DNA from: Strigamia acuminata
Taxonomy: Eukaryota; Arthropoda; Chilopoda; Geophilomorpha; Linotaeniidae
DNA length: 60,000 bases
Reading direction: 5' to 3'
Assembly (NCBI GenBank): GCA_949358305.1
Contig: OX442321.1
Coordinates: 3,375,605-3,435,604 of the forward strand
Of this stretch, positions 1 through 60,000 are shown one piece after another. The notes beneath the pieces were generated by a model. The model was not told where the DNA came from. It ran no database searches and saw only the letters and a program-made list of their open reading frames with translations. The translations under genes were made by a program, and so were the position numbers. The stretch's first letter is position 1. Each line of letters opens with the position of its first letter.

Positions 1-3000
1 CAACCTTTTAGCGACTCTAGCCAAAAGCAAAGCTCCCATCAACTCGAGTCTGGGCAGCGTTATCGTTTTAATGGGGGCTATTCTACATTTAGAAAGAATA
101 AAGAAAACTTTACAATTTCCGTCTGGGTAACGCACACGATTGTACGCCACCACCCCATATGCTAGTGGACTAGCATCACAGAAAAGATGGATCTCCTGAT
201 TGTCCAAATTCTCGTCTACGCCAAAATGCCTCGGCACTCTAATCTGCTCTAATAATGGTAATTGGACTTTCCATTTTTTCCACTGATTGAGGAATTCAAC
301 TGGCAAGTGGCTGTCCCACTCTATTCGTTGTTTCCACAGCTGCTGATAAAACAGTTTTCCGGAAACTGTGAAAGGCGACGCAAATCCTAACGGATCAAAG
401 ATCTGCGCCACAAGTTGGATAACCTGTCTTTTCGTGTTGGACTCACGTTCTAAAGCTATTTTCACGTCTTCTAGTTCCAACGACAAATCATCCCTATCGC
501 CATTCCATTTTAGGTCCAACACCTTTTGTTCGCTTTCAAACTCTGCATTCGGATGGTCGACAGCAAATTGCTCTCGCAAAGATCGGGAGTTGCTGTACCA
601 TTTTACTAACTCCATGTTGGCTTCCATCATAATGGTCGACACCTTCTTGTAGGCTTCGATGGCTTCTGTTACAGTTTTCACACTGTGTAAAAAATCGTCT
701 ACGTAAAATCTCTCTTTTAATATCTTGACTAGTTCAGGATAAATCTTTTCGTAGCGCTCGAGGTGATGCTGTATCGTAGCATTTAGCAAATACGGACTTG
801 GTGACGCTCCAAACAAGACTCTGGTTTGTCGGAGAATCTCTAATGTTATCGGTCCCACTACATCCCATCCATCTGCAATCCACCGGAATCTCACAGCATC
901 TCGATCGGCCAATTTTAACAAAATTTGGTGAAACGCCTGTTTGATATCTCCAATCAAAGCCACAATATATTGTCGGAAAAATAAGATGGCATCGATTAAC
1001 TGTGGCAGGAGATTAGGTCCGGTGAATAGACAGTCGTTCAAAGACCGACTCTTTTGCGCATGTGATGAAGCGTCGTACACGATACGCAACTTTGTGGTGC
1101 TACGACGCTCCCGAATTACTGGGCGGTGCGGGAGGTAATAGCAACCACTCTGATCTAATACTTCTGGGGCCGGTTCAATAATCCCAGCCAATTTCTGTTC
1201 GTCCAAAACTTTCTTGTATCTGTGGTACAGTTCTGGATTCTGCTTAAATTTGCGGACTAAATTCCACAATCGTTTAAGTGCTACTTGGTAATTACTATCC
1301 AATTCTGACTTTTCCATCAACCAGGGCAGTCCAACTTCATATCGCTCCCCCGTCCAATTGATAGATTCTTTGAATTTCGTTACCGCTTGATTATCTTCGT
1401 CCTGCGCATTCGTTAGAGACTCATGGGAAATGCCCACAGCTTCTAACTCCCAAAACCGACGCAAGAGATGATCGAGTCTGTCCTCATACTGTACGAGGTT
1501 TGTCTGGATTACTGGCTGTCTGTCTAACTCGTTTTGACTTCTAATCGCTCCGTGGATCGTCCATCCGAGGGACGTGTGTAGGCACATTAATCCCTCATCC
1601 AACCGCTTGGATTCGCCGGTGACAATTCGCCAAAACTGGTCTGCGCCAATCAAAACGGAAACTTCACTTTGCTGGGTCGACATCTGGTCGATATTCAACA
1701 CAATCTTGTGCCTTTTCAGCATTTCACGCACGTTCTGACCGGACTGTTTCGCAACCGAGTTGGTTATCTGCGGTACTTCGATTAGTTCTACTTCGAAAAA
1801 CTTGTTAGAATCGCTAACATTTCGTAAAGTTACTTTTACTCGACGACGACGTACTGTCTCAGCTCTGGAATCGCCAAAGCATGAGATTTGCATATTCTGT
1901 TCACCCACGACTTGGGCATCTAGTTCTTTTACTAGTTTCTGGCTAATGAATGAGCGGTGACTCCCACCGTCAAAAAGGCATTGCACTTTCTTAGTTTTGC
2001 AATCCGATTCTACATTCGTCATCAACACCTGCAAAAACAAGTCGGTGTTGTCTGCTGTGATTGTTGCGGCTGTTACTGTCGATGTGAGGGTAACTTCTGG
2101 CTTCTTGCTCGGCTCTTCACACAACAATATGTGGTGGAACCGTTCACAATTGACACATTTTACTTTTAGTGAACAATTGCGCGCCATGTGCTTGGTACCC
2201 AGGCAACGAAAACATCTCCGAGCTTTCATACAATTCTTCAGTCGATCAGCCACTGTCAACGGGCATTCTCCCATTGTGTGACTCGTATCGTCGCAGAAGA
2301 CGCAACTGGATGAAGCGACGTTGGTCGTCAACGCGCTTGACGAGGTTAGCTTTTCGTTTCGGATCGATTTCTTGTAATCGATAAACGGCTTGGCTGCTGG
2401 TTTCTCTACTGGATCACTCATTGACGTGCTGGTGTGTTGTTCTCGTAACTCCAGCTCAGTTCTGAAGAAATCCATAAACAATTTCATATCATGAGTGTTG
2501 TCTGGGTTTTTGCGCGAGAAATCTAACGCAATAACTTCTGGTACGGCAGCTCGCAATAACGGACACAGGACTATCCCGAACGTACTTATATCGATTTCTT
2601 CGTTCTTGAGGCATTGGACATGTAATTCGCATGTGTCGTGGAGCTTCCGTAGCTTAACGAGGTCGCTAACTCGTTTTACTGTTTCTAACTTCATTAGCGT
2701 CTGGATATGGGCATTAACGATAACTTCTTTCTTTCCAAATCTGTTCTGGAGCAAAGTTACCGCCGCTTCGTAGTTTTCGTCGCTGATTTTGAGTCCGTGT
2801 ACAACAGTCGCTGCAGTGCCTTCGAGCACTGAATTCAAATACACAAACTTGGCTTTTGTGGAAAGTGAATTATTGTTGTGAACGCTCAGCTCAAAATTTG
2901 ACCAAAACTTCGACCATTCGACTGGATTCCCGCTAAAATTCCGCATTACTAACTTCGGTAGTTTAATCGTCACGTCACCGGAGTTGCTTGAAGTGCTGTG

Positions 3001-3093
3001 GTTATTCGGATCTGCCGGGTTCACGATTGGTGCAGCTGGACGCAACGCTTCGTCTAGTTTAATGTCGATATCGGTTAAAGCATCTGTTATCTT
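1..3093 (-). CDS. Pao/BEL gag-pol polyprotein, main part (gag C-terminal half, protease, RT, RNase H start)
   Basis: Reading the minus strand down from 3093, one frame stays open to the window edge. In order it shows a BEL gag core (around 3000-2500, with KLPKLVMRNFSGNPVEWSKF), a Cys-rich region (2330-2120) including CFRCLGTKHMARNC and CVNCERFHHILLC, a protease with LFDGGSHRSF near 1970, and an RT near 1050-650 with GDIKQAFHQI and YVDDFLH. An RNase H-like stretch (CDASPLAYGVVAY) follows near 170. This is the Pao/BEL domain order. It has no start of its own because Copia A separates it from the N-terminal part at 16177-16427. The frame is uninterrupted by my reading, so the element may have been intact before that insertion. 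Confidence 0.88.
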
Positions 3094-3655
3094 TGTAGGT
3101 GAGTGGTGCGCAAATAATCGGCAAATGAACCGATGTGGAAGCGTGAAATAAAGCGGTTCGCAAATGCGCGACGGTTAATTCCGATAACAGAATCGCGTGA
3201 TGCGATTCGAGCGAGCGCGTGATGCGATTCGAGCGAGCGCGCGACTTATGGTCGCTTATATACGCTTAAATAGCACTGAAGGTGCTCTAAAGTGAAGGTA
3301 AACACTTAAAAACATAAAAGTTTAATGAAAAGTAAACCATATCTTACATAAATGGATTTCCAAAGGTGAAAAGATGTGAAAGTGCACACACCTGTGTGCG
3401 CTGCCATCTTGGATTCGGGATAAGAGTGTCACAGCACTCTGGTGACAGTTATTGACATTAAGTTTTAAATTAAAGAACAAATCATCTAAGTAAAACATAA
3501 GCAAAGTATGGAATTACATACTGGACAGCAGAAAATAAATCCAAATAGAGAAAACAGTAAATAAATGATCAAATATCAATACAATGTGTTTGAACACAAA
3601 ACATATAGTATATAAACATTTGATATCGACAACAAATTTGGTCTTAGGACCAACA
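3094..3655 (-). repeat. 3' LTR of Copia A
   Basis: 562-bp LTR, starting TGTTGGTCC and ending CCTACA on the minus strand. It contains a short tandem duplication (GCGTGATGCGATTCGAGCGA twice, about 3190-3230) and a TATA-like TATATACGC stretch. A 60-codon ORF inside it occurs identically in the other LTR and is not a gene. Confidence 0.95.
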
Positions 3656-3668
3656 AATCCCCCCTTCG
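3656..3668 (-). promoter_or_regulatory. Polypurine tract of Copia A
   Basis: The minus strand reads CGAAGGGGGGATT immediately before the 3' LTR. This is the expected position and composition of the plus-strand primer of reverse transcription. Confidence 0.8.
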
Positions 3669-3863
3669 ATCTTAAATGTTCGGGGAAAGATACAATCGGG
3701 TACTAGAATTATAGTATAAACATTAATCAAAAGGGAAATAATAATGTCGAATCACCGAGCCGGGTACTATCATTGAAAAACTCTGCGGAAGCCCGAATAT
3801 TCCCTCTGAAACTCGATGATCCTCGCAATCGGGAAAAAATAAATTAAGAATGTCACGATAAAG

Positions 3864-6146
3864 TTACAATCGGAAAATCCGAGAAATCAACGATTGTAAA
3901 CGTTCCGATCCGAGCCACTTCGTGAAGATGTCGGCGACGTTGAGATCGCCGGGCACTTTGCGGAGTTCGAAACGTCCCGCCGTATACCACTCCCTGAGCC
4001 AATGATAACGTACACGAATATGTCGAGTTTTCGAAGTTTCGACATCGTTGGAAGTAAACTGTATGGCCGAGAGAGCGTCGGAATAAATGACGGGTCGCGA
4101 TAATCGATTGAGAATCGGAAACTGAAGATAAACGTGGTCCAACCAGTAAAGTTCCTTGACACACTCAACAAGGGCGATAAATTCTGCTTCCATTGTTGAG
4201 CATGCCACGGTCGACTGTTTACGACAGGACCAGCCGATTGGAATGTTGCCGATGAAAGTAATATAACCGCCAAAACTTAATGATGTCTCCGGATCGCATG
4301 CCCACGAAGCATCGGTGTAAGCGCACAATTGTGAAGATGTACAGCCGGATAATTCGATGCAAAAGTGCGCGGTGTTAGCGACGTACTGTAGAACTTGAAG
4401 TAATGCTCGAATGTGGGTCTTATTATAGCAGGTGTTGTATTGCGATAAATGGATAACGGAGTAAAGTATATCGGGGCGCGTCCTCGAGCCAAGAATAACA
4501 GCGATCCTATCAGCGAGCGGTATGGAAAATCTTCCAAATTCTCGGTCGATCCTCTGACGAGTGTCGTCCCGGGTGTCACGGGAACTTTCACGAGCTTGTT
4601 GGTCGAGGTTCCAAATTTCTTAATGATTTTCGCGATATAAGCACGTTGGGAAATGAATGTGCGTCCCATATCACGAATGAACTCGACGCCTAACAATTTC
4701 GTAATCGGACCGAGGTTGACGATTTGGAATTTCGAACTGATAAGTTGGATCAATTGGTCGAAAACGCTGTCGGACGCGTAGAATAAAATAATATCGTCCA
4801 CGTAGATTAACATGATAGCGGAGTTTCCAAAGACGTAAACACAGTTGCAAGCTGGCATTCTTCGGAATCCGAGGTCTCGAAGCGTCTCGTCTAACTTTTC
4901 GAACCATTGTCTTCCCGACTGGTGGAGGCCGTAAAGGGATTTAACGAGTAGCCACACATTGTTGGGGTTGGAACATGTGGCACCTGCAGGGATCCGCATG
5001 TAGACTTTGTGTTTAAGTTCGCCATACAGGTACGCACATTTCACATCTAAGTGTGCATCCTTCCAACCACGCAACACGACGAGAAGACAGAAGAATAAAC
5101 GGATTAAGACGAAATTCACCACCGGACTAAAAACTTCATCGTAGTCGACTCCGAGAGTTTGACGAAAACCCTGGGCGACTAAACGAGCTCGATATCTGGT
5201 GATCGTCCCTGCTGCATCGGTCTTCAGCTTAAAAAGCCATTTGCAGCCAAGAATCGTAGTGTCCGGTGGCCTTGGAACTTCGAGATAAACTTCTCTTTCG
5301 GTAAATGTGTCGAGCTCTTCCTTAATGGCTTCGCGCCATTTCGGAGCGTCGGAGAATTTCGGGATTTCAGCGTAGGAAGCTGGTTCCGTTCTACAGAGAT
5401 GAGCGGCATGACGAACACCCGGAATAGTCGGCAATGTATACTCAATGTTGCTCCAAATAAACAGTTCTGGCTCATAATCGATATTGTTGAGCATACAATA
5501 TTCCTCAACATCTCTCTGAGATCTAAGTCGAATGCCGGGCATCGGAAAGTAGTAAACGTCCGTTTTAATCGATCCCGGGACTTGATCCTTCCGGAGGTGT
5601 TCCTCGCGTCTCCAGTCACTGCACTCGGAATCTCCCCCAATGGGTCGCCAAATATATGCAGTATGGCGATCCGTAGCAGGCAAGACTTCTGTCCCGACTA
5701 TGTGCTGAATTGGAGCAGGAGACATTGGAGTATCGTCAAATACCGACACTGTGTGAGATAAGTCTGCTCCACGGGTTTTCCGGCGATATGTGATGTATCT
5801 AGCTGGAGAACCAGGCGGTGATTGGCGAGGAGACTGCTCTGCGGATGTCCCTGTGAAATCAGATGTTCTCGGAAGAATGGCTTGGTCATCAAAGTCAGCA
5901 ATATCATCATCTGTGTCTCCTTCCTGATAGAGGATGGGATACGATTGGGAATGTCCTAGACTTGCCGAACTTGGTAATTGCAGTGCACACGCATCCAACA
6001 GTAACTGCTCTGGCGTTGTCGGAGGCGGCAATTGGATGACCGGTGTATGAACAGAGTGAGATGTCGATACGCCGCTGGCATGGCTAGCTCCACCATTATC
6101 GGAATCGTCGTCGGAATGATCAGAATGTTCGGAATCGGATCCACTT
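3864..6146 (-). pseudogene. Copia A pol, C-terminal part: RT and RNase H, frameshifted
   Basis: This is the downstream half of A's polyprotein, resuming after element B in the same frame as the part ending at 12055. It encodes an acidic linker, then a Copia reverse transcriptase (CKWLFKLKTDAAGTITRYRA near 5230-5170, YVDDIILF near 4800). Near 4482 the frame slips: one base appears to be missing, after which RNase H continues in another frame (YTDASWACD near 4310, STMEAEFIAL near 4190) to a stop at 3864. Two lesions, the B insertion and the frameshift, mean this copy cannot make a full polyprotein. Confidence 0.9.
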
Positions 6147-6464
6147 TGTTGAATAGTGTTGCAAACTTCTGCAAATAGTGACAAATGTAGTGGATTGGAA
6201 AAACACATCAGGTGAAAGAAAGAGACATCATGTTAACAGGTGAGAACCAAAACATCAAGTGATCTTTATTGATTGGTCACATGACCTCAATGCAAAAAGC
6301 GCCACCTGTAGGCAGCATACAGACACTGTATGTAAACAAACATTGCGATCACTCGCGTTGGCCAAACACATACACTAACACTTAGTTACATGATAATACG
6401 TAAAGATATATATACACACATGTTGTAAAAGTGATTGCTTACCAATATACATTATATCTTAACA
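6147..6464 (-). repeat. 3' LTR of Copia B
   Basis: 318 bp, TGTTAAGATATAATG at its 5' end and CAACA at its 3' end on the minus strand. A few codons of an apparent ORF extension of element A (MCFSNPLHL...) come from this LTR and are not part of A. Confidence 0.95.
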
Positions 6465-6493
6465 TTCGGCCCCCCGTATTATCTCATTTCTTA

Positions 6494-9400
6494 TTAAGCC
6501 CGCAAAAAGCTCAAATCAACTAAGAAGCGATCGCAAAACTTTACCAAGTCAGCTTTGTCAACTGACTTTGTAAAAAAGTCGGCATGATTGGACTTTGTGC
6601 CTACGTGAACGATTAGAAGATTATCTCTTTTAACAAGTTCTCTTATAAAATGGTAACGGATGTCAATGTGCTTTGTTTTTCTATTCTCAACACAAGATTT
6701 TGTGAAGTCCACTGCTGATATGTTGTCGCACATGACATAATGAGAGAATCTTCCAGCCAATTCAGGGGATATTTCGTGCAGAACACGAACAATCCAAATA
6801 TAGTCCTTAACAGTTTCTGTAAGGGCTACGTACTCCGCCTCCATTGTTGACAGTGTCACGTTCCGTTGTTTGAAGGTCCGCCAGTAGATGGGTGTGCTAC
6901 CCAAAGTCACTAGTGTTCCTCCAACGGAAATTCGGTCGTCTCTGTTGTTCGCATAATCGGAGTCGCTGTATCCGATTACCTCGATCCGATCATTCGGGAA
7001 CAACATTAATCCGTGGTTTCTTGTTGTTCTCAGATAACTGAGTAAGTCGAGTAGCGCAACCCAGTGGTCCCACCCTGGATTTGATTGAAATTGGCTCAGG
7101 ATGTTCACTGCATAAGTCATGTCGGGCCTTGTTCTCGACGCGATGAATGCTAAACATCCAAGTAAACTTCTATATGGAATTCCTTCCATGACTTTGAATT
7201 CATCAATTGTGTCCGGACAATCTCGTTTCGTGAGAACAGTTGCTTTCGTCATCGGTTGAGATCGAATCTTCACATGTTCCAAGTGATTTTTGAACTTCAA
7301 CAACACTTTGTTCACGTACGATCTTTGATGTAGAACCAATTGTTGTTTGTGCGAGTGAAATTCGACTCCTAGCAACTTCTTCGTTTGTCCGAGAATCACT
7401 AAATCGAATTGCGTTCCAATCATGTTGAGTATTTTCATCGCATCTTCGTACTGCTTTCCGAAGACAACGATATCGTCAACGTAGACGATTAGATACGCAA
7501 TGTCTCCGTATTTATAAACGCAATTGCACCAATTGACGTGTTCTAGTCCTAATTTCAATAAAGTCTCCTCCAGTTCTATTCCCCATTCTCTTCCAGACTG
7601 GTGCAAGCCATAGATGGCTCGGAGGAGCCTGCAGACATAGTTCTCCTTGCCTTCAATGATGAAACCTTTTGGCTGGCGCATGTAGACTGTTTTATGCAAT
7701 TTTGCATAAAGGTATGCACACTTGACGTCTGCCTGAATGTATGACCATTTGAGCATACAGACGAGTAGCGTGAACATAAAGCGCACGATTGAAAAGTCTA
7801 CCACGGGTGAGAATGTCTCCTCATAGGATTCGCCGTAGACTTGGGAAAACCCTTGCGCGACAAGTCTCGCCTTATAACGTGCAATTTCTCCCTCTTCGTT
7901 CTGTTTGGTCGTATAAATCCATCTGCAACCCACTATCTTAGTGTTGGGCGGCGGTGGAACAAGTTCCCAAACCTCGCGCTCATGCATGGTGTCAATTTCA
8001 TCGTTCATCGCTTGGCGCCATTCATCCTTTTCGGGTAAAGTCGCAATTTCCTCATAACGTACGGGTACGTGGACCTCTAGATGATTGGCTTCGAAGTTGA
8101 TATTGATATCGTCAAAGTCCACGTCAAGACTATCTGTCGTCGTGTTTGATTCTGAGGGCTTTTTCTTTCTTTTGTCCTCAAACAGATGCTCTGGTACGCG
8201 AAGATTGTGGTCAGTACAGTAACGCTTCACCTCGGGTATCGAGCGTAACTTGGGTTTGTCGTAGCCCTCGATTGTGTACTCGACATCTCTCTGTCCAGTC
8301 GGTCTGACTTTCTCCGTTTTCTTCCAAACTAATGCTGGAATGGTTGGAACTGGATTCAAAAGTCCTTGTCCGGGTTGTGGCGAAGTGCCCTGCAACTTCA
8401 CTTCTGGTAAATTATGATGCAACTTGTCATCTGGCAGTCTAAATTTCAATTTAACTGGGGGCAATTCCAGTTGTGGATCTTCCTTCTTCTTAACTGGTAC
8501 TGGCGGGGGTAGCGGCGGCCTGACATCTTCATCCGAATAATATTGGCGCTCATTGTCAATGTCCAAATTGTCGTCCAAATTATCGATGTATGTCGTGTAT
8601 TTTTCTGGTAGGCCCAGCACGCCTTCAACACCGCGCCTGCTCTCCACGAACTTCACGTCGTTGGTTTCAATTACTTTGGAAAACTCCGGCAGCCACACTC
8701 TATATCCTTTTGTGATTCTTGAATACCCGAGCATAATGCCATGCAGACTCTTGTTGTCGATTTTGCCATCTCGAATTCTTTTCTGCACAAAGCATAAGCT
8801 CCCGAATTTTCTCAAATGTCTAAGTGATGGTTTCCGTCCGTAATACAATTCCATCGGCGTCTTGTCCGAATTCAGCTTTGCGATCCTGTTCCTGAGATAG
8901 TTGAAAGTCAGGATGGCCTCTCCCCAGAATCGATGTTCCAAGCCGGCATCGTACACAAGCGCTCGCATTCCATTTGCTAATGTCTGGTTGAGTCTCTCGG
9001 AAACGCCATTTTGGACTGGAGTGTACGCGTTAGTCCTCTCGTGGGCGATTCCTAGTCCTTGGAGGTACTCTCCAAACTTGTTTGAGCAGAACTCCATCCC
9101 GTTATCTGTACGAATTGCGAGAACCAATTTCCCAAGCAATCGTTCTATTCGTTTCACGTGTTTTTGGAAAATGTCAAATACTTCGTCCTTCTTCTTCATT
9201 AAGTACACTGTCGAATAACGAGAGAAGTCATCCGTGATAGTTAAGAAGTATATGTTTCCCGAGAGTGTTGGTGTACTAAATGCTCCACACACATCCATGT
9301 GTAGCAATTGGAGTGGCTCTGTCGATCTAATTCCTGGCAACGACTTATGAGGAATCGCCTTCTTCTTGGCCAATGTGCAAACGTCGCATTGTGTAATTGG

Positions 9401-10963
9401 CACGTCCAAAATTGGCAACCCAATTACTGCACCTCCTTTGCTCATTGCTTGGACGCTTGGAAAATAGATGTGTCCGAGCCGCTCATGCCAGAGTCTTGCT
9501 TCCTCAGGATTAGACGCACTCTTCGTTGTACTTTGTGTTGAAATAGTTAGCTCTTGTCTCTTCTGTTCACCAACATTCGCTTTGTTATTCGCTTTCTGTC
9601 TTAGTTTTTCAAAGTCGGGCTTCTGGTCGCTCAGTTTGATATAATATAGACGATCCTTTTTCACGCCTTCCATCAGTTGTCTCTTCCACTGAGGATCGTA
9701 TATCTTGACCAGTCCGGAGCCAACGGCGACTTTGCATCGTGCTTCGTCAATGCACGGTCCCGACAATAAGTTTCTTCGCATGTCCGGCGCATAATAAACT
9801 TTCTTAAGCGTAATCGGAATTGTCTCGTTTCCGACTAAACTCATCACGCAGACGTCCCCGACGCCCTGGATTTGAATTAAAGTTTTCTTGTCCGCCTGAC
9901 TTATTGTCCCTGTCGTTTCCTTGAAGTTGAAGAACTGGTTCCTATCTTTACAAAAATGTCCAGTGGCCCCAGTGTCGTAGATCCAACAGTTGTTGGCTGC
10001 GCTGCACTGTAACATCTCTTCCTCGCTCAACTCGGTGAGAAAACCGACATCGAACATGTTTGTGTCCAATTCTTCCGCTGTATTCGTGTTTTGGCTGTTG
10101 TTTGACGGTAATTGTGCCGTGCAATCCCTCGCCCAGTGCCCTGGTTGATTGCACCGAAAACACGGCCCCCGTCCTGGTGATCCCGTCGTGTTTCCTCGAA
10201 AATTCCGCGAATTTTTACCGCCTCGATAATTCGATTTGCCACCCCTTTGTCCGCCTCGGTTGTTTTGGCTGCTGTTTCCTTGCTGTTGTTGGGATTTAGA
10301 CGAATTATCATTGTTCTTTGTGCTTGTTCCCATGTTGAAAGCGTCCGTAATTGGCGCTTGGCCCGAATCTCTGCGTTGTTGCGCGAGTCTGCCCTCCTCA
10401 GCGACCAATTCCGCTTCAACCTTTTCCAGTGTGAAATCCTTATCGTCCCATCGATAAATACTCTGCACAATTGACTGGTATTCTTGTGGCAGGTATCGGA
10501 TGAGCTGGAATGCCTGATACAAATTGTCCAAATCGTGTTTGACGTCGGCTAATCGCTTCGCCGCATTGCGTATCTTCGCCGCGAATACGCCGATCGTCTC
10601 CGTCGCTGGGTCGTACTTCAGATTGAAGAATTCGTCCAACAGACGTATTATTCTCGCCCTCGAGACCGGTTCGAAGTTTGTCTTAAGCGTGTCCCACGCT
10701 GTTTTCGCGTCCTCGGTCCCGCTGAGCAATTCGTGGTATTGCTCCTCAATGGCGTAGTAGATTAGGCTGAAAGCCCGCCCCTTTCGCAGTTGAAAGTCCG
10801 AGCGATCTCGCCAAGACGCTCCCGGTGCCAGGGCTTCTTGTGTTCCATCGGTGAAGGCCCAACATCCGTGGTGCATCAACAGCACTTTGATTTGCTGTTT
10901 CCACGTATCATAGTTCGTCCTATTCAAAAGTGTAATCTTCCGGTCGAGTTTTTCCGTGTCCAT
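6494..10963 (-). CDS. Copia B gag-pol polyprotein, full length
   Basis: A single open frame. I prefer the ATG at 10963 (MDTEKLDRKITLLNRTNYD), giving 1,489 aa, over an in-frame ATG 29 codons upstream, because Copia gag proteins start just before the NYDTWK-type motif. Order (numbered from the upstream ATG): gag; CCHC CFRCNQPGHWARDC near residue 300; protease WIYDTGATGHFC near 355; GAG-pre-integrase RLWHERLGHI; integrase with LLHMDVCGAF, IRTDNGMEF and VSERLNQTL; RT with RYKARLVAQGFSQ and YVDDIVVFG; RNase H with YSDSDYANN, STMEAEYVAL and KHIDIRYHFIREL. All catalytic motifs are present and no stop or frameshift is seen. RT wording (YGLHQSGR, CNCVY) resembles element A more than element C. Confidence 0.95.
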   Translation of the reverse strand: MDTEKLDRKITLLNRTNYDTWKQQIKVLLMHHGCWAFTDGTQEALAPGASWRDRSDFQLRKGRAFSLIYYAIEEQYHELLSGTEDAKTAWDTLKTNFEPVSRARIIRLLDEFFNLKYDPATETIGVFAAKIRNAAKRLADVKHDLDNLYQAFQLIRYLPQEYQSIVQSIYRWDDKDFTLEKVEAELVAEEGRLAQQRRDSGQAPITDAFNMGTSTKNNDNSSKSQQQQGNSSQNNRGGQRGGKSNYRGGKNSRNFRGNTTGSPGRGPCFRCNQPGHWARDCTAQLPSNNSQNTNTAEELDTNMFDVGFLTELSEEEMLQCSAANNCWIYDTGATGHFCKDRNQFFNFKETTGTISQADKKTLIQIQGVGDVCVMSLVGNETIPITLKKVYYAPDMRRNLLSGPCIDEARCKVAVGSGLVKIYDPQWKRQLMEGVKKDRLYYIKLSDQKPDFEKLRQKANNKANVGEQKRQELTISTQSTTKSASNPEEARLWHERLGHIYFPSVQAMSKGGAVIGLPILDVPITQCDVCTLAKKKAIPHKSLPGIRSTEPLQLLHMDVCGAFSTPTLSGNIYFLTITDDFSRYSTVYLMKKKDEVFDIFQKHVKRIERLLGKLVLAIRTDNGMEFCSNKFGEYLQGLGIAHERTNAYTPVQNGVSERLNQTLANGMRALVYDAGLEHRFWGEAILTFNYLRNRIAKLNSDKTPMELYYGRKPSLRHLRKFGSLCFVQKRIRDGKIDNKSLHGIMLGYSRITKGYRVWLPEFSKVIETNDVKFVESRRGVEGVLGLPEKYTTYIDNLDDNLDIDNERQYYSDEDVRPPLPPPVPVKKKEDPQLELPPVKLKFRLPDDKLHHNLPEVKLQGTSPQPGQGLLNPVPTIPALVWKKTEKVRPTGQRDVEYTIEGYDKPKLRSIPEVKRYCTDHNLRVPEHLFEDKRKKKPSESNTTTDSLDVDFDDININFEANHLEVHVPVRYEEIATLPEKDEWRQAMNDEIDTMHEREVWELVPPPPNTKIVGCRWIYTTKQNEEGEIARYKARLVAQGFSQVYGESYEETFSPVVDFSIVRFMFTLLVCMLKWSYIQADVKCAYLYAKLHKTVYMRQPKGFIIEGKENYVCRLLRAIYGLHQSGREWGIELEETLLKLGLEHVNWCNCVYKYGDIAYLIVYVDDIVVFGKQYEDAMKILNMIGTQFDLVILGQTKKLLGVEFHSHKQQLVLHQRSYVNKVLLKFKNHLEHVKIRSQPMTKATVLTKRDCPDTIDEFKVMEGIPYRSLLGCLAFIASRTRPDMTYAVNILSQFQSNPGWDHWVALLDLLSYLRTTRNHGLMLFPNDRIEVIGYSDSDYANNRDDRISVGGTLVTLGSTPIYWRTFKQRNVTLSTMEAEYVALTETVKDYIWIVRVLHEISPELAGRFSHYVMCDNISAVDFTKSCVENRKTKHIDIRYHFIRELVKRDNLLIVHVGTKSNHADFFTKSVDKADLVKFCDRFLVDLSFLRA

Positions 10964-11724
10964 TGTGAATTTAGTGTCCAACACACCAGAAACACAGCAA
11001 AAACACACACAAGATTGCTCAAAAACACTTTGAAATACTGTTAATCGCAACTGGGTGCAGTGTTGCGATGTTAGTTCGCTCTTAATACTATGTTAGTGTA
11101 TCCTAGTAACAACACTAAGCTAATAATGGTATTCGAAAATAATAACGAAATAAACGAAATAAATTGTTCATCTGTGATGTCTTCCTGCTGCAGATTCACC
11201 ACTTGTATTGTGTCGACAGCTTCGAATCACACTTCACGTGTGGTTGAGAAAAATCGTCGTATTGTTGATTTTTCCTCGTTTTTCCGTCTCTCGTCTCGAA
11301 AAAAAACCAGTTCCTTTGAGAATCTTCTCGTTTTTGGCAATTCCCTGCTCGTTCACACTTCCCGTGTGGTTGTCGAGCGTCGTCGTCCTCGCGTATTCGT
11401 CGTCGAGTTGTTTTCTCGGCGAAAATTAACGCCACGTCGACGTTACGTATCGCGCCTCGCGATATTCGGAGAAATCGTCCGAAAATGGCCAAAATAAACG
11501 TATTAAATAAATGTTCTATAATGTTCGAACCCAATTAATGATCCTGTGCCGCTTGATGACCAATAATCGCTTGTAGAACCGTGGATCCTTGGCCTAAGCA
11601 CAGGTTGATTCCATTCCTCATGGACGCCGCCATCTTGGATTTTGAGGAGAAACGCCCACTTTTTCACCTGTGGTTGACTTGAGGTATTTCTCTTCACTCT
11701 GCCTGTTTTTCCCACGTTGTTTGT
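10964..11724 (-). other. Leader of Copia B
   Basis: About 760 nt between primer site and the chosen gag start. It includes an in-frame upstream ATG (11050) and out-of-frame short ORFs on both strands without recognisable content. Confidence 0.6.
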
Positions 11725-11735
11725 GGCCCATAACC
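11725..11735 (-). promoter_or_regulatory. Primer-binding site of Copia B (half initiator tRNA-Met)
   Basis: The minus strand reads GGTTATGGGCC just after the 5' LTR. It matches an internal anticodon-stem part of initiator tRNA-Met, the half-tRNA primer known for Drosophila copia. Confidence 0.75.
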
Positions 11736-11736
11736 T

Positions 11737-12054
11737 TGTTGAATAGTGTTGCAAACTTCTGCAAATAGTGACAAATGTAGTGGATTGGAAAAACACATCA
11801 GGTGAAAGAAAGAGACATCATGTTAACAGGTGAGAACCAAAACATCAAGTGATCTTTATTGATTGGTCACATGACCTCAATGCAAAAAGCGCCACCTGTA
11901 GGCAGCATACAGACACTGTATGTAAACAAACATTGCGATCACTCGCGTTGGCCAAACACATACACTAACACTTAGTTACATGATAATACGTAAAGATATA
12001 TATACACACATGTTGTAAAAGTGATTGCTTACCAATATACATTATATCTTAACA
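11737..12054 (-). repeat. 5' LTR of Copia B
   Basis: 318-bp partner of 6147-6464, apparently identical to it. It is followed on the right by the CACTT target duplication. Confidence 0.95.
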
Positions 12055-14728
12055 CACTTGGCCAGTCATGGAACTGGACGTTGTCGTTAAACGAAACCGA
12101 TTGCTGTCCGACATCAGAAAAAGTTTCTTCGGGCCGTTGAGATGCGCCACGAAGAGATTTCCGATATGATTGGCGTTCATCGATCTTGACGTGAACCGTT
12201 TCGTAAACTCGATCTTCTACCGGATTCCAAACTCTATATCCGCGGGTACCAGTCGCGTAACCAACGAGATATCCCTCCCATGCACGCGGATCTAGTTTCT
12301 TGCGGCCTGGCGCGGTGTAATGCACCCAGCATTTGGACCCCATTTTGCGTAGGTGTCGTAAAGACAATGCTCGTTGTCGCCATAGGATATAGGGAATTTG
12401 GTTATTCAACCTCGAATGCGGACTTCGGTTCTTCACATACGCGAAAGTGACTGCGAGTTCCGCCCAAAGGTCGTCCGGGAGTTGAGTTTCGGAGATAAGA
12501 GATCGGACACTGTCGGCCATTGTTCGATTTATGCGTTCTGCAGTGCCGTTCATTTGAGGTGATGCAGGATTGGTCCTCTGCCCTTGGATGCCCTTTTCTT
12601 TGAGGTAGTTCAAGAATTCATTTGACATGAATTCGCCGCCACGGTCGGATCTGATCGCTTTCACGCGAGTGTTCTGAATTCGTTCGACTCGGGCGACGAA
12701 GTCCTTAAATGCCCCAAAGGTCTGGGATTTCTGCGCCAACGGGATAATCCACGTGTAACGCGTGGCATCGTCGATGATGGTAAAAACATAATCCGAACCG
12801 CCCAGTGACGTGAGCGGGGCTGGTCCCCACAAATCCATGTGTAGAAGATCCAATGGTTTCGATGTACAGGGATTCGGGTCCGGTTTATGCGAAGCTCTGG
12901 TTGATTTAGCAATTCTGCAGTCGTTACACGACAATTCCTGTCGAACTTCAGCTGGTTGCAAACCATAAACCTGGTCGTTAGCTGCCAGAAGCTTCATTGC
13001 ATTAGTATGCAGGTGACCGAGACGACTGTGCCATAGGCCGGTGGCGTCTTTAACCGAAGCAGGATTAGCAATTATCTTTTTCTGTGACAGAGGTAAATTG
13101 CCGGGAGGAGGGGAAGTTGGCAGGAATTGCAGAGCATTGGAATAGGATTGTGTGGTCGGATTGACAATGACCGGTGGAGGAACGGGAGTAAGGACGGGAA
13201 AATGTGTAGGATCGGTCAGGTTTGGAATTGGTTGGGCGGGAATTGCTTTCACACTCTCAACCGCTGGCGGATCAAAACGATAGTCCGTAATTTCCCGTTG
13301 CTTTTGTTTTCCTTTAGCCGGTTTCGGAACATTGTCGAAATCCACTTCTGTCGTGACCATTGTTTTGACAGGTTGAATTGGCGGCTGAGTAGCTGTCGCA
13401 ACCGTCGTCGAACTGATAGGGGCCGAACACAAACCGTCCAAATAATACAAGCCACCACGTTCCTTTGCACGAATGATTGGCAAACGATAGTCCGATTCAT
13501 AAACATTAACCACTCCGTTGAAAATGTGGATATGATGTCGCGTTTTGTCAATTTTCGACACCGAAATCAAATTGGCTTCGAAATTCGGTGCATAGAGAAC
13601 GTTGGTCAAATCCAAAACGCAATCTGCATCATCAACTGACGTGAGAAGTTGAACCGTTCCTCGTCCAGTAACTTGCGATTTGCCTTGCCCCAATTCGATA
13701 TCGAAAGGCGGAATGTTCGTGAAATCGGTGAATAACGCTCGCACATGGGTCACGTGGTCGGTAGCGCCGCAGTCAACAATCCACTCATTGGATTGCATAA
13801 AGTGGGCAACTGGGCGCTCAACGACTTGCGGTGCACTGCAGAAAAATGTCCCTTTCCGAATTGGACGTGAACTTCCTCGAGGACGAGTATCTTCGACCTT
13901 GGCGACGGCGTTTTTGTTCCGTCTTCGACTCTTGCTTCTCGATGAGCGTTGTACGGAAACCGTCGGCTGATTCGGATTTTCACGTCGAGGGTGGGGGCAC
14001 TTATTCGCGTAGTGGCCCATCTGTTCGCAATTGAAACACCGAATAGTTGACAAATTACGGGCACCGGATTTATTACGCGGGCGAAACTGTCCTTTCGCAG
14101 AAGCATGAGCCGTCGGTGGAGTTGTTCGGAGCAGACCCACTGATCTTAAACGAGATTGTTCGGATATCAACTGTTCGGCAACCAAAGTCGGTGTAAATTT
14201 GTCATCCGGCCAATGGTAAATTGCGAACGTTGCCTGGGCATACTCAGGTGGCAATCCCTTAAGATACTGATATGCGTGGTGGTCGGGCGAAGTTTCCTCC
14301 TTAACGTCCTTTAATTGCCTCACGTAGTGATCGACTCGGGCAATAAAATCCGGCATATCCTCGTTGGGTCCAATCTGGAGATTTAAAAACTCCCAACGCA
14401 TGGCTGCTCTTCTGGCCCGTGAGCTTGGCGCATAAATCTTAGCCAGCGCGTCCCACGCCTCTTTCGGCGTGTTGCACGTGTCCAACACTGATCGTTTGGG
14501 CTCGCTGACTTGGATATAGATGTGACCGAGGGCTTTATCTTTCTTGGTCATGTACCGGTCCTTTTCTTTTTCCGTCAAGGTAGCTAAATGTTCGACTTCC
14601 TTCTCCTCGGTAACATGCCTCCAAAGGCCCTCGGACTTTAAGAGCATCCGCATCGATCGTTGCCACTGCTCGTAGTTTCCAACTCCGAGTACGGGAATTT
14701 TGCTCGATGAATCTCCGGATTTGTGCAT
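12055..14728 (-). CDS. Copia A gag-protease-integrase (5' part of split polyprotein)
   Basis: The ORF starts with ATG at 14728 and runs about 890 codons before entering the LTR of element B. Order: a Copia gag (UBN2-like) with YEQWQRSMRMLLKSEGLW near residue 20, a CCHC knuckle CFNCEQMGHYANKC near residue 230, a protease with WIVDCGATDHVTH near residue 320, a GAG-pre-integrase with LWHSRLGHLH near residue 570, and integrase with LLHMDLWGP, IRSDRGGEF and a conserved E in TAERINRT. Protease-integrase-RT order is the Copia hallmark. The last residues in the uninterrupted reading (after HDWPS) come from element B. Confidence 0.92.
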
Positions 14729-15614
14729 CGTGGCGTGGAAAACTCAACACTTTGCGACGAAAACACAGGCTCAGGGAAATGGCACACAGGAGACACCGTA
14801 GCACTGCACGAAAACGAAGCACAACACTCGATGCGAAGCACTTTCGAGGCGGAAACCGTCAAATTGGGCAATTCCTTCTGAAGGAATTCAAAAACCTCCA
14901 GTAGCCAGTCTGAGAGGGTCCGATCGGTGCACCTGGGCCCGCGGGAAACCTCACTTGTACCACGACAAGCACTACCGGAGAATACGTAATCGCTTGATCG
15001 GATTCGATCGAAGGGCGAATACGATGCTAAATGTCCCCCAAAAGCCTTAAATATTATCTTAATGCTAACAAGTAATTTCGACACAAGGAGAAATAGATGA
15101 ATCGATCGCGGGTGCAATCCTCGTGCAAATGAAGGCACGGCGCAGCTTTCTCGAAAAGCTGGAGAAAGCGCAATTCGGACGTCAATGTCCGAATTCTTCT
15201 CGAAAATTCGAGGCTCTTCGTCCGCTTGAAAAGATCGGTGATAACCGCCGTTCACCGGGGAACTAAGCGGCCAATAATCTAGTATTGGATTCTCGTTGTA
15301 TCCGCCGCAACGTGCTAAGCGGAGAAGTGAATCCAGATTGACGAAAAACCTGAAAAAAACAAAAATTTGTCGCGAAATTCGCGAATCCCGCGGAATTTCG
15401 GACAAAATTAACGAAGCAATGGTGAAATAGACTGCCCTGGCAGTCCAGAACGTCGATCGAACGTTTCGAAGCGAAGATTCGGGCGAAAATCGTCGAAATC
15501 GGCGAAATCTGAAAATAAAATGAATTTCGCCGCAAAAATCGCGAATCCCGCGAAAATTACGCCGAAAATTAGGTGAAAAATAAGAGCAGATCGTCCCCAG
15601 ACCTCTGCTACCAC
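14729..15614 (-). other. 886-nt leader of Copia A
   Basis: This is the stretch between the 5' LTR and gag ATG. It is unusually long for a Copia leader and holds an overlapping 348-codon minus-strand ORF (14638-15684) that starts inside the LTR and runs past the gag ATG in another frame. I see no domain in that ORF and treat it as probably fortuitous. Confidence 0.6.
15602..15613 (-). promoter_or_regulatory. Primer-binding site of Copia A (3' end of initiator tRNA-Met)
   Basis: The minus strand reads TGGTAGCAGAGG one base downstream of the 5' LTR. It matches the complement of the CCA-bearing 3' end of animal initiator tRNA-Met, the classical full-length tRNA mode of priming. Confidence 0.75.
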
Positions 15615-16176
15615 TGTAGGGGAGTGGTGCGCAAATAATCGGCAAATGAACCGATGTGGAAGCGTGAAATAAAGCGGTTCGCAAATGCGCGACGGTTAAT
15701 TCCGATAACAGAATCGCGTGATGCGATTCGAGCGAGCGCGTGATGCGATTCGAGCGAGCGCGCGACTTATGGTCGCTTATATACGCTTAAATAGCACTGA
15801 AGGTGCTCTAAAGTGAAGGTAAACACTTAAAAACATAAAAGTTTAATGAAAAGTAAACCATATCTTACATAAATGGATTTCCAAAGGTGAAAAGATGTGA
15901 AAGTGCACACACCTGTGTGCGCTGCCATCTTGGATTCGGGATAAGAGTGTCACAGCACTCTGGTGACAGTTATTGACATTAAGTTTTAAATTAAAGAACA
16001 AATCATCTAAGTAAAACATAAGCAAAGTATGGAATTACATACTGGACAGCAGAAAATAAATCCAAATAGAGAAAACAGTAAATAAATGATCAAATATCAA
16101 TACAATGTGTTTGAACACAAAACATATAGTATATAAACATTTGATATCGACAACAAATTTGGTCTTAGGACCAACA
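15615..16176 (-). repeat. 5' LTR of Copia A
   Basis: This is the partner of the LTR at 3094-3655, also 562 bp. I see a single substitution between them, next to the inner end. It abuts the ATCTT target duplication at 16177-16181. Confidence 0.95.
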
Positions 16177-16427
16177 ATCTTTTCACGATATTCTTCATTG
16201 TCGCCTTCTTCCGCCTCTAAGTCCGCGATTGTTACGATTAACGGCGATATCTGATCGTCGAGGGCTGTAAGTTGTGCGCTTTTTGCAATCAACTGGTTCC
16301 TTAATCGTCGTAACGCGTGGATTTCTGGTTCGGCGCCGGCCAATTCTACTATAACTGTATTGACCAGTCTGTTAGCTCCTTCTCTAGACGTTTTCTGTTG
16401 TGCACGCAATCGATCGAGGGCGTCCAT
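16177..16427 (-). CDS. Pao/BEL gag, N-terminal part (cut off by Copia A)
   Basis: The ORF starts with ATG at 16427 (MDALDRLRAQQKT) and encodes a charged, predicted helical gag N-terminus. It is interrupted at 16177 by the 5' LTR of Copia A; codons read beyond that point are LTR sequence. Allowing for the ATCTT target duplication, the frame continues directly into the frame that ends at 3093, so the two pieces are one split gene. The ATG lies about 180 nt downstream of the primer-binding site, as expected for gag of an LTR element. Confidence 0.82.
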
Positions 16428-16435
16428 TGTTGACT

Positions 16436-16580
16436 GTTTGTCGAGAAAAGCTCAACGTTGTCGGCTTCTTAACGCTGTTTGTCGAGAAAGGCTCAACGCG
16501 GTCGGCTTCGCAAGACGTTCGTAAGACGTTCTGTCGAAAAGATTCAACGTGGTCGGCTTCGCAAGACAGATCTCGCTACT
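16436..16580 (-). repeat. Three imperfect ~50-bp repeats in the BEL leader
   Basis: Between the BEL primer site and the gag ATG, a unit containing GTCGAGAAA-GCTCAACG-GTCGGCTTC (plus-strand spelling) occurs three times with substitutions. Leader repeats of this kind are consistent with a packaging or regulatory role, but nothing in the sequence proves one. Confidence 0.65.
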
Positions 16581-16603
16581 TTTTCTATCCGGATTCAAAC
16601 TAA

Positions 16604-16622
16604 TTCCCGGGTTTCGGCACCA
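16604..16622 (-). promoter_or_regulatory. Pao/BEL primer-binding site
   Basis: On the minus strand this reads TGGTGCCGAAACCCGGGAA, a 19-nt stretch beginning TGG as tRNA 3'-end complements do, just inside the presumed 5' LTR. I did not assign the tRNA species. It fixes the element's 5' LTR to the right of it (from about 16625). Confidence 0.7.
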
Positions 16623-17000
16623 TTTGAAAGTTCAAAAGAGATATTCTTGCTGACATTCGACCAAAACTGGAGTAAAACTTACGATCGCGCTGGATTGAAA
16701 ATATTGTTGAAAATTAAGACATGCTGCTGGTTACGAATCAAAATCATACTAATTTATTCGGGGTTCACAAAATACAAAACAAGGACAAAGAAAGATTATG
16801 ACAAATTATGACACCAAAACGTATTTCCGGTTCCACGAATCCGCGTCATCGCTTCTCAACCAAAAAACACCTCCTCGATGTCGACTTCTCTGCACGGCAC
16901 GTCTTCCAATTCCTTCTTTTCTGTGCGACCTCGAGGCTTCTAAAACACCCAGTTTTTACAAACGTTGTCCCCGACAGCCACGATGCTCGTGAGACGCACA

Positions 17001-17390
17001 TCTTCTGAAATTAACCCCAAAACCTCATTAAAAAAATTGATTTCCGCCAAATAAATTGATTAGAATTGCAGATAACGAGAAATGATGTCACAAAAACGAG
17101 CCAATCACACCAAAAACATCAAAAATTTAATTTTCAACGCTTGCAAACAGCAATTGCAATTCCATCCGAGCATAATTTCATATCCATCACATTTTTATTC
17201 AAATTTCCGCATTTCTCCAGCTGGGTTTCGCTTCCCAGGCACCTCAAACCTTCAAAAATGTAGTAATAATCTCCTGAAAAATAAAATCAATAGTCTAAAT
17301 AAATTCAAGTTGGAATTTCTTTGAAATAAAATCGTTTTACTTCGTTTCGCCTGTCCGAATAACCTGTTCTTCTTGGCTGCAATGGCGTCT
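17001..17390. other. AT-rich stretch, no gene seen
   Basis: It lies between the presumed outer end of the BEL 5' LTR and the SRCR relic. Only short ORFs, none with a recognisable motif. Confidence 0.5.
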
Positions 17391-17668
17391 CTATGGAAGC
17401 CAAATGGTCCTGCAAGTCACGTTTGCGTTGTTCAGGGACCACATTCTGGCGCACAGTGGACGCCACAAGTCGTTGTAGTAAATCTCGACTTCTCCTTCGA
17501 GGTTGTTGTCGTCCGATTTCATGTTTGTAAAGCGCACGTTTTCTGCAAAAATTAATATTTGGTGTAAATTTGATTTTTTGTTTGTGCAATTGACGTGCCG
17601 TAGCAAACGACTGCGGTGTTGATCGCCATTACTACAAATGCAACGACGAGTAGAGTCGAATGTTTCAT
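17391..17668 (-). pseudogene. SRCR-domain gene fragment with signal-peptide-like exon
   Basis: On the minus strand a short ORF from 17668 begins MKHSTLLVVAFVVMAINTAV, a typical secretory signal sequence. About 125 nt on, after a plausible acceptor (TTTTTGCAG at 17543), a second frame from 17542 reads EGEVEIYYNDLWRPLC and NNANVTCR. That is the first half of a scavenger-receptor Cys-rich domain (EGRVE, W, C, NVxCR pattern). A stop follows at 17391, before the second half of the domain. I could not find a GT donor in the phase needed to join the two exons. It is therefore probably a decayed or incomplete gene, though an unusual exon structure remains possible. Confidence 0.5.
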
Positions 17669-17771
17669 GTTGGATGAAGGGATAATGAATTAGATTTGAA
17701 TTATGCGTGCTTGTGTCTTTACAGTCGCAGCACTTTGGCATGTTTTTCAAGTTTTTATCTGTGCTGTTCAA

Positions 17772-18422
17772 AACATTAATCCAAGATGGGTCAATAAGTG
17801 TTGTTTTTGACTATTTTTAGATTGTATATATTAGCGATTTTTATGAATTTTAGTGTTTTCATTTGGAAAATTTATATTGCTCAATTTATTACTCAATTTG
17901 GAGCTGAAAATGGCGTTTTTTTCAACTAGAAAATAGAAACCTTGAAAATTGAACCTACAAAACAACATTGCATTTTGCATTTACAAACCTACAAACCTGA
18001 ATCTGTCTAGAAAAAAAGAATAAATTGGAAAACAAAAAAGTCTTTTTTTTTATTTTATGTTTTATTTTTAATAATTATTTTTTTTTTAATTTTTGTAAAT
18101 TAAAAATTGTAATTTTTATTTTATTGCAATTTCTTTTCTGTTTAAATTTAATTAACCTTCCCATAGCCATGGTGGGTCAGAAAAATAACAAAAGTAGTAA
18201 AATAACTATAACTTTTTTTTCCCTGAAAATTAATTTAGGGGACCAGCTTTAATTCCTCCAAAAATATTTTTTATAAATTTATAATAACAAAGTTCTAATG
18301 TTATTTCGATTAGGAATAAGTTAAACCAATAATAATTATAATATTTACAACCTAAAACACCATTACGTGAGCGCCGTACACTGTTTTGCCACTTTTTAGC
18401 ACTAGGCGGTATATTGAAACAA
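17772..18422. other. AT-rich intergenic stretch, no gene seen
   Basis: It contains long T- and A-runs. A stretch at about 18015-18140 recurs in inverted orientation at 40385-40520. No supported coding region. Confidence 0.5.
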
Positions 18423-18556
18423 TTCTGCGCATGTGCACAATCTTACTTTTCCAGGTGCAATCGCATTTCTTCTGGTTTGAGCACATTAAAACATGTGCTG
18501 AGGCCAGGAAAAATGCAATTGCACCTGGAGAAATAAGATTCTGCACATGCGCAGAA
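18423..18556. repeat. 134-bp imperfect hairpin (MITE-like or miRNA-like)
   Basis: The left arm from 18423 (TTCTGCGCATGTGCA...) pairs with the right arm ending at 18556 (...TGCACATGCGCAGAA). The arms are about 65 nt with a few mismatches and the loop about 6 nt. It ends 92 nt before the start codon of the small membrane-protein gene at 18649. Confidence 0.75.
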
Positions 18557-18648
18557 GCATTTTAAAAGAAGGCCGATTTGACCGACCACAGCTAGCAGTG
18601 GTGGAAATTAGGCTTGGCTATGGAAAGGTTAATACCTGTCTCGGAAAA

Positions 18649-19043
18649 ATGAACTCTAAATCTACAAGCAAAACGGAAGAGAGCACAAATCCATTCGTCG
18701 TAATATCATTCTATATTTGCGTCGCAGCGATAATCTGCTGGTGCAGTTATTTAGTTTACCTTTATTGGTATAAATTGAAAAAATAATTTCTAAATTTTGT
18801 AATTCTATTTTTTTTTAAAATGTAAATAGTACAAGTACTTCAGATCGGACATCAGAACCTTTGCCAGCAACTGCTCCACCTGCACAGATGCAGCCTGGTG
18901 TTCGACACCCCCAAGTCAGAGCAACTACCACTGGGTCCTCCCATGTAACACCGGCAATCCCCCGGGAATTTACCAACGAAAACAACCGAAGAATAATTAT
19001 GAGTAAAACCTTCGATTTTTTGATCAAATATTCGATTTCTTAG
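18649..19043 (+). CDS. Small single-pass membrane protein, novel family copy 1 (2 exons)
   Basis: Exon 1 is 18649-18767 (119 nt, ends in phase 2 before GTATAA); exon 2 is 18830-19043 after AAATAG. The predicted protein is 110 aa: a Ser/Thr/Lys-rich N-terminus (MNSKSTSKTEESTNPF), one hydrophobic span (about residues 17-40, VVISFYICVAAIICW), then a Pro/Gln/Thr-rich tail (PATAPPAQMQPGVRHPQ, TTTGSSH, FTNENNRRI). Without splicing the frame stops after LYWYKLKK. The same exon-1 length and phase in copies at 47313 and 56749 support the splice model. I do not recognise the family, and function is unknown. The last codons run into repeat sequence, so the true C-terminus may differ. Confidence 0.6.
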
Positions 19044-19094
19044 TGAAATATTTGATTTTTTTTTTTTTTTTTTTTTACCACAGATTACATCAAA

Positions 19095-19217
19095 ATGGGA
19101 AATACAAAATCAACCTACTCGAATATTGAACCCGAAGTAGTTATTGTTTATAGCATAGTCATAAATAGCCCAAAACAATATTATTTTAAGTTTTTCAATT
19201 TTTCAATTTTATTTTAA
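19095..19217 (+). pseudogene. MGNxKST-type peptide relic
   Basis: A short ORF starting MGNTKSTYSNIEPE followed by a hydrophobic stretch. Its start resembles the ORF at 30272 (MGNAKST...DPE). The MGN start is a potential N-myristoylation signal. It runs into AT-rich repeat and is probably decayed. Confidence 0.35.
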
Positions 19218-19675
19218 CTTTTTCAATTCATTTCATTATTCAGTTTCCATGAACGAGTCATTTTAAATTACTCGTCATTTTGTTTAACTTTAATTTTATT
19301 TATTTTATTTATTTATTTTATTTATTTTAATTTAATTTTAATTTTAGCAACAGCATTTTGCATTTGTTTTTATCTTATCTCATTTTTAGATAAAGGGTTG
19401 GTGAAATACATAAGAAAAGTCGTAAAAATTTAAAAATTATTTTTGTTATTTTAACATTATTTTTTTTTTAATTTATTATTTAATTTGTTAACGACTTCCA
19501 CCTAATTAAAGAGCGCGTGTTGTAAACGCGACGACTTTGACTCTTATTTTTCCGATCAAACCGAACATTTCACGTGATTATTTTTTAGTTTCTTTTAATC
19601 TCGCTTCTCGTAATAAGTTCTTAAAGCGATTTAATTACTTTGTATTGATATATTTATTTATTTATTTTTAAGATT

Positions 19676-19831
19676 ATGGAAATACCGGCGCAAATCTTAA
19701 AAGACAGATACAATAAAATCATGCACGGTGATCTACCAATCCCACGAAATCTCCCAGAATACATATACGCAACCACGTGTATTATGCTCAGCACCACTAA
19801 ACGTTTACATCGATTAATGCTTGTTTTTTGA
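19676..19831 (+). pseudogene. Conserved short ORF, MEIPAQILKDRY type
   Basis: A 51-codon ORF preceded by (ATTT)n and a TTTTTAAG acceptor-like sequence. It begins MEIPAQILKDRYNKIMHG and continues DLPIPRNLPEYIY. Related wording occurs at 39836-39931 on the minus strand (MEIPAGILRERYNAIMNG), at about 30510 (IPAQILKDRF) and at about 31385-31435 (FMNGHVQIPGNLPENVY). Conservation of protein wording among diverged copies suggests it was or is coding. Function unknown. Confidence 0.45.
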
Positions 19832-20011
19832 CGTGTTTGTTGTTGATTTGTGCATCGAATTAATCGAATGCGGCCAGTATTCTGTCGATTTGCCGAAGAA
19901 ATGTCAAAGCACAAGAGATAAGTCACTTTTATAAGTCAAACAAGTGATTCCAATTTCACTTAATCTTAATTTTTACTCGAATTCTCAGAGATAAGATGTA
20001 AAGCCGCAGCA

Positions 20012-20250
20012 TGCTGCTTTTGTTTCTAAGCTTATTTAATTTTTGCAACAAGGTAAGGTATTTTTATAATACAACAGAAAGTTTTTAAAAAAAATTTTCT
20101 CATAGTTTTTTCATTTTTTGCAGCAATTTTACTGTCAAAGAATTCTTAGATGAAATCCCAGATCCCGAAGCATATTTCGCAAAACAAGATGTTAGAACGA
20201 ACATCGCTTATCAAGATCATGTCAGCAGTTGTGTTCTTATTCTCGAGTGA
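20012..20250 (+). pseudogene. Two exon-like ORFs of unknown small gene
   Basis: The first piece, about 20012-20053, is hydrophobic (LLLFLSLFNFCNK) and ends at AAG|GTAAGG. The same ending (NK or DK before GTAAGG/GTAAAG) is seen at 30127 and 30382. After a TTTTTTGCAG acceptor, 20125-20250 reads NFTVKEFLDEIPDPEAYFA and stops with GTG TTC TTA TTC TCG AGT GA. The phases I tried do not join cleanly, so this may be a relic. Confidence 0.35.
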
Positions 20251-20414
20251 AAGAATAAATTACTTGTGCTATTTTTGAAAATATTCTCTTACTTTTAATT
20301 AAGGATTAGTTAGTTAATTTTTGATAAGTCCTAGTACGGCAACCGTCGTGATTTAAATTAGATTAAAGTCAGGATCAATTGCTCGTTTTTAACTCGTGAT
20401 TTTTGTCCCCGTTA

Positions 20415-20422
20415 TGACGTCA
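20415..20422. promoter_or_regulatory. CRE-like palindrome TGACGTCA
   Basis: A perfect cAMP-response-element palindrome 33 bp upstream of the ATG at 20456. It sits in a longer motif (CGCAACAATAATATCATC) shared with 26469-26495 and, with changes, 47276-47303. Confidence 0.5.
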
Positions 20423-20455
20423 CGCAACAATAATATCATCTGTCTTCATAACAAA

Positions 20456-20602
20456 ATGGACTCAAAATCAGAGAGCAAATCGGAGAGCACGTCTCCGTTG
20501 GTCATAGTAACATTTTTAATTTGTGCAACCTGTGCAACCTGGGTCAGCAACTGCTCGACCTGCGCAAGTGCAGCCTGGTGGTGTTCGACCCCCCCAAATT
20601 AA
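20456..20602 (+). pseudogene. Small membrane-protein family, fused/deleted copy
   Basis: It starts MDSKSESKSESTSPLVIV, like exon 1 of the family, but part-way through the hydrophobic span it jumps directly into sequence matching exon 2 of the copy at 18649 (nucleotides GCAACTGCTC-ACCTGC), read in another frame. The intron and the rest of exon 1 are missing. This is a deletion product that still keeps the CRE-bearing upstream region. Confidence 0.6.
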
Positions 20603-20799
20603 ACACCTTGGGTTGGTGAAATACGTGGAATTTGCACCAGTTTGACTCAATATCTCATATTCATATTTTTATATTTTATAACGTGAATTAATAAGATTTT
20701 TGTTATTACATTTCTTTAACATTCTGTTCATTTCTGTTCAGTTTTGCAACATTTATCTTCCGGAAGAGATAAGTCAATTTTATAATATCAAATATGTTA

Positions 20800-22104
20800 G
20801 AGTGGAGTGGGAATGGGCGGAACGAGAGAGACTGTTGAGACAGCGGAAATTATTTCAGTTGGAATGTCAGGTCATGTGGCAATATAAAGCATGAAAGAGA
20901 TTAAGAACTACACCCCAAGAAATAGAAAAATAAAAATTCGTATACAGAAATAAGAGAATCGAGCACAAAAAATTGATGGAATGTCAGTACACCTGCTAAA
21001 GCCATCTGCAAATGCATTTTTCCATCTGCAAATTCATTTCTCCATTTGAAAATGCATTTTTTTCCATCTAAAAATGCATTTTTTTTGCTTGAAAATGTCA
21101 TTTTTGAAGTTTATGACCATGTCTTAGCCACTGATCACTTTGAAAAGGTTTCAGAAATTACGTAAATCCCAAACTAAACACTTGATGTCACGAAAACCCA
21201 CAAAATAAATTCAATTTCAAATGAAAAATTCAAACCAAACGGCGCATCAAATCATATTCTTGCCAAATAAATACTCAACCGCCACATGAAGAAAATACAA
21301 TTCGAACTAGGCCTAAAATGGCGCCAAACCATAGCAAAAGAACATGAGTAAGAAAATAAATGGATCATTTTTCAAAGAAAATTCAAACCTGAGTAATTTG
21401 CGGAAATGGTAATGCCGAGTTGACTAACGTGAAACATGAACACAGCGTGTGACACGCAGTAACAAAAGTATTCATTTTCACTGCATTAGGCTTAAAATGG
21501 AATCCACAGAAATGAAATCGGGCCCAAAATGGAATGAAATCGGAAATTATCAACTCTCAATCCAGTACCTTGGTTGTGCATGGATAGAATTCTGCATAAA
21601 TAAAATGAAATACAAAGGAAAAACGAATGGAATATTGTGAAAACGGATGAAAAGAATGAAAACAACGGAGCGAAATGGAAGACACAGCACGACCAGCAAA
21701 ATCTTGCTGTTCACCTCGCCTCGTGCTGATCGAGACCAAATTACGTGACATATATATTATTGTTTAACGTCTCGCATTGTTTATAGCATTGTCATAAAAC
21801 GACCAAAATAATTTTATTTAAGTTTTTCAATTTTTGCAATTTTTGCAATTTTTGCAGCATGTCAAAAATCATTTGTGCAATTTTTGCAGCATAAAATTCC
21901 ATTCGTGACTAAAAAAGTAAAAAAAAAAAAAATGCATTTTGAACATACAACTCCATTTGTTCTTTTAAATCTAAAAACTAAATTTTATTCTAAAAAAAAA
22001 TCCACCATTTGCACATTCAAAAAAAAATCCAATTTATTCACTTCATTTAATTGAACAAAACTGTATTTAAAAAATAAAAAATGACAACCCCGACTAAAAC
22101 AATT
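20800..22104. repeat. Dispersed multi-kb repeat, copy (plus orientation)
   Basis: This shares blocks in the same order with 31470-34150 and, inverted, with 38580-37390. The blocks include a run of TGCATTTT/CATCTGCAAATGCA elements, a block with CATCAAATCATATTCTTGCC, a block encoding CCSPRLVLIETKLRD, and a final block ending in MTTPTKTIS wording. A small ORF at 21449-21640 (MESTEMKSGPKWNEIG) recurs, decayed, at about 54550. Confidence 0.75.
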
Positions 22105-22568
22105 TCAATAGTCAACCCATAAGCCTTCCAGAGGTTGTCCTGGACCGTCAATATCATGCCACCAGTCAGTCTGAGTCGGAATTTCACCAGAAAATACCCT
22201 CAGTGGACCATACGCGTCGCCCTGTCCTTCACTGTGCCCAGCAATGTCACGCAACGGGATTTGGTTGTAACCCCGGACGAACATCGAAGGAGGAGGACCC
22301 CAAATTCGCTGCACTGCAGGGAACGTCACCGCGAGCCAGTCATATATCGGTGGATATCTCAATCTACGACGTCTAAAAAGTGCAAATAAACATTAAAATA
22401 CACTCGTAATCTTTCCATTAAAATTATCCACTATTTTATAAACCTGATGTGGGTCCTGGAATTCAATACTTCGTATTCAACAGTGTGTGTAAACACCCAA
22501 CCGACATTTATCATTGAGGACATTAAGTCCAATGCACACAGCAGTATCATGGTCCGCCACAATCGCAT
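22105..22568 (-). CDS. Unrecognised small secreted or membrane-anchored protein (2 exons)
   Basis: Exon 1 is 22568-22444 and exon 2 is 22372-22105, joined through GTTTAT...TTTTTAG in phase 2. The 130-aa product starts with a hydrophobic segment (MILLCALDLMSSMINVGWVF, residues 7-26) compatible with a signal peptide or anchor. It continues with a basic patch (RRRRLRYPP) and an aromatic/Pro/Gly-rich domain (AVQRIWGPPPSMFVRGYNQI, TQTDWWHDIDGPGQPLEG). Its non-repetitive composition and consistent phases suggest a real gene. The stop codon lies at the edge of the dispersed repeat at 20800-22104, so the 3' end may have been replaced. I recognise no family. Confidence 0.55.
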
Positions 22569-22994
22569 AACACAATTTTGAAATTTATGATTTATTAATA
22601 ATCGTCTGTAATTGTTAATTTAGCCATTAAGTTTTTTTTTTTATCTTGTGGAATTACTCTTAGATTTATATTGGGTTGGTGAAAAATGATGATGTATGGT
22701 ATTGCCCTTTTAGGCCTAATAATTTGTGAAAACGACAACAATGGCAGAAAAATGTTATTTAATAAAATAAAAAAAATTAAAAATAAAGTAGAACAAATAT
22801 TATTGGATTTTTAATTTTTTTTATTATTTAATATTCAATTTTTAATGAATTTATTTATTTATTTATTTTAAAATTCAAATTTCCTCGCAAATTCCACTCC
22901 ATTTTAAAGTAATAATTCTGAAATCCACCGCTAGAGTTCGCTGTTTGAAAAAAAAGTAACGCATTTTCACGAGTCGGCAGCGCGATTCAACGAG

Positions 22995-25849
22995 ATGAGT
23001 GTTTCCTTTCTCCGCCACGTGTGTTTAGCTTTCCCTGCAACGATCAGGTGTGCTCCTCAGACCCGGCATCACTCCCGTACGTTCCGGCAACTGCAACGAA
23101 CGATGTACCGAGCCATTGAACGTGGTTCCTTGAACACCCCAAACTACCGCATATATTTCAGTAAGTAAAACACGAAAACAAAATTTCCAAATAACAAATT
23201 ACGTCATGCCGGCAAGCAAAACGAGCCAAAAAATCAATCTATAAGCAATTAAATCAATCAATACCTATAAAATATGCACCAAACATGCACAAACCAATCA
23301 AGAAAATGTTGTTTTCTTTCAAAAATGCCACATTTCTTAATAATTCATCGGAATAATTAATAATTTTTGTGTTTTTTGATGTTTTAGAGGACGAAAAAGG
23401 AGCAATTTCGCCATTTCATGACATTCCACTGTTCGCCGATGAAGAAAATAACATATTTAATATGGTAGTGGAGGTCCCTCGATGGACGAATGCGAAAATG
23501 GAAGTGAGTTTGTTTGTGTGCCAAAAGATAGAGGAAGTTATTATCGACAAAACGACAAAAGTCGATAAGTGAAAGAGTTATTTATGCGAGAGAATTATTA
23601 GATATGAAGTGACACGTCTGGAAATCATTTATTTTATTAATTAATTTTATTTATTTAGATTAACACGAAGGAAGTGATGAATCCCATTTCGCAAGACCTC
23701 AAAAAGGAAAAATTACGATTTGTCCACAATTGTTTTCCACACCACGGCTATATTTGGAACTACGGCGCTTTACCGCAGGTTTAAAAAAAATCAGATTGTG
23801 ATAAGTCAAGTTTGGATTTTAATTTAATTATTTAATATTTAAATTCTAGACGTGGGAGAACCCGGAATCGATCGACGAAGCGACGAAATGTAAAGGCGAT
23901 AATGACCCGATCGATGTTTGCGAAATTGGTCAAAGGGTTTGTGGATTTTTATGTTTTTAAAATTAATTTTTGTAATTTGTTGCACATTTGTGTCAAGGTG
24001 GCCAAGCGTGGCGACGTGTTACGAGTGAAAATACTTGGAACGATGGCATTGATCGACGAAGGTTCGTTGAATGTGTAATTTTGTCGTGATTGAGTGCTTT
24101 CTTTATTATTTATTTTGTTTTTTTGTTTTTAGGGGAAACAGACTGGAAACTTCTCGCCATCGACGTGACTGATCCGTTGGCCGAGAGTCTAAATGGTGCG
24201 TCGATGTGGAATAACTTGCGGTTGATTTGTTTAATGATTTTTCTTTTTGAATTATTAGATGTTGCAGATATAGAAAAAATTATGCCGGGGTTTTTGAGGG
24301 TGAGATAGCGAGGATATCTGGTTAATCCAATGGGTGGACGAGGTTGTGGCAACTGAGGAAGCTGATTTGGCTGTGAAACATTTTTTGGACATATAAAATG
24401 CAAATTTTCTTTTAAAAAATGAGATTTTTCATCAAGAATGGGAATTTTGGCTAAAAATGCAATTCTGTTGCCTTAAAATGCAGTTTCTCTAAAAATACAA
24501 TTTTTTACGTATAAAATTTGACATATTTTGTCTAAAAATACAATTTTCTTCAGTCTAAAATGCAATTTTACGTGTCTAAAATGCATTTTACGTGTCTAAA
24601 ATGCATTTTTCGTGTCTAAAATGCATTTTTTGTGTCTAAAATGCATTTTATGTGTCTGAAATCCACTTTTTTATGTCTAAAACTGCGATTTTTGTTAAGA
24701 GAGACACCTCGTTTGCTTTAAGCAAGTAAATGCATTAAAGTAGATATTTTTATGACCAAAATCTATTCATTTTTGCACTTAAAAAATCCATTTCAACACG
24801 GAAGAATAGACAATTCTAAGCAGCAACCTCGGGTGCCACAGCAAAACTCGTTCCACCACTAAAAATGCAGTCAATAAATTAAAAAGAACCTTTCCTCCAT
24901 TTAAAGGCCACTCATGAATGGTTTCGAATTTACAAGATGCCCGACGGTAAACCTGAAAATAAATTTGCTTTCAACGGAGAAGCTAAAAATAAGGTACAAC
25001 CTGAAATAAATAATTTTGCAACAAAAAAAAAATGAAAAATATTTTCTTCTCTATTTTAGGAATTCGCTTTGAAAATCATCCAAGAGACGCATCAGTATTG
25101 GAAAAACCTAATAAACAATGCCCAAGAAACCAACCTAAACAGGTACAACAAATTGCCAAAAAAAATATATCCAAATTTTAGAAAATTTTCAAAAATTTCA
25201 AAAATATTTCAGAAATATTTCAGAAATTTGTGAAAAAATTTCAGAAATTTGTGAAAAAATTTCAGAAATTTGTGAAAAAATTTCACAAAAATTTTAAAAA
25301 GTATTTCAGAAAGTTTCAAAAAAAATTAGAAATTTTTGAAAAAATTTTAACGAAATTTATTGAAAAAAATTCAAAACAATTTTAAAAAAATTTAAAAAAA
25401 TATACAAAAATTTTCTATAAATTTTCACAAATTTTTAATAAATTTTCACAAATTTTTAATAAATTTTCACAAATTTTTAATAAATTTTCACAAATTTTCA
25501 AAAAATTTCAAAAAATTTCAAAAATTCTCCATAAAAAAATTCACACATTTTAACAAAATTTTCACACATTTTAGCAAAATTTTCACAAAAATTTAAAAAT
25601 TTGCTAAAATATTTTTTTAATAAAAAATAAATAATTTTCCAGAACAAATGTAACGGTGTGCGAAAGTCCGTACATCGTGACCCGCGAAGAAGCCGACTCT
25701 CACTTCGATAAAAGCGAAGAACTAGCCCCACCAACCGACACCGACTCAACCGGTAAACAAACCAAACAAAACCAAAAAAAAAACCAACCAATCCTAACAA
25801 ATTATCACATATTTCAGTCGACAAGTGGCACTACGTCCGTCTGCACTAG
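22995..25849 (+). CDS. PPA1: Soluble inorganic pyrophosphatase (PPA1/Nurf-38 type), 11 exons
   Basis: It hydrolyses pyrophosphate to two phosphates with Mg2+, pulling biosynthetic reactions forward. Exons: 22995-23160, 23388-23503, 23659-23778, 23850-23936, 23998-24061, 24133-24195, 24259-24299, 24907-24993, 25060-25142, 25643-25752, 25818-25849; all introns are GT-AG and the sum is 969 nt (322 aa). Visible family motifs are [38 protein letters not shown], the active-site signature [27 protein letters not shown] and [18 protein letters not shown], ending DKWHYVRLH. Catalytic Asp/Lys/Glu/Tyr positions appear kept. A second in-frame ATG at 23103 gives 286 aa, the usual cytosolic length. The extra 36 residues are Arg-rich and nearly acid-free ([25 protein letters not shown]), like a mitochondrial presequence. 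The 608-bp intron 7 and 500-bp intron 9 are filled with simple repeats. Confidence 0.95.
24540..24680. repeat. ~20-bp tandem repeats in pyrophosphatase intron 7
   Basis: The unit GTGTCTAAAATGCATTTT is repeated about 5-6 times with small changes. The ATGCATTTT core is the same low-complexity word found in the dispersed repeat elsewhere in the window. Confidence 0.8.
25170..25630. repeat. A/T-rich degenerate tandem repeats in pyrophosphatase intron 9
   Basis: Runs of AATTTTCACAAATTTTTAAT and TTCAGAAATTTGTGAAAAAA. An antisense ORF over it is only a by-product of the repeats. Confidence 0.75.
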
Positions 25850-25916
25850 AACTAGAACCAGAACCACCCGCAAACCCGAGTAGCGACGTACAAAAACTGT
25901 ACAAAAAATCACTCAA

Positions 25917-25922
25917 AATAAA
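25917..25922 (+). terminator. Polyadenylation signal of pyrophosphatase gene
   Basis: AATAAA 68 nt after the stop codon. The same 3' UTR words (CTGTACAAAAAATCACTCA) recur in the partial copy at about 34520. Confidence 0.65.
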
Positions 25923-25946
25923 ATTGCGTTTCCATTAATCAATCAA

Positions 25947-26312
25947 TCATTTATTCCTTCTGGATTTACATTTCTTTTTACTGTTTCGCACTATCGTCGG
26001 CAATTCGCATTTATTTAACTTGGTTAACTTCGCTCGCTCCTCTTTCCTCTGCATTTTCCGCTTCAACTTTGTCACCGCCAATCGAAAGAAATCGACTTCC
26101 TCGTGATCTTGCGCCTTCGTGGGCGTTTTGTCGCGTTTTCTTTTCGTCTTTTTGGGCACCGGCGACTCTTCCGCGTTGGTTTCTTCGCGTTTTGGGCGTT
26201 TTTCGTTGCTTCCTTCTCGGGTTTTTCGGCGGTGCGGGTTTGCTGCGCGGGCGGTCGACGTGTTTTTCGTGACTGGTCCATTTTTTCCGTTTGTTATGTC
26301 CGTTTCTGCTGG
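25947..26312 (-). pseudogene. 3'-end copy of the ZCCHC7-like gene, decayed
   Basis: It is tail-to-tail with the pyrophosphatase gene. It matches the C-terminal exon of the gene at 34581-37242: KTKRKR, EEVDFFR, AVTKLKRKMQRKEERAKLTK and CKSRRNK are shared in order. An indel near 26200 puts the upstream Lys/Arg-rich part in another frame. Upstream, about 210 bp present at 34970-35180 are missing, including the exon's 5' boundary. It cannot encode a complete protein and is a left-over of the duplicated gene junction. Confidence 0.8.
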
Positions 26313-27600
26313 CCTCGATTATGCGGTGGCAAAAGGAGGGTTGTTTTGCGAGATTTGTCGAGATTTGTTAAAGGTTTTAAGAATTTAGTCGGAATTCGTA
26401 AAGATTTGATTGAATTTTTTTAAATTTGACAAAATCCATCACAATTGTCTGTTATTTCATCATCGCTATGACGTCACGCAACAATAATATCATCTCTCAT
26501 CTGTCTTCATAAATAGAGTATAAGGAAATCAGATTTAAAAATCAAATTGCAACAGATTATTACGAGGTCCGCTCTTTATGTATTGTGTTGTTTTTAGAAA
26601 TAAATAAAATTTAAATGTGAAGACATTTTTTTAAAACTTCTAAACCCCATCTAATGTCTAAAGTCTAATAAAAAAGTCTAATAAAACGGTTCTGTCTGTC
26701 CGTCCGTCCGCATCAACTCCTCCAAAACGAAAGCAGCTAGAGCCAAATGGGCAACTGCAATGAACTCGGCATACCTTCAATAGGTGCCTAAGGAATTTTC
26801 GTACGCATTACAGATGGCTTGTTTTATTTTGTTAGGGGTTTGGGTTTTGGATGTGCAGGAGATTGATTTTGTAGGATTTAGAAGATTTGTGGGAAGATTT
26901 AAGAAGATTTTAGAGGTTTATTTGAAGATTTGGAGAAGATTTTAAAGGTTTATTTGAAGATTTGGAGAAGATTTTAGAAGATTTTAGAGGTTTATTTGAA
27001 GATTTTAGAGGTTTATTTTAAGATTTTAGAGGTTTATTTGAAGATTTTAAGAAGATTTTAGAAGATTTTAGAGGATTTTAGAGATTTATTTGAAGATTTT
27101 AGAGGTTTATTTGAAGATTTGAGAAGATTTTATAGATTTGTCTGAAGATTTGAGAAGATTTTATAGATTTATCTGAAGATTTGGGAAGATTTTATGGATT
27201 TGTCTTAAGATTTGGTAAGATTTTAAACATTTGTCTCAAGATTTGATGGGATTTAATAAGGTTTTAATGATTCGGCTCAAGATTTCATAAGATTCTAAAA
27301 ATTTTGTCTCAAGATTTTATAAGATTCTAAAGATTTGTCTCCACATTTGATGGAATTTGATTTGAATTAGATTTTACGCTATCATTCGTTTTTATCAATA
27401 AAATTGGTTTTTTCCATTAAAAAAATCGTTTTAAACCAATACAGTACAAATTCATTTTCACACGTGCGCCTACATCTTGACAAGTTCCTCAAAGTTTTTA
27501 AGAATTTAGTCGGAATTCGTAAAGATTTGATTGCATTTTTTTAAATTTGGCAAAATTCATTAAAATTTACACGGATTTTGTGGAATTTCGTCAAAATTTG
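26313..27600. other. Intron-derived and simple-sequence DNA between gene copies
   Basis: 26330-26440 and again 27490-27620 resemble ZCCHC7-like intron 3 (35185-35320). Between them are a CRE-containing upstream fragment of the small membrane-protein family (26455-26515), a CTGTCCGTCCGTCCGCATCAA stretch (26690-26720), and about 460 bp of degenerate AAGATTTTAGAGGTTTATTTG repeats (26870-27340). No gene seen. Confidence 0.6.
26469..26476. promoter_or_regulatory. CRE-like palindrome TGACGTCA, orphan copy
   Basis: Same octamer and flanking GCTATGACGTCACGCAACAA context as at 20415, but exon 1 is missing downstream. It is a fragment of the family's upstream region. Confidence 0.45.
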
Positions 27601-27637
27601 ATCAAAATTTGACGAATATCGACAAATTGAAAATTTT

Positions 27638-28080
27638 CGTACGACTTCGGCTCGCCGTGAGCAGATTGCCGCACAACCTCCAGCGGCTCAACCCGTGCGA
27701 GTTGTTGCAACTCCAGTTGCCTTTGCCCCTCAACACGTGCGAGTTGGAGCTGACAGAACGTTTCCGAATGCCGACAATCGCAAAATTATCATAAACTATC
27801 AAGCTAATAAGGGCCCAACGGGCGAAACTCAAAGGAGATCACTAAGAACTTTGAGCAGGGTTGTTTTTTTTATTTTTATTATTTTTATTTTTTTTATTTT
27901 TATTTTCTTATTAATTTATTTATTTCTTAGGATTTAAAAATTCCAGTAGAAGATGTTGTAGCTCAGCAAAATCTGTTATTAATTAACAGTGTTCGAGTCA
28001 CAAAATTACCTAGACATCTTTATCATAGCCTACACTACAACAGAAAGAAAGAAATAAATAAAAAAAAATGTAAAAAATAA
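27638..28080 (+). CDS. Small membrane-protein family, exons 2 and 3 only
   Basis: The exon-2-like frame (about 27638-27859; RTTSARREQIAAQPPAAQPV, then FPNADNRKIIINYQANKG and SLRTLSR) joins in phase 0 through GTTGTT...TTTCTTAG to exon 3 at 27931-28080 (DLKIPVEDVVAQQNLLLINS, LPRHLYHSLHYNRKK, stop). The first part matches copy 1 (FTNENNRRI) and the copy at 56749 (YREQSAQIAHPVASQPV). The second matches the inverted copy at 40540-40620 and exon 3 at 45977. No exon 1 was found: the 5' side is ZCCHC7-like intron sequence. It is probably a truncated copy, but it shows how exons 2 and 3 connect. Confidence 0.5.
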
Positions 28081-28149
28081 CAAACAAATTTTAATTTATG
28101 TGGTAGCTGGATTAAGTAAATAAATTTTTAAAAATTTATAAATAAAAAA

Positions 28150-28400
28150 TTTTTAAGAGAAATTTCAAAAAATGTGAATTTTTATCATTTCAAAAGTGAA
28201 CTAGAAGAGTAAAATGCAAATTTTTATCATTTCAAAAGTGAACTAGAAGAGTAAAAGGTGAATTTTTATCATTTCAAAAATGAACTAGAAGAGTAAAATG
28301 CGAATTTTTATCATTTCAAAAGTGAACTAGAAGAGTAAAAGGTGAATTTTTATCATTTCAAAAATGAACTAGAAGAGTAAAAGGTGAATTTCTTATTTTG
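28150..28400. repeat. ~41-bp tandem repeat (about 5-6 units)
   Basis: The unit contains ATTTTTATCATTTCAAAAGT and GAACTAGAAGAGTAAAA. Two more units lie at about 28920-29010. Confidence 0.85.
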
Positions 28401-28461
28401 TTTTATATTTTTGTATTTCGAACGACGTGTTCAGAACCTTTAGCTCTTTTTCGCATAAGTG

Positions 28462-28644
28462 TTAAATTGTAATTATGGTATCTGGTTTCTGGATTTTCAC
28501 ACTTGACTCAACAGCAATAACGTGACAGCATTTACTCTTGCTCGGACAAGTGCATTGCCACTTTTTATTATTGATTGTACAATTTAAAAATCGTGCACAC
28601 TTTGCATCGTTTTGTAAATTAGATGGGAAATTCAGTTTAGTCAT
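28462..28644 (-). CDS. 60-aa Cys-rich ORF with SWIM-type zinc-finger pattern
   Basis: A minus-strand ORF starting MTKLNFPSNLQNDAKCARFL. It contains WQCTCPSKSKCCHVIAV, which fits the SWIM zinc-binding spacing CxC...CxH followed by hydrophobic residues. SWIM fingers occur in Mule-type transposases and some host proteins. Length and isolation suggest a fragment of a larger protein; no upstream partner is visible. The call rests on one motif. Confidence 0.35.
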   Translation of the reverse strand: MTKLNFPSNLQNDAKCARFLNCTINNKKWQCTCPSKSKCCHVIAVESSVKIQKPDTIITI

Positions 28645-29039
28645 TTATTATGTTGAAAAATAATAATTTTACAAAAACACATTTGGAAATCAAAATTGAT
28701 CCTAGATTGGGGTTAAAGTCCCCATTTCAGGTGGGGTGGAGGCCCCAGGCTGACCACAGGAGACGGTTAAGTTGTAAGCTGTTGTGGAGAGAATGACTGT
28801 CTGGGACAGGTCGAGAGAAAGACTGTCAAGAGAACGACCAAGAAGTTAATTCAATTTGGGTATGATCTCCGCCACCAAAGTCGAGAGTATAGAATAGCAA
28901 CATACAGCGTGTTCAGCTATTGTAAAATGTGAATTTTCATCATTTCAAAAGTGAACTAGAAGAGTAAAATGTGAATTTTTATCATTTCAAAAGTGAACTA
29001 GAATTTTATCTTACTATTATGGTTCACCCGAGGTACTTA

Positions 29040-29900
29040 AAGACAGGAGTGACAGCAATGGTTTGGCTACTTAATTTATCTGTACAGGTAAAATTGAAAA
29101 AATAATTTTAAAATTTTTTAATTCTTTTTTTTCTTCAAAAGGTCGTAGCACATCTCCCCGCCCAAGTGGCTCGTGCGAGACAAAGTGGGTTTTCGGATGA
29201 GGATGATATTGGAAAACAGAAATGTGTTCATAATACGTTCGAATATTTAGCGAATCAACCAATTGGTCAAATTGTTAACCATGTTATTATCATTGGATTA
29301 TTTAAGCTGGCATTTGTAAATTATATATTGCCAAAGATATGTCTTAGATTTGTTATTTGTTATTTTTATTTTATTTATTTATTTACTTATTTCTTAGGAG
29401 CTGAATATTCACCCTATCCACACACTAATCAAATTTACAGTTCAAGTGCTTGACAGAACTGTACAGTAATTATACAACATAATAATTCACTACAAGCAGC
29501 TAAAGGAGGATCTGAAAATCAAAGAAAAAAGATCCTCAATAAAGTTTGACTTTGACTTTGGGCTTTTCATTACTTTCTCTATTCTGACACTCTTAAAGCG
29601 TGCCATTAGGACCAGGAAGGGAGGTTAATGGCCAGAAGAGGGGTTAAAACTACAGTTACAAAAAAACTACAAAAGTAGCGATCATCGTAGCCATGTGACC
29701 ACCAAGTTGACTGGATAGAAAACCACAAAAGATAAAGTGCAACCTTTAAGCTAAGTTAGGCTGAGGAAATAAACTACAAGTGCATAAACTAGAAAATGCA
29801 AGATGCCAGGTTGAAGATTTTTAGAAGTAGAAGAGATAAGTCACTTTTATAAGTCAAAGAAGTGATTCCAATTGCGCAAGGGGTAAAGAAAATTTTGTAA
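29040..29900. repeat. Dispersed repeat block with polyadenylation-like end, copy 1
   Basis: It contains an exon-like ORF (29166-29453: ARARQSGFSDEDDIGKQK, then GLFKLAFVNYILPKICLRFV). TTTCTTAG and an AATAAAGTTTGACTTTG 3' end (about 29538) follow, then a block ending with GATAAGTCACTTTTATAAGT. The same order recurs at 30560-31260 and 57330-57865, and partly at 45030-45100 and 31745-31900. Confidence 0.7.
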
Positions 29901-30039
29901 ATTAACACACAGGCTTTTAAGTACGCACGGGTGCACAAACGGAAGCCCGAATATTCAAAGAAATAATCGATTTTTTGATGATTTATTCGATGTTTTTGTA
30001 AAATATTCGGATCAAATATTCGATTTCTTGGTGAAATAT

Positions 30040-30382
30040 TTGATTTTAATAACCAGAGGTGGTTATTACATTTATTAAAACGGCCGGATTCTGTTTGTTT
30101 TTTTGTTTTTGCTTATTTTGTGACAAGGTAAAGTAAACAAAAACAAATCTAATTTTATAATTATTTTTTTTTTAATATAGGAAACAAGATCCGGTTCCGG
30201 TTCCGGTTCCGTTTGATAAACTAGCCGTCAATCGACTATCCCCTATAAATCCCTCATTTCTATCCCGAAAAATGGGCAACGCGAAATCAACAAACTTCAT
30301 CTTAGATCCGGAATTCTGTACACCACTCATCAAAACCGTCGGTGTGTTTTTGTTTTTGGGTGTTCGGTTACTTTCTAACAAG
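30040..30382 (+). pseudogene. Exon-like ORFs of an MGNxKST-type small protein
   Basis: Hydrophobic wording KTAGFCLFF...LFCDK ends at a GTAAAG donor (30128). After an ATATAG acceptor a frame from about 30181 reads KQDPVPVPVPFDKLAVNRLS and then MGNAKSTNFILDPEFC (ATG 30272), ending KTVGVFLFLGVRLLSNK|GTAAGG at 30382. The two hydrophobic endings are homologous, so this is a tandem of related exons. MGN is a possible myristoylation start. No confident downstream exon. Confidence 0.4.
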
Positions 30383-30559
30383 GTAAGGTAAACAAAGAAC
30401 AAAAATAATTTTTAATTAATTTTTTTAAAATATAGCTGGATTAAAGTGCATAATTTGTCACACCTAAATTATCAAAGGCTGAGGCAATACCGATTACAAC
30501 ATGTCCAATAAATTGGGAATACCAGCGCAAATCTTAAAGGACAGATTTTTTAAAATGTC

Positions 30560-31260
30560 GTAGGACATCCGATCGCCGAGAACAATCTGCGCAGATTGCA
30601 CACTGCCGCTCAACCTGCGCAGGTTTTCGAGAAAATGAGTGTCTGTGACAGCACTGTCATATGCTGTTATGTTATTATCAATGGATTATTTAAGCTGGCA
30701 TTTGTAAATTATATATTGCCAAAAATATGTCTTAGATTTGTTATTTTTTATTTTTATTTTCTTATTTATTTACTTATTTCTTAAGAGCTGAATATTCACC
30801 CTATCCACATACTAATCAAATTTACAGTTCAAGTGTTTGACAGAACTGTACAGTAATTACAAAATAATAATTCACTACAAGGCAACTAAAGGAGGAAACG
30901 ATCCGAAGATGAAAGAAAAAAAAACCTCAATAAAGTTTGACTTTCAGTCTACTCTCCGACTTTGACTTTGGGCTTTTCATTACTTTCTCTATACTGCAAT
31001 ATTTTTCCTAAACTTATATTTCAAACATTCTGGCACTCTTAAAACGTGCCATTAGGACCAGGAAGGGAGGTTAATGGCCAGAAGAGCCGTTAAAACTACG
31101 GTTACAAAAAAACTACAAAAGTAGCGATCATCGTAGCCATGTGGCCACCAGGTTGGCTGGATAGAAAACCACAAAAGATTAAGTGCAACCTTTAAGCTAA
31201 GTTAGGCTGAGGAAATAAACTAGAAAATAGAGATAAGTCGCTTTTATAAGTCAAAGAAGT
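30560..31260. repeat. Dispersed repeat block, copy 2
   Basis: Same order as at 29040-29900. An exon-2-like start (RRTSDRREQSAQIAH, about 30560) is followed by GLFKLAFVNYILPKICLRFV (30680-30745), AATAAAGTTTGACTTTC, the long shared 3' block and GATAAGTCGCTTTTATAAGT. Confidence 0.7.
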
Positions 31261-31589
31261 GATTCCAACTTCACTTAATCTTAATCCTTATTTGAATTCT
31301 CAGAGATATGATGTAAAAACCGTCCTATCTTGTTGAGGAAAATCATTTCAGTTGGAATGTCAGGCCATGTGGCAATTCTTTATGAACGGTCATGTCCAAA
31401 TTCCAGGCAATCTACCAGAAAACGTCTATAACCATCTGTACTATGTACAAAATCATTAATCTGATTTTATTTCAGTTGGAATGTCAGCGCATGTGGCAAT
31501 ATAAAGTATTCTTCATACTCAAGAAATAGAAAAATAGAAATTCGTATACAGAAATAAGAGAATCAAACAAAAAATTGATGGAGTGCCAG

Positions 31590-31735
31590 TACGCCTGAAA
31601 AAGCCATTCGCAAATGCATCTTTCCATCTGCAAATGCATTTTTTTTCCATCTGCAAATGCATTTTTTTTCCATCTGCAAACGCATTTTTTTTCCATCTGC
31701 AAATGCATTTTTTTTCCATCTGCAAATGCAACTAC
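31590..31735. repeat. ~23-bp tandem repeat GCAAATGCATTTTTTTTCCATCT
   Basis: About 5-6 units. They create an antisense Lys/Cys-rich repetitive ORF that is not a gene. Similar shorter arrays lie at 21000-21090, 31925-32030, 38285-38415 and 57920-57990. Confidence 0.85.
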
Positions 31736-31739
31736 TGTA

Positions 31740-32501
31740 GCGGCCACTAAAAGATAAAGTGCAACCTTTAAGCTAGGTTAGGCTGAGGAAATAAACCACA
31801 AGTGCATTAAGTGGAAAATAGAGGATGTCAGATTGAAGAAATGTAGAAGCCGAAGTCACTTTTATAAGTCAAGAAGTGATTTCAATTTCAATTTCGCACA
31901 TTCAATTGATGGAATGTCAGTACACCTGCCAAAGCCATCCGCAAATGCATTTTTTCCATCTCAAAATGCATTTCTCCATTGGAAAATGCATTTTTTCATA
32001 TAAAAATACATTTTTCTTTGCTTGAAAAAGTCATTTTTGAAGTTTATGACCATCTTCTGATCGCTTTGAAAATAAATCAAATCCCAAACTATACACTTGA
32101 TGTCGCGAAAACCCACAAAAGGAATTCAATTTCAAATGAAAAATTCAAACCAAACTGAAAAACCACCAAAAACCATCAAAAAGCTTCGAAAGGCGCATCA
32201 AATCATATTCTTGCCAAATAAATACTCAACCGCCACATGATGAAATACACAAGAAAATACAATTCCGAACTAGGCCTATAAGTAGGCCTAAAATAGCGCC
32301 ATGGGTAAGAAAATAGATGGATCATTTTTCAAAGAATTCAAACCTTTGCGGAAATGTTAATGCCGTGTTCATGAAACCAACCCACCGTTTGGAAATCAAA
32401 CCCGAATTGAATTACGTGAAAAACCGAACACAGCCATGTCGAACAGCAAAATCTTGCTGTTCACCTCGCCTCGCGCTCATCGAGACGAAATTACGTGACA
32501 A
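31740..32501. repeat. Dispersed multi-kb repeat, copy interrupted by TIR element
   Basis: Colinear with 20980-21760 and inverted 38230-37790. It includes the frame at 32317-32517 with NVNAVFMKPT, LEIKPELN and RLALIETKLRD. It continues at 34061-34150 after the insertion. Confidence 0.75.
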
Positions 32502-32503
32502 TA

Positions 32504-34057
32504 GGGGGTTTCATTAATTAAGCAATTTTGTAATTTTGCAACTTTAGCAATTTTGCACTTTTGGATTTGTTACATGATATCAGTTCCACCAATCATGTGC
32601 ATAATTGCAAAAACACAAAACAGAAAAAATACACAATCACAAAATCAAAGGTAGTTTTGCTATTTTGGCAAAAATGGCAGCAGCCAAACTCAATCCAAGT
32701 GGCCATCACAAATTGTGATTAATAATTAGTTTCAAAAACAATCTCATAATTTTGCAATTTTGCAATTATTTAAATAGTCACGTGACTTCCTATCCACCAT
32801 ATTAGGTTATAGTTATATCCAACCAATTTTAAAATGTGATGCAAAAAAACTAGTTCTTATTTGTGTGATGGAACAAAATATTTTTTAATAAGGTGCATTT
32901 TAATAAATACTAGCTGTTCACCCACAAAGCCAAAGCCATAGATCAGACAAATGTATACAACCAAATCATAAAATAAATTTTTGCAAAACTAAACCAAACC
33001 CATAATAATGCAACCCAAACCCAAACCACACCAAACCAAAACCAATGCCAATCTGGCCAATACCCAAACACAATCAAACCCAAAAGTTAACCTAAACCCA
33101 ACGCCAATCCAGCCAATTCAATTTTGACCCAAACCACTGCAACCTGCTATTTTGTCCTCCTTTATTATTCAACCATTTTTTCCAACTTTTTCTTATAAAT
33201 CAACCCAAAAAAGATCGTTTTTTCCAAAATTTAAAATCAACGGTTAATCCGATCAAAAAGTTATCTGTACCATCGTTTTCAGCGGGATTTTCTTCTCTGG
33301 AAACCTGTTTTAAACATTTCATTCGGTTAATTTTACGAATTTTTGGTTTTGTCATGGTCGAATCTCGAATCCAAATTCTGCACCAAATTTCCAAATTTTC
33401 CCATTCGGTCCCCCGCTAAGATGGCCCGAATCGGCACTTTTCCTCGCCCGAATCAAAAAATAAAAAATACAGGCTTGTGCAGAATTGTCTCCTCTTCAAA
33501 ATGAGCTTGGTTCCATAATTTTCCGAGCTCATCTTGACATAGAAAACAATAAAAAACGATACGCGACGAACATTTCCGCCTGAATTTCCATTCGGGCACC
33601 CGCTAAAATCGCCCTGAATCGCCCTGAATCGGTACTTTTTTTTACCCGAATCGAAGTATTGAGTTTCCTAGCTGTTATACAGTCATGGATGCATCAGCAT
33701 TTTGATGATATACAAGGATACAAGTTGGCCACTTAGATAGAGCTTGGATGCCTCCATTTTGTTTTGAGTTTCACAAGCCTCAAAATCACTTCTTATCAAA
33801 ATCACAAAAACTACCTTTTAGATGTTTTTGGGATTTTGTGTTTTTACTCTTTTGTGCTTTAGTGAATGTGAATGTGATTGGTAGAACAGATATCACATGA
33901 CAATACTCAAAAATCACAAAATTGTCCAGATCACACAATTGCAAAATTGACTGGGTTAATTCAATGTAAACTCATTTTTGGAGGCATCAAAAAATAATGA
34001 TTTTGTGATTAATGCAAAATCACAAAATTGCAAAATCATTCATATAATGAAACCCCC
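32504..34057. mobile_element. Non-autonomous TIR DNA element, 1.55 kb, TA-flanked
   Basis: The ends are perfect 13-bp inverted repeats (GGGGGTTTCATTA / TAATGAAACCCCC) flanked by TA on both sides (32502-32503 and 34058-34059). Similarity between the ends continues imperfectly for 200-300 bp (for example TCAGTTCCACCAATCA versus TCTGTTCTACCAATCA). The homologous dispersed repeats at about 21745 and 37785 lack it, giving an empty site around TTATTGTTTAACG. No transposase ORF is present inside. The superfamily is not certain; TA duplication is compatible with Tc1/mariner-like elements. Confidence 0.75.
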
Positions 34058-34060
34058 TAT

Positions 34061-34437
34061 TGTTTAACGTCTCGTATGGTTTATAGCATCGTCATAAAAC
34101 GACCAAAACAATATTACTTTTAAGTTTTTCAATTTTTTCAATTTCATTTAAGTTTTCCAATTTGAATTCTAAAAATTAAAAATTGAAACTTTGAATTCAA
34201 ATTTCATTTTTCTAGTCGCGGCTCAGGGCCACCAATCTATGAATTCAATTTTCAATTTGTAGGTGGCGCATCAGGGCCACCATACTATGGAGAAAATGGA
34301 GAGCGAGGTAGATTGAACACTATTACGTACCAAGGGGCCTTTGGAAGCACTTTAAGTAATTACGCGGTTGATAAAGGCGTTAATTGACGTGCTACAGTAG
34401 AAATTTCGTTTTAGATTGGGCGGCGAACCTGTAAATC
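34061..34437. repeat. End of dispersed repeat and unassigned DNA
   Basis: 34061-34150 continues the repeat (TGTTTAACGTCTCG, ACGACCAAAACAATATTA). 34150-34437 holds direct repeats around TCAGGGCCACCA and no supported gene. Confidence 0.5.
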
Positions 34438-34560
34438 TAGTCCGTACATCGTGATTCGTGACCCGCCAAGAAGCCGACTCTCACTTCGATGAAAGCGAAG
34501 AACTGGCCCCGCCAACCGTAACTGTACAAACTGTACAAAAAATCACTCAGAATAAAATTG
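34438..34560 (+). pseudogene. Copy of pyrophosphatase exon 10 and 3' UTR, decayed
   Basis: It repeats the pyrophosphatase exon 10 (AGTCCGTACATCGTGA..., EADSHFDESEELAPP) and 3' UTR (CTGTACAAAAAATCACTCA, AATAAAATTGC). A 7-nt insertion (ATTCGTG) shifts the frame, and the last intron and last exon are missing. It lies tail-to-tail with the intact ZCCHC7-like gene. Confidence 0.85.
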
Positions 34561-34580
34561 CATTTCCATCAATCAATCAA

Positions 34581-37242
34581 TCATTTATTCCTTCTAGATT
34601 TACACTTCTTTTTATTGTTTCGCACTTTCGTCGGCAATTCGCATTCATTTAACTTGGTTAACTTCGCTCGCTCCTCTTTCCTCTGCATTTTCCGCTTCAA
34701 CTTTGTCACCGCCGATCGAAAGAAATCGACTTCCTCGACGTCTTGCGTCTTCGCGGGCGTTTTCACGCGTTTCCTTTTCGTCTTTTTGGGCACCGGCGAC
34801 TCTTCCGCGTTGGTTTCTTCGCGTTTTGGGCGTTTTCGTTGTCTCCTCCTCGGTTTTTTCGGCGGTGCGGGTTCTTTGCGCGGGCGCTCGACGTGTTTTT
34901 CGTGGTTGGTCCATTTTTTGCGTTTGTGATGTCGTCCGTCGTCTCTGCTGGCCTCGATTATGCGTTTCCATTCGTCGTTCGAGGTGTCTAGTAACAGCTC
35001 TCTGCGGTCGTCGTCGACGGTTATTCGTTTTGGGCCCTCGTAGCTGATTACGAATGGTTTAGTTGGTTGGATAGAAGGTTTCATCATAGGGTAAGGGCAT
35101 TTCTGGAATGAATTTTTGAGTTTTTAGTGTGTGGGTTTGTGGATTCATAATTGTTGGTTGTGTGCATGTGTGGCAAGTGATGCAACGGCAAAAGGAGGCT
35201 TGTTTTGCGAAATTAGTCGGAATTCGTCACGATTTGATTACATTTTTTTAAATTTGGCAAAATTCATTAAAATTTACACGGATTTTGTGGAAATTCGTCA
35301 AAATTTGACGAATATCGACAAATTTCTATACAAAATTGGATCAAATCGTTTAAATTGATCAAAATTAGATAAAATCGTTTAAATTGGTCAAAATTGGATC
35401 AAATCGTTTAAATTGATCAAAATTGTTTGAAATTTTGTCGAAATTCGTCAAAATTTGATTAAATTTTATCACAAATCGCCAAAATCCTTCAAAATTGTTC
35501 CTAATTTCATCAAATTTGGACGAATTTCGACAAATTTCAAAATAAAATTGCATCAAATCGTCTAAATTCACAAAATTGTTTGAAATTCTGTCGAAATTCG
35601 TCAAAATTGTTTGAAATTCTGTCGAAATTCGTCAAAATTGTTTGAAATTCAGTCGAAATTCGTCAAAATTGTTTGAAATTCTGTCGAAATTCGTCAAAAT
35701 TGTTTGAAATTCTGTCGAAATTCGTCTAAATTTGATCAAATTTCGTCACAAATCGCCAAAAGCCATCATAATTGTCTCTAATGTCATCATACGTTGTCGA
35801 ATTACAACAAAATCCGATCAAAATTTGCCAAAAATCATCAACATTTTATCGGAATTAACCAAACTCGCTCCACAAACCAAATCACCACACAACTAAACCA
35901 ATCCTTACATGTCCCCAATGGCCTTTCTTCCCGCAATTAAAACAAAAAACCCTTGGATTTGCCTCCGATGATCCTCTCACTATCGCTCCCTCACTTATCT
36001 ACAAAAAAAAATCAAAATCAAAATCAAAACCCTAAAAAAACCAACCACAAAACCCAACAAACCGTCAAATGATATCTCCGCCACAAATCGGGACAACTCG
36101 CCCTCGAATGTCCCTTAACCCTACACCGCTTACAGCGCTTCTTCAAATCCGCCGAACTCATCTGACACACGCTAACGTGGTGTCCCACACCCTCGCACCG
36201 CGCGCACAACGTCCCCAAACAATCCTCGACAGCATGATCCGTCTCCCCGCACATCCGACAGTGCGGAATTCGCTGAAAAATACAAAAAAATCGAATAAAT
36301 CACAACAAAAATCGATTTTTCTTCTAAAAAAAACATCTTTACGATTTTTTCGCGGCAATCTCTCTCCATGTGTCCCCACTGCTGGCAATTCCTGCACTTT
36401 ATTTTAATTTTCGTGTTGAATCCGCCTCCGAAAAATCGCTTTTTGTCCGATATCCAGCCGAATCGATCGTCGTTGCAAATCTTCCAACCGATATCTCTCG
36501 TAGTCGATTTCGGAGCTTCAATTTCCTCGTCGCTCGACGTCGAATCGTAAAATTTCCTCATTTGTTCCGCGTAATCGGTCAGAAAATCGCCGCTTTTCGC
36601 AATTTTCTTCTTTCGAGGCGAATCCGTCGCGATTTTCCTCTTCTTGCTGCAATTTCCACGATTGAACAATGGCGTCGTATCGATATTAATATCGATATCG
36701 GTCGGCAAATCGATTTTAGCGTCATCGTTTGCTCCGAAAAACGAATCGGAATCAGAATCCGACGTAAAAACATCCAAAACAGCTTTTACCTTCGGTTTTT
36801 TACACTTTTTCTTGCTGGATTTAAAAATATCGACCACTTTTACATCACTATCGGTCGTTGAAGCGATATCAATGATGGTACTTGATCCGGGTTCTCGGGA
36901 ACTTGACCCGGGATCGCGGGAACTTGATCTCGGGTTATGTTCAACAACAGACACAAATTGGGTTAATTTGTCCACCCCGGAGTGAGTTCCGCGCTTCTTT
37001 TTGACCGTTTTCTTATAGGGTTTGTTGTTTTTCACTTTTATCGTCCTTTTTTCGATATCCGGCGAAGGTTCTGCCGCTAACGATTCGTTTTTCACCTCAG
37101 CTGTTGTGAAATCGTCTTGGTAATAAATGTTTGAATACATCATGGCCTCCACTTCGCTGTCGACATCCTCGGCGCCTTCTATGTTGTCCTCGTTTGTATA
37201 GAAGTAATCATCGTCGTCTAAATTCTCTTCGTAATCCCACAT
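34581..37242 (-). CDS. ZCCHC7: ZCCHC7/Air-type CCHC zinc-knuckle protein (4 exons)
   Basis: Exons: 37242-36343, 36272-36063, 35998-35909 and 35102-34581, all phase 0; 573 aa. Exon 1 is acidic (MWDYEENLDDDDYFY) and then Ser/Asp-rich, ending with DIGWKICNDDRFGW and knuckle CRNCQQWGHMERDC. Exon 2 adds CRMCGETDHAVEDC, CARCEGVGHHVSVC and CKRCRVKGHSRASC; exon 3 adds CFNCGKKGHWGH, completed by KC of exon 4. A run of CCHC knuckles is characteristic of ZCCHC7/Air1-Air2, the RNA-binding subunit of the TRAMP nuclear RNA surveillance complex. The C-terminal exon is strongly basic (KKPRRRQRKRPKR), suggesting nuclear localisation or RNA contact. Length is close to the human protein. Intron 3 (about 800 bp) carries tandem repeats. 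Its 3' end is duplicated at 25947-26312. Confidence 0.9.
35560..35735. repeat. 31-bp tandem repeat in ZCCHC7-like intron 3
   Basis: The unit GTTTGAAATTCTGTCGAAAT plus TCGTCAAAATT is repeated about 5 times. Related degenerate words fill 35330-35830. Confidence 0.85.
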
Positions 37243-37284
37243 TTTTGCTTAATTCATTCAGCCACGTGAAGACTCCTTTCGCTC

Positions 37285-37411
37285 GGGCGAGTGCAGCACC
37301 ACGACGGTAGATTTTGCAACTATTTTTTAGGTAAGCACAGGACGGAACCCGAGGTTGAAATTGTTGAATTTTCTTTTTCCCATTAGAAATTGTTTTAGTC
37401 GGGGTTGTCAT
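37285..37411 (-). other. Segment shared with 59212-59305, upstream of ZCCHC7-like gene
   Basis: On the minus strand it reads CTTACCTAAAAAATAGTTGC and AAAATCTACCGTCGTGGTGC, nearly identical to the region containing the acceptor and start of the unknown exon at 59243. A continuous frame reads MTTPTKTISNGKKKIQQFQ and then CKIYRRGAALARAK; its start is also present at 22081-22105. It could be a 5' untranslated exon, a captured exon or a repeat. Confidence 0.45.
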
Positions 37412-37721
37412 TTTTTAATTTTTTAAATACAGTTTTGTTGAATTAAATGAAGTGAATAAATTGGATTTTTTTTTATGTGCAAATGGAGGAGTTTTTTTAG
37501 AAATAAATTTATTTTTGAATTTAAAAGAAAAAATGGAGTTTTATGTGCAAAATGCATTTTTATTTTACTTTTTTAGTCACGAATAGAATTTTATGCTGCA
37601 AAAATTGCACAAATGATTTTAGACATGCTGCAAAAATTGTAAAAATTATTTGTTATACTGCAAAAAAATTGAAAAATTGAATAACTAAAACTATAATTGT
37701 TTTGGTCGTTTTACTGAGATT

Positions 37722-38027
37722 TTATGACGTTGCTATAAACAATAGCACAGTCCATGGACTGTGACAATACGAGGCGTTAAACAATAATCTGTCACGTAAT
37801 TTCGTCTCGATCAGCACGAGGCGAAATGAATTGCAAGGTTTTGCTGTTCGACATGGCCGTGTTCGGTTTTTCACGTTATTCAATTCGGGTTTGATTTCCA
37901 AAAGGTTGGTTGGTTTCATAAACACGGCATTAACATTTCTACGCAAGTTTCTCAGCAAGTTTGAATTCGTATTTCTTTGAAAAATGATCCATTTATTTTC
38001 TTTCTTCTTGTTCATGTTTGGCGCCAT
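37722..38027 (-). CDS. 101-aa ORF of the dispersed repeat (MAPNMNKKK type)
   Basis: It begins MAPNMNKKKENKWIIFQRNT and continues with NVNAVFMKPT, LEIKPELNNVKNRTRP and FRLVLIETKLRD. The middle is nearly identical in protein wording at 32340-32500 (NVNAVFMKPT, LEIKPELNYVKNRTQP, LALIETKLRD), and parts survive at 58290-58340, 21690-21745 and 54725-54785. It is basic and has no membrane span before the last 25 residues. Codons after LRD probably lie beyond the true exon. It may be a second gene carried by the repeat; function unknown. Confidence 0.4.
   Translation of the reverse strand: MAPNMNKKKENKWIIFQRNTNSNLLRNLRRNVNAVFMKPTNLLEIKPELNNVKNRTRPCRTAKPCNSFRLVLIETKLRDRLLFNASYCHSPWTVLLFIATS
37746..37763. 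repeat. Perfect 18-bp palindrome CACAGTCCATGGACTGTG
   Basis: Fully self-complementary. A related one with a 1-nt spacer lies at 40924-40948 (GCACAGTCCATT / AATGGACTGTGC). Confidence 0.9.
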
Positions 38028-38600
38028 TTTAGGCCTACTGTAGACCTAATTCGAATTGTATTCTGTATTTCTTCATGTGGCGGTTGAGTATTTATTTGGC
38101 GAGAATATGATTTGATGCGCCTTTCGGAGCTTTTTGATGGTTTTTGGTGATTTTTCAAGTTTTAAATTGAATTTGTTTTGCGGTTTTCGTGACATCAAGT
38201 GTTTAGTTTGAGATTTGATTTCTGAAACCTGGTTTTTATTTTCAAAGTGATCAGTGGCTCAGAGGATGGTCATCAACTTCAAAAATGACATTTTCAAGCA
38301 AAAAAAATGCATTTTCAAGCAAAAAAAATGCATTTTGAGATGGAAAAAATGCATTTTGAGATGGAAAAAATGCATTTTCAGATGAAGAAATGCATTTGCA
38401 GGTGGAAAAATGCATTTGCGGATGGCTTTGGCAGGTGTGCTGACATTCCATCAATTTTGTGTGTTTGATTCTCTTATTTCTGTATACGAATTTCTATTTT
38501 TCTATTTCTTGAGGTGTAGATCTTAATCTTTTTCATGCTTTAATATTGCCACATGGGCTGACATTCCAACTGAAAAAATTTCCCTAAACAAGATAGGACG

Positions 38601-39088
38601 GTTTTTACCCCATTCTCTGACAGTCTGTCTATCTCTCGACCATGCCACCTGTCTCTCTCGAAAAGCCGTTGATTAATCAATGCCCAATATTTGCAATGAG
38701 TAACAACAATATATGCAAGACTTAAAATCTGATTTTAATGATAGCATACAACATAGAAATTCTCATGTGAATCCTAATTTGAACTTGTTAAAACTTTGAA
38801 TATTTACTTGCATATCACAGATTTTAAGAACAAATATTGTGAGTGTGGACGTATGTCATCAAGACTAAAGGGTCGCCCAAAGTTAACGTTGACAATACTC
38901 AGACCCACGTTATAGAAAAGAGACAAAAACTGATTCTCTATCATAAGAAAAAGAAAATATTTTCAAGACTTTAAATTTAATTTTAATTACATAATACAAG
39001 ATGAAATTCTTGCAATTTAAATGTATGATGTCAACCATTTGCCATGGAGAAAGATAATATGACTGTTCATGTGTTCAATGAGGTTTAA
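38601..39088. repeat. Dispersed repeat, inverted partner of 52545-52880
   Basis: The block with ACTCAGACCCACGTTATAGA, AGAGACAAAAACTGATTCTC and TATTTTCAAGACTTTAAATT matches the reverse complement of 52580-52800. No gene. Confidence 0.65.
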
Positions 39089-39277
39089 ATGGCAAAATGG
39101 CTTCATATCGTGCTTTTAGTATTTGGGGTGGTACGTTTGTTCATGACCGTGCTCAAAGCTGTCCAAATAATGTTAGTTGGTTCGTCTTTGTTCTTATATC
39201 CGCATAATGCTACGGCTTCTCTCCTTTATTTTAAAGTGATTGTAGACATTCGGTGGCAACAATCGTGGAATTGGTAG
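39089..39277 (+). CDS. 62-aa hydrophobic ORF, unknown
   Basis: It begins MAKWLHIVLLVFGVVRLFMT, with a likely membrane span at residues 4-20, and ends DIRWQQSWNW. It lies among family copies and has a similar build (short, one span), but I see no clear sequence match. Weak call. Confidence 0.25.
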   Translation: MAKWLHIVLLVFGVVRLFMTVLKAVQIMLVGSSLFLYPHNATASLLYFKVIVDIRWQQSWNW

Positions 39278-39373
39278 CAAGCCTGCCAAAATGTTCTCAT
39301 ATCGAGCTGCATGACTTTAAAAATAAATAAATAAATAAATAAATACGTTGTTGATTACATGTGCCGGACTGTG

Positions 39374-39461
39374 CCCCATCACTTTCTGGAGGCGGACGAT
39401 CGCCTCATTGTGCAGACCTCTGCACAATGAAGCGATCGTCCGCCTCCAGAAAGTGATGGGG
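39374..39461. repeat. Long near-perfect palindrome (43-bp arms)
   Basis: The left arm 39374-39416 starts CCCCATCACTTTCTGGAGGC; the right arm 39419-39461 is its reverse complement with one mismatch. The spacer is 2 nt. The left arm contains a frame with HFLEADDR, a word also found in the ORF at 56131-56532. Confidence 0.95.
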
Positions 39462-39835
39462 TCGTATAACCACTACTGGAGCCTAGGTCCTATATTTTAA
39501 GAAAAATTATTCTAAAATTACATTTGTTTATTGTTTACCTTACCTTGATGCAAAAAATGCGTAAACAACAAAACATGCAGACTCCTGCGACCTTAATTAG
39601 AGTAATGAGAATTTCAGGTTCTATGTGCGAGTCGAATTTTTACAAATAAACAAAAAACTATAAACAATTAATCCATATAGCATTGCAAGAATTTTGAATC
39701 CATTTTTGAAACAAATAAAATTTAAAAAAACAAAAAAAAGAAAAAACCAGATCAATGAACGGACTAAAAGTTCTGAGCAAAATACAAGTGCTTGTTGTAT
39801 AGTGTATGTGTGGAATCCGGGAATTTCTGCGTCTG

Positions 39836-39931
39836 CTAAACAGTTCTTTGTCTTTGATTTCCTGGAATTTGGATATCACCGTTCATGATTGCATTGTACC
39901 TTTCCCTTAGAATTCCTGCCGGAATTTCCAT
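39836..39931 (-). pseudogene. Conserved short ORF, MEIPAGILRERY type (inverted copy)
   Basis: A 31-codon ORF related to 19676-19831 (IPAxILxxRYNxIMxGD...IP.N). It follows a TTTATTTATTTTTAAG acceptor-like sequence, as that copy does. It ends early and is probably a relic or an exon of an unidentified gene. Confidence 0.4.
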
Positions 39932-40259
39932 AATCTTAAAAATAAATAAATAAATATATAAATACAAAATAATTAAAAATAATAAAAAATAGAAAATAGA
40001 AAAGTGGGGTGTTATAACTGTGCTTAAGGTGGTCCATGCTTGGTTGACGATGAATGAAGGCAATCCTTATGCGTTGAAGCCACACAAGATGATTTCGCGG
40101 TCATCGGCTTCACTAAACTGGAACACATCTGATTCTGGAAATTGAATTTGTCTTGGAGGTTTTCGTGACATCAAGTGTTTAGTTTGGGATTTGATTTCTG
40201 AAGCCTTTTCAAAGTGATTAGTGGCTCATAAACTTCAAAAATGACATTTTCATTTCCAG

Positions 40260-40412
40260 CACACTGGAGACAATCCGTTCAGTTGCAATCTGTGTTCTTA
40301 CTCGTGTAAACAAAATTCTCATTTGAAATCACACTTGCTGAAACGTTCAGGGCCAAAAACCATTAAGTTAAATGGTAAACTTAGGTTTAAACAGAAAAGA
40401 AATTGCAATTAA
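40260..40412 (+). pseudogene. C2H2 zinc-finger exon fragment
   Basis: After TTTCATTTCCAG the frame reads HTGDNPFSCNLCSYSCKQNS then HLKSHLLKR, with the linker HTGxxPF and C-x2-C-x12-H spacing of a C2H2 finger. The final zinc ligand position is Arg instead of His. A basic tail (FKQKRNCN) and stop follow. It is a single, damaged finger without neighbours; I take it as a relic of a zinc-finger gene. Confidence 0.6.
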
Positions 40413-40539
40413 AATAAAAATTACAATTTTTAATTTACAAAAAATTAAAAAAAAAAAAATTATTAAAAATAAAACATAAAATAAAAAAAAGACTTTTTTG
40501 TCTTCCAATTTATTTATTTTTGTGATATAAATTGTTTTA

Positions 40540-40903
40540 GATGGGTCGCGGTAAATTCTTGACTTTAACATCGCGTTTTAACAACACCGCTTGTTGATCT
40601 AGAATTTTTAATGTCTAAGAAATAAATAAATGAATAAAATTATTCAATAATAAAAAATAAAAAATTACCCTGCTCAATTGAGCTAAAGATTTCGCTTGTT
40701 TAGCTCCAATCATCTCTTTCCTATCCTGGTAATTAACAGAATTCTTTTATTATCTTCGTTGGTAAAACGCTGGGGAGTTACAGCAAAGCCAAATACGCCA
40801 AAACCGCAATAAAACACAAACTGCAAGCCCAAATGAAAGTTGCAATAGTCTGATCAGAAATATATCGTATTTTTTTGATTACTTTTTCACTGAAATCCGC
40901 CAT
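40540..40903 (-). pseudogene. Small membrane-protein family, inverted decayed copy
   Basis: The minus strand starts MADFSEKVIKKIRYISDQTI (ATG 40903) with hydrophobic FIWACSLCFIAVLAYLALL. It then passes, without a usable donor, into exon-2 wording (RFTNEDNKRILL) and, after an indel, NYQDRKEM...SLAQLSR|GTAATT. It continues after TTTCTTAG with exon 3 (LDQQAVLLKRDVKVKNLPRP). It shows that the MADFSEK-type first exon and the NRR/NYQ/LSR-type exons belong to one gene family. Stops and a frameshift make it non-functional. Confidence 0.7.
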
Positions 40904-41089
40904 AACTCGAGCCATAACTTAAGGCACAGTCCATTGAATGGACTGTGCTTAAGGCTTAAATACTTAAGATTGCGCTACTTAAAAAGAAATGTATATAAAA
41001 ACTTTGCGCGCATCGATCTGCCATTATGACCTTAGTCCCATTGAGACCCGGTGAGAATTTACCCGATGCAACGTCCAAAATTCTGTTCA

Positions 41090-41340
41090 CTTCTATCTTC
41101 TATCTAACCAGCAATTGTATAATTCTTGACCAATTTGTCTTTGGAAACTAAATGCCTGTAGATCCTTGTCACCGAGCTAGTTATCCATGGAACTACAATG
41201 ACCAGGATGTCCAATGTGACCACTTTTTCCATTTGTTACTTCTATCTTTCTCATAAAAATGCCGCCCCCCCCCCCCCCACAAAAAAAACCATATTGGCTA
41301 TTTCTGAATGTCACAATTTTTCCCAGATAGATTATTTTAA
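41090..41340 (+). repeat. ~240-bp dispersed repeat, inverted partner of 54155-54400
   Basis: The block with CTGTAGATCCTTGTCACCGA, GGATGTCCAATGTGACCA and CATATTGGCTATTTCTGAAT matches the reverse complement of 54400-54155. It contains a long C homopolymer at about 41265-41280. Confidence 0.8.
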
Positions 41341-41361
41341 AAACTTAAAATTCTAAAATAT

Positions 41362-41490
41362 TTATAAATTATACAAAGCACAATAAGTCAAAACAGCAAT
41401 GAAACAGAAACTGAAGGCCCAAATTAGATGCCCGATTGTTTGATCTGATATGTATCTTATCTTTTCTATTATCTTTTCGCTAAAATCAGC
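41362..41490 (-). pseudogene. Small membrane-protein family, exon 1 copy without ATG
   Basis: The minus strand reads ADFSEKIIEKIRYISDQTIG then LIWAFSFCFIAVLTYCALYNL and stop. The ATG position is AGG. The upstream part of the copy at 40903 is also shared (TATTTAAGCCTT). It is a decayed exon 1. Confidence 0.65.
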
Positions 41491-42255
41491 CCTTCTCAAA
41501 CTGAATAACCAAGGCTTAAATACTGAAGGTTGCGCCACCTACAGTATGCGCACGGTATCTTGATGCTAAATTCGTACTGCGCATCCCATTTTGCGCAGAT
41601 GATTTTCTAATTCCAGTTGTTATATGGCAGTATTAAGCCTAATATTAGGCCTAATAATGCAAAAATAGGTAAATAAACAAAAATATTTTGGTACTACGTT
41701 GCAAATTACTTTTAATTATGAATTTATTATTGTGTATTTACATCGATCTGCCATTATGACCTTAGTCTAATTGAGACCCGGTGAGAATTTACCCGATGCA
41801 ATGTCCAAAATTCTCAGTTGACGGGAGATTAACCCGATTTGGACACGGAAATCAACAGGGATTTCTTTGAGAGCAATATTTTGATCCGTGTTTGTTGACT
41901 GAAAATGGAATGAAGTAAAACAAAATTTATATAATTAAAATTGTTGTGATCTCGATCTTACTCTTTAAAATAAGACCACAACGGGTTGCCACGACGGGTC
42001 TTATCAAACAACTCCTTCTTAACAATAGACAAATGAGGAGAAATATTAATATTGCTATTAATATTCCTTCTCAGGCTAAAACTGAATAAATACACTTTGT
42101 AAGTATTATAATGAATAATAGAAACTAATTTATTTGGGATAAGGTTAGTTTTACAAATAAATAATAAATTATACAATAATAATGAAATAATGAATAATGT
42201 TAGTAAATAATACAGAAATAATGAAATTACTCGCGACGTATTTGTAGGATTTGTA

Positions 42256-42288
42256 GGAATCTGTGAACCCTACGGGTTCACAGATTCC
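42256..42288. repeat. Perfect hairpin, 15-bp arms and 3-nt loop
   Basis: GGAATCTGTGAACCC, TAC, GGGTTCACAGATTCC. Confidence 0.95.
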
Positions 42289-42299
42289 AGATGAGAAAT

Positions 42300-43790
42300 T
42301 ATACGAACAACTTGGGAAAGAAGAGATGGTTGGAAAATTAGTTTTAGTTGAAATGATGATTTTTGATGTGTTTTCAATCAAAACTGGAATCAGGTGGAGA
42401 GTGGGAAATAACGTGACCGTTGGTGTAGTTGAAATTTACATGACTGTTTTAATCTTGGGTTAAAATACAGGTGGCGCTGTGGGAACAGCGTCATAAAATA
42501 ACAAGAATGTGGATCATGCAATGAAGCTTAGACACAGCAATTTTCCCCGGAAAATTCAAGGAAAATGAAGATTTTTCATGTAAATTTCATGAAAAATGAT
42601 GATTTTTCCCGGAAAATTCATGAAAAATGTCGGAGCAAGAATAATATTCCGTATTTTGAAACAAGTGCCAAGGAGGCGATTAATGTTGTACAATCATTTT
42701 CCGGATCAGATGAAGTTGTCGAATTATGAACAGAAAAAAGTCAAAGTCGGACTGGTGTGCTTGTTAGGGTTTTTTGGGGTAAAGAAAAAAGGAAAGTGGA
42801 ATTTATTTGATTGGATTTTTGTTTTATTATAAATTGGTTATTATGTATGCTCGATTATTTGATTTTTTTAAGTCGATTGGTTAATGCGCCATTTAGTTTG
42901 TTTTTAGTTCGGAACTAATTTTATAGAGGGAGGTGGTTTTAATCACTGCTGGTAAATGCAAAAAGCTGTTCACTGAAGCGCTTTTGTAAAATGCAGCAAA
43001 GCCGGCTTAAAAGTTATGCTGGAGTTTTAAGGGGCAGAAAATTTCCAAGTTGAATATTTAATTAAATAAATGATGAATCATTACAAATTTCACCTGAGAT
43101 TTACTTTATTATCAGATAAACAAAGTCACAAATTTTCAGCAAAAAAAATTCATAGAAAAAAAAATTTTCCTATTCAAGAAAAAGCTTGTCCATAAATCCG
43201 TATAGCCAAGGGTTAATCTTTTGATAAAATAATTATTGAAGCATTAAAAAAAGCAGTGGTTTTTCTTGTTTACTTGCATAATAATGCACATTTGAATACG
43301 TTTATTTAAGTAATTCAGTATTTTTGTGATAGAAATTTAAGTTTTGTCACAATGGCTGGCTTTATTTCAGCTGATTTGTCTCCTTTTTAAAAGGAAAACA
43401 TTTAACTTAGGATGACTAAGATAAGTTGGATAGTACTAATTTGATGGTGCTTACAACTTTGTAATTGACTTTTTTGCTCTAACCTGATTGGTCTAGAAGT
43501 TAACAAGTGAATGACCTTGAAAATGGCCTTCAAGGTCAAATTTGATGACATCATTGGATTGCTCTCACCCAACTTCCTATACGATTGCTTCATCAAAGTT
43601 GGCCTAGATGCAATTGCTGAGGAAATAGTTGAGGGGAACAGACTTTTCTTCCACCCTGTATATTCTATTCCTATGCGGGACATCAGTTATAATTGTTGGA
43701 AGTTGATTTATTTATTTATTGTTTATTGTTTATTGTTTATTATATTATATTAGTTTATATTAAGTGTAATTCGTGCAAAAGTAGGCATGT
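42300..43790. other. No supported gene; repeat-like end near 43660
   Basis: Short ORFs only. Block 43400-43665 ends CCACCCTGTATATTCTATTC, the kind of terminus seen in arthropod mariner-like or MITE repeats, and includes a GACCTTGAAAATGGCCTTCAAGGTC imperfect palindrome at about 43510-43536. Confidence 0.45.
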
Positions 43791-43828
43791 GCACAAGGTA
43801 ACATCAGTGTGGTCCGGTCCTCACACAC

Positions 43829-44188
43829 TTGGCTGTTGCCGGCGTCGCAATGACGGGTGCAGCATCCTCCTCTTCCTCATCGGACACATTCGCTGCGGCC
43901 GTTGCCGTTACCGCTACGTCATTTGCAGCCCGCTCAGCCCGTAAAAGCGGAACGTTACGCGGACGAAAAGCGGAACGTTACGCGGATGCGTCACAAATGC
44001 TAGACACGATGTTGTCGCGGTTACGATTCGTACCCGCGACAACATCGTGTCTAGTATTCGTAACTTACGAATACTTTTCACCGTCTAAAAACGTCGCGGT
44101 TACGAATCTTGAAACCATTCGTATGAGCGACGTCGCGGATTTGAATACTGGTGGCATTCTAACACGCGAACGCACGTTTCGCGTGTAA
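43829..44188 (+). other. GC-rich island with 119-codon ORF and inverted repeat
   Basis: The ORF product is Ala/Ser/Thr/Arg-rich (ASSSSSSDTFAAAVAVTATS) and has no domain I recognise. The DNA differs strongly from its surroundings in GC and CpG content. It contains a direct repeat (AAAAGCGGAACGTTACGCGG, about 43943 and 43966) and a perfect inverted repeat (arms 44000-44020 and 44034-44054). I do not claim it is a gene; it may be an inserted fragment. Confidence 0.35.
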
Positions 44189-44195
44189 GAATATC

Positions 44196-44672
44196 GCGTG
44201 CATTATGGATCACTGCTCGGAGGTCCAACTGAAGCAAAGGCATTTAGATTTTCCTATGACCCAAGGCCTCCAAAGAACCACGTTTGCTACATATAATCCA
44301 CCTGCATTTACTCCTTGCAATGGTGATTTTATCCAAATTTTCCATTCATGATATTATGAAGCAGGGCAATGGTCATGATTGTGGCCTACATGCTATAGCA
44401 ATTACACTATTACTTTGCTATGAAGAAAATCCAAGTACTTTCTTATTTGATAAAGCTTGACTAACAAGTAAGACAACATTTGATTGAAAGATTCACATTA
44501 TTTCCCTTTACACGTCGGGAAGTTTATGACTCTCCAAAAGCAACAATTCATGACAGAGTAATGTGTTATTGCAGAAAAAAAAGGAATACTCGAATGGTTA
44601 TAAAATGCTGTACATTTGCAAAGAAGATTTTCATAGATCATGTTTGGTTAAAAAGAATACGAATGTGAAGGC
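44196..44672 (+). pseudogene. Transposon-type Ulp1-like (C48) peptidase plus PHD-like Cys domain, decayed
   Basis: A frame at 44250-44340 reads NPPAFTPCNGDFIQIFHS, followed by MKQGNGHDCGLHAIAITLLL (44355), the Cys/Gln box of Ulp1-type cysteine peptidases (GxDCGL). After a stop, the frame at 44470 reads RQHLIERFTLFPFTRRE and YCRKKRNTRMVIKCC. After one more slip it reads CKEDFHRSCL, a PHD/RING-like Cys-His ending. This peptidase-plus-PHD arrangement is typical of proteins carried by large eukaryotic DNA transposons. The segment with the catalytic His region (HWxT) is deleted and frames are broken, so it is dead. Confidence 0.6.
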
Positions 44673-45715
44673 TATTCAAACTAAAAAAGTTTATTTGTGA
44701 TCGTTGCATTCTTATGACAGAAGCTAATGTATAAATATTAGTGAATAAAAATCAGTTTTACATAATTTCGACATTCTTTTGGCGCACCAGACCATAGCCC
44801 AATGATGACCGCTTGTGGAAATAGCCGGCCCAATGACGGCCACCTATTTCCACAAACGTTTGTGGGAATATCCCTTATTTAACCAACTTAATTTCCCACT
44901 TGTCAATCAAGTAAATCATTCCTTTATTTTTTTAAAAAAAATAAAACGATTACTATTATATACGGTAGTATATTATACTGTGTGTACAAATGGTATTACT
45001 ATCGAATATCAATTTTCATTTTATATTCACTTTTATAAGTCAAAAAAGTGATTCCAATTTCACTTAATCTTAATCCTTATTAAAATTTTCAGAGATATGA
45101 TGTAAAAATCATCATAAATGCATTTCTCCATCTGCAAATGCAGTTTTCCATCTGAAAATTTCCAAGCTCGCAGTGACTCAACATCATTTATATTGGACAG
45201 GAATCGTACTCAAGTTGGTGTAGTAGGGTAAAATAAAGTATATTGGGCATGTATAATTATTCTCGCAAGGGGAGAAGAATGTCTACCGCCATGTCAATAA
45301 AATGTAGGCTACTAAGAGGCACGATGGGGCTATTTAAAGGTGAGGTTGCGCTTGTTAGGGCATTTTGACAAAAATTGCAAGTTTTTAATCCAAAAATTGC
45401 ACTCTTTGCCCCAAAAATAGCATTTTATTACACGAAAATTGCATTTTTTCACCCAAAATTGCATTTTTTTCACCCAAAATTGCATTTTTCACACAAAATT
45501 GCATTTTTTTTACACGAAAATTGCACTTTTCCTGCATTTTCCCGTATTTTAAAACAATTGTTGCCCCCCCCTTTCTCTATGAGAAAAACCATGCACACAG
45601 TATACTGTGCCATGCACAATGCAATTGCAAAATACATCACATTATTGCGAGTGGAGCTATTGTTGTCATGCAACAATAACATAATTGGCCTCATCTTTCA
45701 AAATTTCCGGTAAAG
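44673..45715. other. Repeat-rich, no gene seen
   Basis: It contains a hairpin (44813-44830 pairing with 44838-44855, two mismatches), a block shared with 57840-57990 (about 45025-45165), and AAATTGCATTTTT tandem words (45375-45535). Confidence 0.5.
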
Positions 45716-46117
45716 ATGAATTCAAAATTCCAAAATCAAACTCAGGAGTCACATCCATCGGAAGTCATTGCTCTTTATGTCTGCGCAACAGTCATATTCT
45801 GCTGGGCGCTTTATTTGTTTTATTTATATTGGTATAAATTGAAAGAAAAATTTGCAAATTAATTAATTATATTTTTTTTTTAAAAAATGTAAAATAGGAC
45901 TAAAGATGAGAAATCAGCAACTGCACTTGCTTCACCTCAGGAAACTGTATATTTATTTATTTATTTATGTATTTAGGCTATTCATTGGTCAGTTAGACAG
46001 CTAAAGGCTCAGAGAGATCTGTTGTTGAGGACCAATATACGATTTCCCCACCTAGGCCCGCAAAATTACCAAAGCCTCTATCAACACAGAAAACATAATC
46101 GAAATAATTTGTTATAA
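45716..46117 (+). CDS. Small single-pass membrane protein, novel family copy (3 exons)
   Basis: Exon 1 is 45716-45831 (phase 2, before GTATAA), exon 2 is 45898-45946 (phase 0, before GTATAT) and exon 3 is 45977-46117; 101 aa. The N-terminus is MNSKFQNQTQESHPSE, the hydrophobic span VIALYVCATVIFCWALYLFY, then a short linker (TKDEKSATALASPQET) and a basic Gln/Leu exon 3 (VRQLKAQRDLLLRTN, LYQHRKHNRNNLL). All exons join in frame. Exon 2 is shorter than in other copies, cut off by an (ATTT)n tract that supplies the second intron. Upstream, GTCATGCAACAATAACAT resembles the CRE-linked motif but without the octamer. Confidence 0.6.
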
Positions 46118-46391
46118 TGTAATGGAAAAATGTTTGGATTTTGACAAACTTAAACGTTTTGATCCAATTTTGTTAGAAAAATAGCAATTTTTATGTGAAA
46201 AAATGTATTTTTCTGATTTATTTTTTAAAAAAGTCCATAAAAAATTAACTTTTAATATCATAAAATCATTTTTTGCTCAAGAAAAATGTTGCTTCCAGTA
46301 TGGCGACCCGAAGCAGCATGGGAAAATTTAAGCACAGTTATAAGATATTTTTTATTTTTTATTTTATTTATTTATTTATTTATTATTTAGA

Positions 46392-46613
46392 TTGTTAATG
46401 TGTCGCCGTGTTAAAAGCTCAGGAGAAGAACCGCTCAGCAACAATATGAATATTCCTTTGCTACCAAGTCATATTTACGAAAACCCAAACTCAGTTTTTA
46501 GCAAACGAGCAAGACCGTATAATCACCCGGTTTGGATACAAAATACGAAAAAAAAACGAGAACTACCCAATCGATGCCTTCCGTGGCTACAGCCACGACC
46601 AAGCAAATTTTAA
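46392..46613 (+). CDS. Exon-like ORF of unknown protein
   Basis: It is preceded by (ATTT)n and TTATTTAG, like other exons in this cluster. It reads MNIPLLPSHIYENPNSVFSK, then RPYNHPVWIQNTKKKREL, with a basic C-terminus. The composition is protein-like, but there is no match I recognise and no certain start. Confidence 0.3.
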   Translation: MLMCRRVKSSGEEPLSNNMNIPLLPSHIYENPNSVFSKRARPYNHPVWIQNTKKKRELPNRCLPWLQPRPSKF

Positions 46614-46869
46614 AATATATTTTATTTTGTTTTATATTTTTTTATTTACTAAAACTACTTTTTAGTTCTCAAGTGCTATTTCACCGAAGGTATTTAAAGA
46701 CAGGTGGGAAAAAGGTCCGCGCGCCTCCCCACCTTGAGGTCTGAATTAGGCAACACGTTAGAAGAGAAAGGAAGGAAAAATTGGAAAATGCACGAGTAAA
46801 AAAAAAATTGCTTGTTTTTAACCCGTGATTTTCAGCCATCTGCATAGAGCAATCAGAACCAGTTATTTT

Positions 46870-47046
46870 TGTTTGCAATAAAAATACGATTTATTTCAGA
46901 TCAGACTATTGGAACTTTCATTTGGGCTTGCTGTTTTTCCTTCATTCCAGTTTTGGCGTATTTGGCTTTGTATAATTTTTTTTTAATTTAGTCTCTACAT
47001 CGATCTGTAGAGGAGCTTGTGAGGGCGCGAAAGAAAAAGGTGGGTG
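46870..47046 (+). pseudogene. Small membrane-protein family, 5'-truncated copy
   Basis: It begins inside exon 1 (FISDQTIGTFIWACCFSF), keeps the GCTTT|GTATAA donor, and after TTTAATTTAG continues with exon-3 wording (SLHRSVEELVRARKKK...DLL, stop). Exon 2 is missing; the N-terminus is replaced by other DNA. Compare 56749-57439. Confidence 0.6.
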
Positions 47047-47275
47047 ACTTGCTCTAGCTAGTTCTAAGAGGTAAAACCTGGTCGAACGTCGAAAGAGAAG
47101 TGATTTGGTAAAGGAAAAATACTATTAGGTCAACTTGATCACATGTTGATTGGGCGGATCAACTGTGATCAGGGATAAAAGGGGTGGAAATAAGCAGAAA
47201 AGATGAGTAATTGTTGAGAATAGCGCAATGGCAAAGGTTTATTTGACAAGTAATTATTGCACTTCATCATTGCTA

Positions 47276-47283
47276 TTACGTCA
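47276..47283. promoter_or_regulatory. CRE-like site TTACGTCA upstream of family copy
   Basis: 29 bp before the ATG at 47313, in the same context (GCTATTACGTCATGCAACAA) as the sites at 20415 and 26469. Confidence 0.4.
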
Positions 47284-47312
47284 TGCAACAATAACATCAT
47301 TTTTCTGGAAAC

Positions 47313-50300
47313 ATGAATTCTAAAAGCACCAGTAAAACTGAAGAGAGCACAAACCCGTTCGTTATAATCACATTTGATATTTGTTTTACTATTATTGTGC
47401 GAGACATCAGTCATTTCGTGTTCCTTTATTGGTATAAATTGCAAAAATTATTTGTAAATGTTATGCTGGGGCATCACGTTGAAATAAAGGAGAGGTTTTT
47501 AAAGTGGAAAACAAAACACACGTCTTTACTCGTGGGTAAAATACAAGCAAGTGAGGAGTAATACAAAATTGTCATGGTAACGCTTTTACAACAATGTAAC
47601 AGTATGATATAGCAGTAACACGTTCTTAACAATGAACTCAACATCACATTAACATAACTTAACATTACTTCCCCTGAAACCCATTATGCCCTGATAATTG
47701 GTTTCACACCTAATAATTCTCTGAAATTACTTAATTTCACTTTATCTAAAGGCTTTGTCAATAAATCAGCTTCATTGTTCTCGGTTGGAACAAATTCCAA
47801 TTTGACTCGTTTCGCCTTTATCTGTTCTCTGATGTAGTGGTACCGGACGTCAATATGTTTTGATCTCCGGTTCTCCACATTGCTTTGTGCAAAAACTTTA
47901 GCTGGTTGGTTGTCGCATCTCATGATTGTTGGTCCTCCGATCAACGTTGACAAATCCAACTCTTCGATCAGTCGTCGCATCCATACAATGTCTTTCGAAC
48001 AATTGCACATCGAGATGTACTCGGCTTCCATGCTGCTGGTGGCTACGACCTTCTGCTTGCTGCTCTGCCATATTACTAAATTCTCGGCTAGTTTCAGCAA
48101 AGTTCCGCTGTAAGATCTTCGGTTAATCTTGCAATTCGCCCAATCTGCGTCTGCGAATGCAGTCAAAAATCCTTTATTCTCATTGTAAACCAATCCGTGT
48201 TTCTTGGTTCCCGACAGATATCGTAGAATGCGTTTGGCCATTTGCCAGTGATTGGTTTTTGGTTTGCTGTTAAATTGTGCTAACACATTTACAGCGTGTG
48301 AAATGTCCGGTCTCGTACTGTTGGCCAAGTAAGATAAGCAGCCAATTACCTCTCTATAAGGCTCGACCGTCAGATCTTCAAATTCTTCTGGCTCTTTCTT
48401 ATTGTTGTCAGTACATTTCACCATTGGTGTCGCCATTGGTTTTGAATCAGTCATGTTGAATCTCTTCAGGATTTTCTCAACATATTTTTCTTGCGTTAAA
48501 AACATGTTTCCGTTTTTATCCCGTCCAAATTCGATTCCTAACATGTACTTCAGAGTTCCAAGTTCTTTGATTTCAAAACATTTACGCAGTCTCTTTTTGA
48601 TTTCTCGACACATGTTTTCTGATTGTCCGGCTATCACCATGTCGTCGACGTAAACCCCGATAATTCCGCGTTCGTTTCCTATTTGAATCCAATAAACACA
48701 CGCGTCGGAAAAACAACGTTTGAAACCCTGTTTCTCGAGTTCCTCGTCCAACTTGTCATTCCACGCACGTCCTGATTGTTTTAATCCGTATAACGACTTG
48801 ATTAGTCTGCACACTTTGTTTTTCCATTTTCCCACTAAGCCTTCGGGAATTTCCATGTAGACTTCTTCTTCGAGTATACCATTTAAGTATGCTGTCGTTA
48901 CATCAACTTGTTCCAACACCCAACCCAAAATTACAGCTATAGCAATTATGAGTCGCATTGTCGCAATTCCGGCCACTGGAGAATATGTCTCGGTATAATC
49001 ATGACCGTAGCGCTGTGTAAATCCTTTGGCAACTAAGCGCGCTTTATACCGCTCAACTGAACCATCTGGGTTTTGTTTGACTCGAAACACCCATTTACAG
49101 CCAATCGCTTTGCTGTCTTTTGGTAAATCCGTAATCTCCCATGTTTCATTCTTGTGTAAGCTGTTTAATTCGTCATCTATTGCGGTTTGCCATTTCGTTG
49201 CGTCCTTGGAATTCAATGCCTCTTGGTAGGTAGAAGGTTCTTCAAAATGACAAAACATTGCTGTTCCTATCAAATCCTCTTCATCTTCCTCCTCAGCATC
49301 TTCCGTTTCTGCAACTTCCGGTTCCGCTTGTTGTTGCACCTGACTTCGGAGAATCATCTTTGTTGGTTCGTACTGTTTTTGAACGGCTTCAGCTTTTGTC
49401 GGTCGTCCACGTTTTGGTTTTGCCGCTGGCGGAACTTGTTTCGGTTCGTCGAAAGTGAGAGTCATTACTTCCTTCGCGTCCAATTCATCCGTTTCGTTGA
49501 ATCCGAATTCATTTTCTTTGAACACGACGTCACGTGAAGTCATCACTTTTCTTTTCTTGGTATTCCACAACCGATATGTCTTCTCCCCGGCTGAATACCC
49601 AAGAAATATGCATTTTTCTCCGCGATTGTCCAATTTTCTTCTTTTGGCCGCGGGAACGTGCATCACTGCATTGCAGCCAAACACTCTTAAGTGTTTCACG
49701 GATGGCGTTCGCCCGTACCAAACTTCATACGGCGTTTTCCCAGTGATTTGTGTCACTGTCCGGTTTCTCACGTAAACTGCAGTATTGACTGCTTCAGCCC
49801 AAAAATCTGCACCCAATTGCGTTTGGATCAAACTTGACCGCACCAGATCCAGCAATGTCCGGTTTAATCTCTCAGAAATTCCATTTTGTTCTGGGGTGTA
49901 CACTGCGGTGCGTTGATGAGAAATTCCTTTCTCCTTCAGGAAACGGTCAAATTCTTCGTTGCAGTATTCGAGCCCGTTATCCGTTCGCAAGGCTTTTATT
50001 TTCTTCCCCGTTTTTCTCTCCATTCTCGTCATGTAATCTTGAAATTTTTCAAGCGCTTCAGATTTGTGGGTCAGAAAGTAGACATCTATTTTCCTTGACT
50101 TATCATCAATAAACGTAATGTAGTAACGATGCCCTCCCTTGCTCTTTGTTTGAAGTGGACCCGCAATGTCCGAATGGATCAAATCCAGTACTTCGGATGC
50201 CAACTTCCGTTCTTCCTTGTTGAATGGTTTTCGGGTGGATTTTCCTTGGAGACATGAATCACATTTGCTGATTGCATCTTTGTTGATCTCCAATCCCCTG

Positions 50301-52541
50301 ACTTTGTCTTTTTCGGCCATCTTTTGTAGACTGTCCAAAGACACGTGCATGTATCTTTGATGCCAAATTTCGTTTTTGGTCGCTTCCGTTGTCGCCGTCA
50401 TCCCGTGATGTGACGCCTCGTTGACCAGATACATTCTGTTTTCTCTCTTCGCTCGAAGAATCACGACATCCTTTGAATTCATCACGTTGCAAAATCCGTT
50501 CTTGAATGACAACCAGTAGCCTTTTGCTTCCAGTTGCGCGACGGAGAGTAAATTCATCGTCACTTCCGGCACGTAAAGTACTTCTTTTAAAATCGTTGGT
50601 ACTGTCTGCCCATCGTACACGAAATCTACGTTGATGTCCCCTTGAGCTTCTACTTTGACCTTCTTTCCGTTTGCGATATTTATTTCCGCCACTTTGGGAT
50701 TTTGAAGTTCCAAAAATTTCCCTTTCTGCGCTGTCATGTGATGACTCGCTCCTGAATCGATCACCCAAACGTCCTTATCCGCTCGCGCCGCAAATGCCGA
50801 CATAACATTGGCCTTCTTGTGGTCACTGGAATTCTTGGACTCAGCGCTTCTTTCCTTCTTGGGCTTGTGGCAGTCCCGCGCATAATGGCCAAATTTGTTA
50901 CAATTGTAACATTTGATCTTTTTAAGATCACGTTGCTGTGGAATCTTGTTTGCAATTAGCACAGCCGAATCCCGTTTGGTATTGTCTGAAGTCTCTCTTC
51001 TTGAAGACTCCGCCAATATCATGTCTTTTATTTTGTTCGACGTGAAATCCGCTTTTGCAATCGTGTGTACTGACGTAATCAGTCCTTCGTATTCTTTGGT
51101 CAAACCACATAACATGGCCCAAGCCAAATCTGTGTCCCCGACCGTTTGGCCCGCATTCGTTAATCTCTCGGAGCATTCGGACACTCTCATGAGATACTTG
51201 TCCATATTTTCACCGGTTTGCTTCACTGTTGAGTAAAGTTCTCGGCGAAGTTGGACAATGCGTAACGAGTTCGTCGGTTCGTAGACTTCTTTCAGTCGAT
51301 CCCAAGCTTCTTTTGGACTTTTCAACCCCCGTATATGAGACTGTTGCTGCGTTTTAATAGTCAAACCGATTATTGAAAAAGCTTTATTGGTCAGCTCTGC
51401 CAATTTCGTCGCGTCAGCTTCTTTTTCAGTCCCATCAACTACAGCCCAAAGTTTCTTCTCAGTAAGTAGCAGTTTGACACTAAATGCCCATGACAAATAG
51501 TTGGACCCGTCCATTTTTTCAATTCCGTAGGACGTAATGCCTGATGATGACGTCGTATCTGTCATCTCGTTTCGGAAAATTTTCAAAATTGCAAATAGCA
51601 CAGACTGTTGTCAGTTTCAAACAATTTTCCCCCAAAATAGCAACAACAATTGAAACAAACTTAATGCTATCTTAAATCTACAACAAAGCTTCGTTGCGCA
51701 GATCCTAACAATACAAGTTTTAAACAATTGCATGCACAAATAGTTCGTTTTGCTTCAATAATGGCGTCGTTTTCTTCTTGTTTCGATTGCACGTGCAGTT
51801 CGAAAATGGCGTCGTTCGAATCCCGTTCGTTGCAAACTCGTTGAAAATTATGCCTTTCGTCCCTTATGGCTCATGAAGCTAATTACTAGTCGAAAATAAC
51901 TCACAGTTCCCGACCTCGTTTGCGTCCTCGTTCGATTTAGGCCCGTCTTGCCACACGTTCGATTCCGCTCGTTTTTCCGTTTTCTCGGAACGTCTGCCGC
52001 ACGTTCGAATCGTCTGCCGTACGTTCGAATCGTCTCGTCGTGCCGTGGAAACGTTCGTCTACCTTTCCGATATTCGTTGGACACACCCGCGCTGCTTAAC
52101 GTCCTGGACCCATAACCAATTTGTTATGCTGGGGCATCACGTTGAAATAAAGGAGAGGTTTTTAAAGTGGAAAACAAAACACACGTCTTTACTCGTGGGT
52201 AAAATACAAGCAAGTGAGGAGTAATACAAAATTGTCATGGTAACGCTTTTACAACAATGTAACAGTATGATATAGCAGTAACACGTTCTTAACAATGAAC
52301 TCAACATCACATTAACATAACTTAACAGTAAATTCTTTAATTCTATTTTTTTTTTAAAAAAATGTAAAATAGGACTAAAGATGAGAGATCAGCAACTGCA
52401 CTTGCTTCACCTCAGGAGACTGGTGTTCCACACGTGCAGCCTGAGGTTCCACATTCCAACTTTAGACTAACTGCCACTGGATCTACACATGGACCATCTG
52501 CTGCGATCCCCCAACACACACTCGCCAACACACATCCATGA
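47313..52541 (+). CDS. Small membrane-protein family copy with Copia C in its intron
   Basis: Exon 1 is 47313-47431 (119 nt, phase 2, before GTATAA) and exon 2 is 52373-52541 after TAAAATAG; 95 aa. It starts MNSKSTSKTEESTNPF like the copy at 18649, has a hydrophobic span (VIITFDICFTIIV) and a Pro-rich tail (SATALASPQETGVPHVQPEV, TATGSTHGPSAAIP). The only thing between the exons besides about 70 nt of original intron is the 4.9-kb Copia C element, which is antisense and leaves both splice sites untouched. The span is interrupted by RDISH, so membrane insertion is less certain in this copy. Confidence 0.55.
47459..47664 (-). repeat. 3' LTR of Copia C
   Basis: 206 bp, TGTTAAGTTATG at the 5' end and CAGCATAACA at the 3' end (minus strand). 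Apparently identical to 52122-52327. Confidence 0.95.
47684..51565 (-). CDS. Copia C gag-pol polyprotein, full length
   Basis: One open frame. I prefer the ATG at 51565 (MTDTTSSSGITSYGIEKMDG), 1,293 aa; an in-frame ATG lies 12 codons upstream. Order: gag with NYLSWAFSVKLLL; CCHC CYNCNKFGHYARDC near residue 230; protease WVIDSGASHHMT near 280; GAG-pre-integrase IWHQRYMHVS; integrase with LIHSDIAGP, LRTDNGLEY and ISERLNRTL; RT with RYKARLVAKGFTQRYG and YVDDMVIAG; RNase H with DADWANCKINRRSYSG, SMEAEYISM and KHIDVRYHYIREQ. All catalytic motifs are present. RT wording (YGLKQSGRAW) places it apart from elements A and B. Confidence 0.95.
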   Translation of the reverse strand: MTDTTSSSGITSYGIEKMDGSNYLSWAFSVKLLLTEKKLWAVVDGTEKEADATKLAELTNKAFSIIGLTIKTQQQSHIRGLKSPKEAWDRLKEVYEPTNSLRIVQLRRELYSTVKQTGENMDKYLMRVSECSERLTNAGQTVGDTDLAWAMLCGLTKEYEGLITSVHTIAKADFTSNKIKDMILAESSRRETSDNTKRDSAVLIANKIPQQRDLKKIKCYNCNKFGHYARDCHKPKKERSAESKNSSDHKKANVMSAFAARADKDVWVIDSGASHHMTAQKGKFLELQNPKVAEINIANGKKVKVEAQGDINVDFVYDGQTVPTILKEVLYVPEVTMNLLSVAQLEAKGYWLSFKNGFCNVMNSKDVVILRAKRENRMYLVNEASHHGMTATTEATKNEIWHQRYMHVSLDSLQKMAEKDKVRGLEINKDAISKCDSCLQGKSTRKPFNKEERKLASEVLDLIHSDIAGPLQTKSKGGHRYYITFIDDKSRKIDVYFLTHKSEALEKFQDYMTRMERKTGKKIKALRTDNGLEYCNEEFDRFLKEKGISHQRTAVYTPEQNGISERLNRTLLDLVRSSLIQTQLGADFWAEAVNTAVYVRNRTVTQITGKTPYEVWYGRTPSVKHLRVFGCNAVMHVPAAKRRKLDNRGEKCIFLGYSAGEKTYRLWNTKKRKVMTSRDVVFKENEFGFNETDELDAKEVMTLTFDEPKQVPPAAKPKRGRPTKAEAVQKQYEPTKMILRSQVQQQAEPEVAETEDAEEEDEEDLIGTAMFCHFEEPSTYQEALNSKDATKWQTAIDDELNSLHKNETWEITDLPKDSKAIGCKWVFRVKQNPDGSVERYKARLVAKGFTQRYGHDYTETYSPVAGIATMRLIIAIAVILGWVLEQVDVTTAYLNGILEEEVYMEIPEGLVGKWKNKVCRLIKSLYGLKQSGRAWNDKLDEELEKQGFKRCFSDACVYWIQIGNERGIIGVYVDDMVIAGQSENMCREIKKRLRKCFEIKELGTLKYMLGIEFGRDKNGNMFLTQEKYVEKILKRFNMTDSKPMATPMVKCTDNNKKEPEEFEDLTVEPYREVIGCLSYLANSTRPDISHAVNVLAQFNSKPKTNHWQMAKRILRYLSGTKKHGLVYNENKGFLTAFADADWANCKINRRSYSGTLLKLAENLVIWQSSKQKVVATSSMEAEYISMCNCSKDIVWMRRLIEELDLSTLIGGPTIMRCDNQPAKVFAQSNVENRRSKHIDVRYHYIREQIKAKRVKLEFVPTENNEADLLTKPLDKVKLSNFRELLGVKPIIRA
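52104..52118 (-). promoter_or_regulatory. Primer-binding site of Copia C (half initiator tRNA-Met)
   Basis: The minus strand TGGTTATGGGTCCAG lies three bases after the 5' LTR. It matches the internal part of initiator tRNA-Met with one difference, as in Copia B. Confidence 0.7.
52122..52327 (-). repeat. 5' LTR of Copia C
   Basis: 206 bp, apparently identical to 47459-47664; followed by the GTAAA duplication. Confidence 0.95.
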
Positions 52542-54150
52542 CAATGGTTGGCATCATAAATTTAAATTGTAAGAATTTCATCTCGTATTACGTAATTAAA
52601 ATTAAATCTAAAGTCTTGAAAATATTTTCTTTTCTTTATATGAGAGATCAATCTTTTTCTTATGGTACATTCGCTTATTAACATTTGTAAATATTCTAAA
52701 AATTAACTTTACACAAGTTGGTAAGATACAAAGAGAGAATCAGTTTTTGTCTCTTTTCTATAACGTGGGTCTGAGTATCGTTAACGTTATTTAACTAACT
52801 TTGGGCGGCATGAGACACTCAATGATAAAACGGTCTCATTTCTCTCTCGAAACCGTCCCATCTTGTTTAGGGAAATTATTTCAGTCGAACAAGAATCGTA
52901 CCAAAAATAACACTGCATTTCGTTAATTCCTATTTTCTATTTTTCTGTTTTTCTATCGTAATCGTATTATTATTATTATTTTCATTTAAAAACTCTTCTG
53001 CCAACATGCTGGTCATGTAATTTGTTTTTGTCATCCTGGTTTAAGAAGGATACAATGTTCAAGCATTCTATTGACAAAATAAGCAGACCACAGGTGGTCT
53101 TAAAGCTGTTTTCAGAGTCATAGAGCTTTTTAACTTCATAAAACACTGCTATTGGCTGAAGTTATCACAAACAATATAAAGAAGTTGGAATTAAGAAATA
53201 ATTTAACTTGATTGCAGTTGCCAAAGATGCTAGCTATTCTATGGCAACCCAACACAAGCACAGTCAGGAGAAATTGTGGAAATAGTCAAGAGAAAGAGAT
53301 AAAAGGATTCCAATAAGAGGCAATAAAAAGTTGGATATTAACCAAACCGAACGCACAAGAAACAAAAACAACTTTCCACCATGTTGTTGTTTTCCAACAG
53401 CAAAAAAATTTTCTTGCATTTGTTAATCTTACGAGGATTTTTGCAACTCTGGAGAAAGTCATTTTGAAAAAAGCAAAAGCTTCTCAAAGGTTTACAAATA
53501 TTTTAGTCTAACAACAGCTAGACTGGCCAAAATGACCCAATGGTTTTCCAATAGTATTTTTTGATGCTTTACATCATTAATCAACAAGCGTGGCATTTTT
53601 CTTAAAGAAGAATAAAAAAAAGAGAATTAACCTAGAACAATGATGTAAAGACAAAGAACCACTCCATGGGTCATCCAGAAAAAGGTGACTGAAAAATTGT
53701 CCACAGTCCCAGAGAAGTCCAACCAAGAGCATTTGAGATTGCGTACAATTAATAGAGCAAGAACCTTGACTATCATCCTCTGAGCCACTGATTACTTTGA
53801 AAATAAAAACCAGGCTTGAGAAATCATATCCCAAACCGAACACTTCATGTCATGTAAAGTTATGCTGGACACCTGTGGCGTGATGTTCTCAAGGAAATGG
53901 ACAAAGCTCCATTTTTGTAGAAGCAAAAATTCAAGTTAGACAACTTCGGACAGAACCAAATAATTTACACTCTTCACTTTGCAGAAAGGACAACTAATTG
54001 CTCGTTATATTTCTAAGATGAGCAAACGTGAAGCAGAGCTTTCTTTTAGCATTATCTAGGGGTGACCAGAGGTAGAGCAACAGTCAATCAAAATGTTCAA
54101 CAGCCCTTGTTTCATTAGGCCAGTTATTTTTGTTTGCAATTTTATAATTG
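52542..54150. other. Repeat-derived DNA, no gene seen
   Basis: 52545-52880 is an inverted partner of 38600-39025. 53760-53850 carries the CACTGATCACTTTGAAAAT block of the dispersed repeat. The rest has only short ORFs. Confidence 0.5.
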
Positions 54151-54154
54151 CTAT

Positions 54155-54400
54155 TGGGAAAAATTGTGACATTCAGAAATAGCCAATATGGTTTTTTTTT
54201 GTGGGGAAGATAGAAGTGACAAATGGAAAAAGTGGTCAAATTGGACATCCTGGTCATTGTAGTTCCGTGGATAACTAGCTCGGTGACAAGGATCTACAGC
54301 CATTTAGTTTCCAATAATCATGATGTGACTGGACCAAAGACAAATTGGTCAGGAATTATACAATTGCTGGTTAGATAGAAGATAGAAGTGAACAGAATCT
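54155..54400 (-). repeat. ~240-bp dispersed repeat, partner of 41090-41340
   Basis: Inverted relative to 41090-41340; shared words include GCCAATATGG and GGACATCCTGGTCATTGTAG. Confidence 0.8.
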
Positions 54401-54534
54401 GCTTAAAATGTGAAATAACGAGCAAAAAAATTCAAACCAATATAAGCTTATGTTGAAACCAAAATAATGTAGTAGGAAAACTAGGAAAACTAGGAAAAAG
54501 CCACGCAGTAACAAATGTATTCTTTTTCAATGCA

Positions 54535-54800
54535 CTAGGCTTAAAATGGAATCCACAGAAATGGAATCAGGCCCAAAATGAATAAAATCACGAATTATCA
54601 CCTCTCAAACCTTCTAAATCCGGTACATTGGTTGTGCATGGATAGAATTCTGCATAAATACGAAGGAAAAAGGAATGGAATGTTGTGAAAAATATCAACC
54701 AGAGAAAACGAAATGGAAGACAGCACGAACAGCAAAATCTTGCTGTTCACCTCGCCTCGTGCAGATCGAGACCAAATTACGTGTCAGATTATTGTTATAT
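54535..54800 (+). repeat. Dispersed multi-kb repeat, fragment
   Basis: Colinear with 21480-21755 (GGCTTAAAATGGAATCCACA, GGTTGTGCATGGATAGAATT, CAGCAAAATCTTGCTGTTCA). Confidence 0.8.
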
Positions 54801-55375
54801 TGTTATATTGTTATTGTTATTATCGTTATAAAATGCACATACACACACTCTGCCGTTGAACGACCAAAACATCATGCAAATGCACAAAACCCAAATTGGG
54901 TCGCTGCACTGGCTGTTTGACTAAATCTATTTGACTAAATCTCGAAAAATGAAATGCAAAATATAATGGACAAACTCCGAGGCAGATGGTGTGCTCACGT
55001 GCAATGCGGCCCACAAGGTTTTAGATCGACGTCATCAATCTTTCATCGGGAGAAACCGGCACGCGAAACCACCGATGTCGGCCAAAAAAAAGATCTAAAT
55101 TTAACAATTGATTTCATCAAAATGAATGAGCATTAATGACTTTGTTTTCGTTTCCTTCACAACTTACTTCGAGACACCATTTGCTCAAAATGTTATCATT
55201 GGAATTGTGATTCTGAAAATGTTTATCATAATCATTTATGTGGTTTTTAAGCTTCTTTAATTTGTTGTACTTGCGGATAAGAAAAAAGATGCAATCGTCC
55301 TTCTTGACCAGCTCTACACCATTGTGTCGTATTCACTTTTAATCCATCGCACATTAACGTACCAGTAAAATTTTC

Positions 55376-55606
55376 TGATGTTTTTAGACATTTTGTTGTC
55401 GTTTTTAGACATTTTGTTGTCGTTTTTAGACATTTTGTTGTCGTTTTTAGACATTTTGTTGTCGTTTTTAGACATTTTGTTGTCGTTTTTAGACATTTTG
55501 TTGTCGTTTTTAGACATTTTGTTGTCGTTTTTAGACATTTTGTTGTCGTTTTTAGACATTTTGTTGTCGTTTTTAGACATTTTGTTATCGTTTTTAGACA
55601 TTTTTT
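55376..55606. repeat. 21-bp tandem repeat, about 11 units
   Basis: The unit TTTTTAGACATTTTGTTGTCG is nearly perfect throughout. Because 21 is a multiple of three, it is open in several frames (antisense MSKNDNK repeats); I do not take this as coding. Confidence 0.95.
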
Positions 55607-55724
55607 GACTTGATCAGAGGTCAGAGGTCAAATTTGAGGATGCCATCAGATTCGCATACGAGTTTTTTTTCCAGTTTTCTGATATCTCAAGTATTTTCGA
55701 AATTACTTGGGACACCCTGTATAT

Positions 55725-55775
<51 letters not shown>

Positions 55776-55776
55776 G
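55607..55776. repeat. MITE-like fragment with CACCCTGTATA end and (ATTT)n tract
   Basis: 55612-55722 ends TTGGGACACCCTGTATATTT, then (ATTT)n follows to 55774 and serves as acceptor region for the next exon-like frame. Confidence 0.6.
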
Positions 55777-55917
55777 GCTATTCATTGGTCAGTTAGACAG
55801 CTAAAGGCTCAGAGAGATCTGTTGTTGAGGACCAATACACGAGTTCCACACCTAGCCCCATTGAACTACCAACGCCTCTATCAACACAGAAAACAAAATC
55901 GAAATAATTTGTTATAA
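55777..55917 (+). pseudogene. Small membrane-protein family, isolated exon 3
   Basis: After TTTATTTAG the frame reads AIHWSVRQLKAQRDLLLRTN, VPHLAPLNYQRLYQHRKQN, stop: the same length as, and only a few residues different from, 45977-46117. No exon 1 or 2 lies upstream; the 21-bp satellite is there instead. Confidence 0.6.
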
Positions 55918-56130
55918 TGTAATGGACAAATGTTTGGAATAGAAAGATCGGATTTTGACAAACTTAAACGTTTCGATCCAATGTTGTTAGAAAAATACAA
56001 TAAAAAATGTATTTTTCCCATTTTTTTCACCTCGCCTCGTGCTGATCGAGACCAAATAACCGAGTTCTAGAACTAATTATTCGGCAGGATAATTTTTTTA
56101 ATTCCGTATTTAATTAGGGAGTATTTTTTT

Positions 56131-56532
56131 TTGTGTTTCATAGGTTTATTTTTAGCAAGTGGCTTCAAGTGGCCTCGCCTCAAAATGATAGATTATTCGA
56201 CTTTCACACCAATATTTCCAGACCTTTTTACTGGGGCTTGTCAGTCACTATTCGATCGTTTTCTGGAAAACCATGACCCATTCTCTACAGAGCCGATAAG
56301 TGAAACAAGCACTGATAAGCCGATAAATGAGTCAATCGACTTTGGCCAGGCTGCTGTTTTTAGTAATAAAATAGATAAACAATTAATTGAGTTCGTACAA
56401 CTTCATTACTCCGTATTCATTTATTCATTTACTTATAAACCGGAACCGCAATCGTACAACTTCCTAGAAGCCGACGATCGGGAAATTTTCCTGGAATTTT
56501 TCTTGGTTTTTATATTTTATAAGGTGAATTAA
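56131..56532 (+). CDS. 133-codon ORF of unknown protein
   Basis: The frame is preceded by TTTCATAG and TTTTTAG acceptor-like sites, so it may be an exon. It reads MIDYSTFTPIFPDLFTGACQ, later FDRFLENHDPFSTEPISE, and near its end YNFLEADDREIFLEFFLVF. The word FLEADDR is also found in the left arm of the palindrome at 39374. Acidic, soluble composition with a hydrophobic C-terminus. It runs into a 31-bp tandem repeat. Confidence 0.4.
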   Translation: MCFIGLFLASGFKWPRLKMIDYSTFTPIFPDLFTGACQSLFDRFLENHDPFSTEPISETSTDKPINESIDFGQAAVFSNKIDKQLIEFVQLHYSVFIYSFTYKPEPQSYNFLEADDREIFLEFFLVFIFYKVN

Positions 56533-56640
56533 TAAGATTTTTATATTTTATAAGGTGAATTAATAAGATTTTTATATTTTATAACGTGAATTAATAAGAT
56601 TTTTATATTTTATAAAGTGAATTAATAAGATTTTTACCCA
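56505..56640. repeat. 31-bp tandem repeat, 4 units
   Basis: Unit TTTTTATATTTTATAAGGTG plus AATTAATAAGA. A single unit is present at about 20665-20700. Confidence 0.9.
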
Positions 56641-56748
56641 GGAAATAAAACATAAGTGCATAAACTGGAAATGCAGTTTTTCCAGCTGTAAATGCCTTTT
56701 TTTGCATGAAAATGTCATTTTTGAAGTATATGATCATCCTCTTAAGTT

Positions 56749-57439
56749 ATGGCGGATTTCAGTGAAAAAGTCATAGAAAAAATACGATTTATTTCAGATC
56801 AGACTATTGGAAGTTTCATTTGGGCATGCAATTTTTGCTTTATTGCGGTTTTGGCGTATTTGGCTTTGTATAATTTCCAAATATTTAAATTTGTAAGTTT
56901 TTAAATTTATTTTATCTGATGTAGAAAATCTTTCTCCAGACAAGAGACGAGGCAACCAATTGGCCCTTTGAATGGAACTCCACATGGCTTCGTGTTGCCA
57001 ACAAGTGGGATTGCTATAACCGCTCAAGGAATTTCAATTCCGATTGGCTTACAAGTGGCCATCGCGAATCAACCACTCGGACAACCAAGTCCCACGTCGA
57101 TGTTACCGGTACCAGCACCACCTCCCTTTAGTGGGGCTGACAATAAAGCTATAGTAGATACGAAGTATTTGTTATTATTGTTTATAGTTTATTTAACTAG
57201 TTTTTTTTTTAATTTAGTCTCTACATCGATCTGCAGACGATCTTAAAAAACAAAGAAATCTCTTACTCAGCAACCTGGATCCACGTGCCAAATTTAAGTC
57301 GCTTAAATTATCAAAGGCTCGGGCAGTATACCGAGAACAATCTGCGCAGATTGCACACCCGGTCGCCAGTCAACCGGTGCAGGTGCAAGGTACATTACCT
57401 ACACGAATAATACATTACTGTACAGTAATTACAAATTAA
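56749..57439 (+). CDS. Small single-pass membrane protein, novel family, best complete copy (3 exons)
   Basis: Exon 1 is 56749-56867 (119 nt, phase 2, before GTATAA), exon 2 is 56925-57153 (phase 0, before GTAGAT) and exon 3 is 57218-57439; 189 aa. N-terminus MADFSEKVIEKIRFISDQTI (amphipathic, charged), hydrophobic span GSFIWACNFCFIAVLAYLAL (residues 21-40), then a Pro/Gly/Gln-rich region (QPIGPLNGTPHGFVLPTSGI, GQPSPTSMLPVPAPPPF). Exon 3 is basic and helical-looking (ADDLKKQRNLLLSNLDPRAK, LKLSKARAVYREQSAQIAHP). An AATAAA lies 43 nt after the stop. No family is recognised. The build, a short N-terminal head, one span and a long proline-rich side, resembles small adaptor-like membrane proteins but gives no function. 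Confidence 0.65.
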
Positions 57440-58400
57440 TAATTCACTACAAGCAGCTCAGATCGAAAGAAAAAAGATCCTCAATAAAGTTAAATTAATG
57501 ACTTAAAGTCTACTCTCTGACTTTCATTGGGCTTTTCATTACTTTCTCTATACTGCAATACTCTAATGTGTTTTCTAAGCTTATATTTCAAACAGTCAGA
57601 CACTCTTAAAGCGTGCCATTAGGACCAGGAATAGTGGCAATGGCCAGAAGAAAGGTTAAAACTATGGCAAAAGTTGATCGTAACCATGTGACCATCAGGT
57701 TGACTGGATATAGAAAACCACAAAAGATAAAGCGCAACCTTTAAGCCAGTTAGGCAAATAAAACATAAGTGCATAAACTGGAAAATGCAGGATGCCAGGT
57801 TGAAGAAATGTAGACCAGATAAGTCACTTTTAGTCACTTTTATAAGTAAAAAAAGTGATTCCAATTTCACTTAATCTTAATCATTTTTTAAATTCTCAGA
57901 TGATGTAAAAATCATCATACCATAAATGCATTTCTATATCTGTAAATGCAGTTTTTCTGTCTGAAAATGCAGTTTTTTGCTTGAAAATGTCATTTTTGCA
58001 GTTGATGACCATTCTCTGAGCCACTGATCACTTTGAAAATAAAAACCAAGTTTCAGAAATCAAATCCCAAACTAAACATTTGATGTGACCATAAACGGCA
58101 GATGCCATTACTAACCATAAGACAAATTCTATTTGAAATGAAAAATTCAAACCAAACTTTGAAAAACCACCAGGAAGAAATATTTGAACTAGGCCCACAG
58201 TAGGCCTAAAATGACCCAAACAACAGCAATAGAAAACATGCAAAAATATAAATGGATCATTTTTCAAAGAAAAAGCGGAAAATGTTAATCCCATGTTTAT
58301 GAAACCAACGAACCTTTGGAAATCAAACCCGAATTAAATATGAAAAACAGCACAAAATTGTGGAAGGATCTTTCCAGATAATTCAGTAAAAACAAACAGA
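57440..58400 (+). repeat. Dispersed repeat downstream of family copy
   Basis: It joins in one stretch the AATAAAGTT polyadenylation block (compare 29500-29880), the GATAAGTCACTTTTA block, the AAATGCA array, the CACTGATCACTTTGAAAAT block and the ATGAAACCAACGAACCTTTG block (compare 32370). This shows these blocks form one long unit with the small gene at its 5' side. Confidence 0.75.
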
Positions 58401-58478
58401 AAACAAACAGATGTGATAAAATTCTGTTCTATTTGGCAAAATGATAAGAAATTCAATTCAAATGCTATAGTAATGTGA

Positions 58479-58742
58479 CAAATAAGCATTTCTTACGCTA
58501 AGCCTAATGCAATTCCTCCACATACTCGAGAAATATTAAGAGAAATATTAACGAAAATCGAACCGGCAACTCAAAATCAAATCTTGATCCAAATTTTTTG
58601 TCAGGCAAGCAGAAGAGCAAATAAACAAAAAGAAATTCCATTTTGGTCAAAAATAGAATGGAAACTCGCGACCACATCAGCGGAAAACATCATCGAACCG
58701 AAAAGCAAACGACAAACGACAAAATGGAGAGAAATGAAATGA
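58479..58742 (+). other. 87-codon open frame without ATG, exon-like
   Basis: It reads ISYAKPNAIPPHTREILREI, QIFCQASRRANKQKEIPFWS, then IEPKSKRQTTKWREMK, stop. Basic and protein-like. CTATAG lies just upstream as a possible acceptor. No other exon or match recognised. Confidence 0.3.
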
Positions 58743-58979
58743 AGAACACAAACACGTGCCGTTGCTAAGCAGCGGGGAAAGCATCGCTATTGGTTGGAAT
58801 CAACGTCAACAAATAATTATTAATAATAATTATTCCCACCAGAGTGACTCTGCAACTCAAAAGTGAGTGTCTGAAAATTTTGAATTTCGATTAACAAGTG
58901 GTAAATTTTAAATCAATTTTTCAAACCAACAAAAAATAAAGAAAGAAAATTAAATAATTTAACAATTACGGAGTAAAAA

Positions 58980-59243
58980 TTAAAATTTACTTCTTTTTTG
59001 CGAAATGTCACCTGTGGCCGACTCAGGCTCCCAAATCTCAAACTCTACGGTCATGGTCAAGTCTGGTCGGACGCACTAGAAAAAACAAACTAAGAAATTA
59101 AAAGCGTTACTGTACAAGATAATTTTTTATCACGCCGTGGTCATCCAACATTACATCACATTTCCAATGTAAATGCCGAGCTTGGCCGAGTGCGAGTGCA
59201 TGTTGCTCCGATGAGTGCAGCACCACGACGGTAGATTTTGCAA
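58980..59243 (-). CDS. 3' part of an unknown minus-strand gene (2 exons)
   Basis: An exon at 59243-59116 (after CCTAAAAAATAG; AKSTVVVLHSSEQHALALGQ, ARHLHWKCDVMLDDHGVIKN) joins in phase 0 through GTACAG...TTTTTTCTAG to 59075-58980 (CVRPDLTMTVEFEIWEPESA, TGDISQKRSKF, stop). The composition is that of a normal globular protein and both splice sites are good. The upstream exon was not identified: the first exon here needs one extra base from it. A CpG-rich segment with an NRF-1-like palindrome lies 85 bp upstream, so the promoter may be there. Its 5' segment is also found at 37285-37375. Confidence 0.5.
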
Positions 59244-59328
59244 CTATTTTTTAGGTAAGCGCAGGACGGAACCCTAAGTTGCAATTGTTGAATTTTATTT
59301 TTTCCAATTCACGATTTGCGCGATCCCA

Positions 59329-59346
59329 GACTGCGCATGCGCAGTC
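59329..59346. promoter_or_regulatory. NRF-1-like palindrome GACTGCGCATGCGCAGTC
   Basis: A perfect 18-bp palindrome containing TGCGCATGCGCA, the NRF-1/Ewg consensus form, in the only CpG-rich stretch near the right edge. It may serve the minus-strand gene at 58980-59243 or a plus-strand frame at about 59355-59450 (GDIRNYNLGHMFADF). Confidence 0.5.
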
Positions 59347-59532
59347 GTTTAGCGCGCTCTGGTGGCGACATACGAAACTACAACCTGGGGCACATGTTCG
59401 CCGATTTTTGTGCCCAAGTCGTCTACTTGCAACATCGATACCGAAAAGATTGAACTAAATACGGAGTATAATAAAACTAAATATAACCAAAGATTGAACT
59501 GAATTTAATATAAGAGTGAAATAAATTTCGCC

Positions 59533-60000
59533 ATGGCCAACACACGCTCGTTAATACGAACACACGCTCGCCAACACGAACACACGCTCGCCAAGACCGA
59601 ATCACACTCGCCAGTCACCAACACACACGCTCGTCAATACCAACACACACTTGCAAGTCGCCAACACACGCTCGAAACACCAACACACGCTCGAAACACC
59701 AACACACGCTTGACAACACCAACACACGCTCGCCATCGCCAACACACGCTCGCCATCGCCAACACACTAGCCAACACCAACACACGCTCGCCAACACGAA
59801 CACACGATCGCCATCGCCAACACGAACCCACTCGCTGACCACCAACGCGCTCGCCTGCTGCCAACGGTCATTTAACCAGTGCAGCACCAGCACCGGAGCA
59901 CATTTCAAGTGTGTGTTGGTATTGGCGAGCGTGTGTTGGCGACTTGCGAGTGTGTGTTGGCGACTTGCGAGTGTGTGTTGGCGACTTGCGGGCGTGTGTT
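59533..60000. repeat. Minisatellite CCAACACACGCTCG, with orientation switch
   Basis: From 59540 to about 59840 the plus strand carries CCAACACACGCTCGCC-type units. After a 60-bp unique gap, from about 59908 to the window end it carries the reverse complement (GAGTGTGTGTTGGCGACTTGC). ORFs over it on both strands are by-products. Confidence 0.9.

Follow-up and report, generated by a model that had tools for sequence, protein, structure and literature searches.

A 60,000-nt stretch of scaffold C10 of the centipede Strigamia acuminata (10.36 Mb; 10,363,448 bases)—the window, hereafter—contains the recurring exons of a gene family that was under purifying selection in the past and most of whose copies here have since decayed. 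Taxonomically restricted, or orphan, gene families in birth-and-death evolution are a known kind; this family is real and is a new member of that kind. Probably, though by no means certainly, it is a lineage-restricted S. acuminata family still undergoing birth and death, whose products would be single-pass membrane proteins with adaptor-read tails, and whose anchors may have been exchanged in front of a kept tail. The plan is a first exon with one hydrophobic span, followed by a Pro/Gln-rich exon 2 and a basic last exon. First exons are of three types, MNSK, MADF and MGN, the last of them added in this analysis. The sites in the window, and the partial copies found elsewhere, are these:

18649..18767, plus: MNSK-type exon 1, 119 nt, phase 2, donor GTATAA
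18830..19040, plus: exon 2 of the 18649 copy, Pro/Thr-rich, open up to a stop; downstream no exon 3 could be recognised
20456..20599, plus: MDSK, an MNSK-type exon 1 with the first 25 codons only, fused to an exon-2 piece (20535)
27638..27859, plus: exon 2 without exon 1, ending LSR, then donor GTTGTT, phase 0
27931..28077, plus: exon 3, diverged DLKIP type, YHSL (28018)
29059..29197, plus: decayed; exon-1 end (WFGYLIYLY), intron, exon-2 start (29141)
30272..30387, plus: first exon of MGN type with a myristoylation-like start and one hydrophobic span; two donors lie side by side, and splicing at the second (GTAAAC) would make it 116 nt long, phase 2
30436..30508, plus: last exon, carrying LNYQRL; the frame runs on from the MGN exon solely via the GTAAAC donor; product 63 aa
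40787..40903, minus: MADF-type exon 1, donor lost
40669..40772, minus: exon-2 end with a frame change inside, then donor GTAATT
40540..40614, minus: exon 3, TLKIL type
41356..41490, minus: MADF-type exon 1 without ATG; upstream TATA-like element retained
45716..45831, plus: MNSK-type exon 1, 116 nt, donor GTATAA
45898..45946, plus: shortened exon 2; the gap to exon 3 is 30 nt, short for an intron
45977..46114, plus: exon 3, AIHW type, YQSL
46880..46969, plus: MADF-type exon 1, 5' part missing; SLHR-type exon-3 start 22 nt downstream (46992)
47313..47431, plus: MNSK-type exon 1, donor GTATAA
47459..52327, minus: copia-type element (ORF 47684-51601) within intron 1 of the 47313 copy
52373..52538, plus: exon 2 of the 47313 copy, on the far side of the copia element, open up to a stop
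55777..55914, plus: exon 3 standing alone, AIHW type, LNYQRL
56749..56867, plus: MADF-type exon 1, 119 nt, phase 2, donor GTATAA
56925..57164, plus: exon 2, Pro/Gln-rich
57218..57407, plus: exon 3, open in phase 2, LNYQRL retained; the AIHW-matching frame changes part-way
C1:2.298 Mb: partial copy, exon 3
C1:39.27 Mb: partial copy, part of exon 2
C1:45.92 Mb: partial copy, exon 1 and exon 2 with an interruption of ~320 nt

All ten loci listed in an earlier note on this DNA carry pieces of the family, and an eleventh, partial site lies at 29059-29197. When 260 kb of sequence are searched by tblastn, first exons match one another with E values between 7e-20 and 3e-14, the short one at 20456 only with 4e-5, and in five models the hydropathy maximum of exon 1 reaches 1.6-2.4, in keeping with the single hydrophobic span that had been claimed for it. 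Other details of the proposed plan hold in part. The exon-1 length of 119 nt is general except at 45716, which at 116 nt is one codon shorter; the donor GTATAA occurs at 18649, 45716, 47313, 56749, 41490 and 46880, but is absent at 40903 and 20456; and a phase-0 junction between exons 2 and 3 would fit 27859 to 27931 and, on the minus strand, 40669 to 40614, as well as the remains from 45946 to 45977, whereas the sole open chain found at 56749 joins in phase 2.

Selection has acted on the protein, as the earlier note held. Pooled dN/dS for MADF exon 1 is 0.15 in the true frame versus 1.35 and 1.66 in the others (5 copies), and for MNSK exon 1 it is 0.06 versus 0.86 and 1.26 (4 copies, the short 20456 left out). 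Together, the five pairs tested show 41, 24 and 72 differences at first, second and third codon positions (chi-square p 2.3e-6), and without the 40903/C1 pair the remaining four show 29, 19 and 57 (p 1.5e-5); taken singly, one pair in five falls below 0.05 (0.00055), and the other four lie between 0.074 and 0.18. Recent duplicates share flanks and introns, not exons alone, which is what might be expected if the reading frames were chance openings within tandemly duplicated, AT-rich non-coding DNA, but that explanation is strongly opposed by the third-position excess and by frame-specific dN/dS in both exon-1 types (wrong frames 0.86 to 1.66), and we consider it scarcely credible.

The end of the last exon points the same way. 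Three old paralogues (55777, 57285 and 30452) share an identical LNYQRL even as its codons differ, at four of six between 55777 and 57285, five of six between 55777 and 30452, and two of six between 57285 and 30452. When 55777 is compared with either of the others, 21-23 codons give a pS of 1.0 and a pN of 0.33-0.34; comparisons with 27994 (pS 0.57-0.83, pN 0.43-0.53) indicate weak constraint or none. Past selection on the reading frame is thus clear for both types of exon 1 and extends to the exon-3 end at 55777, 57285 and 30452. Exon 2 is suggestive only, with 6, 2 and 8 differences by codon position (p 0.17) and an in-frame alignment gap of 12 nt between 56749 and the C1:45.92-Mb copy. In the dN/dS check proposed for the copies, both first-exon types thus come out well below 1, but the recent AIHW last exons, at 0.50 versus 0.89 and 0.55 in wrong frames, are not distinguishable from those frames. 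The signal lies in how old paralogues have diverged from one another and so speaks for past function, not present.

That so many copies were so many genes, as had been supposed, is not supported. Ten of the eleven sites in the window are damaged or incomplete: some are short of exons, others of a start or donor, some have a shifted frame, and 47313 is interrupted by the copia element, a recent hit whose LTRs are identical at 206/206 positions and whose target duplication is GTAAA. Only 56749-57407 is open through exons 1, 2 and 3, and there the phase is not the ancestral one: in its exon 3 the original phase-0 frame is broken. The array may, then, be dead: active in an ancestor, with every copy in the genome now a pseudogene or fragment. 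The partial state of all copies found outside the cluster, and the want of clear constraint among recent AIHW copies, would agree with this. Against it stand the open chains, three exons long at 56749, two at 30272 and two at 18649, together with the reach of the genome search, which scored the best candidates and could have passed over intact but strongly diverged members. We think a dead array rather unlikely, though a good deal less so than chance frames, and prefer a family in which birth and death continue.

In that genome search, exons at E < 0.01 were confined to the C10 cluster and the three C1 sites. The non-coding repeats that adjoin the exons are, by contrast, scattered across many scaffolds (one gave 78 matches, with 40 of its 404 first-look candidates scored, and another 56, with 40 of 182), and exon 3 has moved with its flank to C1:2.298 Mb (95% over 346 nt). 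Could the exons be part of a mobile element, carried along by a non-autonomous repeat? Dispersal and transfer are what such an element would produce, but the repeats travel without the exons: seven repeat loci outside the cluster yielded just three exon matches at E <= 0.05, of 10-13 residues, and the matches in another three stretches were all weak (the best at E 0.001, spanning 21 residues). No single exon-repeat unit recurs at many dispersed sites among the loci sampled, and no family exon matches Pfam above the cut-off, so that a mobile origin, already weakened, seems improbable. The converse, that the flanking repeats are parts of the genes, is ruled out for the sampled loci, where they occur without family exons beyond those weak or short matches.

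Protein searches returned no relatives at E <= 1 among 64 and 28 candidates (5.8 billion proteins; several copies were combined into the second query), and no PDB chain sequence matched the family protein. The 27638 protein has eight weak matches elsewhere, at E 0.2-4.4. As a control, the neighbouring ORF 36235-37242 on the minus strand led to S. maritima T1IWU9 at 55% identity. The family thus remains as unrecognised as first reported, and with no homologue detectable outside the lineage by protein search it would rank as an orphan. Like other orphan families, it forms a local cluster, has no relatives that could be found, and combines old paralogues under selection with numerous decayed copies; unlike them, it places varied membrane-anchor exons before related tail exons.

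Last exons behind different first exons are indeed related: none of 2000 shuffles did as well for 55777 versus 57219 or for 30440 versus 55777. The match between the last exons at 27931 and 55777 also exceeds chance (0 of 2000 shuffles). YQRL fits the YxxPhi pattern of sorting signals, and so we propose single-pass proteins with clathrin-adaptor-read tails. The products would be short, a Pro-rich linker leading to a basic tail in the cytosol, and the YQRL or YHSL of this tail could be read by adaptor mu subunits, so that the protein would cycle between the cell surface and endosomes or the Golgi. The motif varies, to YQSL at 45977 and YHSL at 28018, and is not kept everywhere, becoming YQRP at C1:2.298 Mb and YIYA in the MEIP-type exon (19673), whose relationship to exon 3 is weak (96/2000 shuffles as good). 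YxxPhi is a short motif. The 18649 and 47313 chains stop before any YxxPhi tail. Net charges before and after the span differ little (+1/+2 at 56749, 0/-1 at 18649, 0/0 at 47313, -1/0 at 45716 and -1/+2 in MGN), and give the predicted topology, a single span with the tail in the cytosol, little support.

There may be some likeness to small fusogenic viral membrane proteins. A closer parallel is TGN38, whose SDYQRL serves as a canonical YxxPhi peptide in PMC3912200. The family protein would share with it one hydrophobic span and a short tail that includes YQRL, but it is short, its tail is basic, and it matches neither Pfam nor any PDB chain sequence; the resemblance is of form, not of descent.

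The anchors are another matter. MADF and MNSK had been placed under one gene plan, but protein comparison lends their homology no support (261 and 444 of 2000 shuffles did as well), and equal length and a common donor therefore need not mean one plan for exon 1. Nor is MGN demonstrably homologous to either (MADF/MGN 284/2000, MNSK/MGN 241/2000). Six comparisons of intron 1 between MNSK and MADF copies gave 82, 587, 221, 804, 0 and 292 of 1000 shuffles as good, the C1 and 3315-kb pieces being imprecisely cut. By exact-pattern search, GTCAYGCAACAATAA precedes four of five MNSK exons and CTTMAGTATTTAAG three of five MADF exons. Since MNSK, MADF and perhaps MGN anchors stand before related tails, duplication and exon exchange within a repeat-rich cluster might vary the anchor and the outside part and keep the trafficking tail. 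A stricter version is tentative, though possible: one adaptor-recognised tail exon served by at least three anchor exons (MGN counting only if splicing takes its second donor), all with phase-2 donors at 116-119 nt, and whole anchors swapped by recombination within the cluster.

The window offers a clear myriapod example of a small, spliced orphan family caught in mid-turnover, with old selection, repeat-rich surroundings and the recent copia hit all legible within 60 kb. Annotation easily overlooks short multi-exon genes of this kind. Should copies prove to be expressed, related tails with exchanged anchors would offer a case in which exon shuffling within a lineage-restricted family can be tested.

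One of the flanking repeats adjoins a putative WDR35-like gene. Y linkage of the cluster was considered and set aside: the size of C10 fits chromosome 8 (10.36 Mb, 38.0% GC) over the Y (10.34 Mb, 42.5% GC), and GC over 210 kb of C10 is 39.2%.

Three kinds of exon recur across the family: a first exon of MNSK, MADF or MGN type, a second exon rich in Pro, Gln and Thr, and a basic third exon. MNSK-type first exons lie at window positions 18649, 45716 and 47313, in part at 20456, and once more at C10:3315.7 kb, on the scaffold that holds the window; MADF-type first exons lie at 56749, 41490 and 40903, in part at 46880, and once more at 45.92 Mb of scaffold C1 (five matches from five candidates scored in the genome search). 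The MGN type is represented at 30272; 19095 holds a partial relative, and part of a further one lies at 39624 (-). Several copies of exon 2 (18963, 27761, 40772 and, more weakly, 57.13 kb) end in a motif resembling F-x-N-x-[DN]-N-[RK]-x-I. Exon 3 takes the forms AIHW, SLHR and DLKIP/TLKIL; the copies at 27931 and 55777 align without gaps over 38 residues, a result equalled by none of 2000 shuffles. The element GTCACGCAACAATAA that lies ahead of MNSK exons has a further occurrence at 26475, where nothing matches an MNSK exon.

These exons are coding, or were so at least in the past. Pooled pS and pN are 0.53 and 0.12 for MADF exon 1 (five copies) and 0.75 and 0.26 for MNSK exon 1 (four copies, truncated 20456 excluded), and reading the same alignments in the wrong frames yields ratios between 0.86 and 1.66. 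Between 56749 and 41490, differences at codon positions 1, 2 and 3 number 5, 5 and 20 (p 5.5e-4); the remaining four pairs, taken one by one, give p 0.074 to 0.18, and all five summed give 41, 24 and 72 (p 2.3e-6). The constraint on protein proposed in the earlier note holds for both these first exons; the five recent AIHW copies of exon 3, with a ratio of 0.50 in the true frame against 0.89 and 0.55 in the wrong ones, do not tell the frames apart. Comparisons with the more distant exon 3 at 27994 indicate little or no constraint (pS 0.57-0.83, pN 0.43-0.53). At the end of exon 3, the hexapeptide LNYQRL is the same at 55777, 57285 and 30452, with four of six codons differing between the first two and five of six between 55777 and 30452: selection has preserved it in three old paralogues while the surroundings changed.

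Protein searches among 5.8 billion proteins found no relatives of the family, nor did PDB sequences; Pfam gave no match above cut-off (best E 0.031, 13.7 bits against 23), and among the papers listed by searches on Strigamia and centipede lineage-specific genes, no title or abstract opening describes such a family. Its content is new; its kind, the orphan family, is already known. The claim of at least ten unrecognised multi-exon membrane-protein genes stands insofar as the family is real, with frame-specific constraint and no relatives found, but the copies in the window are mostly remains, 56749 being the sole open chain of exons 1, 2 and 3 among eleven sites:

18649: exons 1 and 2, open as far as a stop; no recognised exon 3
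20456: exons 1 and 2 fused
27638: exon 1 absent
29059: last part of exon 1 and first part of exon 2 only
40903: lacks its donor; exon 2 changes frame
41490: no start codon left; exon 2 not recognised
45716: exon 2 shortened to 49 nt, then 30 nt, then exon 3
46880: exon 1 lacking its 5' part; 22 nt further on, the beginning of an exon 3
47313: copia-type element in intron 1, target duplication GTAAA
55777: exon 3, nothing else of the gene
56749: 183 aa, with a phase-2 join
30272-30508 (+), beyond the eleven: MGN type, two exons, open given the second of two adjacent donors; 63 aa

The element in 47313 has LTRs identical at 206 of 206 positions and so inserted recently; the paralogue at C10:3315 kb retains the empty site. 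In exon 3 of 56749, the frame corresponding to the AIHW exons shifts part-way, where the C10:3316-kb paralogue is, aligned by eye, one nucleotide shorter.

As found here, the family is small. In whole-genome protein and DNA searches, with the best candidates scored, exon matches at E < 0.01 were confined to the C10 cluster and three C1 sites: 2.298 Mb (exon 3), 39.27 Mb (part of exon 2) and 45.92 Mb (exon 1, with exon 2 in interrupted form). Because only the best candidates were scored, diverged members may have escaped; one genome protein search gave eight further weak matches. The non-coding repeats adjoining the exons are widely dispersed, and their sampled loci held no recognisable exons. 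Two such repeats, 20885-21421 and 29420-29870, and their copies often occur together on other scaffolds.

What might these proteins do? Exon 1 encodes one hydrophobic span (hydropathy maximum 1.6 to 2.4). Net charges before and after it are +1/+2 in the 56749 model and -1/+2 in the MGN model, and are equal or reversed in 18649 and 47313; together they favour a cytosolic tail only slightly. YQRL in the tail conforms to the YxxPhi type of adaptor signal, and SDYQRL of TGN38 serves as a canonical example of that type in PMC3912200. From this form, and from the preservation of LNYQRL by selection, we propose that family products would be membrane proteins sorted by adaptors, with variable anchors; tail topology and adaptor binding we infer.

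The window (G000:C10:3375605-3435604) belongs to a 237.5-Mb eukaryotic assembly, and C10 corresponds by length to chromosome 8 of S. acuminata qcStrAcum1.1 (PMC10556566). Its other features include:

36235-37242 (-): zinc-knuckle (CCHC-type) protein gene, S. maritima counterpart 55% identical
17394-17771 (-): SRCR-domain gene pieces, in multiple copies upstream of the cluster (also 4308-4451 and 6361-6507 of L016 and 7704-7802 of L023, stretches outside the window)
3083-15903 (-): large copia-type reading frames

Repeats D10 (6143/11733) and D11 (3083/15604) suggest that one copia-type element is nested inside another in this last region.

Two shorter pieces also recur. An exon-like piece, MEIPAQIL...LPIPRNLPEYIY, occurs at 19673 (+), 39934 (-), 39304 (-), 30519 and 31382; its sequence hints faintly that it may be related to exon 3. 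The conserved peptide F-[LS]-EADDR-x-I occurs at 56467 (+), 40111 (-), 39446 (-) and 39389 (+), and at 6578 of L024, outside the window. It is perhaps another exon of MGN-type genes; in L024 and at 39446 a splice acceptor-like site shortly precedes it. A palindrome at 39374-39460 surrounds one such piece, so that the motif can be read there on both strands.
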